A stretch of DNA of 64,000 nucleotides, taken from contig NZ_CP159534.1 of assembly GCF_040529335.1 (NCBI RefSeq), forward strand, positions 3,720,001-3,784,000, in the 5' to 3' direction. Below are positions 1 through 64,000 of the stretch, one piece after another. The stretch comes from Streptomyces sp. HUAS MG91 (GTDB lineage Bacteria; Actinomycetota; Actinomycetes; Streptomycetales; Streptomycetaceae). The notes below the pieces were generated by a model, which ran no database searches, was not told the DNA's origin, and saw nothing but the letters and a program-made list of their open reading frames with translations. Numbering within the stretch: position 1 is the first letter of the stretch; each line of letters opens with the position of its first letter. Both the position numbers and the translations under genes were made by a program.

Positions 1-309
1 GTTCTGCGCGGCACCGCCGAGCGCGGAGGCGAGGGCGAAGCCGATCAGGCCGGTGACGAAGGTCTGCTTGCGGCCCCACAGGTCGGCGATGCGCCCGCCG
101 AACAGGAGCAGGCCGCCGAAGGCGAGCGCGTAGGCCGTGATGACCCACTGCTTGTTGCCGTCGGATATGCCGAGGTCGCTCTGGGCGGCCGGCAGGGCGA
201 TGTTCACGATGGTGGCGTCGAGGACCACCATCAGCTGGGCGAGCGCGATGAAGACGAGTGCCTTCCAGCGCCGCGCGTCGGGTGCCGTGTCAGGCAAGGG
301 CGTACCCAC
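1..309 (-). CDS. DHA2-type MFS drug exporter, N-terminal part only
   Basis: The first 103 residues of a multidrug exporter of the major facilitator superfamily; the rest lies beyond the window edge. The GTG start at 309 is followed by a short hydrophilic lead and a first membrane helix containing LDATIVNIALP, the signature of the 14-helix DHA2 (EmrB/QacA) branch. Motif A, GGRIADLWGRKQTF, follows in the loop between helices 2 and 3. It lies 123 nt downstream of a TetR-type regulator on the same strand, so regulator and pump probably form one transcription unit. The drug or metabolite exported cannot be told from this part. Confidence 0.85.
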   Translation of the reverse strand, partial: MGTPLPDTAPDARRWKALVFIALAQLMVVLDATIVNIALPAAQSDLGISDGNKQWVITAYALAFGGLLLFGGRIADLWGRKQTFVTGLIGFALASALGGAAQN

Positions 310-432
310 AGCGGGACTCCAAGTCGTGAATAAGCGTGAGAATTCGGGTGCGTAAGGGCGTGTACGAGCGCCAGGCGGCCATGTCGGTACGTGCCTGGAG
401 AGGTGTACGGGAATGCGGGCTCGGGCGAGGAG

Positions 433-1095
433 CTAGTCCTGGCGGAGGTCCTCCAAGGTCGCGGCCTCACCCGGGAGTTCCGAGCGGGCGGGTGTCATCA
501 GGCCGTCGAGGAACAGCTGGAGATGACGGTGGACGTAGCGGTCGAAGCCCAGGCATGCCGTGCCCGGCAGCGGCCTGGTGAGCTGGGAGAGGGCGACCAT
601 CAGGTCCCCGACGCCGACGTCGGGGCGCAGCCGCCCGGCCGCGTGGGCGCGGCCGATGAGGTCCTCGATGGCGGCGGTGAGCCGGTCCAGGGAGGCGACC
701 ACCTCGGGGTGGTCCTTGTCGAAGGTCGCGTTGAGCAGCGGACACAGCGCGCCGATGCGCTCGTCCGCCGCGGCGTGCACGAAACCGCGCAGCACCTCGA
801 AGGAGTCCTCGCCGGCTTCCTCGGCGGCGAGTGCCCGCTCCGCGTGGTCCGTCACATGGTCGGTGACCGTCAGGACGACGTGGTGCAGCAGCTCTGAACG
901 GTCCTTGAAGTTCCGGTAGAGCGTGGCGTTGCCGACGCCCGCGCGCCGGGCCACCTCGTCGAGCGGGAGCTCCGTCCCGTGCTCGACCAGCAGCTCGCGC
1001 GCGGCGGCCACGATCCGCTCCCGGTTGCGCACGGCGTCGGCCCGCGGGCGCGGGACGCGGCGCTGCGGCTGCTCGGTCACGGGGGCGGTGGCCAC
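433..1095 (-). CDS. TetR family transcriptional regulator of the adjacent exporter
   Basis: A TetR-family repressor, probably controlling itself and the exporter after it. The helix-turn-helix is complete: RNRERIVAAARELL, then DEVARRAGVGNATLYRNFKDR. The C-terminal ligand-binding part is of the kind often annotated in Streptomyces as SbtR-like. Start choice: an AGAGGAG ribosome binding site lies 6 nt before the GTG at 1095, giving 220 residues. The reading frame stays open to a GTG at 1167, but that start has no good binding site and would bury one of two repeated palindromes (1138-1154 and 1177-1193) in coding sequence. With the shorter start both palindromes fall in the promoter, as expected for operators. 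Confidence 0.8.
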   Translation of the reverse strand: MATAPVTEQPQRRVPRPRADAVRNRERIVAAARELLVEHGTELPLDEVARRAGVGNATLYRNFKDRSELLHHVVLTVTDHVTDHAERALAAEEAGEDSFEVLRGFVHAAADERIGALCPLLNATFDKDHPEVVASLDRLTAAIEDLIGRAHAAGRLRPDVGVGDLMVALSQLTRPLPGTACLGFDRYVHRHLQLFLDGLMTPARSELPGEAATLEDLRQD

Positions 1096-1137
1096 GACGG
1101 TCTCCTCTGGCAGTGATGGGGGTCCGGATTCGGGAAG

Positions 1138-1193
1138 CGGGGAGCGCGTCCCCGTTTTGTCGGACACCTAGCCAAACGGGGAAAGCGTCCCCG
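1138..1193. promoter_or_regulatory. Tandem 17-bp palindromes, candidate TetR operators
   Basis: CGGGGAGCGCGTCCCCG at 1138-1154 and CGGGGAAAGCGTCCCCG at 1177-1193 differ only at two central positions and start 39 bp apart. Both lie just upstream of the chosen start of the TetR gene. Two copies of one palindrome directly before a TetR gene are most simply read as autoregulatory operators. Binding is inferred, not shown. Confidence 0.6.
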
Positions 1194-1336
1194 GTTATTT
1201 CCCGCCCCCCATGTGACCTGGCTCACATGCCTCTGAGCGCAGAAACCCACGATCGGCGCACCCAGCGCGCGACCCGCCGCACCTCGTCACAGGGTGATCG
1301 AAACGGACCCCGGACCACGACGGTGAGGCGGATCGG

Positions 1337-2611
1337 ATGCGGCAGCAGATACGCAGGGGCCGGCGCGGCGCGCTGCTCGCCGGGGCCACCGCCGTGGCCC
1401 TCGCGCTGACCATGACCGCCAGCACCGGCCGGACCGTCGACAGCCGCACGACCGCCGCGGGACCGGTGGCACTCGCCCGGGCCACCTCCCTCGGCTCCTG
1501 CATGATCCGCGGAACCCTCGGCGTCCAGATGTCGGAGGGCGTCCCGACCGCCTCCGGCTACGCCCGCTCCACCGGCACCGTCCACGCGCTCAACCTGATG
1601 GTCGACTTCCCCGACGCCCCCGGTGAGGACAGCGCCACGGACCGGCTCGCGGAGTTCTTCCCGCAGACCCAGCGCTGGTTCGCCACCGCCTCGTACGGAA
1701 AGCTCGACTACGTCCCCGAGGCCCCGGTCGAGCACTGGCTGCGGATGCCGAAGGCGTTCAGCGCGTACGGGATAGAGCGCGGCGCCCCCTTCGACCCCGG
1801 CTACCGCGAGCTGGTCGACGACATCGTGGCGACCGCCGACCCGGACGTGGACTTCCGTGACTACGACCTCGTGAACATCCTCGTCACCCCGAACGCCGGG
1901 CCGTCCGCCCTGGACACCGTGCTGTCCGTGACCTTCGCCGGCAACCACGACGCCCCCGTCGCCGACGGGGTGCCGCTGTCGAACGTGTCCTTCGTGTACT
2001 CCCGGCAGGACGACGGCTCCGGCTCCTACGCGGAGACCGGCTACCGCGTCCTGCCGCACGAGAACGGGCACGTCTTCGGGCTGCCCGACCTCTACACCCA
2101 GGACGGCGGGGGCGCCGTCGGGCACTGGGACATCATGAGCGAGGACTGGGGCGTGGGGAACGATCTGCTCGGCTGGCACAAGTGGAAGCTGGGCTGGCTC
2201 GACGACTCCCAGATCCGCTGCGCCGCCCAGCCCGGCACCACCCAGCACGTGCTCTCGCCGATGGGGGCGCAGGGCGGCGGTACGAAGATGGCGTTCGTGC
2301 CGCTGACGGGGAGAACCGGGTACGCGGTGGAGGTGCGCACGCCCGGCGGCAACGACGAGGCGGTGTGCCGGCCCGGGGTGCTGATCTACCGCGTCGACGC
2401 CGACGTCGACACCGGGCACGGGCCCGTCACCGTGGAGGACGCGACGCCGGACTCCGGGGGCTGCACGCGCCGCCCCAACGTCCACGCCGAACTCTCCGAC
2501 GCGACGTGGCGGCCCGGGGAAGTGTTCCGGGACCGCAGGTCGGGGGTCCGCATCGCGGTCACCGGGGTGGACGCGTCCGGCGACTACCGGGTATCGGTGA
2601 CCCGGAAATAG
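1337..2611 (+). CDS. Secreted M6-like zinc metalloprotease
   Basis: A 424-residue exported peptidase. Residues 1-28 form a signal peptide (RQQIRRGRR, then a hydrophobic Ala/Leu stretch). The zinc site is HENGH at residues 241-245 followed by VFGLPD, an HExxH site as in the immune-inhibitor-A-like M6 peptidases, and DIMSEDWG further on resembles the Met-turn region. The C-terminal 130 residues look like a beta-rich accessory domain. It stands alone between the divergent TetR gene and a convergent acyl-CoA synthetase. Its substrate is unknown; extracellular protein breakdown is the likely role. Confidence 0.82.
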   Translation: MRQQIRRGRRGALLAGATAVALALTMTASTGRTVDSRTTAAGPVALARATSLGSCMIRGTLGVQMSEGVPTASGYARSTGTVHALNLMVDFPDAPGEDSATDRLAEFFPQTQRWFATASYGKLDYVPEAPVEHWLRMPKAFSAYGIERGAPFDPGYRELVDDIVATADPDVDFRDYDLVNILVTPNAGPSALDTVLSVTFAGNHDAPVADGVPLSNVSFVYSRQDDGSGSYAETGYRVLPHENGHVFGLPDLYTQDGGGAVGHWDIMSEDWGVGNDLLGWHKWKLGWLDDSQIRCAAQPGTTQHVLSPMGAQGGGTKMAFVPLTGRTGYAVEVRTPGGNDEAVCRPGVLIYRVDADVDTGHGPVTVEDATPDSGGCTRRPNVHAELSDATWRPGEVFRDRRSGVRIAVTGVDASGDYRVSVTRK

Positions 2612-2646
2612 CGGCCCGTCGTTCGGCTGCGGCTCTCGTCGTGGCC

Positions 2647-2739
2647 GGTCGCGCAGTTCCCCGCGCCCCTGAGGCATGCGCTGCGCGCAGCCTCCCTGAA
2701 GGCCGCAGGCCTCTCAGGGGCGCGGGGAACTGCGCGACC
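2647..2739. repeat. Dispersed GGGGCGCGGGGAACTGCG hairpin, copy 1 (bidirectional terminator)
   Basis: A perfect 26-bp inverted repeat with arms at 2647-2672 and 2714-2739, and a 41-nt loop that can itself fold. It lies between the convergent protease and acyl-CoA synthetase genes, where a two-way terminator is needed. The arm CAGGGGCGCGGGGAACTGCG recurs at 17050, 17107, 28075, 45761 (one change) and 50815. Confidence 0.75.
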
Positions 2740-2773
2740 AGCCCCCACCGGGCCCGCGGACGAACGACGACCC

Positions 2774-4480
2774 CTAAAGCAGCCCGCGCCGCAACTCCCG
2801 CTTCAACACCTTCCCCGTAGCGTTCCGCGGCAACGCCCCCTCCTGCACCACCACCCGCTCGGGCACCTTGAACCCGGCCAGCCCCCGCGCGGCGAACTCC
2901 CGTACCCCGGCGGAGTCGAGCCCCGACCCGCCCCGCACCCGCACCACCGCCGCGACGACCTCCCCGAGCAACGGATGCGGAACCCCCACCACCGCCGCCT
3001 CCAGCACATCGGGGTGCCCGTGCAGCACCCCCTCGACCTCGACGCAGTACACGTTCTCCCCGCCCCGGATCACCATGTCCTTGATCCGGTCGACGACGCT
3101 GATCAGCCCGTCGGAGGAGATCTCGGCGAGGTCCCCGGTCCTGAACCACCCGTCGCCGGTGAAGGCGGCCGAGGTCGCGCCGGGATCGTCCCAGTAGCCC
3201 CGGATCAGACACTGCCCCCGCAGCCACAGCTCCCCCACCTCCCCCGCCCCGAGCACCGCGCCACCCGGATCGACGACCCGCGCCTCGACGGCCGGCGCGG
3301 GCCGCCCCACGCTGCCGGGCACCCGCCGGTACTGCTCGCCGAAGTTGGCGCTGATGCCGCCGAGCGTCTCGGTGAGGCCGTAGCCGTTGCGGGGTTCGAC
3401 GCGGTCGCCGAAGCGGGCGGTGAGCCGGGCCACCAGCTCCGGCGGCGCCGCGGCCCCGCCCGTGTTGAACATGGTCAGGGTCGGCAGATCGTCGTCCAAC
3501 TCATCCGCCCTGGCGAGCAGTTGGAGCGCCGTCGCCGGGACCCCGCCGAAACTCCCGATGCCGTGCTCCCGGATCAGGGCGAGCGCGGCATCGGTGTCCC
3601 ACTTGCGCATCAGGACGAGCGTGCCGCCCGCCGCCATGGCCGCGTAGAACCCGGTGAAGGCCGCGACATGGAAGAAGGGGAAGGTGAGCAGCCCGGGCAG
3701 GAGCGGCCCCTGCCCCGGCATCACACCCCGCCCGAGCGAGGAAAGCGCCGCGAAATAGCGGGGGTTGGCGATGGCGGCCATGTGCGCGTGATGGGTGGCG
3801 ACGGCACCCTTGGGGCGGCCCGTGGTGCCGGAGGTGTAGAGGATCGTGGCGTCCGCCTCCGGGGAGACGTCGACGTCGGGCGGCCCGAGCAGCGGATCGG
3901 CGACGGGCAGGTCCCCGTACCGCTCGACGCGCGGCCCGACCGCCTCGCGCCCCTCCTCGTGGCAGACCAGCGTCCAGGGCCGTTCGCCGTCCTTCGCGGC
4001 GGCCAGCCAGGGCGCGACGCGCTCGTACCGCTCCCCGTCGACGATCAGCACGCGCGGGCGGCAGTCGTCCAGCGCGTAGGCGATCTCATCGGCGGTCCAC
4101 CAGGAGTTCAGCGGCACCGCCACCAGACCCGCCAACTGCGCGGCCCAGAAGCCGACTTGCCACTCGGGATGGTTGCGCATGGCGATGACGGCACGGTCGC
4201 CGGGCCGCAGTCCGTAACCGCCCTCGTCCTCGGCGGCCAGGAAACGGCGGGCCAGCGCGCTCGCGCCCGCGAAGAACTCGCCGTACGTGAGCCGGCCGCT
4301 GTCGGCGATCAGGAACGGCGTGTCACCGAACGCCCAGGTCGTCTCGGCGAACTCCCGCAGCGTGCGCGGCCCTTCGGCGTAGGAGAGGCGCCCTGCCTCG
4401 TCCGCCACGACGGCGAAGGGCGCACCGGGGGCGGTGAGCAGGGCGTCCAGGGCTCTCAGGTCTTCCGGGGACGAGGCCAT
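2774..4480 (-). CDS. Acyl-CoA synthetase (AMP-forming)
   Basis: An adenylate-forming ligase of 568 residues that activates a carboxylic acid to the acyl-AMP and then the CoA thioester. The phosphate-binding loop is ILYTSGTTGRPKGAV. NGYGLTETLGG, GDGWFRTGDLAEI and DRIKDMVIRGGENVY follow in the normal order, and the C-terminal catalytic lysine is in LPRNATGKVLKREL. The ATG at 4480 was preferred over an upstream GTG at 4606, because the extra 42 residues do not resemble the family; the ribosome binding site is weak. The gene stands alone, so the substrate (fatty, aromatic or cyclic acid) cannot be assigned. It lacks the palindrome shared by the catabolic genes at 25 and 43-47 kb. Confidence 0.88.
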   Translation of the reverse strand: MASSPEDLRALDALLTAPGAPFAVVADEAGRLSYAEGPRTLREFAETTWAFGDTPFLIADSGRLTYGEFFAGASALARRFLAAEDEGGYGLRPGDRAVIAMRNHPEWQVGFWAAQLAGLVAVPLNSWWTADEIAYALDDCRPRVLIVDGERYERVAPWLAAAKDGERPWTLVCHEEGREAVGPRVERYGDLPVADPLLGPPDVDVSPEADATILYTSGTTGRPKGAVATHHAHMAAIANPRYFAALSSLGRGVMPGQGPLLPGLLTFPFFHVAAFTGFYAAMAAGGTLVLMRKWDTDAALALIREHGIGSFGGVPATALQLLARADELDDDLPTLTMFNTGGAAAPPELVARLTARFGDRVEPRNGYGLTETLGGISANFGEQYRRVPGSVGRPAPAVEARVVDPGGAVLGAGEVGELWLRGQCLIRGYWDDPGATSAAFTGDGWFRTGDLAEISSDGLISVVDRIKDMVIRGGENVYCVEVEGVLHGHPDVLEAAVVGVPHPLLGEVVAAVVRVRGGSGLDSAGVREFAARGLAGFKVPERVVVQEGALPRNATGKVLKRELRRGLL

Positions 4481-4677
4481 ACCGGACGGTACGTCCCGGT
4501 GCCCGCCCCGCGTCAAGGTGCCTGCACCGACCACCCTTCGGCCACCTGCTGACTGCATCGGGCAGCGGTCCCCCGTTCGAGTGACAGGGGGTCTCCCGGT
4601 GTGCAACGCTCCGTGTCTGGAAACCGGTCCACCAGTGGAGTCCTCCGGAGTCCCGCTGGGAGAGGTGAGTTCCCCCC

Positions 4678-6795
4678 ATGGCCACGCAGAGCGACAACCC
4701 CAAGCACGGCAACCTGCCCCTGGAGACCACGGCGTTCATCGGCCGGTCCCGGCAGACGGACGAGGTCCTGGAGGCCCTCGGCACAGCACGCCTCGTCACC
4801 CTCACCGGCCCGGGGGGCATCGGCAAGACCCGGATCGCGCTGCGGGCCGCCGCGCGGACCGCGCCCGGCTTCGCCCAGGGCGCCTGGCTGGTGGAGCTCT
4901 CCCCGGTGCTCTCCCCCGACCTGCTGGAACACACCGTCGCCGGCGTCCTGGGGGTGGCCGACCAGACGAACCGCCCCCTCGTCGACGTCCTCTCGGACTA
5001 CCTGCGCGACCGCGAACTGCTCCTCGTCCTGGACACCTGCGAGCACCTCGTCAAGGAGTGCGCCGAGCTGACCAGGACGCTGCTCGCGGCGGCGCCCGGC
5101 CTGCGCGTCCTGGCCACCAGCCGGCAAGCCCTCGACATCCCGGACGAGTACCGCGTCGCCGTCGGCCCCATGCACACCGGCCCGGAGGGCGAGGCCGCCG
5201 CGCTGCTGCGCACCCGCGCCTGGCCGGACGGCGAACCCGCGCCCGACAGCGCCGACCAGGACGAACTGGCGCGGCTCTGCGCCCTGTTGGACGGCGTCCC
5301 GCTCGCCATCGAACTGGCCGCCGGCCTCCTGCGCGCCACCTCGGCCGACCACCTGATCAACCGCCTCGACGAACGCATGAACGTCCTGTCGTCGAACGCC
5401 GGCACCGAACCGCCCGTCGCCGACGACGGTCTCGACGACTGCGTCCCCACGGTCCACCGGCCCGTCCGGCACAGCGGACTGCGCACCACCATCGGCTGGA
5501 GCCACGAGTGGTGCACCCCGCAGGAGCGGCTGCTGTGGGCCCGGCTCTCCGTCTTCCCCGGCAGCTTCGACGCCCACGCCGTCGACTTCGTGTGCAGCGT
5601 GGACCCGCTCGCCGACTGCGACCTCACCGAGGTCGTCGACGGCCTCGTCGCCAAGTCCGTCCTGCTGCGCGAGGGCCCGCCGCAGGACCCCCGCTACCGG
5701 CTCCTCGACACCGTGCGCGAGTACGGCGCCGAATGGCTCGACCGGCTCGGCGAGAGCGACCGGCTGCGGCTGCGCCACCGGGACTACTACCGGCACCTGG
5801 CGCACCGCGGCGACCAGGAGTGGATCGGCCCCGACCAGGCCCAGTGGCAGGCCCGCACGGTCACCGAGCTGCCCAATCTGCGGGCCGCCCTCGACACCTG
5901 CCTGCTCACCGAGCCCGACACGGCGCTGGAGATGGCGAGCGACCTCGTCTACTTCTGGTTCTGCTGCGGGCACCTGCGCGAGGGCCGGCACTACACGGAG
6001 GCGGCCCTCGCCCTCGCCCCCGACCGGCCGCGCGAGGCCGCGCGGGCGCTGTGGTCGTGCGGCATGGTCGCCGTCGGCCAGGGCGACCTGGAGGCCGCCA
6101 GCCGGCTGACGACCGAGGCGCGGGCGCTGGCCGAGAAGTACGCCGACGAGCCCGCGCTGGCCGGCGCCCTGTGCGTGCACGCCAGCGCCCTGACCCTCCA
6201 GGGCGCCCCCGACCAGGCCCTTCCCCTCTACGCGGCGGCGCACGAGCAGGCCGCCCGCACCGGCCCGCGCATCATCGAGCTGATCTCGCTGCCGGTGTGG
6301 GGCTACGCGCACATGATGCTCGGCGACGCCGACGGGGTGCGGGCCCGCGTCGACCGCCTCAAGGAGCTGACGGCCCCGATCGGCGAGATGTGGGCGGGCG
6401 CCTACGCCGACTACGTCTGGGGCAACCAGTGCATCGCCCAGGGCAGCCCGGCCGAGGCGATCGCCCCGCTGTGCTCGTCCCTGGAGGCCAAGTGCCACCT
6501 GGACGACCTCTACGGCGTGGCGGTCACCCTCGACTCCCTCGCCCTCGCCGCCACCGGCGACCGCCGCCCGGAACTGGCGGCCCGCATCTTCGGCCTGGTG
6601 GACCGCGCCTGGAACATCCTGGGCACCCCGCACCTGGGCTCCCCGGAGATGACCGAACACCGCCGGACCTGCGAGGCGGCGGTCCGCGCGGCCCTCTCCC
6701 CCGCGGCCTACACCACCCTCTACACCGAGGGCGCCGACTCCCCCTCGATCCACACCGGCGTCACCACCCTCCTGGAAACCCTGGAAACCCCCTGA
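4678..6795 (+). CDS. STAND-type NTPase with TPR-like C-terminus (regulator-like, no HTH)
   Basis: A 705-residue signal-transduction ATPase. Walker A is GPGGIGKT (Lys50), LLLVLDTCEH forms Walker B, and LLDGVPLAIELAAG is the GxPLA motif of the AP-ATPase family. The second half is helical and TPR-like. Streptomyces relatives of this layout usually end in a LuxR-type, or begin with an OmpR/BTAD-type, DNA-binding domain. Neither is visible here: the protein starts seven residues or so before the ATPase region and ends in ITTLYTEGADSPSIHTG-like sequence with no helix-turn-helix. It may therefore act through a partner protein. An AGAGG ribosome binding site precedes the ATG. It is divergent from the acyl-CoA synthetase. 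Confidence 0.78.
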   Translation: MATQSDNPKHGNLPLETTAFIGRSRQTDEVLEALGTARLVTLTGPGGIGKTRIALRAAARTAPGFAQGAWLVELSPVLSPDLLEHTVAGVLGVADQTNRPLVDVLSDYLRDRELLLVLDTCEHLVKECAELTRTLLAAAPGLRVLATSRQALDIPDEYRVAVGPMHTGPEGEAAALLRTRAWPDGEPAPDSADQDELARLCALLDGVPLAIELAAGLLRATSADHLINRLDERMNVLSSNAGTEPPVADDGLDDCVPTVHRPVRHSGLRTTIGWSHEWCTPQERLLWARLSVFPGSFDAHAVDFVCSVDPLADCDLTEVVDGLVAKSVLLREGPPQDPRYRLLDTVREYGAEWLDRLGESDRLRLRHRDYYRHLAHRGDQEWIGPDQAQWQARTVTELPNLRAALDTCLLTEPDTALEMASDLVYFWFCCGHLREGRHYTEAALALAPDRPREAARALWSCGMVAVGQGDLEAASRLTTEARALAEKYADEPALAGALCVHASALTLQGAPDQALPLYAAAHEQAARTGPRIIELISLPVWGYAHMMLGDADGVRARVDRLKELTAPIGEMWAGAYADYVWGNQCIAQGSPAEAIAPLCSSLEAKCHLDDLYGVAVTLDSLALAATGDRRPELAARIFGLVDRAWNILGTPHLGSPEMTEHRRTCEAAVRAALSPAAYTTLYTEGADSPSIHTGVTTLLETLETP

Positions 6796-6880
6796 CCGCG
6801 GCCCAGAGCCCCCCACCCCGCCGAACCACCCTCGGCTACACTGTCCGCGACGGCGCTGCACCACTTCGCCGCCTTGCCCC

Positions 6881-6956
6881 GCCTTCGTAGCTCAGGGGAT
6901 AGAGCACCGCTCTCCTAAAGCGGGTGTCGCAGGTTCGAATCCTGCCGGGGGCACCA
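6881..6956 (+). tRNA. tRNA-Arg (anticodon CCT)
   Basis: A full cloverleaf folds by eye. The acceptor stem is GCCTTCG/CGGGGGC with G-U pairs; the D arm is GCTCAGGGGATAGAGC. The anticodon arm is CCGCT-CTCCTAA-AGCGG with CCT in the middle of the loop. The T arm is GCAGG-TTCGAAT-CCTGC. Discriminator A is followed by an encoded CCA. It reads arginine codon AGG. tRNA genes of this kind are common integration sites for actinobacterial elements, and an integrase remnant lies just downstream. Confidence 0.95.
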
Positions 6957-6960
6957 GTCG

Positions 6961-6995
6961 AAAGGCCCCGGACCGATCATGGTCCGGGGCCTTTT
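6961..6995 (+). terminator. Rho-independent terminator of tRNA-Arg
   Basis: A 14-bp perfect stem, AAAGGCCCCGGACC, pairs with its complement around a GATCAT loop and ends in TTTT. It begins 5 nt after the CCA end of the tRNA. Confidence 0.9.
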
Positions 6996-7010
6996 GCATC
7001 TCCTTCTGAC

Positions 7011-7190
7011 ATCAACGCGGGCGGTCACTGACGACCGCGACGGGTCCTGAGCGGAGTGCCCGAGGATCTCCCTCACGACGCGGGGCGCGACTCCGACCGC
7101 TGGGAGGAGGTTCGCGGCGTGGCGATCATTGACCTCGCGTCCGTGGGACAGATGACGCAGCCACGAGCGCACACTGGCGTCGACCCGTGA
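7011..7190 (-). pseudogene. Tyrosine-recombinase (integrase) C-terminal remnant
   Basis: The minus strand encodes about 60 residues resembling the catalytic C-terminal part of pSAM2-type integrases: SWLRHLSHG (LRH box), then NLLPAVGVAPRVVREILGHS (the HGH-box region), then S-VTARVDV where intact enzymes read roughly VTxxxYxHV. The N-terminal domain, the catalytic arginine-containing first half and the nucleophilic tyrosine are missing, and there is an insertion after LRH. It points towards the tRNA-Arg gene. This is read as the dead end of an element that once integrated in the tRNA. The match is from memory of the family. Confidence 0.6.
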
Positions 7191-7250
7191 CCGGAGGCAA
7201 CATGCTCTGCGTCTCGGCTGCGGCAGTAACCGCAGAGCTATGGTGCGGTG

Positions 7251-7835
7251 ATGAGTAATGACTCCCTCCTGGGAAGCGCCGTCCGCCTCATCCCGCTGTC
7301 CGTTGAACATGCGGAAGCTCTCTTACCTTCTGCGTCGGATCCCGAAGTCTGGCAATGGATGCCCCGGCCTCGTCCTGAGTCGCTGACACAGATTCGGGCG
7401 ATGCTCGGCCAGATGCTGGCGGACCGGACCCGGCGATGCTTCGCGGTCCAACGCCTCACGGACGAGGCGGTGATCGGATCGACCAGTCTGTACGATCTCG
7501 ACCTCATCCAGGGCAGGGCCGAGATCGGTGCCACCTGGTTCGACAGGTCGTGCTGGGGCGGCCCCTACAACGCCGAATCCAAACTTCTGCTGTTCTCTCA
7601 CGCCTTCAACGATCTCGGCCTGGCCAGAATCGCCCTGCGCACCGACAACCTCAACCTGCGTTCCCAGCAGGCCCTGACACGGTTGGGGCTGGTCTTCGAG
7701 GGGACACTGCGCAGCCACATGGTGCGTCAGGACGGCACTCGCCGTGACTCGTTGTACTACAGCGTGCTCGCGGACGAGTGGCCGTCCCTGCGCGAGAAGT
7801 TGCTGACCCGGGTCGCGGCCAAGACCTCTGTCTGA
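7251..7835 (+). CDS. GNAT acetyltransferase, RimJ/RimL type, with a TTA codon
   Basis: A 194-residue GCN5-related N-acetyltransferase. The RimL-like pattern is clear: LIPLSVEHAEAL at the N-terminus, then VIGSTSLYDLD, EIGATWFDRSCWGGPYN with the acetyl-CoA-binding region, and RIALRTDNLNLRSQQALTRLG. The ATG at 7251 is preceded by an in-frame GTG at 7248, and neither has a good ribosome binding site. Codon 25 is TTA (7323-7325), the rarest Streptomyces codon, read only by the bldA tRNA. Together with the place beside a tRNA and an integrase remnant, this suggests horizontal origin. The substrate is unknown (protein N-terminus, amino acid or antibiotic). Confidence 0.85.
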   Translation: MSNDSLLGSAVRLIPLSVEHAEALLPSASDPEVWQWMPRPRPESLTQIRAMLGQMLADRTRRCFAVQRLTDEAVIGSTSLYDLDLIQGRAEIGATWFDRSCWGGPYNAESKLLLFSHAFNDLGLARIALRTDNLNLRSQQALTRLGLVFEGTLRSHMVRQDGTRRDSLYYSVLADEWPSLREKLLTRVAAKTSV

Positions 7836-7871
7836 TCAACGGCCGCCCTTCACTGGCCACTCCACATAGAG

Positions 7872-8438
7872 CTACGCATCAGAAGGGTCTTGAACCGGTC
7901 GCCAAGGAGGGGGCCAGGGTGCCTCGCGCAACTGGCCCATATCGGCTATCCGCAAGCTGCGGCGCGCATGCTGGTAGAACTCCGCGCGTGCGGCGCGGTA
8001 CTCGCTGAAGGCCTGCGCCCAAGACGAGGGGTTACCCGTCAACTGGCCCCGAGCGAGCCACTCAAGGTGCCAGATGCTCCTGTTGAGGATTTGCACTGCC
8101 CGCGCGGTTTCAGCGTTGGTCAGGAGACTGAGAGCTTCCACCAGGGCTGCGCGCCGGCCTTCGATCACTGCAGCTTGCTCCAGCTCGGCCTCGGTCGGCT
8201 CAAGCGGTGCCGGATGGCTGGTAAGACCTCGGTGAGCGGCAAGCCGTTGGTAGCGGGCAGCGCACTCCTTCACCGCATGCCCGTATTCGCTGTACGCCTG
8301 GAAGAGCTGGCCGTCCCAGCGGATCTCCTGCTGCCTGCGCCAACGACCGCGTTCGGTAAGTGCCCCAACCACGTAGGACATCAGACCACCCACTACTACG
8401 CCGATCAGCGTTGGTAGTTGATCAAGAATCCCACTCAT
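7872..8438 (-). CDS. Hypothetical protein with one N-terminal membrane anchor
   Basis: No family was recognised. The 188 residues start with a single hydrophobic segment (LPTLIGVVVGGLMSYVVG) followed by TERGRWRRQQEIRWDG, a pattern often seen in small Streptomyces proteins: a membrane anchor, then a charged helical cytoplasmic domain of about 150 residues. The body is rich in Ala, Glu and Arg and probably all alpha-helical. It is convergent with the GNAT gene. Function unknown. Confidence 0.7.
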   Translation of the reverse strand: MSGILDQLPTLIGVVVGGLMSYVVGALTERGRWRRQQEIRWDGQLFQAYSEYGHAVKECAARYQRLAAHRGLTSHPAPLEPTEAELEQAAVIEGRRAALVEALSLLTNAETARAVQILNRSIWHLEWLARGQLTGNPSSWAQAFSEYRAARAEFYQHARRSLRIADMGQLREAPWPPPWRPVQDPSDA

Positions 8439-8596
8439 ACGCCCCCCTGATGAAACGCCTGCAAGCTACATACCCGGGCCCGAATCCTCAGCTTCGGATT
8501 GCCGAGAGGGACGACCACGCGGACCTGCTCTGCGCTGTACGGAGCAACGGAGCCCCACGAGGCCACAGCCCGACCGTTCTCCCGGATCAGTGCGGC

Positions 8597-8700
8597 ATGG
8601 CGAAGTGTGGCGCGCCGACGAAGGCAGGCGGTCGGTGCCAGAGGAAGGTGGTGACGGGAACCGGTGTCCGGTCCGCCAAGGGCCGGCGGGGTGCCGCTAC
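8597..8700 (+). pseudogene. Possible frameshifted Cys-rich small protein
   Basis: ATG at 8597 opens MAKCGAPTKAGGRCQRKVV, which matches a recurrent small Cys-containing motif (CxAPTxxGxxCxxxV, normally followed by C-x-x-H). Near 8664 the matching continuation CPVRQGPAGC is found only after a change of frame. The original frame runs on without the second cysteine pair into the convergent VOC gene. It is either a decayed gene or a chance match. Confidence 0.25.
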
Positions 8701-8724
8701 CGATGCGGCATCCCGACGCCGGCA

Positions 8725-9099
8725 CTATGCGGAGCCAAGACTCGATGGTGGATCGAATACACAGAACTCGTTGCCCTCCGGGTCGGCGACGACGACCCAG
8801 CGGAATCCGTGTTCGCTCTGTTCCTCAGAGATCTTCTGGGCGCCCAGCCGTTTGAGGCGATCGACCTCGGCGTCCAGGTCCTCGGTGTCGAAGTCGAGGT
8901 CAAGATGCATCCGGTTCTTGCCCTGCTTCGGCTCCGGGACCTGCTGCAAGAGAAGCGTCGGCGCCGGCGCGGGACCGACCAGGCTCAGATAGGGCGGCCC
9001 CTCGAAGCCACGCCGATAGCCCAGCGGGGCGAGCGCGGCGAGCCAGAACCCCGCCTGCGCCTCTGTATCAAGACAGTCCAGTGTCACCACGATCTGCAT
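8725..9099 (-). CDS. VOC superfamily (glyoxalase-like) protein
   Basis: A 124-residue single-module protein of the vicinal-oxygen-chelate fold. The order is IVVTLDCLDTEAQAGFWLAAL, a middle strand region with KNRMHLDLDF, then VVVADPEGNEFCVFDPP, the typical closing motif with a metal-binding Glu. Glyoxalase-like proteins of this size act as dimers, often as bleomycin-type resistance proteins or small isomerases or dioxygenases; the substrate is unknown. There is no clear ribosome binding site before the ATG at 9099. It belongs to the accessory stretch next to tRNA-Arg. Confidence 0.82.
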   Translation of the reverse strand: MQIVVTLDCLDTEAQAGFWLAALAPLGYRRGFEGPPYLSLVGPAPAPTLLLQQVPEPKQGKNRMHLDLDFDTEDLDAEVDRLKRLGAQKISEEQSEHGFRWVVVADPEGNEFCVFDPPSSLGSA

Positions 9100-9273
9100 G
9101 GCGAAACGGTAGGGGACAGGAGCCCTCCCTCACAGGCAGAGCCCCAATCCTTGGAGGGGTACGGCAAGGCGGACGACATCCTTCGTACCGAGTTCCCCAT
9201 CAGCCGTGAGCACGCTGCTCTGCCAGCCACCATCGCCTGTACTGCTCGACAGGCCAGGTTGTCACCCCGCTCT

Positions 9274-9729
9274 TCAGACCGAGCGCGCACGCCCGGTGGA
9301 CTCCAACACCGAGGTCAGAAAGCGGCGTACCGTCTCCAGCTCGCCTTCCTCGAAGCCTTCGGCGGCCGCCACCACCTCGCCGATCACGGGCCCGAAGAAG
9401 GTCCATCCGAGTTCCGTGGCCTTCTCCTCCACTTCCAGGAGTACGCGTCGTCGGTCGGCCGTGTCCTTGCCGCGCCGGACCAGCCCGAGCCGTTCCAGCC
9501 GGTCGACCAGGGCGGTGGTCCCGGCCGAGTTCAGGCGCAGCTGTCCGCCGAGCCATCCGGGCGTGGCCCGGGTACCGGTCCGCGCCGCGTCCAGCAGGTG
9601 GATCAGCGCGCGCACATCGGTGGGGTGCAGTCCCTGCCGCGCGGCGAACTCGGCACCGAGGAGGTCAAACTCCACGGTCACCGCTCGCAGCAGGTGCACC
9701 AGCCCCATCGCCGGACTCTGCTCGTCCAT
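9274..9729 (-). CDS. MarR family transcriptional regulator
   Basis: A 151-residue winged-helix regulator: helical N-terminus, LHPTDVRALIHLLDAA, recognition region GWLGGQLRLNSAGTTALVDRLERLGLVRR, and the wing DTADRRRVLLEV. GGAGGG lies 7 nt before the ATG at 9729, which fixes the start; the ATG at 9735 would sit against the binding site. It is divergent from an alpha/beta hydrolase across a 69-nt gap that contains two matched palindromes, so it probably represses both genes and responds to a ligand that the hydrolase handles. Confidence 0.88.
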   Translation of the reverse strand: MDEQSPAMGLVHLLRAVTVEFDLLGAEFAARQGLHPTDVRALIHLLDAARTGTRATPGWLGGQLRLNSAGTTALVDRLERLGLVRRGKDTADRRRVLLEVEEKATELGWTFFGPVIGEVVAAAEGFEEGELETVRRFLTSVLESTGRARSV

Positions 9730-9757
9730 GCCCATTCCCTCCGACCACCACGTAATA

Positions 9758-9788
9758 TCTCGCTGAACGAGAATATCGCTGAGCGAGA
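9758..9788. promoter_or_regulatory. Paired 15-bp palindromes between marR and hydrolase
   Basis: TCTCGCTGAACGAGA (9758-9772) and TATCGCTGAGCGAGA (9774-9788) share the core TCGCTGA-N-CGAGA and repeat with a 16-bp step. They fill the divergent promoter gap and end 10 nt before the hydrolase start. This is the expected arrangement for a MarR operator pair. Confidence 0.65.
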
Positions 9789-9798
9789 GGAATATGCC

Positions 9799-10626
9799 GT
9801 GACTCCGTCCGCTTTCGACCTCGCCTACGACGAGCTCCGTGCCCGCTGGCCCGCATCCACCGAGGAGCGCGACGTCGTCACGCCGTACGGGCGCACCCGG
9901 GTCCATGTGTACGGCCCTGCGGACGGCGCACCGCTGGTCCTACTGCCCGGAGGCTCCGCCACCGGCCTGGTCTGGTTCGCCAACGCGCCGGCGCTCGGGG
10001 AACGATTCCGTATCCACGCGGTGGACCTGTTGGGCGACGCCGGACGCACCGAACGCCGGGGCACACCGCTGAAGAGCGCCGACGATCTGACGGCCTGGCT
10101 GGACGCGCTGCTGGACGGGCTCGGGCTCGCCCGCACGCACCTGTGCGGTCACTCGTACGGCGCCTGGCTGGCCGTCAAGTACGCACTGCGGGCGCCGCAG
10201 CGCGTCGACCGCCTCGCCCTCCTCGATCCCACCCAGGTCTTCGCCGGATTCCGCCCCGGCTACCTGCTGCGCGCACTGCCCACCCTGATCCGCCCGAGCC
10301 AGGACCGTGCCCGCGCCTTCCTCGCCTGGGAAACAGCAGGTGTCCGCCCGGACGAGGCCTGGCAGCGCCTCTACGCGCTGGCCACCACCGTTCCCGACCG
10401 CAAGCTCGTCGCCGGAGGCCGCCCACCGATCGCCGGCCTCTCCATGCCGGTACTGACCCTGCTCGCGGAGCACAGCCGCGCCCACCGCGCCGACAAGGTC
10501 GCCGACAGGGCCCGCCGGACGCTCCCGCACGGCGAGGTGGCCCTGCTCCCCGAAGCCACCCACCATTCCCTGCCACTCACCGCACCTCAGCAGCTGAACG
10601 ACCGCCTGATGGATTTTCTCCGCTGA
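9799..10626 (+). CDS. Alpha/beta hydrolase
   Basis: A 275-residue alpha/beta-fold hydrolase. The oxyanion region is LVLLPGGSATG. The nucleophile elbow is CGHSYGAW with Ser119, and the catalytic histidine is one of the pair in EATHHSLP (255-256). The GTG start at 9799 has GAGAGG 8 nt upstream; an ATG at 9794 runs into a stop after two codons. The family splits esters, lactones, epoxides or similar bonds. The neighbouring divergent MarR gene suggests expression is induced by a small aromatic or toxic compound. Cytoplasmic, no signal peptide. Confidence 0.87.
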   Translation: MTPSAFDLAYDELRARWPASTEERDVVTPYGRTRVHVYGPADGAPLVLLPGGSATGLVWFANAPALGERFRIHAVDLLGDAGRTERRGTPLKSADDLTAWLDALLDGLGLARTHLCGHSYGAWLAVKYALRAPQRVDRLALLDPTQVFAGFRPGYLLRALPTLIRPSQDRARAFLAWETAGVRPDEAWQRLYALATTVPDRKLVAGGRPPIAGLSMPVLTLLAEHSRAHRADKVADRARRTLPHGEVALLPEATHHSLPLTAPQQLNDRLMDFLR

Positions 10627-10755
10627 CACCGACAACGCCCCGGCGCCGCCGGGCGGACCGGGCAACGGGCGTACAGGGACCCGTCGCCGGACCGCTTCCC
10701 CGCACCGCCGGAAATTCCGTACGCCTGTTCCACCGGAACCCGTACCGTTCCGTCC

Positions 10756-10980
10756 ATGGTGATCGCGACGGTTCGTGAATGGCGTGATGAGGAAGGGTGG
10801 GGCGTGCTCGATTCCGTCGAGACGCCCGGGGGGTGCTGGGGGCACTACTCCGACATCCAGATGCCCGGCTTCCGCACGCTGTCGCCCGGGCAGACGGTGA
10901 GCCTCCGGTGGGAAGAGCCCGGCTTCATGCAGGACGGGTACCGGTTCCGGGCGCTCAGCATCGTGCCCCGGTCGGCCTGA
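10756..10980 (+). CDS. Small cold-shock-domain-like protein
   Basis: A 74-residue protein with a diverged cold-shock (OB-fold) pattern. ATVREWRDEEGWGVLDS aligns with the first strands and RNP1 region of CspA proteins (G-x-V-K-W-F-N-x-x-K-G-F-G-F-I). GCWGHYSDIQ stands for the RNP2 region, and GQTVSLRWEEPG for the following strands. Basic residues are fewer than in true Csp proteins, so nucleic-acid binding is uncertain. The ATG at 10756 is followed by a GTG that may also serve. It is a separate gene 129 nt after the hydrolase. Confidence 0.7.
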   Translation: MVIATVREWRDEEGWGVLDSVETPGGCWGHYSDIQMPGFRTLSPGQTVSLRWEEPGFMQDGYRFRALSIVPRSA

Positions 10981-11001
10981 CGGCGTGCGGCGGATCGACT
11001 C

Positions 11002-11271
11002 GTGAACAAGCGAAGCCCGCGCAGTGCCACCGTCCTGTACACCGTCGCGGCCACCTGCGCCGTCGTGGGCGTTCTGCTGCGCCTGCGCGGTCGGGCCGGT
11101 TCGGCGCCCGTGCTGTCGGGAGCCATCGGCTCCCCCTACAGCGGCGACGGGCCCTCCGCCTGGCGGGTGTGGTCGTCGGACGTGCCCGAGGCGCGGCTCG
11201 GGGTGTATCTGCTCGTCCTGGCCGTGGTGCTGGCCGTGGTGGCGCGGCTTGTCTCCGTCTGGCGGGACTGA
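11002..11271 (+). CDS. Small hypothetical membrane protein, two helices
   Basis: 89 residues with two hydrophobic segments, VLYTVAATCAVVGVLLRL and LGVYLLVLAVVLAVVARLV, joined by a short polar loop rich in Gly and Ser. It has a basic N-terminus and a GTG start. No family was recognised. It follows the cold-shock-like gene by 21 nt, so the two may be co-transcribed. Confidence 0.6.
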   Translation: MNKRSPRSATVLYTVAATCAVVGVLLRLRGRAGSAPVLSGAIGSPYSGDGPSAWRVWSSDVPEARLGVYLLVLAVVLAVVARLVSVWRD

Positions 11272-11413
11272 GCGGCGCCGGGCGGGCAGGTCCTCGATGC
11301 AGGGACGATTTTCTCGCCGACCACACGGGGCGTTCCGTACCACCCAACTCAGCGTCTCACATGAGTAGTTGATGTGCGAAGCTGTTCGCATCTGATCGCG
11401 GAGGGAGCGCAAC

Positions 11414-12214
11414 GTGCAGCGGGACGACATGCAGGCCGGGGTGATCGACACCAGCAGGCCGCATCCTGCCCGGATCTACGACTACCTGCTGGGCGGCAAG
11501 AACAACTACGACGTCGACCGGCAGGCCGGCGAGGATCTCATCGCCGTGGCGCCCGAGGCACGGGACGGAGTGCGCGCCAACCGGGCGTTCATGGAGCGGG
11601 CCGTGCGGTTCGCCGTGGGACAGGGAGTGCGTCAAGTCCTGGACATCGGGACGGGGTTGCCGACCTCGCCGAACGTGCACGAGATCGCCGAAGCGGTGGC
11701 CCGGGAGAGCGTGCACGTCGCGTACGTCGACAACGACCCGATCGTGAAGGCGCACGGGGACGCGCTGCTCAGCCGCACCGGCTCGACCGGCATAGTCCTG
11801 GGCGACGTACGCGACCCGGGAAGCATCACCGGGCACCCCGACGTGCGGCGGCTGATCGACTTCGACGAGCCGGTGGTGCTGCTGCTCGTCGCCGTGCTGC
11901 ACTTCCTCACCGACGCCGACGAACCGGAGCGGGTCGCCGCCGAGCTGCGGGACGCGCTGCCCGCCGGAAGCTATCTGGTGCTCTCGCACGCCACGGGCGA
12001 CTTCGCCGACCGCAGGAACGCCGAGGCCGGATACAGCAGCAAGGCCTCCGCCTCGCTGAATCTGCGGGCCAAGGACCGGGTCGAGCGGTTCTTCGCCGGG
12101 TTCGAGATGGTCGATCCGGGCCTCGCCCAGATCTCGTACTGGCGGCCCGACTCCCCGCCGCCGGCGGACGCGGCGAGGATCGGGTTCTACGGGGGCGTGG
12201 GCCGCAAGATCTGA
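11414..12214 (+). CDS. SAM-dependent methyltransferase, DUF574 / Methyltransf_19 family
   Basis: A 266-residue methyltransferase of a family found almost only in actinobacteria and often present in many copies. Hallmarks are DTSRPHPARIYDYLLGGKNNYDVDR at the N-terminus, VRQVLDIGTGLPTSPNVHE (SAM-binding glycine motif), VAYVDNDPIV (acidic residue for the ribose), and LLVAVLHFLTDADEP. The GTG at 11414 has GGAGGGAG upstream. The acceptor substrate is unknown for most of the family. The gene ends 6 nt before the convergent acetyltransferase-like gene. Confidence 0.88.
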   Translation: MQRDDMQAGVIDTSRPHPARIYDYLLGGKNNYDVDRQAGEDLIAVAPEARDGVRANRAFMERAVRFAVGQGVRQVLDIGTGLPTSPNVHEIAEAVARESVHVAYVDNDPIVKAHGDALLSRTGSTGIVLGDVRDPGSITGHPDVRRLIDFDEPVVLLLVAVLHFLTDADEPERVAAELRDALPAGSYLVLSHATGDFADRRNAEAGYSSKASASLNLRAKDRVERFFAGFEMVDPGLAQISYWRPDSPPPADAARIGFYGGVGRKI

Positions 12215-12220
12215 CGGCGC

Positions 12221-13297
12221 TCACGTGCGCAGCCCGCCCACCGCCTTCAGGAGGCGGTCCGCGCGGTGGCGGAGGGCGGGGTGGGCCAGGACCGTGTTGC
12301 GCAGGCCGCGGACCGGGCGGCGCCACAGCCGGTAGGCCGCCGCCACCGGGTGCGGGCGGCCCGCGAAGCCCTCGCCGACGCGCAGTTCACGGGTCTTGAG
12401 CCGGTCCTTGTACTCCATCTCGCCGCGCCCCCAGTCGATCATCCGGATACCGCGCCGGCCCGCCGCCTCGGCCATCCGCAGATGCATCATCAGGCCCGGC
12501 GAGTAGTAGCCGAACGCGGGGTCGTACGCGGTGAACCAGCCCGCGAAGACCGTGCGGGACGCCGGCCCGAAGTGCGCGGCGACCGGGCGCTCACCCGCGT
12601 AGACGACGGAGAGCACACCGGTGAAGTGGGGCTCCTGGACCGTCGCGAGATCGTTCACCAGACGTACGATCCAGGGGCGGGCGAAGCGGTCCGCCCGGCC
12701 GGTGCGGCGGTACTGGGCCGACTTCCAGCGCATCAGCAGGCGCAGCACGGCCGGGTCCCGCTCGTCGTAGACGAAGCGCATCTCCCCGGCGTTCCGGGTC
12801 AGGCGGCGCTCCTTCTTGAGCATCGTCCTGGCCTGCCCGGGGCAGGTGGCCCGCAGCCACTCCGGGTAGGAGTCGTGGCCGCCGTCCTTCAGGTCCTGCA
12901 CCGGGGAGGCGAACGTGCCGGTGACGTAGCGGCCGAACGGCCGCTGGTCCTCCACGAGATGGTCGAACTCGAACACCGTGAGCCGGCAGGCCCTCAGCAG
13001 CTGCTGGGTGTCCCAGCCGACGCCGGGCCGGTGCACCAGCGCCTGGCAGTCGGACAGGCCGAGCCCGACCGCGCGGCCGACGCCGAGCGGGCCCCTCTCG
13101 TAGGGCAGGAAGCCGACCGGCTCGTCCCCCTCGCGCAACACCGCGACATGCACCCCGGGCCGCTGCCGGGCGACTCCGACCGCGAACTCCGGTGAGAGGA
13201 AGGGGTTCTGGTAGTCCGGCGCGTCGTCCATGGTCTCGTGCCAGACGGCACGCAGCGACGCGGTCAGCTCCTCGGGTCTGTACGTGGTGATCTTCAC
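12221..13297 (-). CDS. GNAT/FemAB-like acyltransferase (CelD/BcsL type)
   Basis: A 358-residue protein of the CelD/BcsL group, which has two tandem GNAT-like halves. Recognised parts are the N-terminal PFLSPEFAVGVARQRPGVHVAVL, DLKDGGHDSYPEWLRAT, and the second half with GVLSVVYAGERPVAAHFG, YSPGLMMHLRMAEAA and MIDWGRGEMEYKDRLKT. Relatives occur in polysaccharide clusters and transfer acyl or aminoacyl groups onto sugars or cell-wall precursors. Here it has no polysaccharide neighbours, so its target is open. Start ATG at 13297. Confidence 0.8.
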   Translation of the reverse strand: MKITTYRPEELTASLRAVWHETMDDAPDYQNPFLSPEFAVGVARQRPGVHVAVLREGDEPVGFLPYERGPLGVGRAVGLGLSDCQALVHRPGVGWDTQQLLRACRLTVFEFDHLVEDQRPFGRYVTGTFASPVQDLKDGGHDSYPEWLRATCPGQARTMLKKERRLTRNAGEMRFVYDERDPAVLRLLMRWKSAQYRRTGRADRFARPWIVRLVNDLATVQEPHFTGVLSVVYAGERPVAAHFGPASRTVFAGWFTAYDPAFGYYSPGLMMHLRMAEAAGRRGIRMIDWGRGEMEYKDRLKTRELRVGEGFAGRPHPVAAAYRLWRRPVRGLRNTVLAHPALRHRADRLLKAVGGLRT

Positions 13298-13613
13298 CGT
13301 GCGGCCGACCGCCCTTCCGCAGGGGCGTGTGGATCAGCGACACACGGCACGGGCCCGACACTGATCCCCCATAGGGCTCAAAGGTCGCGAAACAGCACTC
13401 ACCCTGTCAAGAGCCCTTCGACGGCCTCGGTACGAAGTCCCCCGCGGCGGCGCTGTCACACATCCAGCTCTGTCACGCATCCAGCTCTGTCACTAATCCG
13501 GCGCTGTCACACATCCGGCGCGGGCCGCGTCAGACAGGCAGCGGATCGATTCCGCACCGGGAAAAGCCTGTTGCCCCGGGGAACCACCGTCCTGCCGAGC
13601 AGAGGAGCCCTCA
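13298..13613. other. Intergenic region with a tandem repeat, no gene seen
   Basis: 316 nt between the divergent acyltransferase-like gene and the DoxX gene. The only structure noticed is the 4 x 17-bp tandem repeat at 13450-13517. No convincing reading frame with a ribosome binding site was found. Confidence 0.6.
13450..13517. repeat. Four tandem 17-bp repeats
   Basis: Four contiguous units: GCGCTGTCACACATCCA, GCTCTGTCACGCATCCA, GCTCTGTCACTAATCCG, GCGCTGTCACACATCCG. The constant core is CTGTCAC-N2-ATCC. It lies 96 nt upstream of the doxX start, so it could hold repeated regulator sites or be a simple slippage repeat. Confidence 0.9.
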
Positions 13614-13952
13614 ATGTCCGTCGCCTTTGTCGTCCTCACCGCGATCGCCGCCGCCATGACCGCCTTCTCGGCCGTCTCCGTCTTCATCCGCGCCGAGTGG
13701 GTGGTCAAGCCGATCGCCGACTACGGCGTCCCGGCCGGCTGGCTGCCGTGGCTGGGCGCGGCCAAGGCCGCGGGGGCCGTGGGCCTGCTCGTCGGGCTAG
13801 CCGTACCGGTGATCGGCGCGATCGCCGCGATCGGCCTGGTGCTGTACTTCGCGGGGGCCGTGGTCACGGTGGTGCGGGCCCGCTGGTTCAGCCACGTGGG
13901 ATTCCCGCTGCTGTACGCGGCGCCGGTCGTCGCCGTCCTCGCCCTCACGTGA
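13614..13952 (+). CDS. DoxX family membrane protein
   Basis: A 112-residue integral membrane protein with four predicted helices, starting FVVLTAIAAAMTAFSAVSVFI. The DoxX pattern is seen in YGVPAGWLPWLGAAKAAGAVGLLVGL and the final hydrophobic pair. GAGGAG lies 6 nt before the ATG. DoxX proteins are loosely linked to redox balance and thiol or quinone chemistry, but no precise activity is known for this subgroup. Confidence 0.85.
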   Translation: MSVAFVVLTAIAAAMTAFSAVSVFIRAEWVVKPIADYGVPAGWLPWLGAAKAAGAVGLLVGLAVPVIGAIAAIGLVLYFAGAVVTVVRARWFSHVGFPLLYAAPVVAVLALT

Positions 13953-13974
13953 ACCGGGCAACACACCAGTGATG

Positions 13975-14568
13975 TCAGAGTTGTTGGATGCGCACGTGGA
14001 CGTGCATGTCGTGCCAGCCGTCCGCGTGCAGCGCGGAGCTGCGCCGGGTGCCCTCCAGCGGGTAGCCGGACTTCTCCGCGACCCGGCACGAGGGCTCGTT
14101 GCCGGTGGAGTGTTCCAGGTCGATGCGGTGGAAGCCGGCCGCCAGGGCCCAGTCCGTCATCGCGGTCAGCGCTCTGGGGGCCACGCCGAGACCGCGGGCG
14201 CTCGCCATCACCCAGTAGCCGACCTCGGCGACCCCGTCCTCCAGGTTCAGCTGCCGCAGGGCCATCCGGCCGAGCGGTGCCCCGTCGCCGGTCCGGACCA
14301 CCAGCCACTGGGCGGAGGTCTCCTTGCGCCAGCCCTCCCGCACCGACTCCACCCACTCCCCCGCCTCGTCGGTGGAGTCCATCGTGCGGAGGTGCCAGTG
14401 CTGGAGCACCGGGTCCTGGAAGGCGGTGTGGACGGCCTCGGCGTCCTGGGGCTCGAAGGGGCGCAGGGCGAGTTCGCCGTCGGCCGTGCGAAGGGTGGGC
14501 TGCGGGGTACGGGAGAAGGTGCCGGGCGCGATGGCGGGCTGCATCAGGAAGGGCATGGTGGGCAGCAT
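13975..14568 (-). CDS. GNAT acetyltransferase, RimJ/RimL type
   Basis: About 197 residues. LRTADGELALRPFEPQDAEAVHTAFQDP is the standard RimL-like opening, followed by APLGRMALRQLN, VAEVGYWVMASARGLGVAPRALTAMTDWA with the acetyl-CoA loop, and IDLEHSTGNEPSCRVAEKSGY. There are in-frame ATGs at 14568, 14556 and 14544 and none has a clear ribosome binding site, so the first 8 residues are uncertain. It is convergent with doxX and divergent from the sugar kinase. Substrate unknown. Confidence 0.82.
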   Translation of the reverse strand: MLPTMPFLMQPAIAPGTFSRTPQPTLRTADGELALRPFEPQDAEAVHTAFQDPVLQHWHLRTMDSTDEAGEWVESVREGWRKETSAQWLVVRTGDGAPLGRMALRQLNLEDGVAEVGYWVMASARGLGVAPRALTAMTDWALAAGFHRIDLEHSTGNEPSCRVAEKSGYPLEGTRRSSALHADGWHDMHVHVRIQQL

Positions 14569-14703
14569 GCCGGGCGGCGCGGGGCGGGCGCACCCGGTTT
14601 CCGCCACGGCCCAGGCGAGGCTGTTGCACCATGTGCACGCGCGTTGCGGACGGACTGTTAGCGTCGGCCGGAGCCCGTCCGTCCCGCACGACAGGAGCCG
14701 CCC

Positions 14704-15633
14704 GTGCCGTCCCCGCACCGCCCCGAGGTGATCTGCCTCGGCGAGACCATGGCGCAGCTGACCCCGGCCGACGGCGCCGGCCTGGAGCACAGCCGGGAGA
14801 TCCGGCTCGCCGTCGCGGGCGCCGAGTCGACCGTGGCGCAGTACCTCGCCGATCTGGGGCACCGCGCGGCCTGGGTGAGCCGGGTCGGGGACGATCCGTT
14901 CGGCCGGCGGATCGTCTCGGCGGTCGCGGGGCGCGGGGTGGACGTCACGCGGGTGGCCGTCGACCCGCTCGCCCCGACCGGCGTCTACTTCAAGGATCCC
15001 GGCCCGGACGGCACCACCCGCGTCCACTACTACCGGCGCGGCTCGGCCGCCTCCCGGATGACGGCCGCCGACGCCGAGGGCATCGCCCTGGACGGCGTAC
15101 GGCTCCTGCACCTGACCGGGATCACCCCGGCGCTGTCCGAGGACTGCGCCGACGCCGTACGGGTCATCGCCGAACGGGCCGCCGCCCACGGCACGCTGCT
15201 CTCCTTCGACGTCAACTACCGCCCCGCACTGTGGAGTTCGGCGGACATGGCGGCGAAGGCGCTCCTCGACCTCGCCCGCCGCGCCGACGTCGTGCTCGTC
15301 GGGCGGGACGAGGGCGAGGCCCTGTGGGGCACCGCCACCGCCGACGAGCTGCACGACCGTCTGGCGCCGCGCGGCACCCTCGTGGTGAAGGACGGCGCGG
15401 TCGGCGCGACCGTATTCGCCCCAGGAGTACGGGAGTTCGTGGCCGCGCCCGCCGTGGAGGTCGTCGAGGCCGTCGGCGCGGGGGACGCCTTCGCCGCCGG
15501 GTATCTCGGCGGGTTGCTCGCCGGGGCCGCCGAGCGCGACCGGCTCGCCCTCGGCCACCGGCTCGCCGGGCGCACCCTGCGCTCCATCGAGGACTACGTC
15601 CCGGCCACCGCCCGCACCGAAGGGAACGGGTGA
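14704..15633 (+). CDS. 2-keto-3-deoxygluconate kinase (PfkB family)
   Basis: A 309-residue ribokinase-type sugar kinase, assigned to 2-keto-3-deoxygluconate (KDG) from its neighbours. Family marks are VICLGETMAQL, the sugar-binding GAESTVAQYLADLGHRAAWVSRVGDDPFG, and the ATP and catalytic motif EAVGAGDAFAAGYLGG with the Asp base. It starts with GTG after an AGGAG site and runs in one operon with an IclR regulator (4-nt gap) and the KDPG aldolase. Kinase and aldolase together turn KDG into pyruvate and glyceraldehyde 3-phosphate, the last two steps of uronate or pectin breakdown. Confidence 0.87.
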   Translation: MPSPHRPEVICLGETMAQLTPADGAGLEHSREIRLAVAGAESTVAQYLADLGHRAAWVSRVGDDPFGRRIVSAVAGRGVDVTRVAVDPLAPTGVYFKDPGPDGTTRVHYYRRGSAASRMTAADAEGIALDGVRLLHLTGITPALSEDCADAVRVIAERAAAHGTLLSFDVNYRPALWSSADMAAKALLDLARRADVVLVGRDEGEALWGTATADELHDRLAPRGTLVVKDGAVGATVFAPGVREFVAAPAVEVVEAVGAGDAFAAGYLGGLLAGAAERDRLALGHRLAGRTLRSIEDYVPATARTEGNG

Positions 15634-15637
15634 TCCC

Positions 15638-16384
15638 GTGTCCCAGACCGTACGGCGGGCCATCGACATCCTGGAGTACGTCGCCCGCAGCCCCCGCACC
15701 CAGACCGAGGTCGGCGACCACCTGGGCGTGCACCGCTCGACGGCGCTGCGCATCCTGGAGTCGCTCACCGAGGGCGGCCTCGCGCGCCGGCTGCCCGACG
15801 GGCGGTACGCGGTCGGGTACCGGCTCGCCGGGCTCGCCCACCTGGCCCGGGAGCAGTTCGGGCTGCGGGACGTCGCGGCCGAGCCGCTGCGCGCCCTCGG
15901 CACGGCCTGCGGGCACACCGTGCACCTCGCCGCGCTGGAGAACGAGCGCATCGTCTACGCCGACAAGATCGACCCGCCGGACGGGGTGCGGCTGTACGCC
16001 GAGATCGGCCGGCCCGTGCCGCTGCACACCGCCGGGGCCGCCAAGGCGATCCTCGCGCACCTGCCGACCGAGCAGGCCGAACTCCTTTTGTCCGACTGCG
16101 ACTTCGCGCCGCGCACCGATACGACGATCACCGATCCGGCCCGCTACCGGGCGGCGCTCGCCACCGTGCGGGCGCGCGGCTGGGCCGTCGACGACGGCGA
16201 GTACGAGTCGTACGTGAACTGTGTCGCCGTCCCCGTACGGGACTGCGGCGGCGGGGTCGTCGCGGCGGTGTCGGTGACCGCGCTCAAGGCGCGGGCCGGC
16301 CTCGACGTGCTCGTCCGTGACGTCCTGCCCGATCTGCTGACCACCGCCGAGACGATCTCCAAGGAGCTGGGATGGCGACCGTGA
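15638..16384 (+). CDS. IclR family transcriptional regulator of the KDG operon
   Basis: A 248-residue IclR/KdgR-type regulator. The N-terminal winged helix is TVRRAIDILEYVARSPRTQTEVGDHLGVHRSTALRILESL, and the effector domain includes RIVYADKIDPPDG and AVPVRDCGGGVVAAVSVTA. It starts with GTG 4 nt after the kinase stop and overlaps the aldolase start by 13 nt, so translation is probably coupled across the three genes. By analogy with KdgR it probably binds KDG or a related keto-acid and represses its own operon. Confidence 0.88.
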   Translation: MSQTVRRAIDILEYVARSPRTQTEVGDHLGVHRSTALRILESLTEGGLARRLPDGRYAVGYRLAGLAHLAREQFGLRDVAAEPLRALGTACGHTVHLAALENERIVYADKIDPPDGVRLYAEIGRPVPLHTAGAAKAILAHLPTEQAELLLSDCDFAPRTDTTITDPARYRAALATVRARGWAVDDGEYESYVNCVAVPVRDCGGGVVAAVSVTALKARAGLDVLVRDVLPDLLTTAETISKELGWRP

Positions 16385-17004
16385 CCGACAACAACCCCGC
16401 CGGGACCACCTTCGACACGCTGTTCGCCGGGGTGCCGGTGATGGCGATCCTGCGCGGCATGTCCGCCGAGCGGTCCGTCGAGCTGGCCTCGCGCGCCTGG
16501 GACCTGGGGATCGAGTGCGTCGAGGTGCCGGTGCAGAGCGAGGAGGCGGCGCGGGTGCTGGAAGCGGTGGTCGCCGCCGGGGCCGAGCGGGGGAAACCCG
16601 TGGGTGCCGGGACGGTCACCAGCGCCGAGCGGCTGTCGTGGGCGGTGGCGGCGGGGGCGGCGTTCACCGTGGCGCCGGGGCTGAACGCCGCCGTGGTGCG
16701 GGCCAGCGCCACCGCCGGGCTGCCGCATCTGCCCGGGGTGGCGACGCCGACCGATGTGCAGGCCGCGCGGGGGCTCGGGCTGGACTGGCTGAAGGCGTTT
16801 CCGGCGAGTGTGCTGGGGGTGGAGTGGTTCCGGGCGATGCGGGGGCCGTTTCCCGAGGTGCCGTTCGTGGCGACGGGGGGCATGGACGCGGGTAACGCTG
16901 CCGCGTACCTGGATGCCGGGGCGCGCGTCGTCGCCGTCGGCTCGGCCCTGGAGGACCCGGCCCAGCTGTCCCGCCTGACGGACCTTGTGCGCGAGCGCCC
17001 CTGA
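16372..17004 (+). CDS. eda: 2-dehydro-3-deoxyphosphogluconate (KDPG) aldolase
   Basis: A 210-residue class I aldolase that splits KDPG to pyruvate and glyceraldehyde 3-phosphate. Visible motifs are VMAILRG at the N-terminus, VEVPVQSEEA with the general-base Glu region, VGAGTVTSAE, FTVAPGLN, LPGVATPTDV, the Schiff-base lysine in LDWLKAFPAS, and VPFVATGGM. AAGGAG precedes the ATG, which lies inside the end of iclR. A few aldolases of this type also accept the galactose epimer. The three-gene module has no dehydratase or uronate isomerase here, so KDG must come from genes elsewhere or from uptake. Confidence 0.9.
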   Translation: MATVTDNNPAGTTFDTLFAGVPVMAILRGMSAERSVELASRAWDLGIECVEVPVQSEEAARVLEAVVAAGAERGKPVGAGTVTSAERLSWAVAAGAAFTVAPGLNAAVVRASATAGLPHLPGVATPTDVQAARGLGLDWLKAFPASVLGVEWFRAMRGPFPEVPFVATGGMDAGNAAAYLDAGARVVAVGSALEDPAQLSRLTDLVRERP

Positions 17005-17049
17005 GGCAGGCGCTTCGCGCCGCCTCCCCTGGGCGAGCGGAGCTCGCTT

Positions 17050-17129
17050 CAGGGGCGCGGGGAACTGCGCGAGAAGCGGCCACCGGGCCGCGGACGAACG
17101 ACTACCCAGGGGCGCGGGGAACTGCGCGG
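17050..17129. repeat. Dispersed GGGGCGCGGGGAACTGCG element, copies 2 and 3 in tandem
   Basis: CAGGGGCGCGGGGAACTGCG occurs at 17050 and again at 17107, a 57-nt step. Each is followed by the companion sequence CCACCGGG-GCCGCGGACGAACG. A partial inverted arm (GCGCCCCTGAGG) overlaps the end of eda at about 16996. The element sits between the convergent aldolase and membrane-protein genes. Confidence 0.75.
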
Positions 17130-17180
17130 CCAGCCCCCACCGGGGCCGCGGACGAACGGGCAACCCGGAAGCGGAAGCGC

Positions 17181-19016
17181 TCAGCGGAGTTCCTCCGGGC
17201 ACGGCGTGCCCCGCGACCACTGGTACGGCGCCGCGAGGCGATAGGTGCCGGCCTTGGGCGCGAGCAGCACGGTCCACTGATCACCGGACTCGTCCTCCGC
17301 GGTCTCCATCAGACACCCGTGCACGTTGTCGAACGACCGCGGAAGGCTGTCGTCCTTCTCCCGGGCCCGCTTCGACGCCTCGGTCTCCTGCGGCGTCCCC
17401 AGACTCTTGCCGTCGGCGTCCACGACGGACAGCCACGGCGAGTACGGAATCCGGATCAGCACCCGCCCCGGCCGCGTCACCTCGATGGTCAGCTCGCTCT
17501 GCTCGGCGGCGTCGACCACGGCGTGCGGCTCGGCCAGCGGCGTCGGGTCGGTGACGGCGAACAGCTGCCAGTTCGCGTCGCCCCACACCTGCTTCAGATA
17601 GGGCAGCCCGCGCTGCACCAGCTCCCGCTCGCGCTCACCGCCGGAACCGTCCGGCTCCCCCTTCGGCAGCACCACATAATGCACGGCCCAGCGCTTGAGC
17701 CATTCGTGGTAGTTCGCGGAGTTGAGGCTGTCGTCGTAGAAGAGGGGGTTGCGCTTCATGTCGTTCTGCCGGTTCCAGCCGCGCGCCAGGTTCACGTACG
17801 GGGCGAGCGCGGACGCCTCCCGGTGCGAGCGGGCGGGCACGACCTCGACACGGCCGCGCTCGGCGCTGACCTGCTGGAGCTCGTTGACCAGCGGCGCCAG
17901 CTCGCGGGCCCAGGAGGCGGCGGGCGTGGTGTGCACGACGTCGTCGACGGACTTGAAGCCGATCCACGCGTTGAGGCCGACGAACGCGACGACCGTGACG
18001 TACCACTTGCGGGAGCGCGGCACCGTGAACGGCAGCGCGGCCAGCAGCGCCACCCCCGCGAAGAGCATGGGGAGCCGGGTGATGTTGGAACCGATCTGCG
18101 AGCTGATCAGCCACACCAGCAGCACGGCGAGGGTGTAGACGGCGGACGTGATCCGGACCGTCACCCATTCCTTGGGGACGAGGGCGTAGGTGAGGACGCC
18201 GTAGACCATCGGCAGCAGCGCCGACCAGAACGACATCGGCTGCGTCCCGGAGAACGGGAACAGCCACGCCGACAGTCCGACCACGGCGGCGGGCGCGAGC
18301 CCGAGCGCGTACGCTCCCGGCCGTCTCTTCTGGAGGAACAGCGCCACGGCGACGAGCCCCACGAACAGCCCCGCCACCGGCGAGCAGGCGGTCGCGATGC
18401 CGGCGAGCGGCGCGGCGACGACGGCCTTCGCCCACCGCTTGAACCGCCAGCGGTACGGCCAGCAGAAGACGGCGGCGACGGCGCCGAGCCCGAACATCAT
18501 GCCGAGCCCGAACGTGACCCGGCCGGACGCCGCGTTGCACAGCAGCGCGAAGACCCCGGCGAACGCGGGCCACAGCGGCCTGGCGACGGCCCGCGTGCGG
18601 ATCAGGATCAGGGTGAGCAGACCGGCGGAGAGCGTGCCCGCGATCATCATCGTGGTCCGCACGCCGAGCACGGACATCAGATAGGGCGACACCACGCTGT
18701 ACGAGACCGGGTGCATGCCGCCGTACCAGGCGAGGTTGTACGCGGAGTCGGGGTGCCGGCCCACGAACTCGGCCCAGGCGTCCTGCGCGGCGAGGTCACC
18801 GCCGCTGTTCGCGAACGTGAAGAACCAGATGAGGTGCAGGATCCCGGCGACCGCGGTGACGACCAGGACGGGATGGCGCGCGGCGAACCGCGCCGACGCC
18901 TCCCGCACGGCACCGCGCGCCTCGCGCCCGGGCCGTATTCGTACGCGGTCCGAGCCGCCCGGCTCCGCGCCCGTGTCGTCGGCACGCGTCGGCTCCGCTG
19001 TGGCCACTGCTGACAC
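17181..19016 (-). CDS. Large integral membrane protein, GT-C-like
   Basis: A 611-residue protein with a polar N-terminus (about 45 residues), about ten hydrophobic helices to residue 360, and a 250-residue extracytoplasmic C-terminal domain. The first loop, SGGDLAAQDAWAEFVGRHPDSAYNLAWYGGMHPVSYS, carries acidic residues in the place of the catalytic loop of GT-C glycosyltransferases (PMT and YfhO-like). That is the reason for the tentative class; automatic annotation often calls such proteins MFS transporters. GTG at 19016 was chosen, with GTG at 19007 as an alternative. It lies 136 nt downstream of the carboxypeptidase gene on the same strand, so a cell-envelope role is plausible. Confidence 0.55.
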   Translation of the reverse strand: MSAVATAEPTRADDTGAEPGGSDRVRIRPGREARGAVREASARFAARHPVLVVTAVAGILHLIWFFTFANSGGDLAAQDAWAEFVGRHPDSAYNLAWYGGMHPVSYSVVSPYLMSVLGVRTTMMIAGTLSAGLLTLILIRTRAVARPLWPAFAGVFALLCNAASGRVTFGLGMMFGLGAVAAVFCWPYRWRFKRWAKAVVAAPLAGIATACSPVAGLFVGLVAVALFLQKRRPGAYALGLAPAAVVGLSAWLFPFSGTQPMSFWSALLPMVYGVLTYALVPKEWVTVRITSAVYTLAVLLVWLISSQIGSNITRLPMLFAGVALLAALPFTVPRSRKWYVTVVAFVGLNAWIGFKSVDDVVHTTPAASWARELAPLVNELQQVSAERGRVEVVPARSHREASALAPYVNLARGWNRQNDMKRNPLFYDDSLNSANYHEWLKRWAVHYVVLPKGEPDGSGGERERELVQRGLPYLKQVWGDANWQLFAVTDPTPLAEPHAVVDAAEQSELTIEVTRPGRVLIRIPYSPWLSVVDADGKSLGTPQETEASKRAREKDDSLPRSFDNVHGCLMETAEDESGDQWTVLLAPKAGTYRLAAPYQWSRGTPCPEELR

Positions 19017-19152
19017 TCCCCGTACGTACCGTTGTGACGACCGAGGGGAACGTCCCGTACGCCCCGGTCCTGCCCCGGTCTCGCGACGCTAGCACGGCAC
19101 CTGTGAACCGGCGCCGCGGGAGGCCGGTGGTCACCAGCCTCCCGCAAGGGCC

Positions 19153-21735
19153 TCAGCCGACGCGCTTGATTTTCGCTCCGAAGCCGGGCTCGGTGAGGTC
19201 GCTCTGGAGCGCGACGGGCACCTCGACGGCCCCGCCCTCCCCGTCGCCCACCTTGAGCACGCCGACCTTCGTCCCGGCGTCGGCGGTGTGCGGAACGGTT
19301 TTGCCGCTCTGGTCGGCGATCTCCAGGCGGACGGTCTTGCCGGCCCAGCCGACGGCGGTGACGTTCTTGGTCAGCACGACCGGCGTGTGCCCGCCCAGGC
19401 CGTCGTCCACGTACCCGACGACGTCGCCCTTCTTCAGGATCGTCGACGACTTCAGGGCGTCCTGGGCGGCGATCATCGCCGTCTTGCTGACCGCGTTGAC
19501 GGTGTCGATGATCGGCGCCCTGTGCTGGCCGAGGATCGCGCCGACGACGGTGACGGTCTCGCCGCCGACCTCCTTGGTGGCGGCGAACAGCAGGTTTCCG
19601 CCCGCCTTCGTCGTCGTGCCCGTCTTGATGCCGATGGCGCCGTCGTACGGGACGAGCCGGTTGTAGTTGTCCCACTTCTTGCCCGACGGGTCCACCCACG
19701 ACGGCAGCTTCGTGATGTCGGTGAGGGCCTTGATCTGCACCAGTTCGTTGCCGAGCTTCACCTGGTCCTCGGCGGTGGAGACAGTGCTCTCCTTCAGGCC
19801 CGAGGGGTCGGTGTACGTGGTGTTCTTCATGCCGAGCTTCTTGGCGGTGGCGTTCATCTTCTTGACGAACGCCTCCTCCGAACCGGCGTCCCAGCGGGCG
19901 AGCAGCCGCGCGATGTTGTTCGCCGACGGGATCATGACGGCCGACAGCGCGTCCTTCTCGGAGAGCTTGTCGCCCTCCTTGACGGTGTTCAGCGTCGACT
20001 CGTTCTGCCCGTCGGCGTCGTAGCCGCCCTCCTTCTCGGCGGTCTTGTCGACGGTGATCTCGGGCCCGGCCGCGCCCGCCTTCAGGGGGTGGTCGCGCAG
20101 GATGATGTACGAGGTCATGGACTTGGCGACCGAGCCGATCGGCACCGGCGTCTGCTTGCCGAAGTCGTCCATGGTGCCGATGCCCTGGACGTCCATCCAG
20201 CCCTGGCCCTCGCCCGGCCACGGCAGCTTCGTGCTGTCGCCGTCGAAGGAGTACGAGTCGTCGGCGGTCAGCGCGAGGGTCGGCGTCGGGAGCGGACGCA
20301 CGGCCTGCACGATCGCAAACGCGACGATCAGGAGGATGACGATCGGCGTCCACACCTTGACCCGGCGCACCGCGGTGCGGGTGCGGGTCTCCGGCGGGGG
20401 CGGGGTGTTGGTCAGCTCGGCGAGCAGGTCGAGCGGCGGCTTCGGCGGCAACGGCTGCTGCCGCGTCCGCTCGGGCTCGGCGACGGCCGGCGTCTCCGCG
20501 GTCGTCTGCTTTCCGGCGCCGTCGTCGAGCGGCTTGAGCGGCACGAACCGGCTGGTCCGCTCGGCGTCGGACTCTTCCTTCGCCCCGGCCTTCTTGGCCC
20601 CGGCCTTCCCGGCTCCGGCCTTCCCGGCTCCGGCAGCGGGCGACTTCAGCATCGTGGTCGGCTGATCCACGGGCGGCTGAACGGCCTTGAAGACGGCGGT
20701 GGGCTGGTCCACGGCGGGCGGCTTGGGGGTGGTCGCCTTGGCATCGGCCGCGGGCTCGGCCTTGGCGTCAGTCGCGGGCTCGGCGTCGTCAGCCTCCGAC
20801 TTGCCGTCGGCGGCGGGCTTGCCGTCGTCCTCGGGCTCTTCGGCGTCGTCGGCCTCGGGCTCGTCGGCGTCCTTGGCATCCTTGGCGTCCGCCGCCTTGG
20901 GTGCGGCGTCCGGGGCGACGAGCTTGGCCTCCGCGGCCTCTGCCTCGGCCTCCAGTGCGGCCGCCTTGGCCACGGCCTCCGTCACGGCGGGCTCGGCGTC
21001 GACAGGCTCGGAGTCGGCGGGCTCGGCGTCGGCAGGCTCGGACCGCGGGTCCTCGGCGGCCGTGGGCCGTGCGTCCGAGTCCTGAGCGTCCTGCGCGTCC
21101 TGGGCGTCCTGGGCGTCCTGCGCGTCCGAGGCGTCGGCCTCCGTGTCCGCGGGCTCGGCAGCGGTGCCGTCGGCGTCCGCGGCGCCCTCGTGGTCGTCCT
21201 CCGCGGTGTCCTCGGCGCCGGCGGGCCGGGAATCCTCGGGACGGGCGTCAGCGGGCTCGACAGCCGACTTCCCGGCGCCGGTGTCCTCCGCGTCCTCGGC
21301 ACCGTCCGCCGAAGCCGCGCCCTTCGCGTCCGCGTCCGCGCCCTCGGGCTCGGCATCGGCGGACCCGGCGCCCGAGTCCTCGGCACCCGCGTCCTCGCCC
21401 GGCTCGGCCCCGTCGGACCCCGCACCGGCGGAGCCCTCCGCGCTGTCACTCGTACCGCCGCCGGAGACCCACGCGGCCACGGCGGCGCGCAGCCGCGCGT
21501 CGCCGGGTTCGTCCGCGCCGGAACCCGTCCCGGAGGGCGACCCCGTCTCCGTGCTCGTGGAACCGGATCCGGAACCGGACCCCGTCCCCGCCGCGTCACG
21601 GACGGAGAAGACCGCCGTAGCGCGATCCACCTCCGGGCTCGTCTCCCGCGCCACGGCAAGGCGCGGATCGCGCTCCTGCGAGCCCGGGCCTCCCGACGCC
21701 TGCTGCTCTCCCGACCTGTCGGGGGTCCCCGCCAC
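19153..21735 (-). CDS. D-alanyl-D-alanine carboxypeptidase (S11) with long acidic cytoplasmic tail
   Basis: An 860-residue penicillin-binding protein that trims the terminal D-Ala of peptidoglycan stem peptides. The S11 catalytic motifs are all present: SVAK (about residue 532), SANN (about 603) and KTGT (about 703). A single membrane helix (WTPIVILLIVAFAIVQAV, about 463-480) places this domain outside. The preceding 460 residues are cytoplasmic, disordered and rich in Ala, Glu, Asp and Pro, with a DAQ repeat. Ordinary S11 enzymes have about 400 residues and no such tail. ATAVFSV (Thr40) and PTAVFKA (Thr346) fit the Thr-x-x-Phe preference of PknB-type kinases. GTG start after GAGGAGG. Confidence 0.88.
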   Translation of the reverse strand: MAGTPDRSGEQQASGGPGSQERDPRLAVARETSPEVDRATAVFSVRDAAGTGSGSGSGSTSTETGSPSGTGSGADEPGDARLRAAVAAWVSGGGTSDSAEGSAGAGSDGAEPGEDAGAEDSGAGSADAEPEGADADAKGAASADGAEDAEDTGAGKSAVEPADARPEDSRPAGAEDTAEDDHEGAADADGTAAEPADTEADASDAQDAQDAQDAQDAQDSDARPTAAEDPRSEPADAEPADSEPVDAEPAVTEAVAKAAALEAEAEAAEAKLVAPDAAPKAADAKDAKDADEPEADDAEEPEDDGKPAADGKSEADDAEPATDAKAEPAADAKATTPKPPAVDQPTAVFKAVQPPVDQPTTMLKSPAAGAGKAGAGKAGAKKAGAKEESDAERTSRFVPLKPLDDGAGKQTTAETPAVAEPERTRQQPLPPKPPLDLLAELTNTPPPPETRTRTAVRRVKVWTPIVILLIVAFAIVQAVRPLPTPTLALTADDSYSFDGDSTKLPWPGEGQGWMDVQGIGTMDDFGKQTPVPIGSVAKSMTSYIILRDHPLKAGAAGPEITVDKTAEKEGGYDADGQNESTLNTVKEGDKLSEKDALSAVMIPSANNIARLLARWDAGSEEAFVKKMNATAKKLGMKNTTYTDPSGLKESTVSTAEDQVKLGNELVQIKALTDITKLPSWVDPSGKKWDNYNRLVPYDGAIGIKTGTTTKAGGNLLFAATKEVGGETVTVVGAILGQHRAPIIDTVNAVSKTAMIAAQDALKSSTILKKGDVVGYVDDGLGGHTPVVLTKNVTAVGWAGKTVRLEIADQSGKTVPHTADAGTKVGVLKVGDGEGGAVEVPVALQSDLTEPGFGAKIKRVG
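21077..21130. repeat. Six tandem 9-bp units coding Asp-Ala-Gln repeats
   Basis: GCGTCCTGG-type 9-mers repeat six times in frame inside the carboxypeptidase gene, giving a DAQDAQDAQ stretch in the cytoplasmic tail. Such a track can gain or lose units by slippage without shifting the frame. Confidence 0.85.
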
Positions 21736-21939
21736 CGATGCCTCCTCGACCGCTAACCACTAGACGCCGACGCAAACCAGCGCTGTCCGAACCATGTACC
21801 AGTGTCCTGTGTGGGGGCTTAACCCTGGTGGTAGACGAGAACGACATACCTACTGGTTCCCACCCAAAGCCCCCACGCACTCTCGACAGACCAATGTGAG
21901 AGGGGTCACCCTGTCAGACATCCACGCGGGGAGGCATGG

Positions 21940-22680
21940 ATGGGCAGGAGCCGCAGAACACTTCCGGAGGAGCTTCTGCTGCTCGCTCTGGACCCGGCCA
22001 CGGGTACCACAGCGCAGCCGCAGTCGCTCGACCTAGGTCTGGCCGGAGCACAGCTAGTAGAGCTGGCGCTGGCCGGACGGATAGCCCCAGACGGGGATCG
22101 TATCGCCGTGGTGGCACCACGGCCGACCGGAGATCCGACTCTGGACTGCGCGTTGGAGTTGCTGCGAAGGCGTGGCGCTCCCGTGCGGGCAGTCCACTGG
22201 ATTGGCGGGCCACGCCTTGGCCTTCGCCAGACCTACCTCTCGCACCTGGAGCGGTGCGGCATGGTGCATGCCGTGGCCGGCCAGATGTGCGGGGTACTGC
22301 CGACGACTCGCTACCAGGCGACGGACACGGCGATCAGCCGGGAGATCAGGGCCCGGCTGGACAGTGCGATCCGTACCGGCGTCCCGCCGGACCCACGGAC
22401 CGCGGCGCTCGCCGCACTGGCCCACGCGGTCGGACTCGGCAAGCACCTGTACCCGGGCAACGAGGGACGATCGTCCCGCTCCCGGTTGCGGGATCTGATC
22501 AGGCACGACCCGATGGGCGGCCTCGTGGCGCACGCCGTGATGGACGTCCAGAACGGGGTGGCCGCGCAGCCACGCCGTTCGCCCGCCACCCCGGCGGGCC
22601 GGGGCGCACCGGAACCCGCACGGGGCGTTCCGATGCAACAGCCGCGCCACGGTCCCATGGCGCGCGTCGCGGCGCACTGA
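21940..22680 (+). CDS. GPP34 (GOLPH3-like) family protein
   Basis: A 246-residue protein of the GPP34 family, named after the eukaryotic Golgi phosphoprotein that binds phosphatidylinositol 4-phosphate. Recognised parts are LPEELLLLALDPATG at the start, LGLAGAQLVELALAGRI, the LRRRGAPVRAVHWI region, and LAALAHAVGLGKHLYP near the end. Streptomyces carries several copies, whose role is unknown; a membrane-surface or scaffold role is a guess by analogy. The last 40 residues are low-complexity Pro/Arg/Gly. It is divergent from the carboxypeptidase (204-nt gap). Confidence 0.85.
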   Translation: MGRSRRTLPEELLLLALDPATGTTAQPQSLDLGLAGAQLVELALAGRIAPDGDRIAVVAPRPTGDPTLDCALELLRRRGAPVRAVHWIGGPRLGLRQTYLSHLERCGMVHAVAGQMCGVLPTTRYQATDTAISREIRARLDSAIRTGVPPDPRTAALAALAHAVGLGKHLYPGNEGRSSRSRLRDLIRHDPMGGLVAHAVMDVQNGVAAQPRRSPATPAGRGAPEPARGVPMQQPRHGPMARVAAH

Positions 22681-22761
22681 GGAGACTCGGCAGCCACGGC
22701 ACGGCACGACCCGCACCAGCGCCGCACCGCAGTCCCCAAGACCCGGTTCGGGAGCCGCTGT

Positions 22762-22834
22762 ACCGCGCGGGGTGATGCACCGGACGTCCGTCTCCGCACC
22801 GCGGAGCGGGCCCCGGGGCATCACCCCGCGCGGT
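22762..22834. terminator. Perfect 17-bp inverted repeat with 39-nt folded loop
   Basis: ACCGCGCGGGGTGATGC at 22762-22778 is exactly complementary to 22818-22834. The loop contains smaller palindromes such as CGGACGTCCG. It stands between GPP34 and the XRE regulator, 82 nt after the stop. There is no T-run, so it is either a Streptomyces-type terminator or a structured leader. Confidence 0.65.
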
Positions 22835-22961
22835 CGCGTGTCGGGGGTCGGCCGCTCGCATATCAGCTGTTTGGCAGCGGTGGCGGCCCTTTGGTGGCAA
22901 TCTGCTGAGCAGCAGATACGCAACGTACAAAAAAATGCACGCAGCCGGAGGTGCACGTCCC

Positions 22962-23819
22962 GTGGCGTCCAACGTCAATCCCACCGTCAGGCGACGCCGG
23001 TTGGGCCAGGAGCTGCGGAGGCTCCGGGAGCTCAAGGGCATGACCGCCGAGGAGGTCGCCGAGCGCCTGCTGGTGTCGCAGTCGAAGATCAGCCGCCTGG
23101 AGAACGGGCGGCGCAGCATCAGCCAGCGCGATGTGCGCGACCTCTGCGGGGTCTACGAGGTCGAGGACCACCGCATCGTGGACTCGCTGATGCAGATGGC
23201 CAAGGACTCGCGCCAGCAGGGCTGGTGGCACTCCTTCGGCGACATCCCGTACAGCGTGTACATCGGCCTGGAGACGGACGCGGCGAGCCTGCGCGTCTAC
23301 GACCCCCAGGTCGTGCCCGGCCTGCTGCAGACCCGCGGCTACGCCGAGGCGCTCATCAACGGCGCGCTGCCGGAGACGACGCCGTCGGACATCGACAAGC
23401 GCGTCCAGGTCCGGATGCGGCGCCAGGAGCGCATCCAGGCGCCCGACAACCCGCTGCGACTGTGGACGGTGCTCGACGAGGCCGCGCTGCGCCGCACGGT
23501 CGGCGGCCGGGGCATCATGCGCGAGCAGCTGGAGCACCTGGTCGAGCAGTCCCAGCTGCCGCACGTCACCGTCCAGGTGATCCCGTTCGAGATGGGCGCG
23601 CACCCGGGGCTCAACGGGCAGTACGCGATCCTGGAGTTCCCCGACGCGGCGGATTCCAGCGTGGTCTACATCGAGGGCGTCACGAGCGACCTCTATCTGG
23701 AGAAGGCCAACGACGTACAGAAGTACAGCGTCATGTACGAACATTTGCGGGCACAGGCGCTGAACGTGGAGCAATCGCGACAGTTCATCTCCGAGATCGC
23801 CAAGGAGTACGCTCGCTGA
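22962..23819 (+). CDS. XRE-family regulator with DUF5753 (WhiJ/Scr1 type)
   Basis: A 285-residue DNA-binding protein: helix-turn-helix LGQELRRLRELKGMTAEEVAERLLVSQSKISRLENGRR, followed by the actinobacterial DUF5753 domain (VYDPQVVPGLLQTRGYAEALI, RQERI, LWTVLDEAALRR, VTVQVIPFEMGAHPG). The GTG at 22962 has GGAGG 10 nt before it; an ATG at 22935 lacks a site. Proteins of this group are usually paired with a small DUF397 protein, found here 280 nt downstream, and influence development or antibiotic production (WhiJ is the studied case). The pairing is now compared to toxin-antitoxin modules. Confidence 0.9.
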   Translation: MASNVNPTVRRRRLGQELRRLRELKGMTAEEVAERLLVSQSKISRLENGRRSISQRDVRDLCGVYEVEDHRIVDSLMQMAKDSRQQGWWHSFGDIPYSVYIGLETDAASLRVYDPQVVPGLLQTRGYAEALINGALPETTPSDIDKRVQVRMRRQERIQAPDNPLRLWTVLDEAALRRTVGGRGIMREQLEHLVEQSQLPHVTVQVIPFEMGAHPGLNGQYAILEFPDAADSSVVYIEGVTSDLYLEKANDVQKYSVMYEHLRAQALNVEQSRQFISEIAKEYAR

Positions 23820-24099
23820 CGATCTTCGGGCGTTATTCTGGAAGATCGAATTCCGGACGGATTCGGCATTCTCCGCGACTTCGGGACAAAGGCGCCGCAC
23901 GGTACACCTTCGCCTCTGGCGAATGGAAGACCCCAGTGGAATATGCCATCCGGTCGAGTGAATGGCCGCTTCACGCACCCGAGTTGGCGAGTAGCGTCGA
24001 TCACGCCACCAAGACACCATCGTTGGCGAGAACCGCTCTGGATCACGGAGCGGGACGTAATTCGACCACTGGTCGACCACTGGCTAAACCGGAGCGAAC

Positions 24100-24300
24100 A
24101 TGGCAATCCAGCAAGGCGCCACGGAATCCTGGATCAAGTCCTCGTATTCCACGGGCAACGGCGCATGCGTCGAGGTCAAGTCCCCCGTGGTCCACGCGAT
24201 CGCGGTACGGGACTCGAAGGTCGTGGAAGGGCCTTCGATCGGCTTCACGCCCGGCTCGTGGACCGCGTTCGTGCACGAGGTGAGCACGGGCACGTTCTGA
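24100..24300 (+). CDS. DUF397 protein, partner of the XRE regulator
   Basis: A 66-residue DUF397 protein with the family pattern WIKSSYSTGNGACVEV, then VAIAVRDSK-type sequence and a final GSWTAFVHEV. Such proteins bind and counteract the adjacent XRE/DUF5753 regulator. The gap of 280 nt to the regulator is long for this pair; the gap is less GC-rich than its surroundings and contains no recognisable gene, so DUF397 may have its own promoter. Confidence 0.9.
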   Translation: MAIQQGATESWIKSSYSTGNGACVEVKSPVVHAIAVRDSKVVEGPSIGFTPGSWTAFVHEVSTGTF

Positions 24301-24430
24301 CCGGGCCGAGAGGCCCCCGGCACCCAGCGTGCCGAGGCACCACGGCTCAACAACCGCATACGCACAGCGAGTATCACTGTGGGGGCCCTCTCGACTGGTT
24401 CGCCGTCCTGGCCGAGGGGGCTCGGCCGTG

Positions 24431-25267
24431 TCAGCGCAGCCGGTCCACGTAGCGGTCCGTCCCGGGCACGGTCGGGACGAAGGGCGCCATCAGTTCCACC
24501 CGTGCTCCGAGCCCCGCGCCCGCCACCCGCTCCCCGAGCCCCGCGAAGTGCTCCTGCCAGCACTCGCGCGGATCCGCCTCCAGGAACCACAGCAGCGTCA
24601 GCCGGGTGTCGACGCCCTCGACCTGCTTCACGTACGTCATTCTGTCGCCCGGCAGCGGCGTCGGCCGGAAGAGCGTGACCAGGGCCGCCGGTGACCCCGC
24701 GAGCGTCTTCGGCAGGTGCCGCGCCCGCAGCCACTCCACCAGGCCGGCCCGCTGCTCCGGCCGCTCGACGTCGATGACCTCCAGGACCAGACCCGCGTAC
24801 GGGTGGTCGAGCGCGTGGAAGTCGCGCGGTCCCGCCGCCCCGTCCCGGTAGACGGTCGCCTCGTGGTCCTGGAAGGCCGTGAAGACGTGGGTGCGGTCCT
24901 GGTAGACCCGGCCGTCGCGGTTGAGCCGCTTGTTGATGCCGACGGTCCACTTCATGTGCTCGTCGTAGCGGCCCTCGGTGACCCAGTACGTGGAGAGGTA
25001 GCAGCCGGCCGTGACCGGCTCGGCGACCGCCGACTTCTCCGGGTAGCGCAGGAGCTGGAGGTCGCGGGTGGCGACCCAGCGGCGCCCGGCGAACATCCAG
25101 GGCATGGCCATCGCCCCGGCGTAGTAGTGGTCGTCCTCGTACCAGCGGTTGTACGCGTACTCGTGCCCCGGATGCGGTTCGACCATGGTGATCAGGGCGT
25201 GCCCGGGGCGTATTCCGTACGGCCCGACGGCCGCCAGTTCCGCGTACGCCTCGCTGTGGGTGTCCAT
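24431..25267 (-). CDS. Conserved hypothetical, EthD-like dimeric barrel suspected
   Basis: 278 residues with no family name recalled with certainty. ALITMVEPHPGHEYAYNRWYEDDHYYAGAM resembles the opening of EthD-like alpha/beta-barrel proteins (E-x-x-F-x-x-W-Y-x-x-x-H), and a second, weaker copy of such a module can be seen near LVTLFRPTPLPGDRMTYVKQVEG. It starts 36 nt from a palindrome that it shares with the divergent SDR gene. That palindrome also occurs at the catabolic island at 43-47 kb, so a role in the same pathway is likely. Confidence 0.6.
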   Translation of the reverse strand: MDTHSEAYAELAAVGPYGIRPGHALITMVEPHPGHEYAYNRWYEDDHYYAGAMAMPWMFAGRRWVATRDLQLLRYPEKSAVAEPVTAGCYLSTYWVTEGRYDEHMKWTVGINKRLNRDGRVYQDRTHVFTAFQDHEATVYRDGAAGPRDFHALDHPYAGLVLEVIDVERPEQRAGLVEWLRARHLPKTLAGSPAALVTLFRPTPLPGDRMTYVKQVEGVDTRLTLLWFLEADPRECWQEHFAGLGERVAGAGLGARVELMAPFVPTVPGTDRYVDRLR

Positions 25268-25303
25268 GCCGGTCCCCTTCCGTCCTCCGTGCGACGCCCC
25301 TAC

Positions 25304-25320
25304 TCTGACGCTCCGTCAGA
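25304..25320. promoter_or_regulatory. Palindromic operator, site 1 of a shared set
   Basis: TCTGACGCTCCGTCAGA: two perfect 7-bp arms around 3 bp, 27 nt before the SDR start and 36 nt before the divergent gene. The same palindrome is found at 43785, 43845, 45608, 45648 and 47104, always in a promoter gap of catabolic genes. Confidence 0.7.
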
Positions 25321-25347
25321 AAGATGGCCAGAGCCAGGAGGCGACCG

Positions 25348-26139
25348 ATGGGGAATGAGCTGCTCGCCGGGAAGACCGTGATCGTCTCCGGGGTCGGCGC
25401 CGGGCTCGGCCACCAGGTGGCCGCGGCCGTGGTGCGCGACGGGGGCAACGCGGTGCTCGGAGCGCGCACGGAGGCCAATCTGGCCAAGGCCGCGGCCGAG
25501 CTGGACCCGGACGGCGCCCGGACCGCGTACCGGGCCACGGACATCACCGACGAGGAGCAGTGCGCGGCCCTCGCGGCCCTGGCGCGCGAGCGGTTCGGCG
25601 GGGTGGACGCCGTGGTCCATGTCGCGGCCTGGGACAGCTACTTCGGCGGCCTGGAGGACGCCGACTTCGAGACCTGGCGCCAGGTGATCGACGTGAACCT
25701 GCTCGGCACGCTGCGGATGACCCGGGCCTGCCTGCCCGCCCTCAAGGAGCGCGGCGGCTCGGTCGTCATCATCGGGACGCAGTCGGCGGTGGCCGCGCCG
25801 AACGAGGTGTGGCAGGCGGCGTACGCGGCGTCGAAGGGCGCGCTGACGAGCGCGATGTACTCCCTGGCGCGGGAGCTGGGGCCGCACCGGATCCGGGTGA
25901 ACACGGTGCTGCCGGGCTGGATGTGGGGCCCGCCGGTGCAGGCCTTCGTCCAGTTCACGGCGCAGACCGAGAAGGTGCCGGAGGAGGAGGTCCTGGGGCG
26001 GCTCACCGAACGGATGGCGCTGCCCGAACTCGCCACGGACGGCGATGTGGCGGACGCGGCGGTCTTCTTCGCCTCCGACCGGGCCCGCGCGATCACCGGC
26101 CAGCAACTCCTGGTGAACGCGGGCGAACTCATGCACTGA
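25348..26139 (+). CDS. SDR-family oxidoreductase
   Basis: A 263-residue classical short-chain dehydrogenase. The cofactor loop is VSGVGAGLGHQ, the Asp for adenine binding is in RATDITDEE, and AYAASKGAL holds the catalytic Tyr-x-x-x-Lys with the Ser in IIGTQSAVA. The C-terminus ends ITGQQLLVNAGELMH, close to the usual ITGQxxxVDGG. GGAGG 7 nt before the ATG at 25348 fixes the start. It probably oxidises a hydroxyl group in the pathway marked by the shared palindrome. Confidence 0.88.
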   Translation: MGNELLAGKTVIVSGVGAGLGHQVAAAVVRDGGNAVLGARTEANLAKAAAELDPDGARTAYRATDITDEEQCAALAALARERFGGVDAVVHVAAWDSYFGGLEDADFETWRQVIDVNLLGTLRMTRACLPALKERGGSVVIIGTQSAVAAPNEVWQAAYAASKGALTSAMYSLARELGPHRIRVNTVLPGWMWGPPVQAFVQFTAQTEKVPEEEVLGRLTERMALPELATDGDVADAAVFFASDRARAITGQQLLVNAGELMH

Positions 26140-26166
26140 CCACGCTGGGCCGAGACTCCTTTCACG

Positions 26167-26200
26167 CGACCGCACGGGACCCGCATCCCGTGCGGTCGTT
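26167..26200. terminator. Terminator after the SDR gene
   Basis: CGACCGCACGGGA pairs with TCCCGTGCGGTCG around a CCCGCA loop and is followed by TT. It begins 28 nt after the SDR stop. Confidence 0.8.
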
Positions 26201-26474
26201 CGCGTCTGTGCGCTGCTTGTGGCTACTGACGAAGTGCCCGCTCATGGTGTGGCCCCGGTCACGTTCACGACAACTCCCCGCCTGGTCACGAAAATGCAAA
26301 ATCGTTCGGCTTGCTGATCTCGGTTCACATCCATGACCGTGAGAGCTCTTGACCGGCTCCCCGAACAAGGGGTTCAATCCCCGAAGTCCCCACTCCCGCA
26401 CGGGGGCGCCCGCTGAAACGGACGTACTGACGAAGAGCCGCAACGTTCACAAGGCGGACCCCTGGAGGGGGCAC
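26201..26474. other. Intergenic leader before the symporter, no gene seen
   Basis: 274 nt with mixed GC content. A T-arm-like hairpin (GGGGTTCAATCCCC, 26369-26382) is the only structure noticed and does not extend into a tRNA. It presumably holds the symporter promoter. Confidence 0.5.
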
Positions 26475-28037
26475 ATGAACAGTCTCGACTGGGTCGTGCT
26501 CATCGGCTATTTCGGCATCATGGTCGCGATCGGCGTCTGGTCCCACAAACGCGTGGACAACGTCTCCGACTTCTTCACCGCGGGCGGCAAGATGCCGTGG
26601 TGGCTGTCGGGCATCTCGCACCACATGTCCGGCTACAGCGCGGTGATGTTCACCGGGTACGCCGGCATCGCGTACACGTACGGCGTGACGTCCTTCGTCA
26701 CCTGGTCCTTCCCGATCGCGATCGGGATCGCCATCGGCGCCAATCTGTTCGCGCCGCGCATCAACCGGCTGCGCTCGCGGCTCCACGTGGCCTCGCCGCT
26801 GGAGTACCTGAAGAACCGCTACAACCTGCCGACCCAGCAGGCGCTCGCCTGGTCCGGCATGCTGCTGAAGATCGTGGACGTGGCGGCGAAGTGGGCGGCC
26901 ATCGCCACCCTGCTCTCGGTGTTCACCGGCATCTCCCTCAACCAGGGCATCCTGATCACCGGCGCCATCACCGCCGTCTACTGCACCATCGGCGGTCTGT
27001 GGGCCGACGCGCTCACCGAGCTGGGCCAGTTCATCATCCAACTGCTCGCCGGCGTCTCGATGTTCGTCGCGGTCGTCATCAAGCTCGACGACAAGAACAT
27101 CGGCTTCCTCGACGCCTGGAACCGGCCCGAGCTCCAGGGCCACGGCAAGCCGCTGGTCGGCCAGTACGGCGCGGTGTTCCTGCTCGCGTTCCTGTTCATC
27201 AAGCTCTTCGAGTACAACGGCGGCATGCTCAACCAGGCCCAGCGCTACATGGCCACCGGCTCACCCCGCGAGGCCACGCGCTCGGCCCGGCTGTCGGCGG
27301 TCCTGTGGCTGGTGTGGCCGGCGGTCCTGTTCTTCCCGATGTGGATGTCGCCGCTGCTCGTCCACGCGCAGAAGCCGGACGGCTCCGACTCCTACGGCCT
27401 GATGACCGAACAGCTGCTGCCGCACGGTCTGCTGGGCCTGGTCATCGTCGGCTTCTTCTCGCACACCATGGCCATGTGCTCCTCGGACGCCAACGCCATC
27501 GCCGCCGTCTTCACCCGGGACGTCGCTCCGGTGCTCTCCGCCAAGGCGCGGTCCTGGAACGAGCGGCGGGGCCTGATCGCCGCCCGGGTGACGACCGTCG
27601 TCTTCCTCGGCCTGTCCATGGCGGTGGCCACGCAGGTCAACTCGCCGACCTTCAAGGACATCATCACCGTCGTCATCAAGTGGGTCGCCGGGCTGATGGG
27701 GCCGATCGCGATCCCGATGATGCTGGGGCTGCTGCGGCCGTTCCGCAAGTCCGGGCCGACCGCCGCGCTGACCAGCTGGGCGATGGGGCTGCTGGCCTTC
27801 TGGCTGGTCAACTACCCGATCAGCTGGAACGTGGACGGGGGCGTCCCGCTCCAGTACCAGGTCTCGATCCCGCTGGCGGTGTCTCTCGTCCTGTACATCG
27901 GCATCGGCTTCGTCAAGCCCGAGGACACGCCCGAGCGCGACGACATCATCGAGCGCATCAACACGGACGACGACTCCGGCGCGGCCGCAGCCGTCCCGGC
28001 CCCGGCCACCGCCCAGGACGACGTCCAGCGGTTGTAG
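26475..28037 (+). CDS. Sodium:solute symporter (SSS family)
   Basis: A 520-residue secondary transporter with about 13 membrane helices. Its start, DWVVLIGYFGIMVAIGVW, with FFTAGGKMPWWLSGISHHMSGYSA, is the typical N-terminal core of SSS proteins. LFIKLFEYNGGMLNQAQRYMA and FFSHTMAMCSSDANAIAAVFTRDV are further family segments, the latter carrying sodium-site Ser residues. GGAGGGGG precedes the ATG at 26475. SSS members take up sugars, amino acids or carboxylates with Na+; the substrate is not predictable and there is no linked enzyme on the same strand. The C-terminal tail is Ala/Pro-rich. Confidence 0.9.
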   Translation: MNSLDWVVLIGYFGIMVAIGVWSHKRVDNVSDFFTAGGKMPWWLSGISHHMSGYSAVMFTGYAGIAYTYGVTSFVTWSFPIAIGIAIGANLFAPRINRLRSRLHVASPLEYLKNRYNLPTQQALAWSGMLLKIVDVAAKWAAIATLLSVFTGISLNQGILITGAITAVYCTIGGLWADALTELGQFIIQLLAGVSMFVAVVIKLDDKNIGFLDAWNRPELQGHGKPLVGQYGAVFLLAFLFIKLFEYNGGMLNQAQRYMATGSPREATRSARLSAVLWLVWPAVLFFPMWMSPLLVHAQKPDGSDSYGLMTEQLLPHGLLGLVIVGFFSHTMAMCSSDANAIAAVFTRDVAPVLSAKARSWNERRGLIAARVTTVVFLGLSMAVATQVNSPTFKDIITVVIKWVAGLMGPIAIPMMLGLLRPFRKSGPTAALTSWAMGLLAFWLVNYPISWNVDGGVPLQYQVSIPLAVSLVLYIGIGFVKPEDTPERDDIIERINTDDDSGAAAAVPAPATAQDDVQRL

Positions 28038-28046
28038 GCAGGGTGT

Positions 28047-28097
28047 CGCGCCCCTGGGCGAGCGCAGCTCGTTCCAGGGGCGCGGGGAACTGCGCGA
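28047..28097. repeat. Dispersed GGGGCGCGGGGAACTGCG element, copy 4
   Basis: Arms CGCGCCCCTGG (28047-28057) and CCAGGGGCGCG (28074-28084) form a hairpin, followed by GGGAACTGCGCGAGAAGCGG. It lies between the convergent symporter and DraG-like genes. Confidence 0.75.
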
Positions 28098-28126
28098 GAA
28101 GCGGCCACCGGGCCGCGCGTGACGAA

Positions 28127-29242
28127 CTACCCGGCGGCCCGGGGATACCGCGCCAGCCAGCCCTCCGACGCACCGGCCGGCCCGTGCAGCGCGGCCCCCT
28201 GCGTCATCTCCATGGCGAAATCATCGGCCAGCTCCAAGATCGTGGGCCGACCCTCAAGCTCCACCACCCACGCCGGAGGCAACGCGGTCTCCCCGTGCAA
28301 CGCCCCCAACAACCCCCCGCACAACGCCCCGACGGCAGCCGAAGGCCCGTCGTGGTGAACGGCGAGCCCGAGCCCGTGCCGGATGTCCTCCCCGACCAGC
28401 GCGCAGTACACGGCCCCGGCAAGCGCCCCGACGGCCCCGCCGTCACCGACCAGCTCCCCGACCCGCGCGGCGTTCGGCATCCCCTGCCGCACGGCCCCCA
28501 GCGCATGCTTGAGCGCGTCCACGACCGGCGGATGCCCGGGCCGGGCGGCGAGCAGGGCGAGAGCGCGCTGCACGGCGGCGTCCAGCGAGTCCCCGCGCGC
28601 GAGGGCGTGCACGATCACGGCGTAGGCGCCCGCCGACAGATACGCCTCGGGCGCCCCGTGGGTGTGGACGGCACACTCGACGGCCAGCTGGAGCACGAGC
28701 TGCGGCTCCCAGCCGACCAGCAGCCCGAACCCGGCGGACCGCGTCGCCGCCTCGGGCCCGTCCGCGTCGGGGTTCTTGGGCTTGTCCAGGGTGCCCATGA
28801 CGTCGTTGCCGAGCCCGAGCAGGCAGGCGGAGGCGGCACCGCGGCGCGCGTACAGCCACTCCTCGCGGGCCAGCCAGCCGTCCTCCTTGCGCCGCTCGTC
28901 GGGCCCCCAGTCGCGCTGGGTGGCGGCCCACCGCAGATAGGCGCGGTGCACGTCGGTGGGCGGATGCCAGGCGCCGGTGTCGCGGCGCACCTGGGCGCGG
29001 ATCAGCCCGTCGACGGTGAACAGCGCGAGCTGGGTGGCGGCGGTGACGGCGCCGGTGCGGCCGAAGGCGGGCAGCAGCTCGGCGCCGCTCGCCTTCGGGG
29101 CGTCCTCCGGGGCCTTCTCGTCGAGCGGGGCGCCCAGCGCGTCGCCGAGCGCGGAGCCGAGCAGCGCGCCGCGCACCCGGCTGCGGAAGTCCTGCTGTTC
29201 GGCGCGGCCCCAGACGGCCCCGGCGGCGGGTGGTGCGCCCAT
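28127..29242 (-). CDS. ADP-ribosylglycohydrolase family protein (DraG-like)
   Basis: A 371-residue protein of the all-helical ADP-ribosylglycohydrolase family, which removes ADP-ribose from proteins or small molecules. The opening RVRGALLGSALGDALGAP is the family signature with Asp for metal binding, and DGPSAAVGALCGGLLGALHG corresponds to the second metal-binding segment (usually D-x-D-T/S; here it reads HHDGPSA). The first metal motif (often TDDT) is replaced by TAATQLALFT, so one metal site may be altered. GGAG lies 5 nt before the ATG at 29242. The target is unknown. Confidence 0.85.
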   Translation of the reverse strand: MGAPPAAGAVWGRAEQQDFRSRVRGALLGSALGDALGAPLDEKAPEDAPKASGAELLPAFGRTGAVTAATQLALFTVDGLIRAQVRRDTGAWHPPTDVHRAYLRWAATQRDWGPDERRKEDGWLAREEWLYARRGAASACLLGLGNDVMGTLDKPKNPDADGPEAATRSAGFGLLVGWEPQLVLQLAVECAVHTHGAPEAYLSAGAYAVIVHALARGDSLDAAVQRALALLAARPGHPPVVDALKHALGAVRQGMPNAARVGELVGDGGAVGALAGAVYCALVGEDIRHGLGLAVHHDGPSAAVGALCGGLLGALHGETALPPAWVVELEGRPTILELADDFAMEMTQGAALHGPAGASEGWLARYPRAAG

Positions 29243-29474
29243 GGCTCTCCTTCGCTGCCCTGCGGCCCTCGACTCGCAGCACTGTAATCGACCAGGAACG
29301 TTCGCTTCAGTGATCCAAGCGACCTCAACTGGTATGGGAAGAGACGCCCTTGTGGTCACTTCGGCACGTATTTGCCCTGTTCGCGAAGGTACAGAAGAGT
29401 CCGCTTCCTGAGGTTCCCGCTCCGTTCACCGCCCCGTCGCGCCCCGCTCTCCGACGGGCCGAAGCATCCGCCTC

Positions 29475-30566
29475 ATGACGCACACGAAGCAGCAGATGAC
29501 GCGTGTCAGGGGCACGGTCACCGCTCTGTCGGCCGCCGCCTTCCTGGCCACTCTCGCAGCCCCCGCGGCCTCCGCGCACTCCGCACACGCCGGGCACCAC
29601 GCATCGTCCGCCCGGATCCCCTTCACGCAGGCCGTGGTGACGGCGGCGGCGACCCCGGGCACGTACGAGATCACCTGGAAGGCGCCCGGCACCCGGCACG
29701 TCACCGTCAAGGCGAACGGCCGCACCGTGGCGAGCGGCGGCTCCACCGGCAAGGTGAAGGTCACCGGTCTGCCCGCGCACGTCGACCGCCAGTGGTTCGA
29801 CCTCACCCCCGACCACGGCCGCGGTCTGCGCCTGGCCGACCGTCTCGTCAAGCTGGACGGCGCGGTGAACTTCCGCGACGCCGGCGGCTACCGCACCACC
29901 GACGGCCACTGGGTGAAGATGGGCGAGATCTACCGCTCGGACGCGCTCGACAAGCTGACCGGCGCCGACCTCGCCAAGCTGAAGCGGCTCGGCATCGACA
30001 CGGACTTCGACCTGCGGATGGCCTCCGAGCGCTCCGCCGCGCCCGACCGGGTCCCGAGCGGCACCTCGTACGTGGTCGCGGACGTCCTCGCGGGCCAGGA
30101 CACCGGCACCACGCTGCCCACGACCGAGGCCGCGGCCGTCGCCATGATGACCGAGGGCGAGAAGTTCATGGTCAGCGGCGCCTCCGCGAAGAGCGCCTAC
30201 CAGAAGGTCTTCGGCGGCATCGCCGACGGCGACAGCGTCCTCTTCCACTGCACGGCGGGCAAGGACCGCACGGGCTGGGCGAACGCCGCGCTGCTCACCG
30301 CGCTCGGCGTTCCCCGCGAGACGGTCATGGCCGACTACCTCGCCTCGAACGACTACCGCGCCGAGGCCAACGCGGCGGCCCTCGCCTCGATGCCGCCGGA
30401 GCAGGCCAAGGTCTACAAGCCGCTCCTCGACGTCCGCGCCGAGTACCTGAACTCCGGCTTCGACGAGGTGAGGAAGACCTTCGGCTCCTTCGACGCGTAC
30501 GAGCGCCAGGGCCTCGGCCTCAGCAAGAGCGAACTCCGCGACCTCAAGCGCGACCTGCTGGTCTGA
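29475..30566 (+). CDS. Secreted tyrosine/serine protein phosphatase
   Basis: A 363-residue exported phosphatase of the PF13350 type. The signal peptide ends near ASA-HSAHAG (about residue 36). A beta-rich domain of about 70 residues is followed by the phosphatase core: NFRDAGGYRTTDG, EIYRSDALDKLT, LRMASERS, and the P-loop HCTAGKDRTG with the nucleophile Cys259. This family includes PTPs active on phosphotyrosine, phosphoserine and phosphoinositides. An extracellular place is unusual for a phosphotyrosine phosphatase and suggests action on host, competitor or phosphate-ester substrates. It ends 13 nt before the convergent fbiC. Confidence 0.87.
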   Translation: MTHTKQQMTRVRGTVTALSAAAFLATLAAPAASAHSAHAGHHASSARIPFTQAVVTAAATPGTYEITWKAPGTRHVTVKANGRTVASGGSTGKVKVTGLPAHVDRQWFDLTPDHGRGLRLADRLVKLDGAVNFRDAGGYRTTDGHWVKMGEIYRSDALDKLTGADLAKLKRLGIDTDFDLRMASERSAAPDRVPSGTSYVVADVLAGQDTGTTLPTTEAAAVAMMTEGEKFMVSGASAKSAYQKVFGGIADGDSVLFHCTAGKDRTGWANAALLTALGVPRETVMADYLASNDYRAEANAAALASMPPEQAKVYKPLLDVRAEYLNSGFDEVRKTFGSFDAYERQGLGLSKSELRDLKRDLLV

Positions 30567-30579
30567 GCGGCGCCCGCCC

Positions 30580-33186
30580 TCAGTCCTCCAACACGGGCAG
30601 CAGCTCCGGCAGATGCCCGTCCGAGGCCGCCGCCGCGTGGACCCGTTCGTCCGGGACGGTGCCGTACAGGGTCGTCCGGGGCTTCGCCGGGCGGCCCGCC
30701 GCGTCGGCGACCGCGATCAGGTCCTTGACGGACTTGTACGAGCCGTAGGAGGAGCCCGCCATGCGGGAGATGGTCTCCTCCATCAGGGTGCCGCCGAGGT
30801 CGTTGGCGCCGGAGCGGAGCATCTCGGCGGCGCCCTCGGTGCCCAGCTTCACCCAGCTGGTCTGGATGTTGGGGATGTGCGGGTGGAGCAGGATGCGGGC
30901 CATGGCGGTGACGGCACGGTTGTCGCGGGTGGTCGGGCCGGGGCGGGCGATGCCCGCCAGGTAGACCGGAGCGTTGGTGTGGATGAACGGCAGCGTCACG
31001 AACTCCGTGAAGCCGCCCGTCTCCTGCTGGATGCCGGCCAGGGTCCGCAGATGCCCGAGCCAGTGGCGGGGCTGGTCCACATGCCCGTACATCATCGTGG
31101 ACGAGGAGCGGATGCCCAGTTCGTGGGCCGTCTTGATGACCTCGATCCAGGTGGCCGTGGGCAGTTTGCCCTTGGTGAGGACCCAGCGGACCTCGTCGTC
31201 GAGGATCTCGGCGGCCGTGCCGGGGATCGAGTCGAGGCCCGCCTCCTTGGCGGCGGTCAGCCACTCGCGGATGGACATGCCGGTGCGGGTCGCGCCGTTC
31301 ACGACCTCCATCGGTGAGAAGGCGTGGACGTGCATGCCGGGCACGCGTTCCTTCACGGCCTTCGCGATGTCGAAGTAGGCCGTGCCGGGCAGGTCCGGGT
31401 GGATGCCGCCCTGCATGCAGACCTCGACCGCGCCGACCTCCCACGCCTGCTGGGCCCGGTCCGCGACCTGGTCGAGCGACAGGGTGTACGCGTCGGCGTC
31501 CGTGCGGCGCTGGGCGAAGGCGCAGAAGCGGCAGCCGGTGTAGCAGACGTTCGTGAAGTTGATGTTCCGCGTGACGATGTACGTGACGTCGTCGCCGTTC
31601 ACCGTTCTGCGGATGTCGTCGGCGACCTTGCAGAGGGCGTCGAGGGCCGGGCCGTCCGCGTGCAGCAGGGCGAGGGCCTGGTCGTCGGTGAGCTTCGTCG
31701 GGTCGTCGGCCGCGACCGCCAGCGCCTCCCGTACGTCGCCGTCGATGCGGGACGGGACCATGCCGGGCGCCGCCTGCTCGCGCAGCGCCTCCCAGTCGCC
31801 GTACACCTCGTCGAAGTCGTCGCGGCGGTCGGACGTGCGGCCGTCGGTGTCGATGGTGCGGTGCAGGTCGGTGCGGCCCGAGGAGGCGACGTAGCCCTCG
31901 TCGGGCTCCTGCCACGGGCGGCCCACGACCGGCGCGTCCGCGATCGCGAGGCCGGTGTCCGGGTCGGCCAGCGCGCGCACGTGCGGGAGCAGGCGCGGGT
32001 CGAGCCACGGCTCGCCGCGCGTCACGAACTCCGGGTACACGCACAGCCGTTCGCGCAGCTCGAAACCGGCCTGCGCCGACTGCCCGGCCAGCTCCTCCAG
32101 CTTCGGCCACGGCTTCTCGGGGTTGACGTGGTCGATGGTCACCGGGGAGACGCCGCCCCAGTCGTCGATGCCCGCGCCGATGAGCCGCGTGTACTCGCCG
32201 TCGACCAGGTTCGGCGGGGCCTGGAGATTGCCGGACGGGCCCATGATGTGCCGGGCGACGGCGACCGTGGCGACGAGGTCGTCGAGGTCGGCGTCGGGCA
32301 TGCCGCGCATCGCCGTGTCCGGCTTCGCGCGGAAGTTCTGGATGATCAGTTCCTGGATGCCGTGGTACGAGCGTGCGGTGCGGCGCAGCGCGAACAGCGA
32401 CTCGGCGCGCTCCTCGTAGGTCTCGCCGATGCCGATCAGCAGCCCGCTGGTGAAGGGGACCGAGGAGCGGCCGGCGTCCTCCAGGACCCGCAGCCGCACG
32501 GCCGGTTCCTTGTCCGGGGAGCCGTGGTGCGGCATGCCGGGCTCGGACCACAGGCGTTCGGCGGTCGTCTCCAGCATCATGCCCATGCTCGGCGCGACGG
32601 GCTTGAGGCGCTGGAAGTCGGTCCAGGAGAGCACCCCGGGGTTGAGGTGCGGGAGCAGGCCCGTCTCCTCCAGGATGCGGATGGATATGGCGCGCACGTA
32701 GGCGATGGTGTCGTCGTAGCCGTGCGCGTCGAGCCACTCGCGGGCCTCGGGCCAGCGGTCCTCGGGCTTGTCGCCGAGGGTGATGAGGGCTTCCTTGCAG
32801 CCGAGTTCGGCGCCCTTGCGCGCGACGTCCAGGACCTCGTCCGGCGACATGAACATCCCGTGCCCGGCGCGCCGCAGCTTGCCGGGGACGGTCACGAACG
32901 TGCAGTAGTGGCACTTGTCGCGGCACAGCCGGGTGAGCGGGATGAAGACGCTCTTGGAGTACGTGATGACGCCGGGCCGGCCCGCGGCCTCCAGGCCCGC
33001 GTCGCGCACCCGGGCGGCCGACGCCGTGAGGTCGTCCAGGTCGGCGCCGCGCGCCTGGAGCAGCACGGCGGCCTCCGTGACATCGAGCGCGACGCCGTCC
33101 CTGGCCCGTTTCAGGGCGCGGCGCATCGCGTTGGCCGTGGGCCGGTCGGTCTGCTGCGTCTGGGGTACGGCGTCCTGATCACTCAT
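30580..33186 (-). CDS. fbiC: FO synthase, bifunctional radical-SAM enzyme
   Basis: An 868-residue fusion of CofG and CofH that makes 7,8-didemethyl-8-hydroxy-5-deazariboflavin, the chromophore of coenzyme F420, from tyrosine and 5-amino-6-ribitylamino-uracil. Each half has its own 4Fe-4S cluster motif: CRDKCHYC (Cys88, 92, 95) and CYTGCRFC (about 546-553). The N-terminal half also shows [10 protein letters not shown] and the C-terminal half [14 protein letters not shown]. The ATG at 33186 gives a normal length for the fused actinobacterial enzyme. It lies 68 nt downstream of a luciferase-like oxidoreductase on the same strand, a likely user of F420. Confidence 0.96.
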
Positions 33187-33254
33187 GAATTGAGCATACG
33201 AGCGGTGCCCCGCGGCCCACGAGAGCGCACCCCGGGGGCGTTCCGCGCGGCCCC

Positions 33255-34091
33255 TCACACGTACTGGGCATAGTCGTCCAGCGTCTTCAGCACGGTCGCG
33301 GTGTCCCCCGGCGGCAGTTGCAGGACGACCTCCTCGATGTCCTGCTCGGCGTAGTGCGCGAGTTTGCCCGGGGTCGGCAGCACCGCGTACGGCACGATCG
33401 TCAGCGCGTCGGGGTCCCGGCCCGCCTCCTGCCAGCGCTCCTTCAGCTCGGGCAGGGTCCGGCTCAGCCCGGCGCCGCCGATGGGCATCCAGCCGTCGGC
33501 GTAGGCGCAGATGTGCGTGAAGAGCTTCGGGCCGGCGGCGCCGCCGACGAGGGTGCGGGGCGCGCCGCCGCGCACCGGTTTGGGGAAGGCGTGGCTGGCG
33601 CGGACGCCCGGGCCGGACTCGCCCTCGTACGCCGTGGGTCCGTCGGCCCACAGCGCCCGCATCACGCCCATCCGTTCGAGGACGAGGTCGCGGCGGGCGC
33701 GCCAGTCGGTGACGCCGTGGTCGGCGGCCTCCTCGCGGTTCCAGCCGAAGCCGACGCCGAGCGTGAAGCGGCCGCCGGAGAGGTGGTCGAGGGTGGCGAT
33801 CTGCTTGGCCAGGGCGATCGGGTCGTGCTCCATGGGCAGGGTGACGCCGGTGCCGAGCGTGAGGCGGTCGGTGACGGCGGCGGCCTGGGCGAGGGCGACG
33901 AACGGGTCGAGGGTGCGGGTGTACTCGCGGGGCAGGTCACCGCCGTTGGGGTACGGGGTGGTGCGCTCCACGGGGATGTGGGTGTGCTCGGGGAGGTAGA
34001 GCCCGGCGAAGCCGCGCTGCTGGAGTTCGCGGGCGAGGCGCACCGGCGTGATGGTCTCGTCGGTCAGGAAGATCGTGGTCGAGATCCGCAT
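33255..34091 (-). CDS. LLM-class F420-dependent oxidoreductase
   Basis: A 278-residue luciferase-like (TIM-barrel) oxidoreductase. [18 protein letters not shown] is the segment common in the F420-dependent subgroup, then [51 protein letters not shown] and [16 protein letters not shown]. It precedes fbiC by 68 nt on the same strand, which supports F420 as cofactor. The substrate is unknown. Start ATG at 34091. Confidence 0.87.
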
Positions 34092-34234
34092 GCGGCTTTC
34101 CTACCGGCGGGGGTTCCAGGAGTCCATGGGCAGGGCTACGCTCCCCTGATCGCATTCCGCGACAGCTCTTTACCGGCCTTTTGCGAAAGGCGGTACGGAG
34201 TTCTCATCGCGTCATTCTTCACGGGGGTATTCCG

Positions 34235-34558
34235 ATGTCTGTGCGTTCACGTCCCGCGGCGGTGCTGGTGCTGCTGGGAGCGCTGCTGTTCGGGGCCGTA
34301 CCGGCGACGGCGGCCCCGCGCACCGGAGCCGTGACGGTGTCGGCGGCCGCCGCTGCGGCGGGGCACGAGCCCGCGTCGGCGTCGGCGCCGCGCAAGGTCA
34401 CGGTGGCCAAGTCGGTGACGCGGATCGGCAAATCCAAGCGGCGGCACAAATCGCGGCACGGCGGGTCGATCGGCAAAGTCGGCCTGATCCTGATCATTCT
34501 GCTGGTGCTCGTGGTGCTGGTCGTCGTGGGCCTGTTCCGCAAACGCTCCCGGTCGTAA
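34235..34558 (+). CDS. Small exported protein with C-terminal membrane anchor
   Basis: 107 residues with no named family. A signal peptide (AAVLVLLGALLFGAVPATA) is followed by an Ala/Ser stretch, a very basic patch (RIGKSKRRHKSRHGG) and a C-terminal hydrophobic helix (VGLILIILLVLVVLVVVGLF) ending in Arg/Lys/Arg. It looks like a type I anchored peptide with a positively charged surface patch. GGGGG lies before the ATG at 34235. It could bind wall teichoic acids or lipids; that is a guess. Confidence 0.6.
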   Translation: MSVRSRPAAVLVLLGALLFGAVPATAAPRTGAVTVSAAAAAAGHEPASASAPRKVTVAKSVTRIGKSKRRHKSRHGGSIGKVGLILIILLVLVVLVVVGLFRKRSRS

Positions 34559-34645
34559 TCCGCCGCTCCCCTTCCATTGGAGAGCGGTTAACGGCTCAAT
34601 ACCAGAGTTGCCCGGGCCACATCCGACACTCTGGGGAGCCGCCAC

Positions 34646-36181
34646 ATGTGCACGGACGCCGATCACGGAGACGACAGAGGAGACCTCGGCAGGCGCGCGC
34701 TGCTGGTGACCGGCGCGGCCACCGCGCTTACGCTCGGCACCATGAGCTTCGCCGACGCCGCCGAGGGCTCTTCGTCGACCCGCACGCTGACGGGCACGCT
34801 GCCGCCGGGCGCGCCCGACTTCGTGTACCTGCCGGTCGAGGTGCCGCGCGGGGTACGGGAGATCAGGGTCGCGTACACGTACACGAAGGCCACGGTGCCG
34901 GCGGGTACGCAGAACAACGCGCTGGACATCGGCCTCTTCGACGAGCGCGGCACGGCGCTCGGCGGCGAGGGCTTCCGGGGCTGGTCGGGCGGGGCCCGCA
35001 GCGAGTTCTTCGTGCGCGCCGACGACGCGACGCCCGGCTATGTGCCGGGGCCGGTGCGGGCCGGGACCTGGCACATCGCGCTGGGCCCGTACACGGTGGC
35101 GCCGGACGGACTGCCGTACACGGTCACGGTGACGCTCACCCACGGCGAGCCCGGCGAGACGCCCGTGCCGTCCTATCCGCCCCAGCGGGCGCGCGGGCGC
35201 GGCCGGGCCTGGTACCGCGGCGACTGCCATCTGCACTCCTGGTACTCGGACGGCCGGCGCACGCCCGCCGAGATCGGCGCGCTGGCGCGGGCGGCGGGCC
35301 TGGACTTCATCAACACCTCCGACCACAACACCCAGTCCGCGCACGCGCATTGGGCGGACGTGGCGGGCGACGACCTGCTGGTGATGCTCGGCGAGGAGAT
35401 CACTACCCGCAACGGCCATGTCGTCGCCCTCGGCACCGACCCGGGCACGTTCGTGGACTGGCGCTACCGGGCGCGGGACAACCGCTGGGCGAAGTACGCC
35501 GACCGGATCCGGCGGGCGGGCGGTCTGGTCGTCCCGGCGCATCCGCACGCGACGTGCATCGGCTGCGGCTGGAAGTTCGGCTTCGGCGAGGCGGACGCGG
35601 TGGAGGTGTGGAACGGCCCGTACACGGCGGACGACGAGGTCTCCCTGGCCGACTGGGACAACACCCTTGTCTCCTACGCCCGTTCACGCGGCAGCGGCGG
35701 CCGCGGCTCCTGGCTGCCCGCGATGGGCAACAGCGACGCCCACCGCGATCCGGACCGGGTCGGCGGCCCCCAGACGGTGGTCCTCGCCGACGATCTGACG
35801 TGGGCCGCGATCCAGGCGGGCATCAGGGCGGGGCACGCCTACGTCGCCGAGACCAAGGACGTCGAGGTCGCCTTCACGGCGAGCGGCGGCCGGGGCCGGA
35901 CGGCCGGTCTCGGGGAGCGCCTCGCGGTCGCCGCCGACACCCCGGTGACGGTGACCCTGGAGGTCAGGGGCGCCCCCGGCTGCACCCTGCACATCGTCAC
36001 GGACGAGGGCACCCTGTTCACGTCGGCACCGCTGCCCGACTCCGGTACGGGCACGGCGACCTGGCACACGACTCCGTCCTACGCGGCCTACGTCCGGGCC
36101 GAGGTCCGCCACCCGGCGACGGTGCCGGGGCTGCCCGGCGCCCTGACGGCGTTCACGAACCCGATCTTCCTGGGGGCGTGA
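34646..36181 (+). CDS. Tat-secreted PHP-domain metallohydrolase (CehA/McbA-like)
   Basis: A 511-residue exported hydrolase. The N-terminus GRRALLVTGAATALTLG is a twin-arginine signal. An all-beta domain (about 45-170) precedes the PHP domain, whose metal ligands are seen in GDCHLHSWYSDG, INTSDHN, MLGEEITT, VVPAHPH and GNSDAHRD. A further beta domain closes the protein. The CehA/McbA relatives hydrolyse esters and carbamates; others are phosphoesterases. Folding with metal in the cytoplasm fits Tat export. GGGGAG precedes the ATG. Confidence 0.85.
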   Translation: MCTDADHGDDRGDLGRRALLVTGAATALTLGTMSFADAAEGSSSTRTLTGTLPPGAPDFVYLPVEVPRGVREIRVAYTYTKATVPAGTQNNALDIGLFDERGTALGGEGFRGWSGGARSEFFVRADDATPGYVPGPVRAGTWHIALGPYTVAPDGLPYTVTVTLTHGEPGETPVPSYPPQRARGRGRAWYRGDCHLHSWYSDGRRTPAEIGALARAAGLDFINTSDHNTQSAHAHWADVAGDDLLVMLGEEITTRNGHVVALGTDPGTFVDWRYRARDNRWAKYADRIRRAGGLVVPAHPHATCIGCGWKFGFGEADAVEVWNGPYTADDEVSLADWDNTLVSYARSRGSGGRGSWLPAMGNSDAHRDPDRVGGPQTVVLADDLTWAAIQAGIRAGHAYVAETKDVEVAFTASGGRGRTAGLGERLAVAADTPVTVTLEVRGAPGCTLHIVTDEGTLFTSAPLPDSGTGTATWHTTPSYAAYVRAEVRHPATVPGLPGALTAFTNPIFLGA

Positions 36182-36305
36182 GCCGCGCCCGGCGCATCTA
36201 GGACGGAGGCTGGCCTAGATGACTCCTACCGTGGCACAGCCGGCACCCCAGCGGCCCCGAGAGGACCCGGGGACGGTTCCCAGCAGCTCACGGAAGGCGG
36301 ACATC

Positions 36306-36869
36306 ATGACCACCGAAGAGACGCTCACCCGCGCACAGGACGAGCACACCACCGCGGTCCCCACCGGCGAGCACGCCGACTGGCTCGAAGGGCTGGCCAA
36401 GCAGCGGCACTTCCTCCGGTTCACAGCGCGCGACCTCACCGACGAGCAGGCCGGTCTGCGGACCACCGCCAGTGAGCTGTGCGTGGGCGGGCTGATCAAG
36501 CACCTCACCTCGGTGGAGCGGAGCTGGGTGCGGTTCATGCAGCACGGCCCGTCGGCGATGCCCGACTTCACCGCCATGACCGAGGAGGACTGGGCCCAGC
36601 GCGCGGAGAGCTTCCGGATGCTGCCCGGCGAGACGCTGGCGGGCGTCCTGGCCGCCTATGAGGAGGCGGCCCGCGACACCGACGCCGTGGTGGTCTCGCT
36701 GCCCGACCTGAACGCGTCCTGGCCGCTGCCGAAGGCCCCGTGGCACGAGCCCGGCACCGCCTGGTCGATCCGCCGCGTCCTGATGCACCTCGTGGCCGAG
36801 ACCGCCCAGCACTGCGGCCACGCCGACATCATCCGGGAGTCGCTGGACGGCGCGCAGAGCATGGCCTAG
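36306..36869 (+). CDS. DinB family protein (DUF664)
   Basis: A 187-residue four-helix-bundle protein of the DinB/YfiT group, which in actinobacteria includes mycothiol-dependent enzymes. Visible are LAKQRHFLRFTARDLTDEQA, LIKHLTSVERSWVRF (His of the metal site), and the C-terminal VLMHLVAETAQHCGHADIIRE with two more His ligands. The ATG at 36306 has GGAAGG upstream. The last 41 nt overlap the convergent HAD-like gene. Probably a thiol transferase or isomerase, substrate unknown. Confidence 0.87.
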   Translation: MTTEETLTRAQDEHTTAVPTGEHADWLEGLAKQRHFLRFTARDLTDEQAGLRTTASELCVGGLIKHLTSVERSWVRFMQHGPSAMPDFTAMTEEDWAQRAESFRMLPGETLAGVLAAYEEAARDTDAVVVSLPDLNASWPLPKAPWHEPGTAWSIRRVLMHLVAETAQHCGHADIIRESLDGAQSMA

Positions 36870-37353
36870 CGAGCCAGGCCCCGATCGCCTCGACATCGTC
36901 ACCGCGCAGCCCGCGCCCCGGGTCCACCCGGTACAACAGCGCGGCACCCGCCAGTCGGTCCCGCCCCCACACCCGGTCCGCGGGACCGACCTCGTCATCG
37001 ACCCAGACGAACGAACGCCCGGCGGCCCACGCCACCAGGGTGCGGAGCTTCCAGTGCGTGCCGTCCCCGGGCGGCTCGTCCGCCGTGTCGGGCCATTCCA
37101 CGACCGGGAGCGCGGGCAGGCCGAGCCACGGGGCCACGGACGCGTTGGCCTCGGCGCCCCAGGTCGTGGCCCACACCAGCTCGCACGGCAGCGCGCGCAG
37201 CAGCGGCCCGAGGGCCGGGTCGACACGGGGCAGGAGGGGGTTCTCGTGCGGGCCCGGGGTCCAGGGGCCCGGGTACGTGCGATGGCCCGCCGGGTTCCCG
37301 AAGGGGATCAGCGGGCCGTCGACGTCGAGGAAGAGCAGGGGCGCGTCCGTCAT
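36829..37353 (-). CDS. HAD-like domain protein
   Basis: A 174-residue protein starting APLLFLDVDGPLIPFG, the HAD motif I (D-x-D-G) with the nucleophile Asp. PCELVWATTWGAEAN supplies motif II (T/S), and RSFVWVDDEVGPAD the acidic motif IV. No cap domain is present. The type is like the HAD domain of the Swiss-army-knife RNA-repair proteins (PF18143), recalled from family knowledge. Its 3' end overlaps dinB by 41 nt in antisense. Confidence 0.75.
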   Translation of the reverse strand: MTDAPLLFLDVDGPLIPFGNPAGHRTYPGPWTPGPHENPLLPRVDPALGPLLRALPCELVWATTWGAEANASVAPWLGLPALPVVEWPDTADEPPGDGTHWKLRTLVAWAAGRSFVWVDDEVGPADRVWGRDRLAGAALLYRVDPGRGLRGDDVEAIGAWLARPCSARRPATPG

Positions 37354-37372
37354 GCGCCCAGCATCCGCCGCC

Positions 37373-38911
37373 CTACTCCTCCACCACCAGCACCTCGGTC
37401 TGGCGGTTCAGGATCTCGCCGCGGAAGAAGGCCGGGCTCCTGCGGCCCATCACCAGCATGATCAGGACGCCGATGAGCAGCAGGCCGACGCCGATGACGA
37501 AGACCGAGCCGATGCCGAAGACCGAGGAGCCGCTGCCGTACTCCGGGTTCCACATGTCCACCAGGGTCTTCACGAAGACCGCCGACAGCAGGAGGCCGCC
37601 CAGGGCCGGGAACAGGCCCTTGAAGGCGAAGTCGCGGAGGGAGGCGGTCAGCTCCGCCTTGAAGTACCAGGCGCAGGCGAACGCCGTCAGCGCGTAGTAG
37701 AAGCAGATCATGAGGCCGAGCGCGTAGATCGTGTCGACGAGGACGTGCTCGGAGACCAGCGTCATGACCGTGTAGAAGACGGCCGTCGCGACGCCCGCCG
37801 TGACGGTGGCCCGGCCCGGCGTCCTGAAGCGCGGGTGGACGCGGGCGTACGAGGCCGGGAGCGCCTCGTAGGTCGACATGGCGAGGACGGTACGGGCGAC
37901 GGGGATGAACGTCGTCTGGAGGCTGGCCGCCGCCGAGGCGAGGACCGCGACGAAGAGCAGGATGCCGAGGGTGGGGCCCATCACCGGACCGGCCAGCGCG
38001 GCGAAGACGTTGTCGGAGGTGTCCGGGTTGGCAAGGCCGAGGCCCTTCCCGCCGGAGCCGACGATCATCTGGGCGGCGACGCCCGTGGCCAGGTAGGAGC
38101 CGACGAGGACGACCATCGCGATGAGCGCGGCGCGCCCCGGCGTCCGGTCGGAGCCGATCGTCTCCTCGTTGGCGGTCAGGCAGGTGTCCCAGCCCCAGTA
38201 CATGAAGATCGACAGGGACAGCCCGGCGGTGAACGCGCCGAAGGACTGCACCGAGAACGGGTTCAGCCACGACCAGGAGAAGTGCGCCGAGGTCGGGAAG
38301 TCCGCCGAGCCCGCCTTCGACACCGCCATCACGACGAAGACGGCGAGCACCACCAGCTGAAGGCCGACCAGGGTGTACTGCACGCCCTTCGTGGCGGTCA
38401 TCCCGCGATAGCTGATCGCGGTCGCCGCCGCGATCAGGGCCAGGCACGTGAGGATGTGGACGGCCTTGTTGCCGTCGAGGTCCGCCACGGAGGCGCTGTT
38501 CGTGATCTCTCCGGCGAGCAGCCAGAAGTACGAGGTCGCGACGCCGGCCAGATTCGACAGCACGATGATCGTCGCGATGACGAGACCCCAGCCGCACATC
38601 CAGCCCACGCGCGGCCCGAAGGCCTTCACGGTCCAGGTGAAGGACGTGCCGCAGTCCGGCATCACCTTGTTCAGCTCCCGGTACGCGAACGCGACCAGCA
38701 GCATCGGCAGGAACCCGGCCAGGAACACCGCGGGCATCTGGAGACCGACCTCGCCGGCCGTGGAGCCGAGGGTCGAGGTGAGGCAGTAGACGGGCGCGAC
38801 CGTGGAGATGCCGATGACGGCACTGCCGAGCAGCCCGACGGAGTTCCCGCCGAGGCCCTTGCCCCCGCTCTTCCCTGTGCCCTCCTGGGGCCGCACGTCC
38901 AGCTGAGTCAT
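37373..38911 (-). CDS. APC-family amino-acid permease
   Basis: A 512-residue permease with 12 predicted helices. GSAVIGISTVAPVYCLTSTLG and PMLLVAFAYRELNKVMPDCGTSFTW are the helix 1-2 substrate region of the APC superfamily. MYWGWDTCLTANEETIGSDRTPGRAA is the helix 6 region. The C-terminal tail is short and acidic. ATG at 38911 was chosen; a GTG at 38941 is also in frame. It imports an amino acid or amine; the next gene downstream on this strand (HAD-like, 20 nt) does not explain which. A near-palindrome lies 61-78 nt upstream. Confidence 0.88.
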   Translation of the reverse strand: MTQLDVRPQEGTGKSGGKGLGGNSVGLLGSAVIGISTVAPVYCLTSTLGSTAGEVGLQMPAVFLAGFLPMLLVAFAYRELNKVMPDCGTSFTWTVKAFGPRVGWMCGWGLVIATIIVLSNLAGVATSYFWLLAGEITNSASVADLDGNKAVHILTCLALIAAATAISYRGMTATKGVQYTLVGLQLVVLAVFVVMAVSKAGSADFPTSAHFSWSWLNPFSVQSFGAFTAGLSLSIFMYWGWDTCLTANEETIGSDRTPGRAALIAMVVLVGSYLATGVAAQMIVGSGGKGLGLANPDTSDNVFAALAGPVMGPTLGILLFVAVLASAAASLQTTFIPVARTVLAMSTYEALPASYARVHPRFRTPGRATVTAGVATAVFYTVMTLVSEHVLVDTIYALGLMICFYYALTAFACAWYFKAELTASLRDFAFKGLFPALGGLLLSAVFVKTLVDMWNPEYGSGSSVFGIGSVFVIGVGLLLIGVLIMLVMGRRSPAFFRGEILNRQTEVLVVEE

Positions 38912-38971
38912 GAACAGGACGTTAAATCCTGCGGTTTCCACATCTGGCGGGATTCACACCGTCTGCACCAC

Positions 38972-38989
38972 TTGCCAATCGATGGGCAA
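38972..38989. promoter_or_regulatory. Near-palindrome upstream of the permease
   Basis: TTGCCAATCGATGGGCAA matches its reverse complement at 16 of 18 positions, followed by another half-site GGGCAATC at 38992. It lies in a locally AT-richer gap (38912-39147) that also holds a direct repeat GTCCGATAT at 39062 and 39088. Possible operator of the permease gene. Confidence 0.35.
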
Positions 38990-39147
38990 TCCGGGCAATC
39001 ACTTTCGACTCAGCTGGACAATTACAGACTGCGGCTGTCAATGCAAGGAGATCGGCCCGGTGTCCGATATTCGGTAATCGCAGCCGGGTCCGATATGCCC
39101 CGTTCAAAATTTTCCCGTGACGGTTGGGTCACGTCGCCCGGGTCACG

Positions 39148-40641
39148 TCACCCGGGCCACACGATCGACTGCAGCTCGCTGTACGCGTGCAGCGCGTACG
39201 AGCCGACGTCGCGCCCCACCCCGCTCTTCTTGAACCCGCCGAACGGCGCCTCCATGTTCCGCCCGACCGTGTTCACCCCGACCCCGCCGGCCCGCAGCCG
39301 CCGCGCGACCCGGAAGGCGCGGGCGACGTCGCCGGACCAGACGTAGTCGATGAGCCCGTAGTCGGAGTCGTTGGCCAGCGCCACCGCCTCGTCCTCGTCG
39401 CCCGGCCCCTCCCCGTCGAAGGGGACGACCGTCACGACCGGCCCGAAGATCTCCTCGCGCACCACCCGCATGTCGTTGGTGCAGCCGGCGAGCAGCGTGG
39501 GCGCGACGTAGAACCCCGTGTCCGTGCCGGGACCGGCGGGCCGTTCCCCGCCCGCGACCACCGTCGCCCCCTCCTTGCGCCCCAGCTCCACGTACGACTC
39601 CACGCGCTCGCGGTGCGCCGCCGAGATGACCGGCCCGACGACCGTGCCCCGCTCCCTCGGGTCGCCGACCTTCATGAACCCGATGTACGCGGTGAGCTTG
39701 TCGACGAACGCGTCGTACACCGAGCGGTGCACGAGCGCCCGGGTCGGCGCCGTGCAGATCTGCCCGCTGTAGAAGGCGTACGTGGTGCCGATCCCGGCGA
39801 CGGCCGAGTCCAGGTCGGCGTCGCCGAAGACGATCGCGGCGCCCTTGCCGCCCAGCTCCATCAGCTGCCGCTTCATGGAGCGCCCGCACACCTCGCCGAT
39901 GCGCTGACCGACGGCGGTGGAGCCGGTGAAGCTGACCATGTCCACGTCCGGAGCGTCGACGGCCGCCTCGCCGACGTCCACGGCTGCCCCGCTGACCACG
40001 TTCACCACACCCGGCGGCGCCCCGGCCTCCGCCAGCGCGGCCGCCATCCGGTACACGGAGAGCGGGTCCTGCGGGGCGGGCTTCACGACGACGGTGTTGC
40101 CCATGGCGAGCGCGGGCGCGACCTTGCCCGCCGGGTTGGCCCACGGGTTGTTGTACGAGGTGATGCAGGTGACGACGCCGACCGGCTGGCGCACCGCGAG
40201 CGCGCCCATCACCCCGGCCTTCCCCATCGGCCCGGCCTCGTTGATCTGCGGCGCCAGCCCTTCCTCGACGGGTTCGAGGGCGCCGCGCGCGTACCGCCGG
40301 AACCGGGTGACGCCGACGCCGACCTGCATCCCGCGCGCCGTCCCGGTGGTGGCGCCGCTCTCGGCCTGCGCCAGCTCGGCGTTGGCCGCGAAATCGCGCT
40401 GCATCAGGTCGGCGGCCCGGTCGAGGATCGCGGCCCGCTCCTGGGGCGTCGTGCGCGACCAGGGCCCGAAGGCGTCGCGGGCGGCGCGCGCGGCGTCGTG
40501 CACCTGCTGCCGCGTGGCCTCGGGGGCGGCGCCGACGACCCGCTCGCTCGCCGGGTCGACCACGTCGTACGTACCGCCCGCGGGCTCGACCCACTCGCCC
40601 CCGATGAACAGCTTTCCCGAGGTGTCGTCCACAGCGCTCAC
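39148..40641 (-). CDS. Aldehyde dehydrogenase
   Basis: A 497-residue NAD(P)+-dependent aldehyde dehydrogenase. It shows NNPWANPAGKVAPALAMGNTVVVKPA (cofactor Lys), VSFTGSTAVGQRI, QLMELGGKGA (general-base Glu) and SGQICTAP with the nucleophile Cys296. The C-terminus carries NMEAPFGGFKKSGVGRD. GTG at 40641 overlaps the stop of the upstream amidohydrolase by 4 nt (GTGA), so the pair is translationally coupled. It probably oxidises an aldehyde made in the catabolic pathway encoded between 39 and 47 kb. Confidence 0.92.
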   Translation of the reverse strand: MSAVDDTSGKLFIGGEWVEPAGGTYDVVDPASERVVGAAPEATRQQVHDAARAARDAFGPWSRTTPQERAAILDRAADLMQRDFAANAELAQAESGATTGTARGMQVGVGVTRFRRYARGALEPVEEGLAPQINEAGPMGKAGVMGALAVRQPVGVVTCITSYNNPWANPAGKVAPALAMGNTVVVKPAPQDPLSVYRMAAALAEAGAPPGVVNVVSGAAVDVGEAAVDAPDVDMVSFTGSTAVGQRIGEVCGRSMKRQLMELGGKGAAIVFGDADLDSAVAGIGTTYAFYSGQICTAPTRALVHRSVYDAFVDKLTAYIGFMKVGDPRERGTVVGPVISAAHRERVESYVELGRKEGATVVAGGERPAGPGTDTGFYVAPTLLAGCTNDMRVVREEIFGPVVTVVPFDGEGPGDEDEAVALANDSDYGLIDYVWSGDVARAFRVARRLRAGGVGVNTVGRNMEAPFGGFKKSGVGRDVGSYALHAYSELQSIVWPG

Positions 40642-42377
40642 TTGGTGCTCACCGTCCGGGTGTCCTGCCCCGAGCGGAGCACCTTGCCGGGCACGGCGCC
40701 GCTGACGACGTCGCCGCGGATGGCCTCGACCCCGTTGACCCACACCGCCGTGATGCCGATGGCCTTGGAGTCGAGGCGGGGGCTGTCGCCGGGCAGGTCG
40801 TGCACCAGGGTCGCCTTGCCCGCGTCGATGGCCTCCGGGTCGAAGAGCACCAGATCGGCGTGGAAGCCCTCCTGGACCGTCCCGCGCTCGCGCAGCCCGA
40901 ACAGCTCGGCCGGGTCCGAGGTCAGCATCTTCACGGCCTGCTCCAGGGAGACCAGCCTGCGCCCGCGCAGACAGTCCCCGATGAACCGGGTCGTGTACGG
41001 GGCCCCGCACATCCGGTCCAGGTGCGCCCCGGCGTCGGAGCCGCCCAGCATGACGTCCTCGTGGCCCCAGGCCTCGGCGCGCAGCGCCCACGAGTCGGGG
41101 TCGTTGTCGGTCGGCATCGGCCACAGGACCGTCCGCAGCCGGTCGTTGGCGCAGATCTCGACCAGGGCCTCGAAGGGCTCCTGCCCGCGCTCGGCGGCGA
41201 TGTCCTTCACCACGCGCCCGGTCAGCCCCGCGTTCGCCTCCGAGTAGGTGTCCCCGATGACGTACCGCCCGAAGTCGGCGAGCCGCCGGAAGACGCCGGC
41301 CTCCTTGCTGTCGGCGCGGCGCAGCATCTCGGCGCGCACGTCCGGGTCCCGGAGCCGCTCGATCCGCTCGTCCACGGGCAGCCCGAGGACGTCGCCCCAG
41401 CCGGGGATGAGGTTGAGCGCGCAGAACGTGCCGAGCGACATGTTCATCGGGGTCAGGATCGGCATGGTCAGGGCGATGATCCGGCCGCCCGACTCGCGGG
41501 CCCGCTCACTCGCGGCGAGCTGGCGCGGTACGCGTTCGGGGACGGCGGCGTCGATGGTCAGCACGTTCCAGTTCAGGGGCCGCCCGGCGGCGGCGCTCAT
41601 CTCGACGAACAGGTCGATCTCGTCGTCGCTGAACTGATCGAGGCACCCGGCGACGATGGCCTCGATCTGGGTGCCCTCGTGCTCGCCGACCGCCTTGCTG
41701 AGCGCGATGAGTTCGGCGGGCAGCGCGTGCCGCGACGCGACCGGCTTGCCGTCACCGTCGGAGTGCGTGGAGGACTGGGTGGTGGACAGCCCCCAGGCAC
41801 CGGCGTCCATGGCCTCGTGGAACAGCGCGAGCATGGCGTCCATCTGCTGCTCGCTGGGCTGCCCGCCGACGGCGTCCGCCCCCATCACGTACCGGCGCAG
41901 CGCGCAGTGCCCCACCATGAAACCGGCGTTGACCGCGATCCGTCCGTCGAGGGCGTCGAGGTACTCCCCGAACGAGTTCCAGCTCCAGGGCGCCCCCTCT
42001 TCGAGCGCGACCAGCGACATCCCCTCGACCTTCGACATCATCCGCCGCGTGTAGTCGGCGTCGTCGGGCCGCTCGGGGTTGAGCGGGGCGAGCGTGAAGC
42101 CGCAGTTGCCGCCCGCGACCGTGGTCACACCATGGTTGAGGGAGGGCGTCGCGTACGGGTCCCAGAACAGCTGCGCGTCATAGTGCGTGTGCGGATCGAC
42201 GAACCCGGGAGCGAGCACGAGCCCCGAGGCGTCCTCGCTCGTCCGCGCCCGCTCGGCGACGGCTCCGGGCTCGGCGATAACGGCGATGCGCCCGTCACGG
42301 ATGCCGACATCGGCGACGTAGGCGGGGGCACCGGTCCCGTCGACGACGGTGGCGCCCTTGATCAGGTGGTCGAGCAT
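40638..42377 (-). CDS. N-acyl-D-amino-acid deacylase family amidohydrolase
   Basis: A 579-residue metal-dependent amidohydrolase of the D-aminoacylase type. LVLAPGFVDPHTHYDAQLFWDP carries the His-x-His metal pair, VAGGNCGFTLAP the metal-binding Cys region, and VMLGGSDAGAHLDRMCG the late Asp and His. The C-terminus is the small beta domain (ADLVLFDPEAIDAG). GAGGAG precedes the ATG. Many proteins of this family sit in catabolic clusters and open cyclic amides or lactams rather than D-acyl amino acids. That fits this location better than amino-acid deacylation. Confidence 0.87.
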   Translation of the reverse strand: MLDHLIKGATVVDGTGAPAYVADVGIRDGRIAVIAEPGAVAERARTSEDASGLVLAPGFVDPHTHYDAQLFWDPYATPSLNHGVTTVAGGNCGFTLAPLNPERPDDADYTRRMMSKVEGMSLVALEEGAPWSWNSFGEYLDALDGRIAVNAGFMVGHCALRRYVMGADAVGGQPSEQQMDAMLALFHEAMDAGAWGLSTTQSSTHSDGDGKPVASRHALPAELIALSKAVGEHEGTQIEAIVAGCLDQFSDDEIDLFVEMSAAAGRPLNWNVLTIDAAVPERVPRQLAASERARESGGRIIALTMPILTPMNMSLGTFCALNLIPGWGDVLGLPVDERIERLRDPDVRAEMLRRADSKEAGVFRRLADFGRYVIGDTYSEANAGLTGRVVKDIAAERGQEPFEALVEICANDRLRTVLWPMPTDNDPDSWALRAEAWGHEDVMLGGSDAGAHLDRMCGAPYTTRFIGDCLRGRRLVSLEQAVKMLTSDPAELFGLRERGTVQEGFHADLVLFDPEAIDAGKATLVHDLPGDSPRLDSKAIGITAVWVNGVEAIRGDVVSGAVPGKVLRSGQDTRTVSTK

Positions 42378-42410
42378 GCCTGCTCCTCAACGATCGAGCC
42401 CAGCAGAATC

Positions 42411-42571
42411 AAGCCCCCGACGGGGCACATCAAGCTCCTCCTGGCGGGGTCACAACAAGCCCCTCGGCGGGGCACAACAAGCCCCTCCGGCGATTGAGGA
42501 ACGGGGTCCGGGGCAGAGCCCCAAACCAAGCCCCTCCGGCGATTGAGGAGCGGGGTCCGGGGCGGAGCCCC
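42411..42571. repeat. CAAGCCCCTCCGG repeat cluster
   Basis: Two 45-nt copies at 42478-42522 and 42527-42571 differ at a few positions only (CAAGCCCCTCCGGCGATTGA, then GGGGTCCGGGGC-GAGCCCC). Three shortened units beginning CAAGC precede them at 42411, 42431 and 42456. The 3' half of each full unit is a hairpin (GGGGTCCGGGGC/GAGCCCC). The cluster lies between the deacylase and the luciferase-like gene on the same strand. Confidence 0.85.
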
Positions 42572-42641
42572 GTGACAGCGACAAGAGGGGAGCCCCGGCC
42601 CTCCTGTCCGGGAGGAGGAGAACCGGGGCAGTCGCGGAGCG

Positions 42642-43760
42642 CTACGCGGCCGACCGGAACCGGGTCGTCCGATGCACCGGATCCGTGTCGATCTTCGGGA
42701 TCACATGCTCCCCGATGAGCTTGATCGAGTTCAGCGTGTCCTCGTGCGAGATCCCGATCGGCAGCCCGAAGGAGAGCTGGTCGGCCCCGGCCTGCTCCCA
42801 GCGCTTGCACTGCTGAAGCACCTCGCCCGGGTCACCGCAGATCATCAGCTCCTCGGCGATGAGGAGTTCGATGATCTCCCGGTTGTACTCGGGAAGGACC
42901 TCGGGCCACTCGGGAATGCCCTCGGGCCGCGGGAACGTGTCGTGGTACCGGAAGACCAGCGACTGGAGGTAGTTGAGCCCGCCGCTCACCGCGATGTCGA
43001 CGGCCTTGTCATGGGTCTCGGCACAGATGGCCGTCGACGTCACCATGACGTTGTCGTTGACGAAGTCACCGATGGGGTCCGGGTCCTGGATGGCGGTCTT
43101 GTACTGCTCAAGGACCCACTCCATGTCCGAGACCTTCTGGACGCTGAAGCCGAGCACGCCGAGCCCCTTCCTGGCGGCCATCGCGTACGAGGGCGGGGAC
43201 CCGGCCGCGTACCACATGGCGGGGTGCGACGTGCCGTGCGGCTTGGGGAAGATCTTGCGCGGCGGCAGCGACCAGTGCTTGCCCTGGAACCCGACGTACT
43301 CGTCCTGGAGCCACATCTTCGGGAACTCGGCGATGGTCTCTTCCCAGATCTCCTTGGTGTAGTTCATGTCCGTCACACCAGGGATGAAGCCGAGGATCTC
43401 GTGGCTGCCGGCGCCGCGCCCGCTGCCGAACTCGAACCGCCCCTCGCTGAGGTGGTCCATCATGGCGACCTTCTCGGCGACCTTCACCGGATGGTTCACC
43501 TGGGCCAGCGGGTTGAAGATGCCGGAGCCGAGGTGGATCCGGTCGGTCGCGTGCGCCAGGTACCCGAGGAACACGTCGTTCGCCGAGAGGTGCGAGTACT
43601 CCTCCAGGAAGTGGTGCTCGGACGCCCAGGCGTACTTGAAGCCGGACTTGTCCGCCTGGATGACGTACTCGGTCTCGTTCATGAGCGCGCGGTGCTCGGC
43701 GGTGGGGTCGGTCAGCGCCTGCTTGCCCACGTATCCCTGTACAAAGAGCCCGAATTCCAA
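42642..43760 (-). CDS. LLM-class flavin-dependent oxidoreductase
   Basis: A 372-residue luciferase-like oxidoreductase, longer than the F420 enzyme at 33 kb and closer to bacterial-luciferase alpha-type monooxygenases. FKYAWASEHHFLEEYSHLSANDVFLGYLAHATDRIHLGSGIFNP is the standard core, and EGRFEFGSGRGAGSHEILGF the phosphate-binding loop. The start codon is TTG at 43760 with a weak AGGACGG site; no better in-frame start exists. Two shared palindromes lie 25 and 85 nt upstream. It probably hydroxylates or opens a ring (Baeyer-Villiger type) in the pathway; whether it uses FMN or F420 is undecided. Confidence 0.85.
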   Translation of the reverse strand: MEFGLFVQGYVGKQALTDPTAEHRALMNETEYVIQADKSGFKYAWASEHHFLEEYSHLSANDVFLGYLAHATDRIHLGSGIFNPLAQVNHPVKVAEKVAMMDHLSEGRFEFGSGRGAGSHEILGFIPGVTDMNYTKEIWEETIAEFPKMWLQDEYVGFQGKHWSLPPRKIFPKPHGTSHPAMWYAAGSPPSYAMAARKGLGVLGFSVQKVSDMEWVLEQYKTAIQDPDPIGDFVNDNVMVTSTAICAETHDKAVDIAVSGGLNYLQSLVFRYHDTFPRPEGIPEWPEVLPEYNREIIELLIAEELMICGDPGEVLQQCKRWEQAGADQLSFGLPIGISHEDTLNSIKLIGEHVIPKIDTDPVHRTTRFRSAA

Positions 43761-43784
43761 GGAGGTTCACCGTCCTCGTCAGTT

Positions 43785-43861
43785 TCTGACGATCCGTCAG
43801 ATTGGATGGGATGACTGTTCCACTGCGACCTGTGACCGTCAATAGCTGACGCATCGTCAGG
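43785..43861. promoter_or_regulatory. Palindromic operators, sites 2 and 3
   Basis: TCTGACGATCCGTCAGA (43785-43801, perfect 7-bp arms) and GCTGACGCATCGTCAGG (43845-43861, perfect 6-bp inner arms). Their centres are 60 bp apart, about six helical turns, in the promoter gap of the luciferase-like gene. Confidence 0.75.
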
Positions 43862-43873
43862 CAATGCCGTCGG

Positions 43874-44653
43874 CTAGATGATGCTGACCCCGGCGAGCCA
43901 GCCGCCGTCGACGACGAACGGCTGCCCGGTGATGTACGCGGAGTCCTCCTCGGCGGTGAGGAACAGCGCGAGCCGCGCGACCTCCTCGGGCCTGCCGACC
44001 CGGCCGAGCGGCACGAGCTTGCGGTACAGCTCGTCGAGGGCCTCGGTGCCGGCCTGGATGTCGCCGCCCGGGTCGAGCTGGGCGGGGTTGCTCATCGCGG
44101 TGTCGATGGCGCCCGGGCAGACGGCGTTGACGCGGATCTTCTTGGCCGCGAGCTCCAGGGCGGCGACCCGGGTGAGCCCGACGATGGCGTGCTTGCTCGC
44201 GGCGTACGCGCCGACCAGCGCCATGCCCGTGATCCCGGTGAACGAGGAGGTGTTCACGATCGACCCGCCGCCCGCGGCGGCGATCTCGGGGGCGATGGTC
44301 TTGATCCCGAGGAAGGCGCCGACCTGATTGACGTTCATGATCTGCTGGAACTCCTCCAGCGGGGTGCTGGTCAGTTCGTTGAAGCGCAGGATGCCCGCGT
44401 TGTTGACCAGCCCGTCGATCTTCCCGAAGGCGTCCTTGGCGGCGCGCGCCGCAGCGCCCCAGTCCTCCTCCTTGCTGACGTCGAGGTGGACGAAGTGACC
44501 GCCGATCTCCTTGGCGACGGCCTCCCCCTGATCGTCGAGGACATCCGCGAGGACGACCTTCGCCCCCTCGGCGGCGAACAGCCGCGCCTCCTTCTCGCCC
44601 TGCCCGCGCGCCGCGCCCGTGATGAGAACGACGCGCCCGTCCAGCTTGCCCAT
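43874..44653 (-). CDS. SDR-family oxidoreductase
   Basis: A 259-residue classical short-chain dehydrogenase with [32 protein letters not shown] (NAD-binding fold, Asp for NAD preference), [10 protein letters not shown], the catalytic Ser in IVNTSSFTG, and [15 protein letters not shown] with Tyr and Lys. The ending [15 protein letters not shown] is typical of the 3-alpha/20-beta-hydroxysteroid dehydrogenase group. GAGGAG precedes the ATG at 44653. It follows the luciferase-like gene at 44665 by 11 nt, so the two form an operon. Confidence 0.9.
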
Positions 44654-44664
44654 GCCCTTGCTCC

Positions 44665-45591
44665 TCAGGTGAGTTGGGGTGCCACGCCGTCCGCGAAGGC
44701 GGCGATCTGGTCGACGAGTTCGGTCCGGCCGCGGCTGCGGAAGCGCACCTGGATCTGGTGCACGCCCATCGCCGCGTACGCGCGCAGCGACTCGGCCAGT
44801 TCGTCCGGGGAGCCGGTGAGGGTGCGCCGTCCGACGTGCCAGGAGGGTTCGCCGATGTACAGCGGCTCGGCGATGGCCCCGATGGTCAGGGGCGCCTCGA
44901 TCCCGGCGTCGGCGCGCAGCCGCCCGATGGTCCGGATCTTCTCGGCGAGCTGTTCCCGCGGGTCGCCCTGCGGGAGCCATCCGTCGCCCTTGAGCGCGGC
45001 GCGGCGCACGGCGGGCGCCGACGACCCGCCGACCCAGACGGGGACCCGCGCCTGAGCGGGCCGGGGCTTCTGCCCCAGCCCCTCGAACTGGAACAACTCC
45101 CCTTTGTAGGACGGGAACTCCTCCTGCGTGAGCGCCGCCCTGAGCGCGTCGACGGTCTCGTCCAGCACCGCCCCGCGCCGCGCGAAGTCGACGCCCAGCG
45201 CCTCGAACTCCTCCTGTACGTGGCCGGCCCCGACCCCGAGGATCAGGCGTCCGCCGCTGAGGTGGTCGAGGGTCGCGTAACTCTTGGCGGAGAGCAGCGG
45301 GTGGCGCAGCGCGACGACGGCGACGTGGCTGAGCAGCCTGGTCCGCTCGGTCACGCCCGCCAGGTAGGAGAGGGTGGCGACGGGGTCGTACCAGGTCGTC
45401 GACATCGCGTCGGCGAGGCGGCGCGGGATGCCGACGTGGTCGCAGACCGCGATGTAGTCGAAGCCTCCGCGGTCGGCGGCCCGCGCGATCTCCACCAGGT
45501 CGTCGACTCCGGCTCCGTCCTCCCACTTCTCGGCGTACATGGTGCTCTGGGACTGAATGGGGAGCTGAATCCCGTAAGCGAGCCGCGCCAT
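44665..45591 (-). CDS. LLM-class F420-dependent oxidoreductase
   Basis: A 308-residue luciferase-like enzyme of the F420 subgroup: [74 protein letters not shown], and RVPVWVGGSSAPAVRRAALKGDGWLP. GAGGGG lies 9 nt before the ATG at 45591. Two copies of the shared palindrome lie 17 and 57 nt upstream. The substrate is unknown; with the SDR behind it, it would reduce or oxidise one ring or side-chain position. Confidence 0.87.
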   Translation of the reverse strand: MARLAYGIQLPIQSQSTMYAEKWEDGAGVDDLVEIARAADRGGFDYIAVCDHVGIPRRLADAMSTTWYDPVATLSYLAGVTERTRLLSHVAVVALRHPLLSAKSYATLDHLSGGRLILGVGAGHVQEEFEALGVDFARRGAVLDETVDALRAALTQEEFPSYKGELFQFEGLGQKPRPAQARVPVWVGGSSAPAVRRAALKGDGWLPQGDPREQLAEKIRTIGRLRADAGIEAPLTIGAIAEPLYIGEPSWHVGRRTLTGSPDELAESLRAYAAMGVHQIQVRFRSRGRTELVDQIAAFADGVAPQLT

Positions 45592-45607
45592 ACCCGGTAC
45601 CCCTCTA

Positions 45608-45664
45608 TCTGACGGACCGTCACATCCCGGCGCCCCACATCCTCGTACCTGACACCCCGTCAGA
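45608..45664. promoter_or_regulatory. Palindromic operators, sites 4 and 5
   Basis: TCTGACGGACCGTCACA (45608-45624) and CCTGACACCCCGTCAGA (45648-45664), each with small departures from the TCTGACG-N3-CGTCAGA pattern. Their centres are 40 bp apart, about four helical turns, upstream of the luciferase-like/SDR operon. Confidence 0.7.
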
Positions 45665-45692
45665 CAAGGGGTACGACCCCACAGGCCCCGGC

Positions 45693-45783
45693 TGCGCAGT
45701 TCCCCGCACCCTTGGGTTGGCGCGCCTCCCTGGATGAGAGGCCGCACGAAGTGCGCATCTCAGGGGCGCGGGGAACCGCGCAA
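45693..45783. repeat. Dispersed GGGGCGCGGGGAACTGCG element, copy 5 (diverged)
   Basis: GCGCAGTTCCCCGCACCC near 45693 and CAGGGGCGCGGGGAACCGCG at 45761 form an imperfect inverted repeat. Unlike the other copies it lies between two genes on the same strand (amidohydrolase and luciferase-like gene). Confidence 0.7.
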
Positions 45784-45815
45784 GACAACCCCGCGCAACC
45801 CCGGCCCGGGTCAGA

Positions 45816-47084
45816 TCACGGCGCTGAGGGCCCCCAGAGCCCACCCGGAGTCAGCCCGAGCAGATCAATGGCGTTCCCCCGCACAATGCGCTCGACCACA
45901 TCAGCCGCAAGATGCCCCATCTGCGCCTCCCCCACCTCCCGAGACTTCGGCCAGGTCGAATCGGAGTGCGGATAGTCGGTCTCGTACAGAACATTGGCCA
46001 CCCCGATCGAGTCCAGGTTCCGCAACCCGAAGGCGTCGTCGAAGAAGCACCCGTACACGTGCTCCGCGAAATACTCACTCGGCGGCTTGCGCACCTTGTC
46101 GGCGACGCCACCCCACCCCCGGTTCTCCTCCCACACCACATCGGCCCGCTCCAGGATGTACGGGATCCACCCGATCTGCCCCTCGGCGTACATGATCCTC
46201 AGGTTCGGGAACCGCTCGAACTTCCCGCTCATCAGCCAGTCGACCATCGAGAAGCAGCAGTTGGCGAAGGTGATGGTGGACCCGACGGCCGGCGGCGCGT
46301 CGGGCGACGTCGACGGCATCTTGCTGCTGGAGCCGATGTGCATGGCGATGACGGTCCCGGTCTCGTCGCACGCGGCGAGGAACGGATCCCAGTCGTCGGT
46401 GTGGATGGACGGCAGCCCGAGATGCGGCGGAATCTCGGAGAAGGCGACGGCACGCACCCCGCGAGCGGCATTGCGCCGCACCTCGGCGGCGGCCAGCTCG
46501 GCGTCCCAGAGCGGGACGAGGGTGAGCGGTATCAGGCGCCCGGCGGCAGCCGGCCCGCACCACTCGTCCACCATCCAGTCGTTGTACGCGCGCACCCCGA
46601 GCAGCCCCAGTTCCCGGTCCTTGGCCTCGGTGAAGGTCTGCCCGCAGAAGCGCGGGAAGGTGGGGAAGCAGAGCGCGGACTGGACGTGGTTGACGTCCAT
46701 GTCGGCCAGCCGGGCGGCGACGTCGAAGGAACCCGGCCGCATCTGCTCGTAGGTGATGACCTCCAGCTTGATCTCGTCCCGGTCGTAGCCGACGGCGGTG
46801 TCGAGCCGGGTGAGGGGCCGGTGCAGATCCTCGTACACCCACCAGTCGCCGATCGGCCCGTCGTCCCCGGGCCGGCCCATGACGGGCGCGAACTTTCCGC
46901 CCAGAAAGGTCATTTCCTTCAGGGGCGCGCGGACGATGCGCGGCCCCACGTCGGCGAACTTCCTCGGCAGCCGGTCGGACCACACGGTGGGCGGCTCGAC
47001 GGTGTGGTCGTCGACGGAGATGATGCGCGGCAAGTCGACTGATTCCGGGGCACTTTGGGTGTTTGCGGTCTCCGTGGTCTCCAT
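45816..47084 (-). CDS. Amidohydrolase family 2 protein (ACMSD-like)
   Basis: A 423-residue TIM-barrel metallohydrolase or decarboxylase of the PF04909 group. The N-terminal metal motif is IISVDDHTVEPP, a variant of D-x-H-x-H with the second His replaced. ADMDVNHVQSALCFPTFPRF, TVIAMHIGSSSKMP (metal His), MYAEGQIGWIPYILERAD and NVLYETDYPHSDSTWP (active-site Asp) follow in the usual order. Related enzymes decarboxylate or hydrolyse aromatic and cyclic acids. ATG at 47084, with the sixth shared palindrome 20-36 nt upstream, makes it part of the same regulon. Confidence 0.87.
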   Translation of the reverse strand: METTETANTQSAPESVDLPRIISVDDHTVEPPTVWSDRLPRKFADVGPRIVRAPLKEMTFLGGKFAPVMGRPGDDGPIGDWWVYEDLHRPLTRLDTAVGYDRDEIKLEVITYEQMRPGSFDVAARLADMDVNHVQSALCFPTFPRFCGQTFTEAKDRELGLLGVRAYNDWMVDEWCGPAAAGRLIPLTLVPLWDAELAAAEVRRNAARGVRAVAFSEIPPHLGLPSIHTDDWDPFLAACDETGTVIAMHIGSSSKMPSTSPDAPPAVGSTITFANCCFSMVDWLMSGKFERFPNLRIMYAEGQIGWIPYILERADVVWEENRGWGGVADKVRKPPSEYFAEHVYGCFFDDAFGLRNLDSIGVANVLYETDYPHSDSTWPKSREVGEAQMGHLAADVVERIVRGNAIDLLGLTPGGLWGPSAP

Positions 47085-47103
47085 GGATTCACGGTAGCGC
47101 CGA

Positions 47104-47120
47104 ACTGACGACCCGTCAGC
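47104..47120. promoter_or_regulatory. Palindromic operator, site 6
   Basis: ACTGACGACCCGTCAGC, with perfect 6-bp inner arms, 20 nt before the amidohydrolase start. Close packing against the start codon suits a repressor that blocks transcription or early elongation. Confidence 0.7.
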
Positions 47121-47354
47121 TAGTGGGCGTCGGGCGGATTTGCGCGGATGGTGAGAGTCGTACGCGTGAGATGTCTGTGATGACAGTCTCCCGCGGCTGA
47201 CGTATCTGCCATGAACAAGGCAAACTGACGGAGCTGCCCCGGGGGCGCGCCGACAACGGCGCGCCGCCTGGACAGCGAGGGCAGAGGCGTCGGACCACCG
47301 GCGCGGGAGTACGGGACGAGCAGGTGCTGGTGCGGCGGCAGGGGGGCGGCGACG

Positions 47355-50345
47355 ATGGACGGTGGACCGCGGGTTCCGGAGCAGCGACGGTCCGGCGCGC
47401 CTGAGGGCGCCGGACCGGCCGCGCCCGGATCCGGTCTGCGCTTCCAGGTCCTCGGCCCGGTCCACGCCTGGCGCGGCGCCGAACCGCTGGCCGCCGGATC
47501 CCCGCAGCAGCGCGCCCTGCTGGCCGCGCTGCTGCTGCGCGAGGGCCGCACCGCGACGGCGTCCGAGCTGATCGACGCGCTGTGGGGCGGCGAATCCCCG
47601 TCGCAGGCCCTCGCGGCGCTGCGCACCTACGCGTCCCGGCTGCGCAAGGTCCTCGACCCGGGCGTGCTCGCCAGCGACTCCGGCGGCTACGCGATCCGGC
47701 TCCCCCGGCGCGACGCCCTGGACCTCGCCGTGGCCGAGGAGCTGTGGGCGGACGCCGAGAAGGCCCGCCACTCCGGCGACCTGGGCCAGGCGAGGGCCCT
47801 GCTGCGCAAGGCCCTCGGCCTGTGGGACGGCGAACCGCTCGCCGGCGTCCCCGGCCCGTACGCGGAGACCCAGCGCGCCCGCCTGGAGGAATGGCGCCTG
47901 CAACTCCTGGAAGCCCGCCTCGACATGGACCTGGAGCAGGGCTGCCACGCGGAGTCGGTCTCCGAACTCACCGCGCTCACCGCGGCCCACCCGCTGCGCG
48001 AGCGGCTGCGCGAACTGCTGATGCTGGCGCTGTACCGCTCGGGCCGCCAGGCCGAGGCCCTGGCCGTCTACGCGGACACCCGCCGCCTGCTCGCCGACGA
48101 GCTGGGCGTGGACCCGCGCCCCGGCCTGTCCGAGCTCCAGCAGCGCATCCTGCGCGCCGACCCCGGCCTCGCCGAGTCCGCCGCGCCGCCCGCCGAACCC
48201 GCCGCGGCCCCGGTCCGCCCGGCCCAACTGCCCGCGACCGTGCCCGACTTCACGGGCCGCGCCGGCTTCGTCCGCGAACTGAGCGCGGCGCTGTCCGCCG
48301 CCTCGTCGGAGTCCGGCGCGGGCGGCGTGATGGCGGTCTCGGCGGTGGCCGGCATCGGCGGCGTGGGCAAGACGACGCTGGCGGTGCACGTGGCCCACGC
48401 GGCCCGCGCCGCCTTCCCCGACGGCCAGTTGTACGTGGACCTGCAAGGCACCGGCCCGCACGCGGCCGAGCCGGAGGCGGTCCTCGGCTCGTTCCTGCGG
48501 GCGCTGGGCACCGCCGACTCCGCGATCCCGGACTCCCCGGACGAGCGGGCGGCGCTGTACCGCTCGGCGCTCGACGGCCGCCGCGTCCTGGTCCTGCTGG
48601 ACAACGCGCGGGACGCGGCGCAGGTCAGACCGCTGCTCCCCGGCACCGAGGGCTGCGCGGCGCTGATCACGGGCCGGGTCCGGATGGTCGACCTGGCCGG
48701 CGCCCACCTCGTGGACCTGGACGTCATGTCCCCGGAGGAGGCCCTCCAGCTGTTCACCCGCATCGTCGGCGAGGAGCGGGTCGCCGCCGAGCGCAAGGCG
48801 GCCCTGGACGTGGTGGCGGCGTGCGGCTTCCTGCCGCTGGCCATCCGCATCGCGGCCTCCCGCCTCGCCGCCCGCCGCACCTGGACGGTCTCGGTCCTGG
48901 CGGCGAAGCTGGCCGACGAGCGGCGCCGCCTGGACGAACTCCAGGCGGGCGACCTCGCGGTGAAGGCCACCTTCGAGCTGGGCTACGGGCAGTTGGAGCC
49001 CGCCCAGGCCCGCGCGTTCCGCCTCCTGGGCCTCGCGGACGGGCCGGACATCTCGCTGGCGGCGGCCGCGGCGGTCCTCGACCTGACCGTCGAGGACACC
49101 GAAGAGATCCTGGAGTCCCTCGTCGACACGTCCCTCATCGAGTCGGCGGCGCCGGGCCGCTACCGCTACCACGACCTCGTACGGCTCTACGCGCGTGCGT
49201 GCGCCGAGCGCGACGAACTCCGCACCGGCCACGCCGAGTCGGCGATGTCCCGGCTCCTCGACTTCTACCTGGCGACCGCCGCGGGGGTCTACGCCATCGA
49301 GCGGCCCGGCGAGCGGGTCCTCGACCACCTGGCCCCGGGGAGCTACCCGGGGCTGCGGTTCGACGACCGCGCGCAGGCCCTCGACTGGCTGTTCTCCGAG
49401 GCGAACGGCATCCTGGCCACGGCCCAGCAGGCCACCTCGCCGGGCATGCTGCGCAGGGCCGCGGACCTCCTCGTCGTCTCCGCCGACCTGGGTGAGTCGG
49501 GCATCAGCTCGCGCCAGTGCGTCCAGGCCCTCAGGTCGCTGATCGAATCCGCGGGTGCGGCCGGCGACGCCTGGGCCGAGGGGCGGGCGCGCGTCACCCT
49601 CAGCCACATCCTCGAAGTCTCCGGCCAGTTCGACGAGTCCGACGCCGAGGCCGAGCGGGCGCTGCGGGTGGGCACGCCCATCGACGACCCGATCGTGTGC
49701 AGCCACGCCCCGAACCAGCGCGCGATCATCGCCCTGTACACCGGCCGCCACCGGGAGGCGGAGGAGCATCTGACGCGGGCCCTGCACGCCTTCCAGAAGG
49801 ACGGGAACAAGCCCGGCGAGGCGAGCGTGCTGTGCAACCTGTCCCGGGTCCACCTCGCGACGGGCCGCAACCGCTCCGCGGTCGCCCTGGCCAGGGAAGG
49901 GCTGACCATCTACGAGGGCGACACGTCGGGCAGAGCGCTGCGGCTGGCCAACGCGAAGTACGCGCTGGGCCTCGCCCTGACGCAGGCCGGGGACATCGCG
50001 CAGGCCCTCGCGACCCTCACCGAGGCCCTGCGCGTCTTCCAGGACGCCCGGCAGCGGCTGTGGCACGGCATGACCCTGTACCGGCTGGCCGAAGTCCATC
50101 TCGCCGACAGCAATCCGGCCCAGGCCGCGGCCCACGCCGAACAGGCCCTCTCCGTGCTCCACGGCATCGGCGGCGACTGGCGGCGCGCCAACGTGCTGAC
50201 CACGCTGGGCAGCGGTCTGCACGGCATCGGCCAGACCGGCCGGGCCCGCGTATGCTGGCGCGAAGCCCTGTCGATCTTCGACGAGCGCGGGGGCGCGGAG
50301 GCCGACGAGGTGCGCCGGCTGCTCAGCGCCGTACCGGCGGGCTGA
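47355..50345 (+). CDS. AfsR-like SARP regulator with NB-ARC and TPR domains
   Basis: A 996-residue regulator with the three-part layout of AfsR. An OmpR-type DNA-binding domain (LRFQVLGPVHAWRGAE, then QQRALLAALLLREG and LRKVL; about 28-105) is followed by the bacterial transcriptional activator domain (about 115-265). The NB-ARC ATPase has Walker A IGGVGKTT (Lys339), Walker B RVLVLLDNARD and GFLPLAIRIAA. The C-terminal TPR array runs from about 720. SARPs recruit RNA polymerase at antibiotic-pathway promoters, and AfsR is activated by Ser/Thr phosphorylation. Directly downstream is a small repeat protein, as afsS is downstream of afsR. It is an AfsR paralogue or orthologue; which one cannot be told here. 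Confidence 0.9.
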   Translation: MDGGPRVPEQRRSGAPEGAGPAAPGSGLRFQVLGPVHAWRGAEPLAAGSPQQRALLAALLLREGRTATASELIDALWGGESPSQALAALRTYASRLRKVLDPGVLASDSGGYAIRLPRRDALDLAVAEELWADAEKARHSGDLGQARALLRKALGLWDGEPLAGVPGPYAETQRARLEEWRLQLLEARLDMDLEQGCHAESVSELTALTAAHPLRERLRELLMLALYRSGRQAEALAVYADTRRLLADELGVDPRPGLSELQQRILRADPGLAESAAPPAEPAAAPVRPAQLPATVPDFTGRAGFVRELSAALSAASSESGAGGVMAVSAVAGIGGVGKTTLAVHVAHAARAAFPDGQLYVDLQGTGPHAAEPEAVLGSFLRALGTADSAIPDSPDERAALYRSALDGRRVLVLLDNARDAAQVRPLLPGTEGCAALITGRVRMVDLAGAHLVDLDVMSPEEALQLFTRIVGEERVAAERKAALDVVAACGFLPLAIRIAASRLAARRTWTVSVLAAKLADERRRLDELQAGDLAVKATFELGYGQLEPAQARAFRLLGLADGPDISLAAAAAVLDLTVEDTEEILESLVDTSLIESAAPGRYRYHDLVRLYARACAERDELRTGHAESAMSRLLDFYLATAAGVYAIERPGERVLDHLAPGSYPGLRFDDRAQALDWLFSEANGILATAQQATSPGMLRRAADLLVVSADLGESGISSRQCVQALRSLIESAGAAGDAWAEGRARVTLSHILEVSGQFDESDAEAERALRVGTPIDDPIVCSHAPNQRAIIALYTGRHREAEEHLTRALHAFQKDGNKPGEASVLCNLSRVHLATGRNRSAVALAREGLTIYEGDTSGRALRLANAKYALGLALTQAGDIAQALATLTEALRVFQDARQRLWHGMTLYRLAEVHLADSNPAQAAAHAEQALSVLHGIGGDWRRANVLTTLGSGLHGIGQTGRARVCWREALSIFDERGGAEADEVRRLLSAVPAG

Positions 50346-50556
50346 CCCTCCGGGCCGTTCCCCGGGCGCGTTCATCATTCGTTTATCGCGACCCGGCACT
50401 CTCTGAACTACCGAGTCGCCGCCACGGGGGGCAGGTGGCTCGGGGCCTGGGTCTCACCTTTATGGTGAACGGCCTTGCGCTGTCTGTCCGGCAGTCCTCG
50501 GGGGAACTGCCGGGCGGGCGCGCTCCCTACCGTCCCACATCGAGGAGTTGACCTTC

Positions 50557-50745
50557 ATGGCCGACGAGACCGGCACCGTCAAGCCGAACGACTACCACGC
50601 CACCGGCGCGGAGACCGAGCCCACCCTGGCCGCGGCGAAGCCCGTCACCGGGAAGCCCGTCGTCGTGAAGCCGAACGACAACCACGCCACCGGCGAGGGC
50701 GACGCGTCCACGGACGACTACCACGCCACGGGCGAGACCGCCTGA
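50557..50745 (+). CDS. 62-aa HATG-repeat protein, AfsS-like position
   Basis: MADETGTVKPNDYHATG, then VKPNDNHATGE and STDDYHATGE: three imperfect copies of [V/K-P-N]-D-[Y/N]-H-A-T-G in 62 residues. There is no signal peptide or membrane helix, and it is acidic. GAGGAG 9 nt before the ATG at 50557 is a strong start; a TTG at 50548 would add MTF. AfsS, the small target of AfsR, also consists of short repeats around Asn-His. The position after an AfsR-like gene, 211 nt away, suggests the same kind of role, but sequence identity to AfsS is not evident. A hairpin follows the stop. Confidence 0.75.
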   Translation: MADETGTVKPNDYHATGAETEPTLAAAKPVTGKPVVVKPNDNHATGEGDASTDDYHATGETA

Positions 50746-50769
50746 GACTTCCATTCCCGACGGGGATCG

Positions 50770-50837
50770 GCCGCGGCGGCGCGGAGGGGAAGCCGCCGCG
50801 GCCGAGTCATGTCTCAGGGGCGCGGGGAACTGCGCGA
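50770..50837. terminator. Hairpin plus dispersed element copy 6
   Basis: GCCGCGGCGGC (50770-50780) pairs with GCCGCCGCGGC (50792-50802), then CAGGGGCGCGGGGAACTGCG begins at 50815. They lie between the convergent repeat-protein gene and hemB. Confidence 0.75.
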
Positions 50838-50887
50838 CCAGCCACGACGGTGGCGCACCCGAAGAACAACCCGCGACCGGCGGCGCC

Positions 50888-51877
50888 CTAGAGCTTCCGC
50901 GCCACCTCGGTGGCCCAGTACGTGAGGATCATGCTCGCCCCGGCCCTCTTGATCCCGGTCAGAGACTCCATGATCGCCGCATCCCGGTCGATCCACCCGC
51001 GCTGCGCGGCGGCCTCGATCATCGCGTACTCACCACTGATCTGATACGCGGCGACCGGCACGTCCGACGCCTCCGCGACCTTCGCCAGAATGTCGAGGTA
51101 GGGCCCGGCCGGCTTGACCATCACCATGTCGGCCCCCTCCTCCAGATCGAGCGCCAACTCCCGCAGCGACTCACGCGCGTTGGCCGGGTCCTGCTGATAC
51201 GTCTTGCGGTCACCCTGGAGCGACGACGCGACGGCCTCACGGAACGGCCCGAAGAAGGCGGAGGAGTACTTCACCGAGTACGCGAGCACGCCCACGTCCT
51301 CGCGCCCGATCTGGTCCAACGCGTCGCGGATGACGCCGATCTGACCGTCCATCATCCCCGACGGCCCCACCACATGGGCGCCCGCGTCGGCCTGCACCTG
51401 CGCCATCTCGGCGTACCGCTCAAGCGTGGCGTCGTTGTCGACGCGCCCGTGCTCGTCGAGAACCCCGCAGTGCCCGTGGTCGGTGAACTCGTCCAGGCAC
51501 AGGTCGGACATGACGATGAGGTCGTCGCCCACCTCGGCCCGCACATCGCGCAGCGCGACCTGGAGGATCCCGTCGGCGTCGGTGCCGACGGTGCCCGCCG
51601 CGTCCTTCTTCTCGTCCAGCGGCACGCCGAACAGCATGATCGCGGAGACGCCCGCCTCGACGGCCTCGGCGGCGGCCTTCTTCAGGGAGTCACGGGTGTG
51701 CTGGTACACGCCCGGCATCGAGCCGATCTCCTGCGGCGCGTCGATCCCCTCGCGCACGAACGCGGGCAGGATCAGATCGGCCGGATGCAGCCGGTTCTCG
51801 GCGACCATGCGCCGCATCACGGGAGTCGTCCGCAGCCGCCGGGGCCGGGAACCGGGGAAAGAGCCGTACCGAGTCAC
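50888..51877 (-). CDS. hemB: Delta-aminolevulinic acid dehydratase (porphobilinogen synthase)
   Basis: A 329-residue enzyme that joins two 5-aminolevulinate molecules to porphobilinogen. It shows [10 protein letters not shown], the metal-loop region [32 protein letters not shown], and the two active-site lysines in [15 protein letters not shown] and [15 protein letters not shown] at 51877 follows GAGGTGA. It is the last gene of the haem group on this strand, 110 nt after hemD, and that gap contains a tandem 10-bp repeat, so it may have its own promoter. Confidence 0.96.
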
Positions 51878-51890
51878 TGAACTGTCACCT

Positions 51891-51930
51891 CGTACCTACA
51901 CGTACTTCTACGTACCTACACGTACCCATG
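51891..51930. repeat. Four tandem 10-bp repeats upstream of hemB
   Basis: CGTACCTACA, CGTACTTCTA, CGTACCTACA, CGTACCCATG: 10-bp units in exact register, so each CGTAC falls on the same helix face. They lie 14-53 nt before the hemB start. Confidence 0.85.
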
Positions 51931-51987
51931 AAAAGGAAGCGGGGCGGACATCCGGTCGAAACCGGGCGCCCGCCCCTCAACTCTGCC

Positions 51988-53667
51988 CTACGGCGCGGCC
52001 CGCCGACGGCGCGCCCCGGGCCGCCGCTCGCTCGGCCGGGTCACCGGGTCACCGGCCTCGATGGCGGCCAGCCGGCGCCGGGCGCCGAAGTCGGCGAGCG
52101 CGGCGGCCAGCTTGGTGACGGACGGCTCGGGAGCCATCACGTCGACCCGCAGGCCGTGCTCCTCGGCCGTCTTGGCGGTGGCCGGGCCGATGCAGGCGAT
52201 GACCGTCACGTTGTGCGGCTTGCCCGCGATGCCCACCAGGTTCCGCACGGTGGACGACGACGTGAACAGCACCGCGTCGAAGCCACCGCCCTTGATGGCC
52301 TCCCGCGTCTCGGCGGGCGGCGGCGAGGCGCGCACGGTCCGGTACGCCGTGACGTCGTCCACCTCCCAGCCCAGCTCGATCAGCCCGGCGACCAGCGTCT
52401 CGGTCGCGATGTCGGCGCGCGGCAGGAAGACACGGTCGATCGGGTCGAAGACCGGGTCGTACGGCGGCCAGTCCTCCAGGAGACCGGCGGCCGACTGCTC
52501 ACCGCTGGGCACCAGGTCCGGCTTCACACCGAACGCGATCAGCGCGTTCGCCGTCTGCTCGCCCACCGCGGCGACCTTGATCCCGGCGAAGGCACGGGCA
52601 TCGAGCCCGTACTCCTCGAACTTCTCCCGGACGGCCTTCACCGCGTTCACCGAGGTGAAGGCGATCCACTCGTAGCGGCCCGTGACCAGGCCCTTGACCG
52701 CGCGCTCCATCTGCTGCGGGGTGCGCGGCGGCTCGACGGCGATCGTCGGGACCTCGTGCGGCACCGCGCCGTAGGAGCGGAGCTGGTCGGAGAGCGCCGC
52801 CGACTGCTCCTTCGTCCGGGGCACGAGCACCCGCCAGCCGAACAGCGGCTTCGACTCGAACCAGGACAGCTGGTCGCGCTGGGCGGTGGCGCTGCGCTCC
52901 CCGACCACGGCTATCACCGGACGATTGCCCTCCGGCGACGGCAGCACCTTGGCCTGCTTGAAGGTCTGCGCGATGGTGCCGAGCGTGGCGGACCACGTCT
53001 TCTGCCGCGTCGTCGTCCCCGCGACGGTCACCGACAGCGGGGTGTCGGGCTTGCGGCCCGCGGCGACCAGCTCACCGGCGGCGGCCGCCACCGAGTCCAG
53101 CGTCGTCGACACCACGACCGTGCAGTCGGACGCGCCGACCTCGGTCCAGCAGCGGTCGGATGCGGTACGGGCGTCGACGAACCGCACGTCGGTACCCTCG
53201 GCGTCGCGCAGCGGCACACCGGCGTACGCGGGCACGCCCACGGCCGCGGCGATGCCCGGGACGACCTCGAAACCGATGCCCTGCGCGGCGCACGCGAGCA
53301 TCTCCTCGGCCGCGTACGTGTCGAGCCCGGGGTCCCCCGTGACCGCACGGACGACCCGCTTGCCGCTCCGCGCGGCCTCCATGACAAGATTGGCCCAGTC
53401 CCTCAGAGCCGGGACCGCGACGGCAGTTGACGCCTCGTCAGCGAGACCCGGCTGCGCCGGCGCGCCCGTCGAGTCGAGGACGGTCACGCCTGCCCTGGCA
53501 TGCGTGCGCACGACGTCGAGCACTTCGGGCTCGGCGATCAGCACATCCGCTCGGGTCAGGGCTTCCACGGCCCGTAGGGTCAGCAGTCCTGGATCACCGG
53601 GACCGGCACCCAGGAAGGTGACGTGCCCAGGTGCACAGGCGGTCGATTCAGCGGTGGTGGGGCTCAA
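51988..53667 (-). CDS. hemD: Uroporphyrinogen-III methyltransferase/synthase fusion
   Basis: A 559-residue two-domain protein. Residues 1-250 are a CobA-type SAM uroporphyrinogen-III methyltransferase (VTFLGAGPGDPGLLTLRA, RAVTGDPGLDTYAAE, PGIAAAVGVPAYAGVPL). Residues 270-530 are the HemD uroporphyrinogen-III synthase, which closes hydroxymethylbilane with ring D inversion (VLVPRTKEQSAALSDQL, FTSVNAVKAVREKF, VLFTSSSTVRNL, CIGPATAKTAEEHG). The TTG start at 53667 overlaps the hemC stop (TTGA), with GGGGGAG upstream. The fusion links haem with sirohaem and cobalamin branches. The C-terminal 25 residues are an Arg-rich tail. Confidence 0.93.
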   Translation of the reverse strand: MSPTTAESTACAPGHVTFLGAGPGDPGLLTLRAVEALTRADVLIAEPEVLDVVRTHARAGVTVLDSTGAPAQPGLADEASTAVAVPALRDWANLVMEAARSGKRVVRAVTGDPGLDTYAAEEMLACAAQGIGFEVVPGIAAAVGVPAYAGVPLRDAEGTDVRFVDARTASDRCWTEVGASDCTVVVSTTLDSVAAAAGELVAAGRKPDTPLSVTVAGTTTRQKTWSATLGTIAQTFKQAKVLPSPEGNRPVIAVVGERSATAQRDQLSWFESKPLFGWRVLVPRTKEQSAALSDQLRSYGAVPHEVPTIAVEPPRTPQQMERAVKGLVTGRYEWIAFTSVNAVKAVREKFEEYGLDARAFAGIKVAAVGEQTANALIAFGVKPDLVPSGEQSAAGLLEDWPPYDPVFDPIDRVFLPRADIATETLVAGLIELGWEVDDVTAYRTVRASPPPAETREAIKGGGFDAVLFTSSSTVRNLVGIAGKPHNVTVIACIGPATAKTAEEHGLRVDVMAPEPSVTKLAAALADFGARRRLAAIEAGDPVTRPSERRPGARRRRAAP

Positions 53668-54626
53668 AGTGCTCGCTCCCCCATCAGACCGGCCGCACCC
53701 TTGGCCAGCATCTCGGCGGCGAGTTCCCGCCCGAGCGCCAGCGCCTCGTCCTGCGACGAGGGCACGGGACCGGTGGTGGTCAGCTGCACCAGCTCGGAGC
53801 CGTCGGTGGTGCCGACGACGCCGCGCAGGCGCATTTCCTTGGCAATCTGCCCGTCGGCCAGCAGGTCGGCCAGCGCACCCACAGGTGCGCTGCAGCCGGC
53901 CTCCAGGGCGGCGAGCAGGGACCGCTCGGCGGTCACGGCGGCCCGGGTGAACGGGTCGTCCAGTTCTCCGAGCGCGGCGGCGAGTTCACCGTTGGTCGCG
54001 GTGCACTCGACTGCCAGAGCCCCCTGGCCGGGGGCGGGCAGGACGATGTCGGTGGAGAGGAAGTCGGTGACCTCCGCGCTCCGACCGATGCGGTTGAGCC
54101 CGGCGGCCGCCAGCACGACGGCGTCCAGCTCGCCCTTCTCGACGTAGCCGACGCGGGTGTCGATGTTCCCGCGGATCGGCACGGTCTCGATGCGCATGCC
54201 GTGGCTGCGGGCGTACGCGTTCAGCTGCGCCATGCGGCGCGGCGAACCGGTGCCCACCCGTGCGCCGGCGGGCAGCTCGGTGAACTTCAGGCCGTCGCGG
54301 GCTATGAGCACGTCGCGCGGGTCCTCGCGGACGGGCAGCGCCGCCAGCACGAGCCCCTCGGGCTGCGCGGTCGGCAGGTCCTTGAGCGAGTGCACGGCGA
54401 AGTCGACCTCACCGCGCTCCAGCGCGTCGCGCAGCGCCGTCACGAAGACGCCGGTGCCGCCGATCTGCGCGAGGTGCTCGCGGGACGTGTCACCGTACGT
54501 CGTGATCTCGACCAGCTCGACCTCGCGGCCGGTCAACTGCCGTACGGCTTCGGCTACATGCCCCGACTGGGACATGGCGAGCTTGCTGCGCCGGGTGCCC
54601 AGCCGCAGTGCTCTCTCGGCGGTCAT
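53664..54626 (-). CDS. hemC: Hydroxymethylbilane synthase (porphobilinogen deaminase)
   Basis: A 320-residue enzyme that polymerises four porphobilinogens on a dipyrromethane cofactor bound to Cys245 (LEAGCSAPVGA). LRLGTRRSKLAMSQS at the start, DFAVHSLKDLPT (catalytic Asp), RVGTGSPRRMAQL and PIRGNIDTRV are the classic motifs. The ATG overlaps the hemA stop by 4 nt, so hemA, hemC and hemD are translationally coupled. Confidence 0.96.
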   Translation of the reverse strand: MTAERALRLGTRRSKLAMSQSGHVAEAVRQLTGREVELVEITTYGDTSREHLAQIGGTGVFVTALRDALERGEVDFAVHSLKDLPTAQPEGLVLAALPVREDPRDVLIARDGLKFTELPAGARVGTGSPRRMAQLNAYARSHGMRIETVPIRGNIDTRVGYVEKGELDAVVLAAAGLNRIGRSAEVTDFLSTDIVLPAPGQGALAVECTATNGELAAALGELDDPFTRAAVTAERSLLAALEAGCSAPVGALADLLADGQIAKEMRLRGVVGTTDGSELVQLTTTGPVPSSQDEALALGRELAAEMLAKGAAGLMGERAL

Positions 54627-56278
54627 GCCGGGCCTCGATTCTTGCCTGCCGTGCCGGTAGCGGATTCACGGTCTTGGGGGGTTGCCCGGGAGACGGAGTC
54701 GACCGTCTCCTGGTCCAGGTCGAAAAGGGTGCGCAGCGCGTCCGCGTACCCGGCGCCACCGGGCTCGGCCGCGAGCTGCTTGACCCGTACGGTCGGCGCG
54801 TGCAGGAGCTTGTCCACCACGCGCCGCACGGTCTGGGTGATCTCCGCGCGCTGCTTGCCGTCGAGGCCGGGCAGCCGCCCGTCGAGCCGCGCGATCTCGC
54901 TGGCCACCACGTCCGCGGCCATCGTGCGCAGCGCGACGACGGTCGGCGTGATGGTCGCCGCCCGCTGGGCCGCGCCGAACGCGGTGACCTCCTCGGCCAC
55001 CAGCGAGCGCACCTGGTCCACGTCGGCCGCCATCGGGGCGTCGGCCGAGGCGTCGGCGAGCGACTCGATGTCGACGAGGCGAACCCCGTCGAGGCGGTGC
55101 GCGGCCGCGTCGATGTCGCGCGGCATCGCCAGGTCCAGCAGGGCCAGGGCGACATCGCGCACGGGCTCGGGAGCCCGCTCGCGGCGCATCTCCGGTACGC
55201 GGCCGACGGCGGCCAGCGCCGCGATGGCGTCCGCCTCGGAGGCCTCGGGAGCCTGCACCCGGCGGCCCGGGGCGTTGTCCACCCAGGCGCCGTGCTGCTC
55301 CAGCTCGGCGGCGTCCATCCCGGCGACGGCGGCCTCGCCCTCGACGGAGAACCCGCCACGGACCACCTCGGCCGGACCGGCGTCGGTGACGGCCTTGCCG
55401 GTGCCGGACGTCGTGGGGGCGGGCACCTCGGCGCCCGCGGTGGGGGTACGCCCGGCGACGGCGGCGCGCACCGCGTCGGCGGTCAGCACCAGGCCGGTGG
55501 CGCCGGTGCAGGAGATGGCGACGTCGGCACGTGTCAGTTCGTCCGCCACGGCGTCCATCGCGACGGCCCGGGCCGCGGCCCCGCCCTCGGTCAGGATCTC
55601 GACCAGCCGGTCGGCCCGCTCGGCGGTGCGGTTGGCGACGACGATCTCGGCGACGCCGGCCCGCGCGAGCGTGGCCGCGGCCAGCGAGGACATCGACCCG
55701 GCGCCGATGACCAGGGCGCGCTTCCCGGCCGCCCAGTCCTCCACCGGCCGCGCGAGCGCGAGCTGTTCGAGGCCGAAGGTGACGAGCGACTGACCGGCGC
55801 GGTCGATGCCGGTCTCCGAGTGGGCCCGCTTGCCGACCCGCAGCGCCTGCTGGAACAGGTCGTTCAGCAGCTTGCCCGCGGAGTGCAGTTCCTGGGCGCG
55901 CGCCAGGGTGTCCTTGATCTGGCCGAGGATCTGGCCCTCGCCCACGACCATCGAGTCGAGCCCGCACGCCACCGAGAACAGGTGGTGGACCGCCCGGTCC
56001 TCGTAGTGCACGTACAGATAGGGAGTGAGCTCCTCGAGCCCCACACCGCTGTGCTGCGCGAGCAGCGTCGACAGCTCGGCGACACCGGCGTGGAACTTGT
56101 CCACGTCCGCGTACAGCTCGATGCGGTTGCAGGTGGCGAGCACCGCGGCCTCGGCGGCCGGCTCGGCGGCGAGGGTGTCCTGGAGCAGCTTGGCCTGGGT
56201 GTCCGCCTGGAGCGCGGCCCGCTCCAGGACGCTGACCGGGGCGCTGCGGTGGCTCAGCCCGACGACGAGGAGACTCAT
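54623..56278 (-). CDS. hemA: Glutamyl-tRNA reductase
   Basis: A 551-residue NADPH-dependent reductase that makes glutamate-1-semialdehyde from Glu-tRNA, the first committed step of tetrapyrrole synthesis. The nucleophile is Cys50 in LATCNRIELYA. VGEGQILGQIKD, the NADPH loop LVIGAGSMSSLAAATLA and VANRTAERAD follow. Between about residues 275 and 375 there is an Ala/Thr/Pro-rich insertion (EVPAPTTSGTGKAVTD onwards) absent from the roughly 420-residue enzymes of other bacteria, splitting the segment before the conserved LALLDLAMPRDID. It overlaps rex by 4 nt. Confidence 0.95.
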   Translation of the reverse strand: MSLLVVGLSHRSAPVSVLERAALQADTQAKLLQDTLAAEPAAEAAVLATCNRIELYADVDKFHAGVAELSTLLAQHSGVGLEELTPYLYVHYEDRAVHHLFSVACGLDSMVVGEGQILGQIKDTLARAQELHSAGKLLNDLFQQALRVGKRAHSETGIDRAGQSLVTFGLEQLALARPVEDWAAGKRALVIGAGSMSSLAAATLARAGVAEIVVANRTAERADRLVEILTEGGAAARAVAMDAVADELTRADVAISCTGATGLVLTADAVRAAVAGRTPTAGAEVPAPTTSGTGKAVTDAGPAEVVRGGFSVEGEAAVAGMDAAELEQHGAWVDNAPGRRVQAPEASEADAIAALAAVGRVPEMRRERAPEPVRDVALALLDLAMPRDIDAAAHRLDGVRLVDIESLADASADAPMAADVDQVRSLVAEEVTAFGAAQRAATITPTVVALRTMAADVVASEIARLDGRLPGLDGKQRAEITQTVRRVVDKLLHAPTVRVKQLAAEPGGAGYADALRTLFDLDQETVDSVSRATPQDRESATGTAGKNRGPA

Positions 56279-57081
56279 GCCGGCATCACGGCGGGCACGT
56301 CCCCGTCGGGTCCCTTGCGGTTCTTCTCGGCCGACTGCGCGGCGGGCTTGGTGACCTTGGCGGCCGGGCCCTCGACGCCGACGGCGCCCTCGGCGGGGCT
56401 CTCCCCGTCGACGGCCCCCTCGCCGGCCTTGCGCTGCTCGTGGAAGGCGAGGATCTGCAGCTCGATGGAGAGATCGACCTTGCGCACGTCCACCCCGTCC
56501 GGCACGGACAGCACGGTGGGCGCGAAGTTCAGGATGGAGGTGACTCCGGCGGCGACGAGCCGGTCGCAGACCTGCTGCGCGGCACCGGCCGGGGTCGCGA
56601 TGACGCCGATGGAGACGCCGTTGTCGTCGATGATCTTCTCGAGCTCGTCGGTGTGCCGCACGGCCATCCCGGCGACCGGCTTTCCGGCCATCGCGGGATC
56701 GGCGTCTATGAGCGCGGCGACCCGGAAGCCACGGGAGGCGAACCCGCCGTAATTGGCCAGCGCCGCACCGAGGTTACCGATGCCGACGATGACAACCGGC
56801 CAGTCCTGGGTGAGGCCCAGCTCGCGGGAGATCTGGTACACGAGATACTCGACGTCGTAGCCGACGCCCCGGGTCCCGTACGAACCGAGGTACGAGAAAT
56901 CCTTGCGCAGCTTCGCGGAGTTGACCCCCGCCGCGGCCGCGAGCTCCTCGGAGGAGACCGTGGGTACCGAGCGCTCCGACAGTGCGGTCAGCGCGCGGAG
57001 GTACAGCGGAAGCCTGGCGACGGTGGCCTCGGGAATTCCTCGGCTGCGGGTCGCCGGTCGGTGAGTTCGGCCAGTTGCCAC
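56275..57081 (-). CDS. rex: Redox-sensing transcriptional repressor Rex
   Basis: A 269-residue repressor that senses the NADH/NAD+ ratio. The winged-helix N-terminus is LYLRALTALSERSVPTVSSEELAAAAGVNSAKLRKDFSYLGSYGTRGVGYDV. The Rossmann domain has VVIVGIGNLGAALANYGGF and VAALIDADP. The last 60 residues (AEGAVGVEGPAAKVTKPAAQ region) are a disordered extension not found in Thermus Rex. GTG at 57081 follows CAGGAG. In Streptomyces coelicolor rex-hemACD is an operon repressed by Rex itself, and a matching operator lies 77-94 nt upstream here. Confidence 0.95.
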   Translation of the reverse strand: MATGRTHRPATRSRGIPEATVARLPLYLRALTALSERSVPTVSSEELAAAAGVNSAKLRKDFSYLGSYGTRGVGYDVEYLVYQISRELGLTQDWPVVIVGIGNLGAALANYGGFASRGFRVAALIDADPAMAGKPVAGMAVRHTDELEKIIDDNGVSIGVIATPAGAAQQVCDRLVAAGVTSILNFAPTVLSVPDGVDVRKVDLSIELQILAFHEQRKAGEGAVDGESPAEGAVGVEGPAAKVTKPAAQSAEKNRKGPDGDVPAVMPA

Positions 57082-57157
57082 GGTGCTCCTGCGGGTAGAG
57101 CGGGGCTGCAGGCGGCCGTTCGTTCCCAGACCGCCCCGTCGAATGCAGGCTATGTCT

Positions 57158-57175
57158 TTGTGAACGCGTGCACAA
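57158..57175. promoter_or_regulatory. Rex operator (ROP)
   Basis: TTGTGAACGCGTGCACAA, against the known Streptomyces Rex site TTGTGAA-N4-TTCACAA: one mismatch, in the right arm. It lies in the rex-hemACD promoter region, as in S. coelicolor, giving autoregulation by the NADH/NAD+ ratio. Confidence 0.9.
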
Positions 57176-57401
57176 AGATGGTGTCCGATTTGCCCGGCCA
57201 ACGTGACCGGGGTCACGCGCCCCCGGCGCGCCCTGGTGGAACCGGCGCGCAGGCAGCTTCGTTGCTCACCTGTGGGGGGCAAAACCGCACACACTCCTTA
57301 CGATCCACGCCCCCGAGACCAAAACCGCCCTCGATCCTAAGCGACATTTGAGCCTGTTTGGACTCGTCGGTCAGTGACGTGTGCGACGGCTGCGCACCCC
57401 C

Positions 57402-57689
57402 TCAGCCCGTCAGCGCCCGCCGCAGTCGCTCCTCCTGTACGCGCCAGAAGTCGTGCTGCGCCCCGTCCACGAGGACGACCGGGATCTGCTCCCAGTACAA
57501 GCGGTGCAGCTCCGCGTCCTCGGTGATGTCCTTCTTCTCCCAGGACGCGCCGACCTCGGCGCAGACCTTCTCGATCACCTCCTGTGCGTCGTCGCACAGA
57601 TGACACCCGGGCTTCCCGATCAGCGTGACCACCCGGTCGGCTGGATTCTTCTTCTCGCTCCGGCGAAAGATGGGACTCATACCGGCCAT
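57402..57689 (-). CDS. Glutaredoxin-like protein
   Basis: A 95-residue thioredoxin-fold protein with the active site GKPGCHLCDDAQ (C-x-x-C) and the cis-proline in WEQIPVVLVDG. Glutaredoxin-like proteins of this kind in mycothiol-containing bacteria are related to mycoredoxins, but the CHLC motif is that of the DUF836/YruB-like group. Start ATG 57689 or 57680; neither has a strong site. It lies upstream of rex on the same strand, with the Rex operator between them, so it has its own transcript. Confidence 0.85.
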   Translation of the reverse strand: MAGMSPIFRRSEKKNPADRVVTLIGKPGCHLCDDAQEVIEKVCAEVGASWEKKDITEDAELHRLYWEQIPVVLVDGAQHDFWRVQEERLRRALTG

Positions 57690-57797
57690 TCTGGCCCCCT
57701 GTCCGGGCCCCTCACGACGCCTGGATTTCACAGAGCGACAGCTTCTCGAAATCCGCTCGACTCCGGAACCACCGAACAAACTGGCTATGCTCACGGC

Positions 57798-58766
57798 ATG
57801 GCCGCTCTCGGATGGCTCACACCCCGTAGGCGCTCCGCCACCGCGCGGAGCGTGCTGGCAGGCGAGGCTTCGGCCGAGGCCGCGCGCAAGTCCTCCCTGG
57901 AACTGGAGGACGCCGACCAGCTGGAGAACCAGGCGCCGCCGGGCGAAGAGGAACGGGACCAAGAGGAACAGGAACCCGTTTTCCCGGTCGTCGGCGACGA
58001 CAAGGCCGCGGCCTTCTTCGACCTGGACAACACCGTGATGCAGGGCGCCGCGATCTTCCACTTCGGCCGCGGCCTGTACAAGCGGAAGTTCTTCCAGCGC
58101 CGCGAGCTGACCCGGTTCGCCTGGCAGCAGGCATGGTTCCGGATCGCCGGGATCGAGGATCCCGAGCACATGCAGGACGCGCAGAACAGCGCCCTGTCCA
58201 TCGTCAAGGGCCACCGGGTCTCCGAGCTGATGTCCATCGGCGAGGAGATCTACGACGAGTACATGGCCGAGCGCATCTGGCCCGGCACCCGCGCCCTCGC
58301 CCAGGCCCACCTGGACGCCGGGCAGAAGGTGTGGCTGGTCACGGCCGCCCCGGTGGAGATCGCCACGGTGATCGCCCGCCGCCTGGGCCTGACCGGCGCC
58401 CTCGGCACGGTCGCCGAGTCGATCGGCGGGGTCTACACGGGCCGGCTCGTCGGTGAGCCGCTGCACGGCCCCGCGAAGGCCGAGGCCGTCCGCGCCCTCG
58501 CCGCCGCCGAGGGCCTGGAGCTGGGCCGCTGCGCCGCGTACAGCGACTCCCACAACGACATCCCGATGCTCTCCCTCGTCGGGCACCCGTACGCGATCAA
58601 CCCGGACGCCAAACTCCGTACCTACGCCAAGGAGCGGGACTGGCGGCTGCGCGACTACCGCACCGGCCGCAAGGCGGCCAAGGTCGGCATCCCGGCGGCG
58701 GCCGGCGTGGGCGCCGTCGCGGGCGGCACGGCGGCCGTCATCGCCCTGCAGCGCCGCCGCCGCTGA
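57798..58766 (+). CDS. HAD-IB family phosphatase, SerB-like
   Basis: A 322-residue protein. Residues 1-70 are low-complexity and acidic (EEERDQEEQEP). The HAD-IB phosphatase core follows, with AAAFFDLDNTVMQGAA (motif I, here D-x-D-N-T), KVWLVTAAPVEIA (motif II), a motif III lysine in LHGPAKAEAV, and CAAYSDSHNDIPML (motif IV). It ends in a C-terminal hydrophobic Ala/Gly helix (VGIPAAAGVGAVAGGTAAVIAL) before RRRR, suggesting a membrane tail. Related to phosphoserine phosphatases and to lysophosphatidate or sugar phosphatases; substrate not known. It is divergent from the glutaredoxin gene. Confidence 0.87.
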   Translation: MAALGWLTPRRRSATARSVLAGEASAEAARKSSLELEDADQLENQAPPGEEERDQEEQEPVFPVVGDDKAAAFFDLDNTVMQGAAIFHFGRGLYKRKFFQRRELTRFAWQQAWFRIAGIEDPEHMQDAQNSALSIVKGHRVSELMSIGEEIYDEYMAERIWPGTRALAQAHLDAGQKVWLVTAAPVEIATVIARRLGLTGALGTVAESIGGVYTGRLVGEPLHGPAKAEAVRALAAAEGLELGRCAAYSDSHNDIPMLSLVGHPYAINPDAKLRTYAKERDWRLRDYRTGRKAAKVGIPAAAGVGAVAGGTAAVIALQRRRR

Positions 58767-59091
58767 CCCTCCGCCGCCCTCCTCGGGAGCGCATTCCGAA
58801 CGTCTTACCCGGAGCCGGACACGGCCAGTCACGCGGATACCACTCGGCCACAACGCGTCACGAGCGCTGCCGGAACATGACCTAATCCGATCAACAAGTG
58901 GTCACTCTCCGATGCTTGAACCATCTCCGATCAGCTACAGAAGTGACGTAATCGATGATTTGAGCAACTGGGTGTAGCGCTCCCTGCACGAAGCGTTATT
59001 CTCCTCAGACGCATTCCGGTACCCACTCGCCAGTACGACGAGTGAACGGTCCCGCACTGCACGTGATGGAAGCTCTGCCTCTGGGAGTCCC
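58767..59091. promoter_or_regulatory. Region upstream of bldN
   Basis: 325 nt, lower in GC than its surroundings from about 58860, as is common for regulated Streptomyces promoters. No gene is seen. In studied Streptomyces the bldN promoter is repressed by BldD; a BldD site could not be assigned with certainty by eye, although GTCACTCTCC near 58908 and AGTGACGTAA near 58942 are candidate half-sites. Confidence 0.5.
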
Positions 59092-59880
59092 GTGTTTCAA
59101 CACGTCGGGGTTGACGCCTCGGGCCTGGCTACGCTGCGCGCAACGGTCGTCGACCGTCTGCGCGGCTTCGTCCCCACCGCGTACGCCGTCCCCGCCCTCG
59201 CCGTCCCTGCGCCCGCCCGTCCATGCTTCGCGATGGCCGACAGCGGCGCGGCCACGGCGGGCAGACGAGCGCGCTCCGGCGCCGCCGGCACGTCCGGCAC
59301 TTCCACCGCCCGCCGTCCCGCCGCGGACAGCGACAGCGCGCGCATGATGGACCTGGTCGAGCGCGCCCAGGGCGGCGAGGCCGACGCGTTCGGGCGCCTC
59401 TACGACCAGTACAGCGACACCGTGTACCGGTACATCTACTACCGCGTGGGCGGGAAGGCGACCGCCGAGGACCTCACCAGTGAGACCTTCCTGCGCGCGC
59501 TGCGCCGGATCGGCACCTTCACCTGGCAGGGCCGCGACTTCGGCGCCTGGCTGGTGACGATCGCCCGCAACCTGGTGGCCGACCACTTCAAGTCCAGCCG
59601 CTTCCGCCTGGAGGTCACCACCGGCGAGATGCTGGATGCCAACGAGGTGGAGCGCTCCCCCGAGGACTCGGTCCTGGAGTCCCTCTCGAACGCGGCACTC
59701 CTCGAGGCCGTGCGCCGGCTGAACCCGCAGCAGCAGGAGTGCGTGACGCTCCGCTTCCTCCAGGGGCTGTCCGTCGCCGAGACCGCCCGCGTCATGGGCA
59801 AGAACGAGGGCGCGATCAAGACCCTCCAGTACCGGGCCGTCCGCACCCTCGCCCGGCTCCTCCCCGACGACGCGCGCTGA
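59092..59880 (+). CDS. bldN: Developmental ECF sigma factor BldN (pro-sigma form)
   Basis: A 262-residue sigma factor needed for aerial mycelium in Streptomyces. It has an N-terminal extension of about 84 residues (VGVDASGLATLRATVVD, then Ala/Pro-rich) before region 2 (MMDLVERAQGGEADAFGRLYDQYSDTVYRYIYYRVGG), and region 4 (LNPQQQECVTLRFLQGLSVAETARVMGKNEGAIKTLQYRA). The extension is the pro-sequence that must be removed to give active sigma-BldN. The sigma core agrees closely with the S. coelicolor protein as remembered. GTG start after GGGAG. Its target genes include chaplins, rodlins and bldM. The anti-sigma gene rsbN follows. Confidence 0.96.
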   Translation: MFQHVGVDASGLATLRATVVDRLRGFVPTAYAVPALAVPAPARPCFAMADSGAATAGRRARSGAAGTSGTSTARRPAADSDSARMMDLVERAQGGEADAFGRLYDQYSDTVYRYIYYRVGGKATAEDLTSETFLRALRRIGTFTWQGRDFGAWLVTIARNLVADHFKSSRFRLEVTTGEMLDANEVERSPEDSVLESLSNAALLEAVRRLNPQQQECVTLRFLQGLSVAETARVMGKNEGAIKTLQYRAVRTLARLLPDDAR

Positions 59881-59958
59881 CCGACCGTCACGGTTCGCAT
59901 CCTCCAACTCACCTTCCGTGAAAGAGAGATGCGATCGCGGTCGGATCATCCGTCGGTC

Positions 59959-59987
59959 CGTAACCCAAGTGCCGCGCCGATCGTTGT
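59959..59987 (+). promoter_or_regulatory. Candidate sigma-BldN promoter of rsbN
   Basis: CGTAAC (59959-59964), a 17-nt spacer, then CGTTGT (59982-59987). This is close to the remembered sigma-BldN consensus CGTAAC-N16/17-CGTTGA. It would start rsbN transcription with a leader of about 120 nt and close a feedback loop in which BldN drives its own inhibitor. Confidence 0.55.
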
Positions 59988-60116
59988 GCGGGATGCAGGC
60001 TCCCTGTGGTCACATCCGGATCGGTTTCACTCACTCGATCGTGTGCAAACTCTTCCGATGTGCAACCCCAGGATCACCTGGGGAGTCGACCGTCATGACG
60101 AGAGGAGGTGCCGCCA

Positions 60117-61328
60117 GTGATCGCACATGTCTCGGCACACCGGCGGGCGAACGCCTTCGCCCAGGCCCTGGATGACGAGTCCGCCCAGGACGCGGTGTCG
60201 CAGCAGCCGGAAGGACCGGCCGCCCCGTCCGAGCAGTCCGAGCAGGGCAGACTTCTGACCCTGACCGAAGGCCTCGGCGAACTGCCGAAACCGGAGCTCG
60301 ATCCCGAGGTCAAGGTGGTGCAGCGAGCCCAGCTCGTTGCCGCCATGGAGGCCATGTTCGCGGAGGGCGCTCCAGGCCCAGCCGTACCGGAGCAACGCTC
60401 GGCGAAGGCCAAGGGCGCCCATCGCGCCAGCCCGTTGCGGAAGCTGCGGCCCCGCTCCCGCCTGACCAAGGGCATCGCCGCCGGCGGGCTCACCGTCGGT
60501 GTGGCCGCGGGCGCGTTCGGCGGTGTGGCGGCCGCGAGTTCGAACGCACTGCCCGGTGACCACCTCTACGGCCTCAAGCGCGGCATGGAGGACCTCAAGC
60601 TGGGCATGGCCGACGGTGACTCCGACCGCGGCCAGATCTATCTGGACCAGGCGTCGACGCGGCTGAACGAGGCCCGTCGACTGATGGACCGCGGCCGCAC
60701 CGGCCACCTCGACCACGAGTCCGTCGGCGAGGTCCGCCGGGCCCTGTCGGGCATGCAGTACGACGCGTCGGAGGGCCACAAGCTGCTCAGCGCGGCCTAC
60801 AAGCGGGACGGCTCGCTCGGCCCGATCCAGGTCCTCTCCGCCTTCGCCGAGTCGCACCGCAAGAGCTGGACGGCCCTGAGCGACAAGCTGCCGGTCCAGC
60901 TCGGCGACGTACGCGACCAGGTGGCCTCGGTCTTCGCCGCCATAGACGAAGAGGTCGGTCCGCTGCGCTCACTGTTGCCCCAGGCTCCCGGTCAGGGCAG
61001 CAAGGGCGGTACGGACCGGGGCGGCGGCACCGCCACGGACACCCCCGGCACCGAGCACTCGGCCCCGTCCGGCACCACCGGCCACGACCGGCACTCGTCC
61101 TCGGCCAAGCCCAAGCCGTCCAGCTCCAGCAGCGGCAAGGACGACGGCCTGCTCGGCGAGACCACGGGCGGCCTGCTCGACCCCCCGAAGGACGAGTCGA
61201 CGCCGACCCCGTCCGAGGGCAAGTCCGGCGAGGGCACCACGGGCCCGGCCAAGCCGGACGTGACCCTGCCCCCGCTGCTGCCGGGCCTGCTGCCCGGCCT
61301 CGGCATCGACAGCGAGGACGCCGGCTAG
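60117..61328 (+). CDS. rsbN: Anti-sigma factor RsbN
   Basis: A 403-residue membrane-bound anti-sigma factor for BldN. The cytoplasmic N-terminus of about 115 residues (VSAHRRANAFAQALDDE) would hold the sigma-binding part. One membrane segment (GIAAGGLTVGVAAGAFGGVAAA) follows, then an extracytoplasmic DUF5667 domain (LPGDHLYGLKRGMEDLKLGMADGD) and a Pro/Ser/Thr-rich tail. GAGGAGG at 60103 fits the GTG at 60117; the GTG at 60108 would overlap it. Place and layout match rsbN directly downstream of bldN in Streptomyces. How the inhibition is released is not visible. Confidence 0.9.
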   Translation: MIAHVSAHRRANAFAQALDDESAQDAVSQQPEGPAAPSEQSEQGRLLTLTEGLGELPKPELDPEVKVVQRAQLVAAMEAMFAEGAPGPAVPEQRSAKAKGAHRASPLRKLRPRSRLTKGIAAGGLTVGVAAGAFGGVAAASSNALPGDHLYGLKRGMEDLKLGMADGDSDRGQIYLDQASTRLNEARRLMDRGRTGHLDHESVGEVRRALSGMQYDASEGHKLLSAAYKRDGSLGPIQVLSAFAESHRKSWTALSDKLPVQLGDVRDQVASVFAAIDEEVGPLRSLLPQAPGQGSKGGTDRGGGTATDTPGTEHSAPSGTTGHDRHSSSAKPKPSSSSSGKDDGLLGETTGGLLDPPKDESTPTPSEGKSGEGTTGPAKPDVTLPPLLPGLLPGLGIDSEDAG

Positions 61329-61341
61329 CGGCACAGCCATC

Positions 61342-61373
61342 AGGGCCCGAGGACCACGTCCCCGGGCCCTTTT
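61342..61373. terminator. Terminator after rsbN
   Basis: AGGGCCCGAGG and CCCGGGCCCT pair around ACCACGTC-type loop sequence, followed by TTTT, 13 nt after the rsbN stop and just before the convergent acyltransferase stop. Confidence 0.8.
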
Positions 61374-61383
61374 GCACGCACCC

Positions 61384-62430
61384 TCAGAAGAACACCGACC
61401 GCCGCTGCACCAGCAACTTGTACAGCGTGTGCTGGATCTGCTCGCGTACCTGGTCGGTCAGGTTGAACATCAGCATCGGGTCCTCCGCCGCCTCCGGCGG
61501 ATACCCGTCCGTCGGGATCGGCTCCCCGAACTGGATCGTCCACTTCGTCGGCAACGGCACCGCCCCCAGCGGCCCCAGCCACGGGAACGTCGGCGTGATC
61601 GGGAAGTACGGGAATCCCAGCACCCGCGCCAGCGTCTTGGCGTTGCCGACCATCGGATAGATCTCCTCCGCGCCGACGATCGAGCACGGCACGATCGGCG
61701 TCCCGGCGCGCAGCGCGGTCGAGACGAAGCCGCCCCGGCCGAACCGCTGGAGCTTGTACCGCTCGCTGAACGGCTTGCCGATGCCCTTGAAGCCCTCCGG
61801 CATGACCCCGACCAGCTCCCCGCTCTCCAGGAGGCGCTGGGCGTCCTCGGCGCAGGCCAGGGTGTGACCGGCCTTGCGGGCCAGCTCGTTGACGACCGGC
61901 AGCATGAAGACCAGGTCGGCGGCGAGCAGGCGCAGATGACGGTTCTCGGGATGGTTGTCGTGCACGGCGACCTGCATCATCAGGCCGTCCAGCGGCAGCG
62001 TCCCGGAGTGGTTGGAGACGATCAGCGCCCCGCCCTCGGACGGGATGTTCTCGATGCCCTTCACCTCGACCCGGAAGTACTTCTCCGCGATCGGCCGCAG
62101 CAGCGACATCAGGACCTGGTCGGTGAGTTCCTTGTCGTAGCCGAACTCGTCGACGTCGTAATCGCCGGTGATCCGGCGCCGCAGAAAGGCGAGTCCGCCC
62201 GCGATCTTCCGGTCCCAGCCGCCCAGTCGCTCCGGTGCCGGGCTCTCCCCTGCGGCCTCGGCGTCGAGCGCCGGCGCCGGCTCCTGCACGGGCACGGCCG
62301 CCATCTCGCGCACGGCCACGGGCTCGCCGCCCCTGCGCCGGCCACCCGGCCCCCTGCGGCGTGCGGCAGCCTTGCCGGTCGCCCCCCGCGACCTGTCGTC
62401 GTCGAACGGAATGACCTTGGCATCCGCCAT
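61384..62430 (-). CDS. 1-acyl-glycerol-3-phosphate acyltransferase-like (PlsC family)
   Basis: A 348-residue acyltransferase. The first 75 residues are a disordered, charged lead (GGRRRGGEP). The PlsC core has ALIVSNHSGTLPLDGLMM (the HX4D catalytic motif as H-SGTL-P-LD), GVMPEGFKGIGKPF (motif III, usually E-G-T/R), and TPIVPCSIVGAEEIYP (motif IV). Such enzymes transfer fatty acyl groups to lysophospholipids at the inner membrane face. GAGGAG precedes the ATG. It lies 14 nt downstream of the epimerase on the same strand, so the two form an operon. Confidence 0.87.
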   Translation of the reverse strand: MADAKVIPFDDDRSRGATGKAAARRRGPGGRRRGGEPVAVREMAAVPVQEPAPALDAEAAGESPAPERLGGWDRKIAGGLAFLRRRITGDYDVDEFGYDKELTDQVLMSLLRPIAEKYFRVEVKGIENIPSEGGALIVSNHSGTLPLDGLMMQVAVHDNHPENRHLRLLAADLVFMLPVVNELARKAGHTLACAEDAQRLLESGELVGVMPEGFKGIGKPFSERYKLQRFGRGGFVSTALRAGTPIVPCSIVGAEEIYPMVGNAKTLARVLGFPYFPITPTFPWLGPLGAVPLPTKWTIQFGEPIPTDGYPPEAAEDPMLMFNLTDQVREQIQHTLYKLLVQRRSVFF

Positions 62431-62444
62431 CGTTGATGCGCTCC

Positions 62445-63518
62445 TCAGTTGGCGCTCTGCGTCGGGGGCCGGCTCGGCGTGCGGGCACCGCCCAGGAAGG
62501 GCAGCGCGGCCACCCTGTCCACGGCTGACGCCAGGGCCTGGGGTGGCAGCAGTCCGGGTCCCCGGCCGCGTACGAAGTCCGCGAAGGTCTCCGCGGTCGT
62601 GTACGCGGGCCGGAACCCCAGGGTCTCGCGCATCTGAACCGTCGACACCACCCGCCCGTGCGTGAGCAACCGGATCTGCTCGGGCGAGAAGTCCGTGGCA
62701 CCCAGCGTACGCAGCGCGCCGCCCACCCAGGTCACGGCCGGCAGCAGGACGGGCACGGTCGGCCGCCCGAGCCGGCGCGAGCACTGCGAGAGCAGCAGCA
62801 CCCCGTCCCCGGCGATGTTGAAGGTCCCGCTGTTCAGGGTGGCCCGCCGCGGCTCGTGCGAGGCGATGCGCAGCACCTCGATCACATCGTCCTCGTGCAC
62901 GAACTGAAGCCGCGGATCGTAGCCGAACACCGTCGGCAGCACGGGCAGCGCGAAGTACTGGGCGAGCGGTGAATCGGCGTTCGGGCCGAGGATGTTGGCG
63001 AACCGCAGCACGCACACGGCGACATCGGGGCGGCGCCGGGCGAACCCGCGCACGTACCCCTCGACCTCGACGGTGTCCTTGGCGAACCCGCCGCTCGGCA
63101 GCGACTTGGGCGGTGTCGTCTCGGTGAAGACGGCCGGGTCGCGCGGCGCCGACCCGTACACGTTCGTACTGGACTTCACCACGAGGCGCCGCACACTGGG
63201 CGCCTTCTGGCAGGCGCCGAGCAGCTGCATCGTGCCGATGACGTTGGTCTCCTTGACCGAGCCGCGGCCGCCGCTGGCCAGCGGGGTCCCGGTGACGTCC
63301 ATGTGCACGACGGTGTCCACGGAGTGCTCGGCGAGCACCCGACCGATCGCCGGCTGCCGGATGTCGGCCTGGAGGAAATCCGCTCCGCCGAGATGGTGCG
63401 CGGGCGGCACGGCGTCCACCGCGATGACCCGCTCCACGTCGGGGTCCCGCTGGATGCGCCGCACGAACCGGCCCCCCAGCTGCCGGGCCGCCCCGGTCAC
63501 GAGCACGACCTTGCCCAA
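62445..63518 (-). CDS. NAD-dependent epimerase/dehydratase family protein
   Basis: A 357-residue extended SDR. The cofactor loop is VLVTGAARQLGGRFV and VVHMDVTGTPLASG follows. KSSTNVYGSAPRD replaces the usual S-x-x-x-x-Y-G, and the normal Tyr-x-x-x-Lys is not obvious (GGFAKDTVEVEGYVRG in its place), so it may bind substrate rather than epimerise it. The start codon is TTG at 63518 with an AAGGTAGG site. It is in one operon with the PlsC-like gene; together they may act on a lipid or a glycolipid. Confidence 0.85.
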   Translation of the reverse strand: MGKVVLVTGAARQLGGRFVRRIQRDPDVERVIAVDAVPPAHHLGGADFLQADIRQPAIGRVLAEHSVDTVVHMDVTGTPLASGGRGSVKETNVIGTMQLLGACQKAPSVRRLVVKSSTNVYGSAPRDPAVFTETTPPKSLPSGGFAKDTVEVEGYVRGFARRRPDVAVCVLRFANILGPNADSPLAQYFALPVLPTVFGYDPRLQFVHEDDVIEVLRIASHEPRRATLNSGTFNIAGDGVLLLSQCSRRLGRPTVPVLLPAVTWVGGALRTLGATDFSPEQIRLLTHGRVVSTVQMRETLGFRPAYTTAETFADFVRGRGPGLLPPQALASAVDRVAALPFLGGARTPSRPPTQSAN

Positions 63519-63672
63519 GATCAGCGCCTACCTTCCGTCGCAGCCCCGCCGCGCTCCGCAATCACTGCCCGCGCCTCACGTTAGCGGTTCGATGTTGCGC
63601 TGTGATGACCGGACGATGCATGAAGTGACGACAGCCACAGCCGTACGTACATCGGCCGACCGGCCAACGCAC

Positions 63673-63706
63673 TGTGGCCCTCCCACCGAACGGTGAAAGG
63701 GCCACA
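63673..63706 (-). terminator. Terminator of the bS22 gene
   Basis: TGTGGCCCT pairs with AGGGCCACA around a CCCACCGAACGGTGAA loop that itself folds; it lies 27 nt beyond the bS22 stop on the minus strand. Confidence 0.75.
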
Positions 63707-63732
63707 GATGACGCGCTTGACGCAGCAGTCGC

Positions 63733-63831
63733 TTACTTCTTGTTGCGACGCTGCACGCGGGTGCGCTTCAGCAGCTTGCGGTGCTTCTTCTTCGCCATCC
63801 GCTTACGGCGCTTCTTGATAACAGAGCCCAC
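63733..63831 (-). CDS. 32-aa ribosomal protein bS22 / AURKAIF-domain protein
   Basis: A very short gene: [20 protein letters not shown] then [12 protein letters not shown], over half Lys or Arg. The [20 protein letters not shown] core is that of the small actinobacterial 30S protein bS22 (AURKAIF/COX24 family), which sits near the decoding centre in mycobacterial ribosomes. GTG start at 63831 with GAGGGTAG upstream. Streptomyces genomes carry it in this neighbourhood. Confidence 0.92.
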
Positions 63832-64000
63832 GACTACCCTCGCTCACTTCTCGGACAAGCCCCGCAAAGCGGGGACCATCACTCGGTGCGGGGCTGCATT
63901 GGGGCCCACACGACCTACGGGGGGCCAGCCTACCCCGCCCGAGTGCCGAGCCAGAAATCGAGGGCTTCGCCGGCTACGGATCAGCCCGCATCCACCCCCA
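63832..64000. other. Window end, bS22 promoter side
   Basis: 169 nt without a recognised gene. A short hairpin CCCCGCAAAGCGGGG at 63861-63875 precedes the bS22 start on its transcript; the rest is probably its promoter. Confidence 0.5.

Follow-up and report, generated by a model that had tools for sequence, protein, structure and literature searches.

Six copies of one palindrome in a 64,000-nucleotide stretch of the Streptomyces sp. HUAS MG91 genome (the whole of which is called the window here) are probably part of a genome-wide set of switches through which one repressor controls genes for the degradation of sterols such as cholesterol and ergosterol. We propose, with a probability of roughly 0.7, that the palindrome is the operator of a single TetR-family repressor acting at about 35 promoter gaps on steroid or sterol (possibly related isoprenoid) acyl-CoA catabolism, and that this repressor is most likely a protein with a TetR_C_38 domain. 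Enrichment, placement, gene content and conservation of the palindrome, along with separate KstR boxes, were established by computation. The original prediction, made from the window, had left substrate and regulator open; steroid/sterol catabolism can now be named for the former and the TetR_C_38 protein, as a candidate, for the latter.

A motif re-scan of the window recovered the six copies exactly where they had first been placed, and independent gene calls bore out a promoter-gap position for all six. The putative operators and neighboring genes are as follows.

24431..25267, minus strand, 278-aa protein of unknown family, without NCBIfam or Pfam match at E 1e-5
25304..25320, no strand, putative operator copy 1, TCTGACG-CTC-CGTCAGA, exact, in the gap from which the 278-aa and SDR genes diverge
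25348..26139, plus strand, short-chain dehydrogenase (SDR), NF005909 340.5 bits, cut-off 258
39148..40632, minus strand, aldehyde dehydrogenase (ALDH), end of a likely llm1-deacylase-ALDH unit
40638..42377, minus strand, amidohydrolase/deacylase-type protein, weak amidohydrolase-family matches only, downstream of llm1
42642..43760, minus strand, luciferase-like monooxygenase llm1, PF00296 155.7 bits, TTG start at 43760
43785..43801, no strand, putative operator copy 2, exact, upstream of llm1
43845..43861, no strand, putative operator copy 3, 2 mismatches, 60 bp from copy 2
43874..44653, minus strand, SDR, encoded second in the llm2 unit and also found behind llm2 in orthologous loci
44665..45540, minus strand, F420-type luciferase-like enzyme llm2, TIGR03619 235 bits, cut-off 167, start uncertain
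45608..45624, no strand, putative operator copy 4, 1 mismatch, upstream of llm2
45648..45664, no strand, putative operator copy 5, 2 mismatches, 40 bp from copy 4
45816..47084, minus strand, Amidohydro_2 protein, PF04909 142.9 bits
47104..47120, no strand, putative operator copy 6, 2 mismatches, 20 bp upstream of the amidohydrolase gene

Copy 1 lies 28 bp from the SDR start and 37 bp from the start of the divergent 278-aa gene. With up to two mismatches allowed, the window holds 6 matches versus 0.02 per window expected from the reversed control (3 matches in 8.6 Mb). With up to three it holds 8 versus a shuffle mean of 4.67, and because 12 of 100 shuffles reach 8 this count alone is not significant. 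The two extra 3-mismatch matches, at 48294 and 53426, are both intragenic. The paired copies are indeed 60 and 40 bp apart, but not by whole helical turns: phasing is only approximate, since the spacings correspond to 5.7 and 3.8 turns at 10.5 bp per turn and vary among orthologous pairs (60, 63, 60, 63 and 77 bp for one pair; 43, 41 and 43 bp for the other).

Conservation upstream of orthologous genes, a check suggested with the original prediction, favored function. The copy at the amidohydrolase promoter is kept in 17/17 loci examined, drawn from the 42 other genomes in which an orthologue occurs; the L241 site, whose gene was missed by the script, was judged from match coordinates. Copy 2 has a counterpart in L233, L234, L237 and L242 (the stronger of a pair) and in L248 (single), and pairs of the copy 2/3 type, spaced by 60–77 bp, occur in L233, L234, L237, L238 and L242. 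Copies upstream of llm2 are present in L233, L234, L238, L242 and L244, with pairs of the copy 4/5 type at 41–43 bp in L233, L234 and L242. In L237 and L248, llm2 directly follows the amidohydrolase gene and lacks a separate copy.

Several gene assignments required revision. The TTG start of llm1 at 43760 is that of the original prediction; the gene caller chose GTG at 43730, and the orthologues in L234 and L248 likewise start upstream of the GTG position. Separate reading of the deacylase-ALDH pair, as first suggested, is probably wrong: the deacylase gene comes next after llm1 on the same strand in 6/6 orthologous loci where both were found, with an intervening gap of about 14 bp in two of these loci versus 264 bp in the window. 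An EthD-like label for the 278-aa protein found no backing in Pfam at the threshold above. The amidohydrolase had been called ACMSD-like, but ACMSD chains score 31–37 bits, far below the best solved chains, DitZ (8uyr, 195.6 bits) and PtmU3 (6omp, 123.7 bits). Proteins of the DitZ/PtmU3 kind we take to be thioesterases in function, and the Amidohydro_2 protein is possibly another. Its paralogue (58%) sits under two palindromes at G000:C1:4787170. Regulator genes, stated to be missing from the window, do occur there as a TetR gene (433–1095), remote from every palindrome, and an XRE-type gene (22962–23819; Sco1979 family, 287 bits, below the cut-off of 350); nothing was found linking either to the palindromes.

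The statement that no further copy exists holds for the window but not for the genome, which contains 77 motif matches versus 3 for the reversed control. A 16-mer at one mismatch gave 47+46 matches versus 1+0. Matches resolved into 66 distinct sites, of which 63 were classified; those left out were one site at a locus edge (intergenic) and two on a 165-kb contig (both intragenic). In this genome scan, which the original prediction had proposed, 45/63 classified copies were intergenic versus 13.5% expected, and 39/63 had a start no more than 250 bp downstream versus 19.6% expected. Forty intergenic sites scoring at least 16 are spread over 35 gaps. Of 35 sites scoring at least 20, 30 precede a start codon no more than 400 bp away, at a median distance of 42.5 bp. 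Intragenic sites number 18 of 63 overall and 3 of 35 among those scoring at least 20; score bins are partly circular, as the matrix was trained on intergenic sites, whereas the 45/63 tally is not.

The palindromes could instead be a dispersed repeat or terminator-like element with no regulatory role: some genera of the family (g14), whose genomes have no CYP125, carry up to 394 look-alike copies, partly of the outer form TCCGACG..CGTCGGA. That explanation is scarcely credible for the genome studied here, where the better copies precede start codons at the short distance given above and mark mainly one pathway. The g14 counts were also considered as a sign of a huge regulon and rejected, many of the copies listed for G081 having a TCCGACG or CGTCGGA half; for this reason we limited count comparisons to 28 genomes of the same genus. 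A short palindrome with a small spacer, found in several promoter regions, has the form of a TetR-type operator, and the sequence data support the earlier view of a real regulon with such an operator. A literature search on the motif letters returned no paper on a regulon of this kind.

The marked genes outside the window appear to serve sterol degradation in Streptomyces. Steroid side-chain genes bearing sites include CYP125, a FadA5-type thiolase and a FadE-ChsH2-FadE-MaoC-Ltp2 operon. The thiolase scores 687 bits with the steroid thiolase model NF005889 (cut-off 515), and the P450 508 bits to CYP125 and 505 bits to chains named steroid C26-monooxygenase. The genome also encodes an ipdA-like gene, KstR, KstR2 and an Mce protein with an Mce4_CUP1 domain. 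Within the genus, genomes with CYP125 (n=18) have 50–117 sites versus 18–53 in those without (n=10; p=3e-5). We examined CYP125 promoters in 20 of 52 other genomes with this gene and found the palindrome in 17/20, versus 4 of 316 background gene starts, which also held one KstR-like box; CYP125 stands without it in three genomes of two genera (L317–L319). The background comprised all 12 CYP125-negative TetR loci and nine own-genome loci not picked for a site. Two earlier backgrounds were discarded, 96/465 being inflated by loci chosen for their sites and 0/272 omitting three CYP125-negative TetR loci that bear sites. Some marked genes, near mreB/ndk or encoding secreted proteins, are off-theme for steroid catabolism.

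Many of the marked genes have counterparts, gene by gene, among KstR targets in mycobacteria. The KstR system as described there resembles the present one in its TetR repressor, palindromic operators at many lipid and steroid genes, autoregulation, divergent-gap sites and one two-copy gap, and many of our marked genes are of the kind it controls (PMC1995591). A KstR orthologue is encoded at L022:2645–3268 (134 bits to KstR chains), and the palindrome could simply be its operator with altered specificity, making the set the Streptomyces KstR regulon. We regard this as very improbable and set KstR aside as owner. The published KstR operator, TnnAACnnGTTnnA (PMC1995591), differs from the palindrome, CTGACG-N3-CGTCAG, and the orthologue's gene is itself preceded, 154 bp from the start, by a box matching that motif. 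Boxes of the published type also adjoin palindromes at three other genes, one for a two-part FadE, one for an ALDH and one for a further FadE. At CYP125 the own-genome KstR-like box fits only a relaxed form of the published motif; such a relaxed box occurs in 12/20 CYP125 promoters and in 12/12 of these lies 31–39 bp upstream of the palindrome. Streptomyces thus has both kinds of box side by side. The KstR orthologue has a TetR_C_20 domain and the candidate a TetR_C_38 domain, a distinction that assumes the candidate is right.

KstR2 likewise shares features with the proposed system, namely TetR control of ipdAB-type C/D-ring genes (PMC9782250, PMC5380842) and, in other genera, ipdA-like genes preceded by a gap that holds the new palindrome. 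In contrast, the cluster of this genome, where a KstR2 orthologue lies near ipdA-like genes, has no palindrome in L230/L231, and KstR2 was also set aside. A KstR2 box pattern, AnCAAGnnCTTGnT, gave no match in the own-genome loci scanned. Given separate KstR and KstR2 orthologues and KstR boxes beside palindromes, the palindrome therefore probably belongs to a third regulator.

Our candidate for that regulator is encoded outside the window.

G000:C1:4815479-4816123, TetR_C_38 protein, candidate repressor, 1 Mb from the window

The TetR_C_38 protein is present in 121/121 Streptomycetaceae genomes and persists where CYP125 and most sites are absent; because CYP125-less genomes are among the 121, presence alone is no proof of a link. 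Its linkage could stem just from sitting among steroid genes, with another TetR or another regulator family as the true owner. In this genome no palindrome marks the promoter of the TetR gene itself, the nearest being 1.8 kb away, and at 25/30 loci (here and at 24/29 others) the 1.5 kb or so around the gene are free of strong palindromes. Against a different owner, the palindrome directly precedes an SDR-TetR unit in 5/30 loci (L053, L056, L060, L064, L065) and likewise in L082 and L084, and outside the family it lies between the SDR-TetR unit and echA/ipdA-like genes in 7/7 such loci; placement of the palindrome before the unit thus extends over several genera and reaches two further families. 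Less symmetric, weak copies (scores 13–18) stand directly before the TetR gene in 6/6 loci of another family (L210–L213, L216, L217). One rival TetR near a site, at L030:7227, was rejected as family-wide owner, being found in 14/121 genomes; few of the at least 139 TetR genes in the genome were compared. We consider a different owner unlikely. Structure prediction gave the TetR_C_38 protein a good TetR fold (pLDDT 90) with only EthR-like top neighbors, among which there was no ligand clue. EthR is the closest solved fold to the model (TM about 0.77) and, by profile, the closest sequence in the DNA-binding part. It differs in sharing only about 19% identity over the fold and in its larger, more complex operator (PMC4482099).

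Compatible with TetR_C_38 ownership is orthology to a proposed third steroid regulator of mycobacteria, the closest precedents here, which would make the system one known from another genus; this reading is conceivable if doubtful. One such regulator, of the Rv0767c type (Rv0767c/G155_05115) in Mycobacterium sp. VKM Ac-1817D, is tied to 'motif X', a third TetR-linked palindrome before phytosterol-induced P450, ALDH and SDR genes, with a KstR site alongside in two cases and suggested autoregulation; 14 operons are reported (PMC6593523). The other, KstR3 of Mycolicibacterium neoaurum, lies in the HBC operon near side-chain genes for an aldolase, a DUF35-type protein and an acyl-CoA dehydrogenase (chsE6), yet by transcriptome it acts on its own cluster, which holds four of the seven genes changed in the mutant, and the passages compared here give no operator (PMC10398937). 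Both likenesses are by description, that to motif X not by motif letters or protein sequence. TGACG and CGTCA had no match in the text of PMC6593523 or PMC4482099, whose motifs are drawn as figures. SRTF1 of Nocardioides simplex is also a steroid-responsive TetR whose palindromic site adjoins a gene for a ketosteroid dehydrogenase, but its palindrome is 22 bp with few sites, and this likeness too is by description and not by letters (PMC7062782, PMC7807495).

In the mechanism we infer, a TetR_C_38 repressor would bind the palindrome as a dimer near start codons, and a pathway metabolite would release it, switching on CYP125, the FadA5-type thiolase, FadE, ChsH2/Ltp2, an acyl-CoA ligase, an F420-enzyme, a thioesterase-like protein and the window genes together. 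This repressor would be layered on KstR at part of the promoters, with the KstR box 31–39 bp upstream at CYP125, while the ipdA-type ring-degradation genes of this genome, without palindrome, would answer to their own KstR2. In this scheme, sterol or isoprenoid catabolism would have an auxiliary arm formed by the window genes. More tentatively, Streptomycetaceae may divide the task such that KstR2 governs the C/D rings, KstR a small core and TetR_C_38 a broad set, with the two-box CYP125 module answering two metabolites, the window supplying an F420/thioesterase arm and the TetR having an older duty.

A 2016 survey counted 55/57 Streptomyces genomes as without a steroid pathway (PMC4810484). 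By contrast, CYP125 and an IpdA-like gene, two marker genes and not a whole pathway, co-occur in 18/28 sampled genomes of the genus. Cholesterol hydroxylation by a Streptomyces CYP125 has been reported (PMC9728343), and cyp125A13 is reported to be up-regulated when a Streptomyces preys on yeast, the yeast sterols disappearing meanwhile (PMC13170338). For sterol breakdown in Streptomyces, our analysis offers one regulator and about 35 promoters that can be put to the test, and gives several orphan enzymes a probable pathway assignment. A named switch would tie together genome, diet and possibly steroid biotechnology. If the tentative division of labor is true, the window enzymes would form an undescribed F420/thioesterase arm, used for example when feeding on fungal sterols, and TetR_C_38, retained by every sampled genome of the family including those that lack CYP125, would serve an older duty as well.

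A sequence check of the window, which spans G000:C1:3720001-3784000, placed the six copies of TCTGACG-N3-CGTCAGA, or a close variant, at 25304, 43785, 43845, 45608, 45648 and 47104, exactly where the original prediction had them. Across the 8.6-Mb source genome, the palindrome with at most two mismatches occurred 77 times versus 3 for the reversed pattern, and a 16-mer form with one mismatch gave 47 + 46 matches versus 1 + 0 in the control. The surroundings of the sites were fetched and genes there called with a codon-usage script. A genome scan had been proposed as a check, and it found the palindrome mostly between genes: 45 of 63 classified sites were intergenic versus 13.5% at random (binomial p = 1e-25), and 39 of 63 had a gene start no more than 250 bp downstream versus 19.6% at random (binomial p = 2e-13). 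Three further sites, from a total of 66 distinct ones, fell outside the script; one is intergenic and two are intragenic. Thirty-five gaps hold the 40 intergenic sites with a score of at least 16, and the median distance to the start codon was 42.5 bp for 30 of the 35 sites scoring at least 20. These results support a real regulon.

Within the window, the sites mark the luciferase-like gene llm1, the unit of the F420-type luciferase-like gene llm2 and SDR2, an amidohydrolase gene and, at a distance of 18 kb, an SDR gene and its divergent neighbour, whose protein belongs to no known family. The amidohydrolase had been called ACMSD-like; its closest solved chains are DitZ (195.6 bits) and PtmU3 (123.7 bits), the latter a thioesterase, and ACMSD chains score 31–37 bits. 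Counting the source genome, 43 of the 61 genomes from this genus encode an orthologue at E 1e-100 or better. All 17 orthologous loci fetched from the 42 other genomes carry the palindrome ahead of this gene, the conservation that the original prediction had asked after. Single sites or pairs recur in loci where llm1, SDR2 and llm2 adjoin, and in two loci llm2 directly follows the amidohydrolase gene without a site of its own. The deacylase follows llm1 in 6 of 6 loci having both genes; therefore the deacylase-ALDH pair, once thought readable separately, probably lies in the llm1 unit. The window was also said to lack a regulator gene, yet a TetR gene was overlooked at 433-1095. No palindrome lies near it.

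Many sites outside the window precede genes of steroid side-chain type. A marked P450 gives 508 bits to CYP125, and divergent from it is a thiolase scoring 687 bits (cut-off 515) with the steroid 3-ketoacyl-CoA thiolase model NF005889. A marked operon encodes, in order, an acyl-CoA dehydrogenase, a ChsH2-like protein, a second acyl-CoA dehydrogenase, a 142-aa MaoC protein occupying the ChsH1 position, and Ltp2; the ChsH2-like and Ltp2 proteins match chains of 4w78 and 6ok1, and the gene order resembles that of the mycobacterial igr operon. Also marked are a two-part 731-aa acyl-CoA dehydrogenase, a MaoC hydratase with an MFE-2 domain, additional thiolases, acyl-CoA dehydrogenases, AMP-binding ligases and SDRs, one enoyl-CoA hydratase, luciferase-like enzymes and an F420H2-dependent reductase domain. 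A paralogue (58%) of the window amidohydrolase, under two sites, adjoins acyl-CoA dehydrogenase and ligase genes. These targets give good support to steroids or sterols as the substrate class. Some targets fit poorly, with sites close to mreB/ndk and others ahead of apparently secreted proteins; the strong palindrome between ndk and an mreB-like gene (G000:C1:2915048, or L024:4049 in the fetched stretch) is odd for a catabolic regulator. Near CYP125, an apparent Mce transport operon (L023:14975-19974 and L293:1-4979) lacks the palindrome; the one protein tested from it has Mce4_CUP1 and MlaD domains.

KstR and KstR2 are already established steroid repressors, and the source genome encodes orthologues of both (134 bits to KstR chains; 197 bits to 4w97 for KstR2). 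An enoyl-CoA hydratase gene and then an IpdA-like CoA-transferase gene (321 bits to 6co6, an IpdA structure) lie 4–9 kb from the KstR2 orthologue, and the palindrome is absent from both 20-kb stretches around these genes. The region (G000:C1:2215072-2228322; L230/L231) appears to be a steroid ring-degradation cluster in a Streptomyces. The KstR motif described in PMC1995591 stands ahead of kstR, and it also adjoins palindromes at the two-part dehydrogenase, at an ALDH and at one more dehydrogenase; at CYP125 of the source genome, the box fits a relaxed form of the motif only. In the 400 bp before CYP125 in 20 of the 52 other CYP125 genomes, the palindrome was present in 17 and a relaxed KstR box in 12, in all 12 cases 31–39 bp further upstream than the palindrome. 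Background at 316 gene starts was 4 palindromes and 1 relaxed box. The three promoters without a palindrome belong to two genera where the gene for the TetR_C_38 protein, our candidate regulator, adjoins ipdA.

That protein (G000:C1:4815479-4816123) is probably the regulator of the palindrome regulon. With 150 of 337 candidates scored, at least 139 TetR_N matches were counted in the source genome. The TetR_C_38 gene has two sites in its neighbourhood, the nearer at a distance of 1.8 kb. All 121 Streptomycetaceae genomes carry it, usually as a single copy (three fragments in G074, two copies in G022 and G078), and its DNA-binding part is nearly invariant among 14 sequences. The palindrome precedes the SDR-TetR unit in 5 of 30 loci, plus L082 and L084; the absence of a strong site at the gene in 25 of 30 counts against the assignment. 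Twenty loci were fetched outside Streptomycetaceae. Wherever genes for an enoyl-CoA hydratase and an IpdA-like protein face the unit there, the gap contains the palindrome (7 of 7). In six loci from one other family, weak copies immediately precede the TetR gene; a further five show nothing beyond weak copies (score 12–15) around the TetR start, and two have no copy at the TetR gene.

Among 20 diverse genomes, the approximately 20 kb around the TetR_C_38 gene holds 3–5 sites in eight CYP125 genomes versus 0–2 in twelve without, and genome-wide counts within the genus are 50–117 in CYP125-positive (n = 18) versus 18–53 in negative genomes (n = 10). CYP125 is present in 53 of 121 genomes, each of which also has an IpdA-like gene; one additional genome has the IpdA-like gene alone. 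The TetR_C_38 gene is kept without CYP125, with few or no palindromes nearby, in L083, L085, L086, L088, L090 and L092-L096; in such genomes the protein may have another job. In one CYP125-less genome a palindrome persists ahead of a gene of flavin reductase type (L089:13905-14695), and the source genome has one before a similar-looking gene start (L028:2-336). Among the 121 genomes, look-alike palindromes reach 394 in genus g14 and some others, part of them with TCCGACG or CGTCGGA halves (G081). No g14 genome has a CYP125 match, and the look-alikes seem to represent either a distinct repeat or a different operator.

The modeled TetR_C_38 protein has a good TetR fold, with EthR nearest. The closeness of the better sites to start codons (median 42.5 bp) fits a blocking repressor, and we infer that a sterol metabolite would release it. 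Our search of the open-licence literature found no report of a regulon of this kind in Streptomyces. For one Mycobacterium, a study proposed motif X/Rv0767c as a third palindrome linked to a TetR protein (PMC6593523); for another, KstR3 was put forward (PMC10398937). The Streptomyces palindrome system may be their counterpart.
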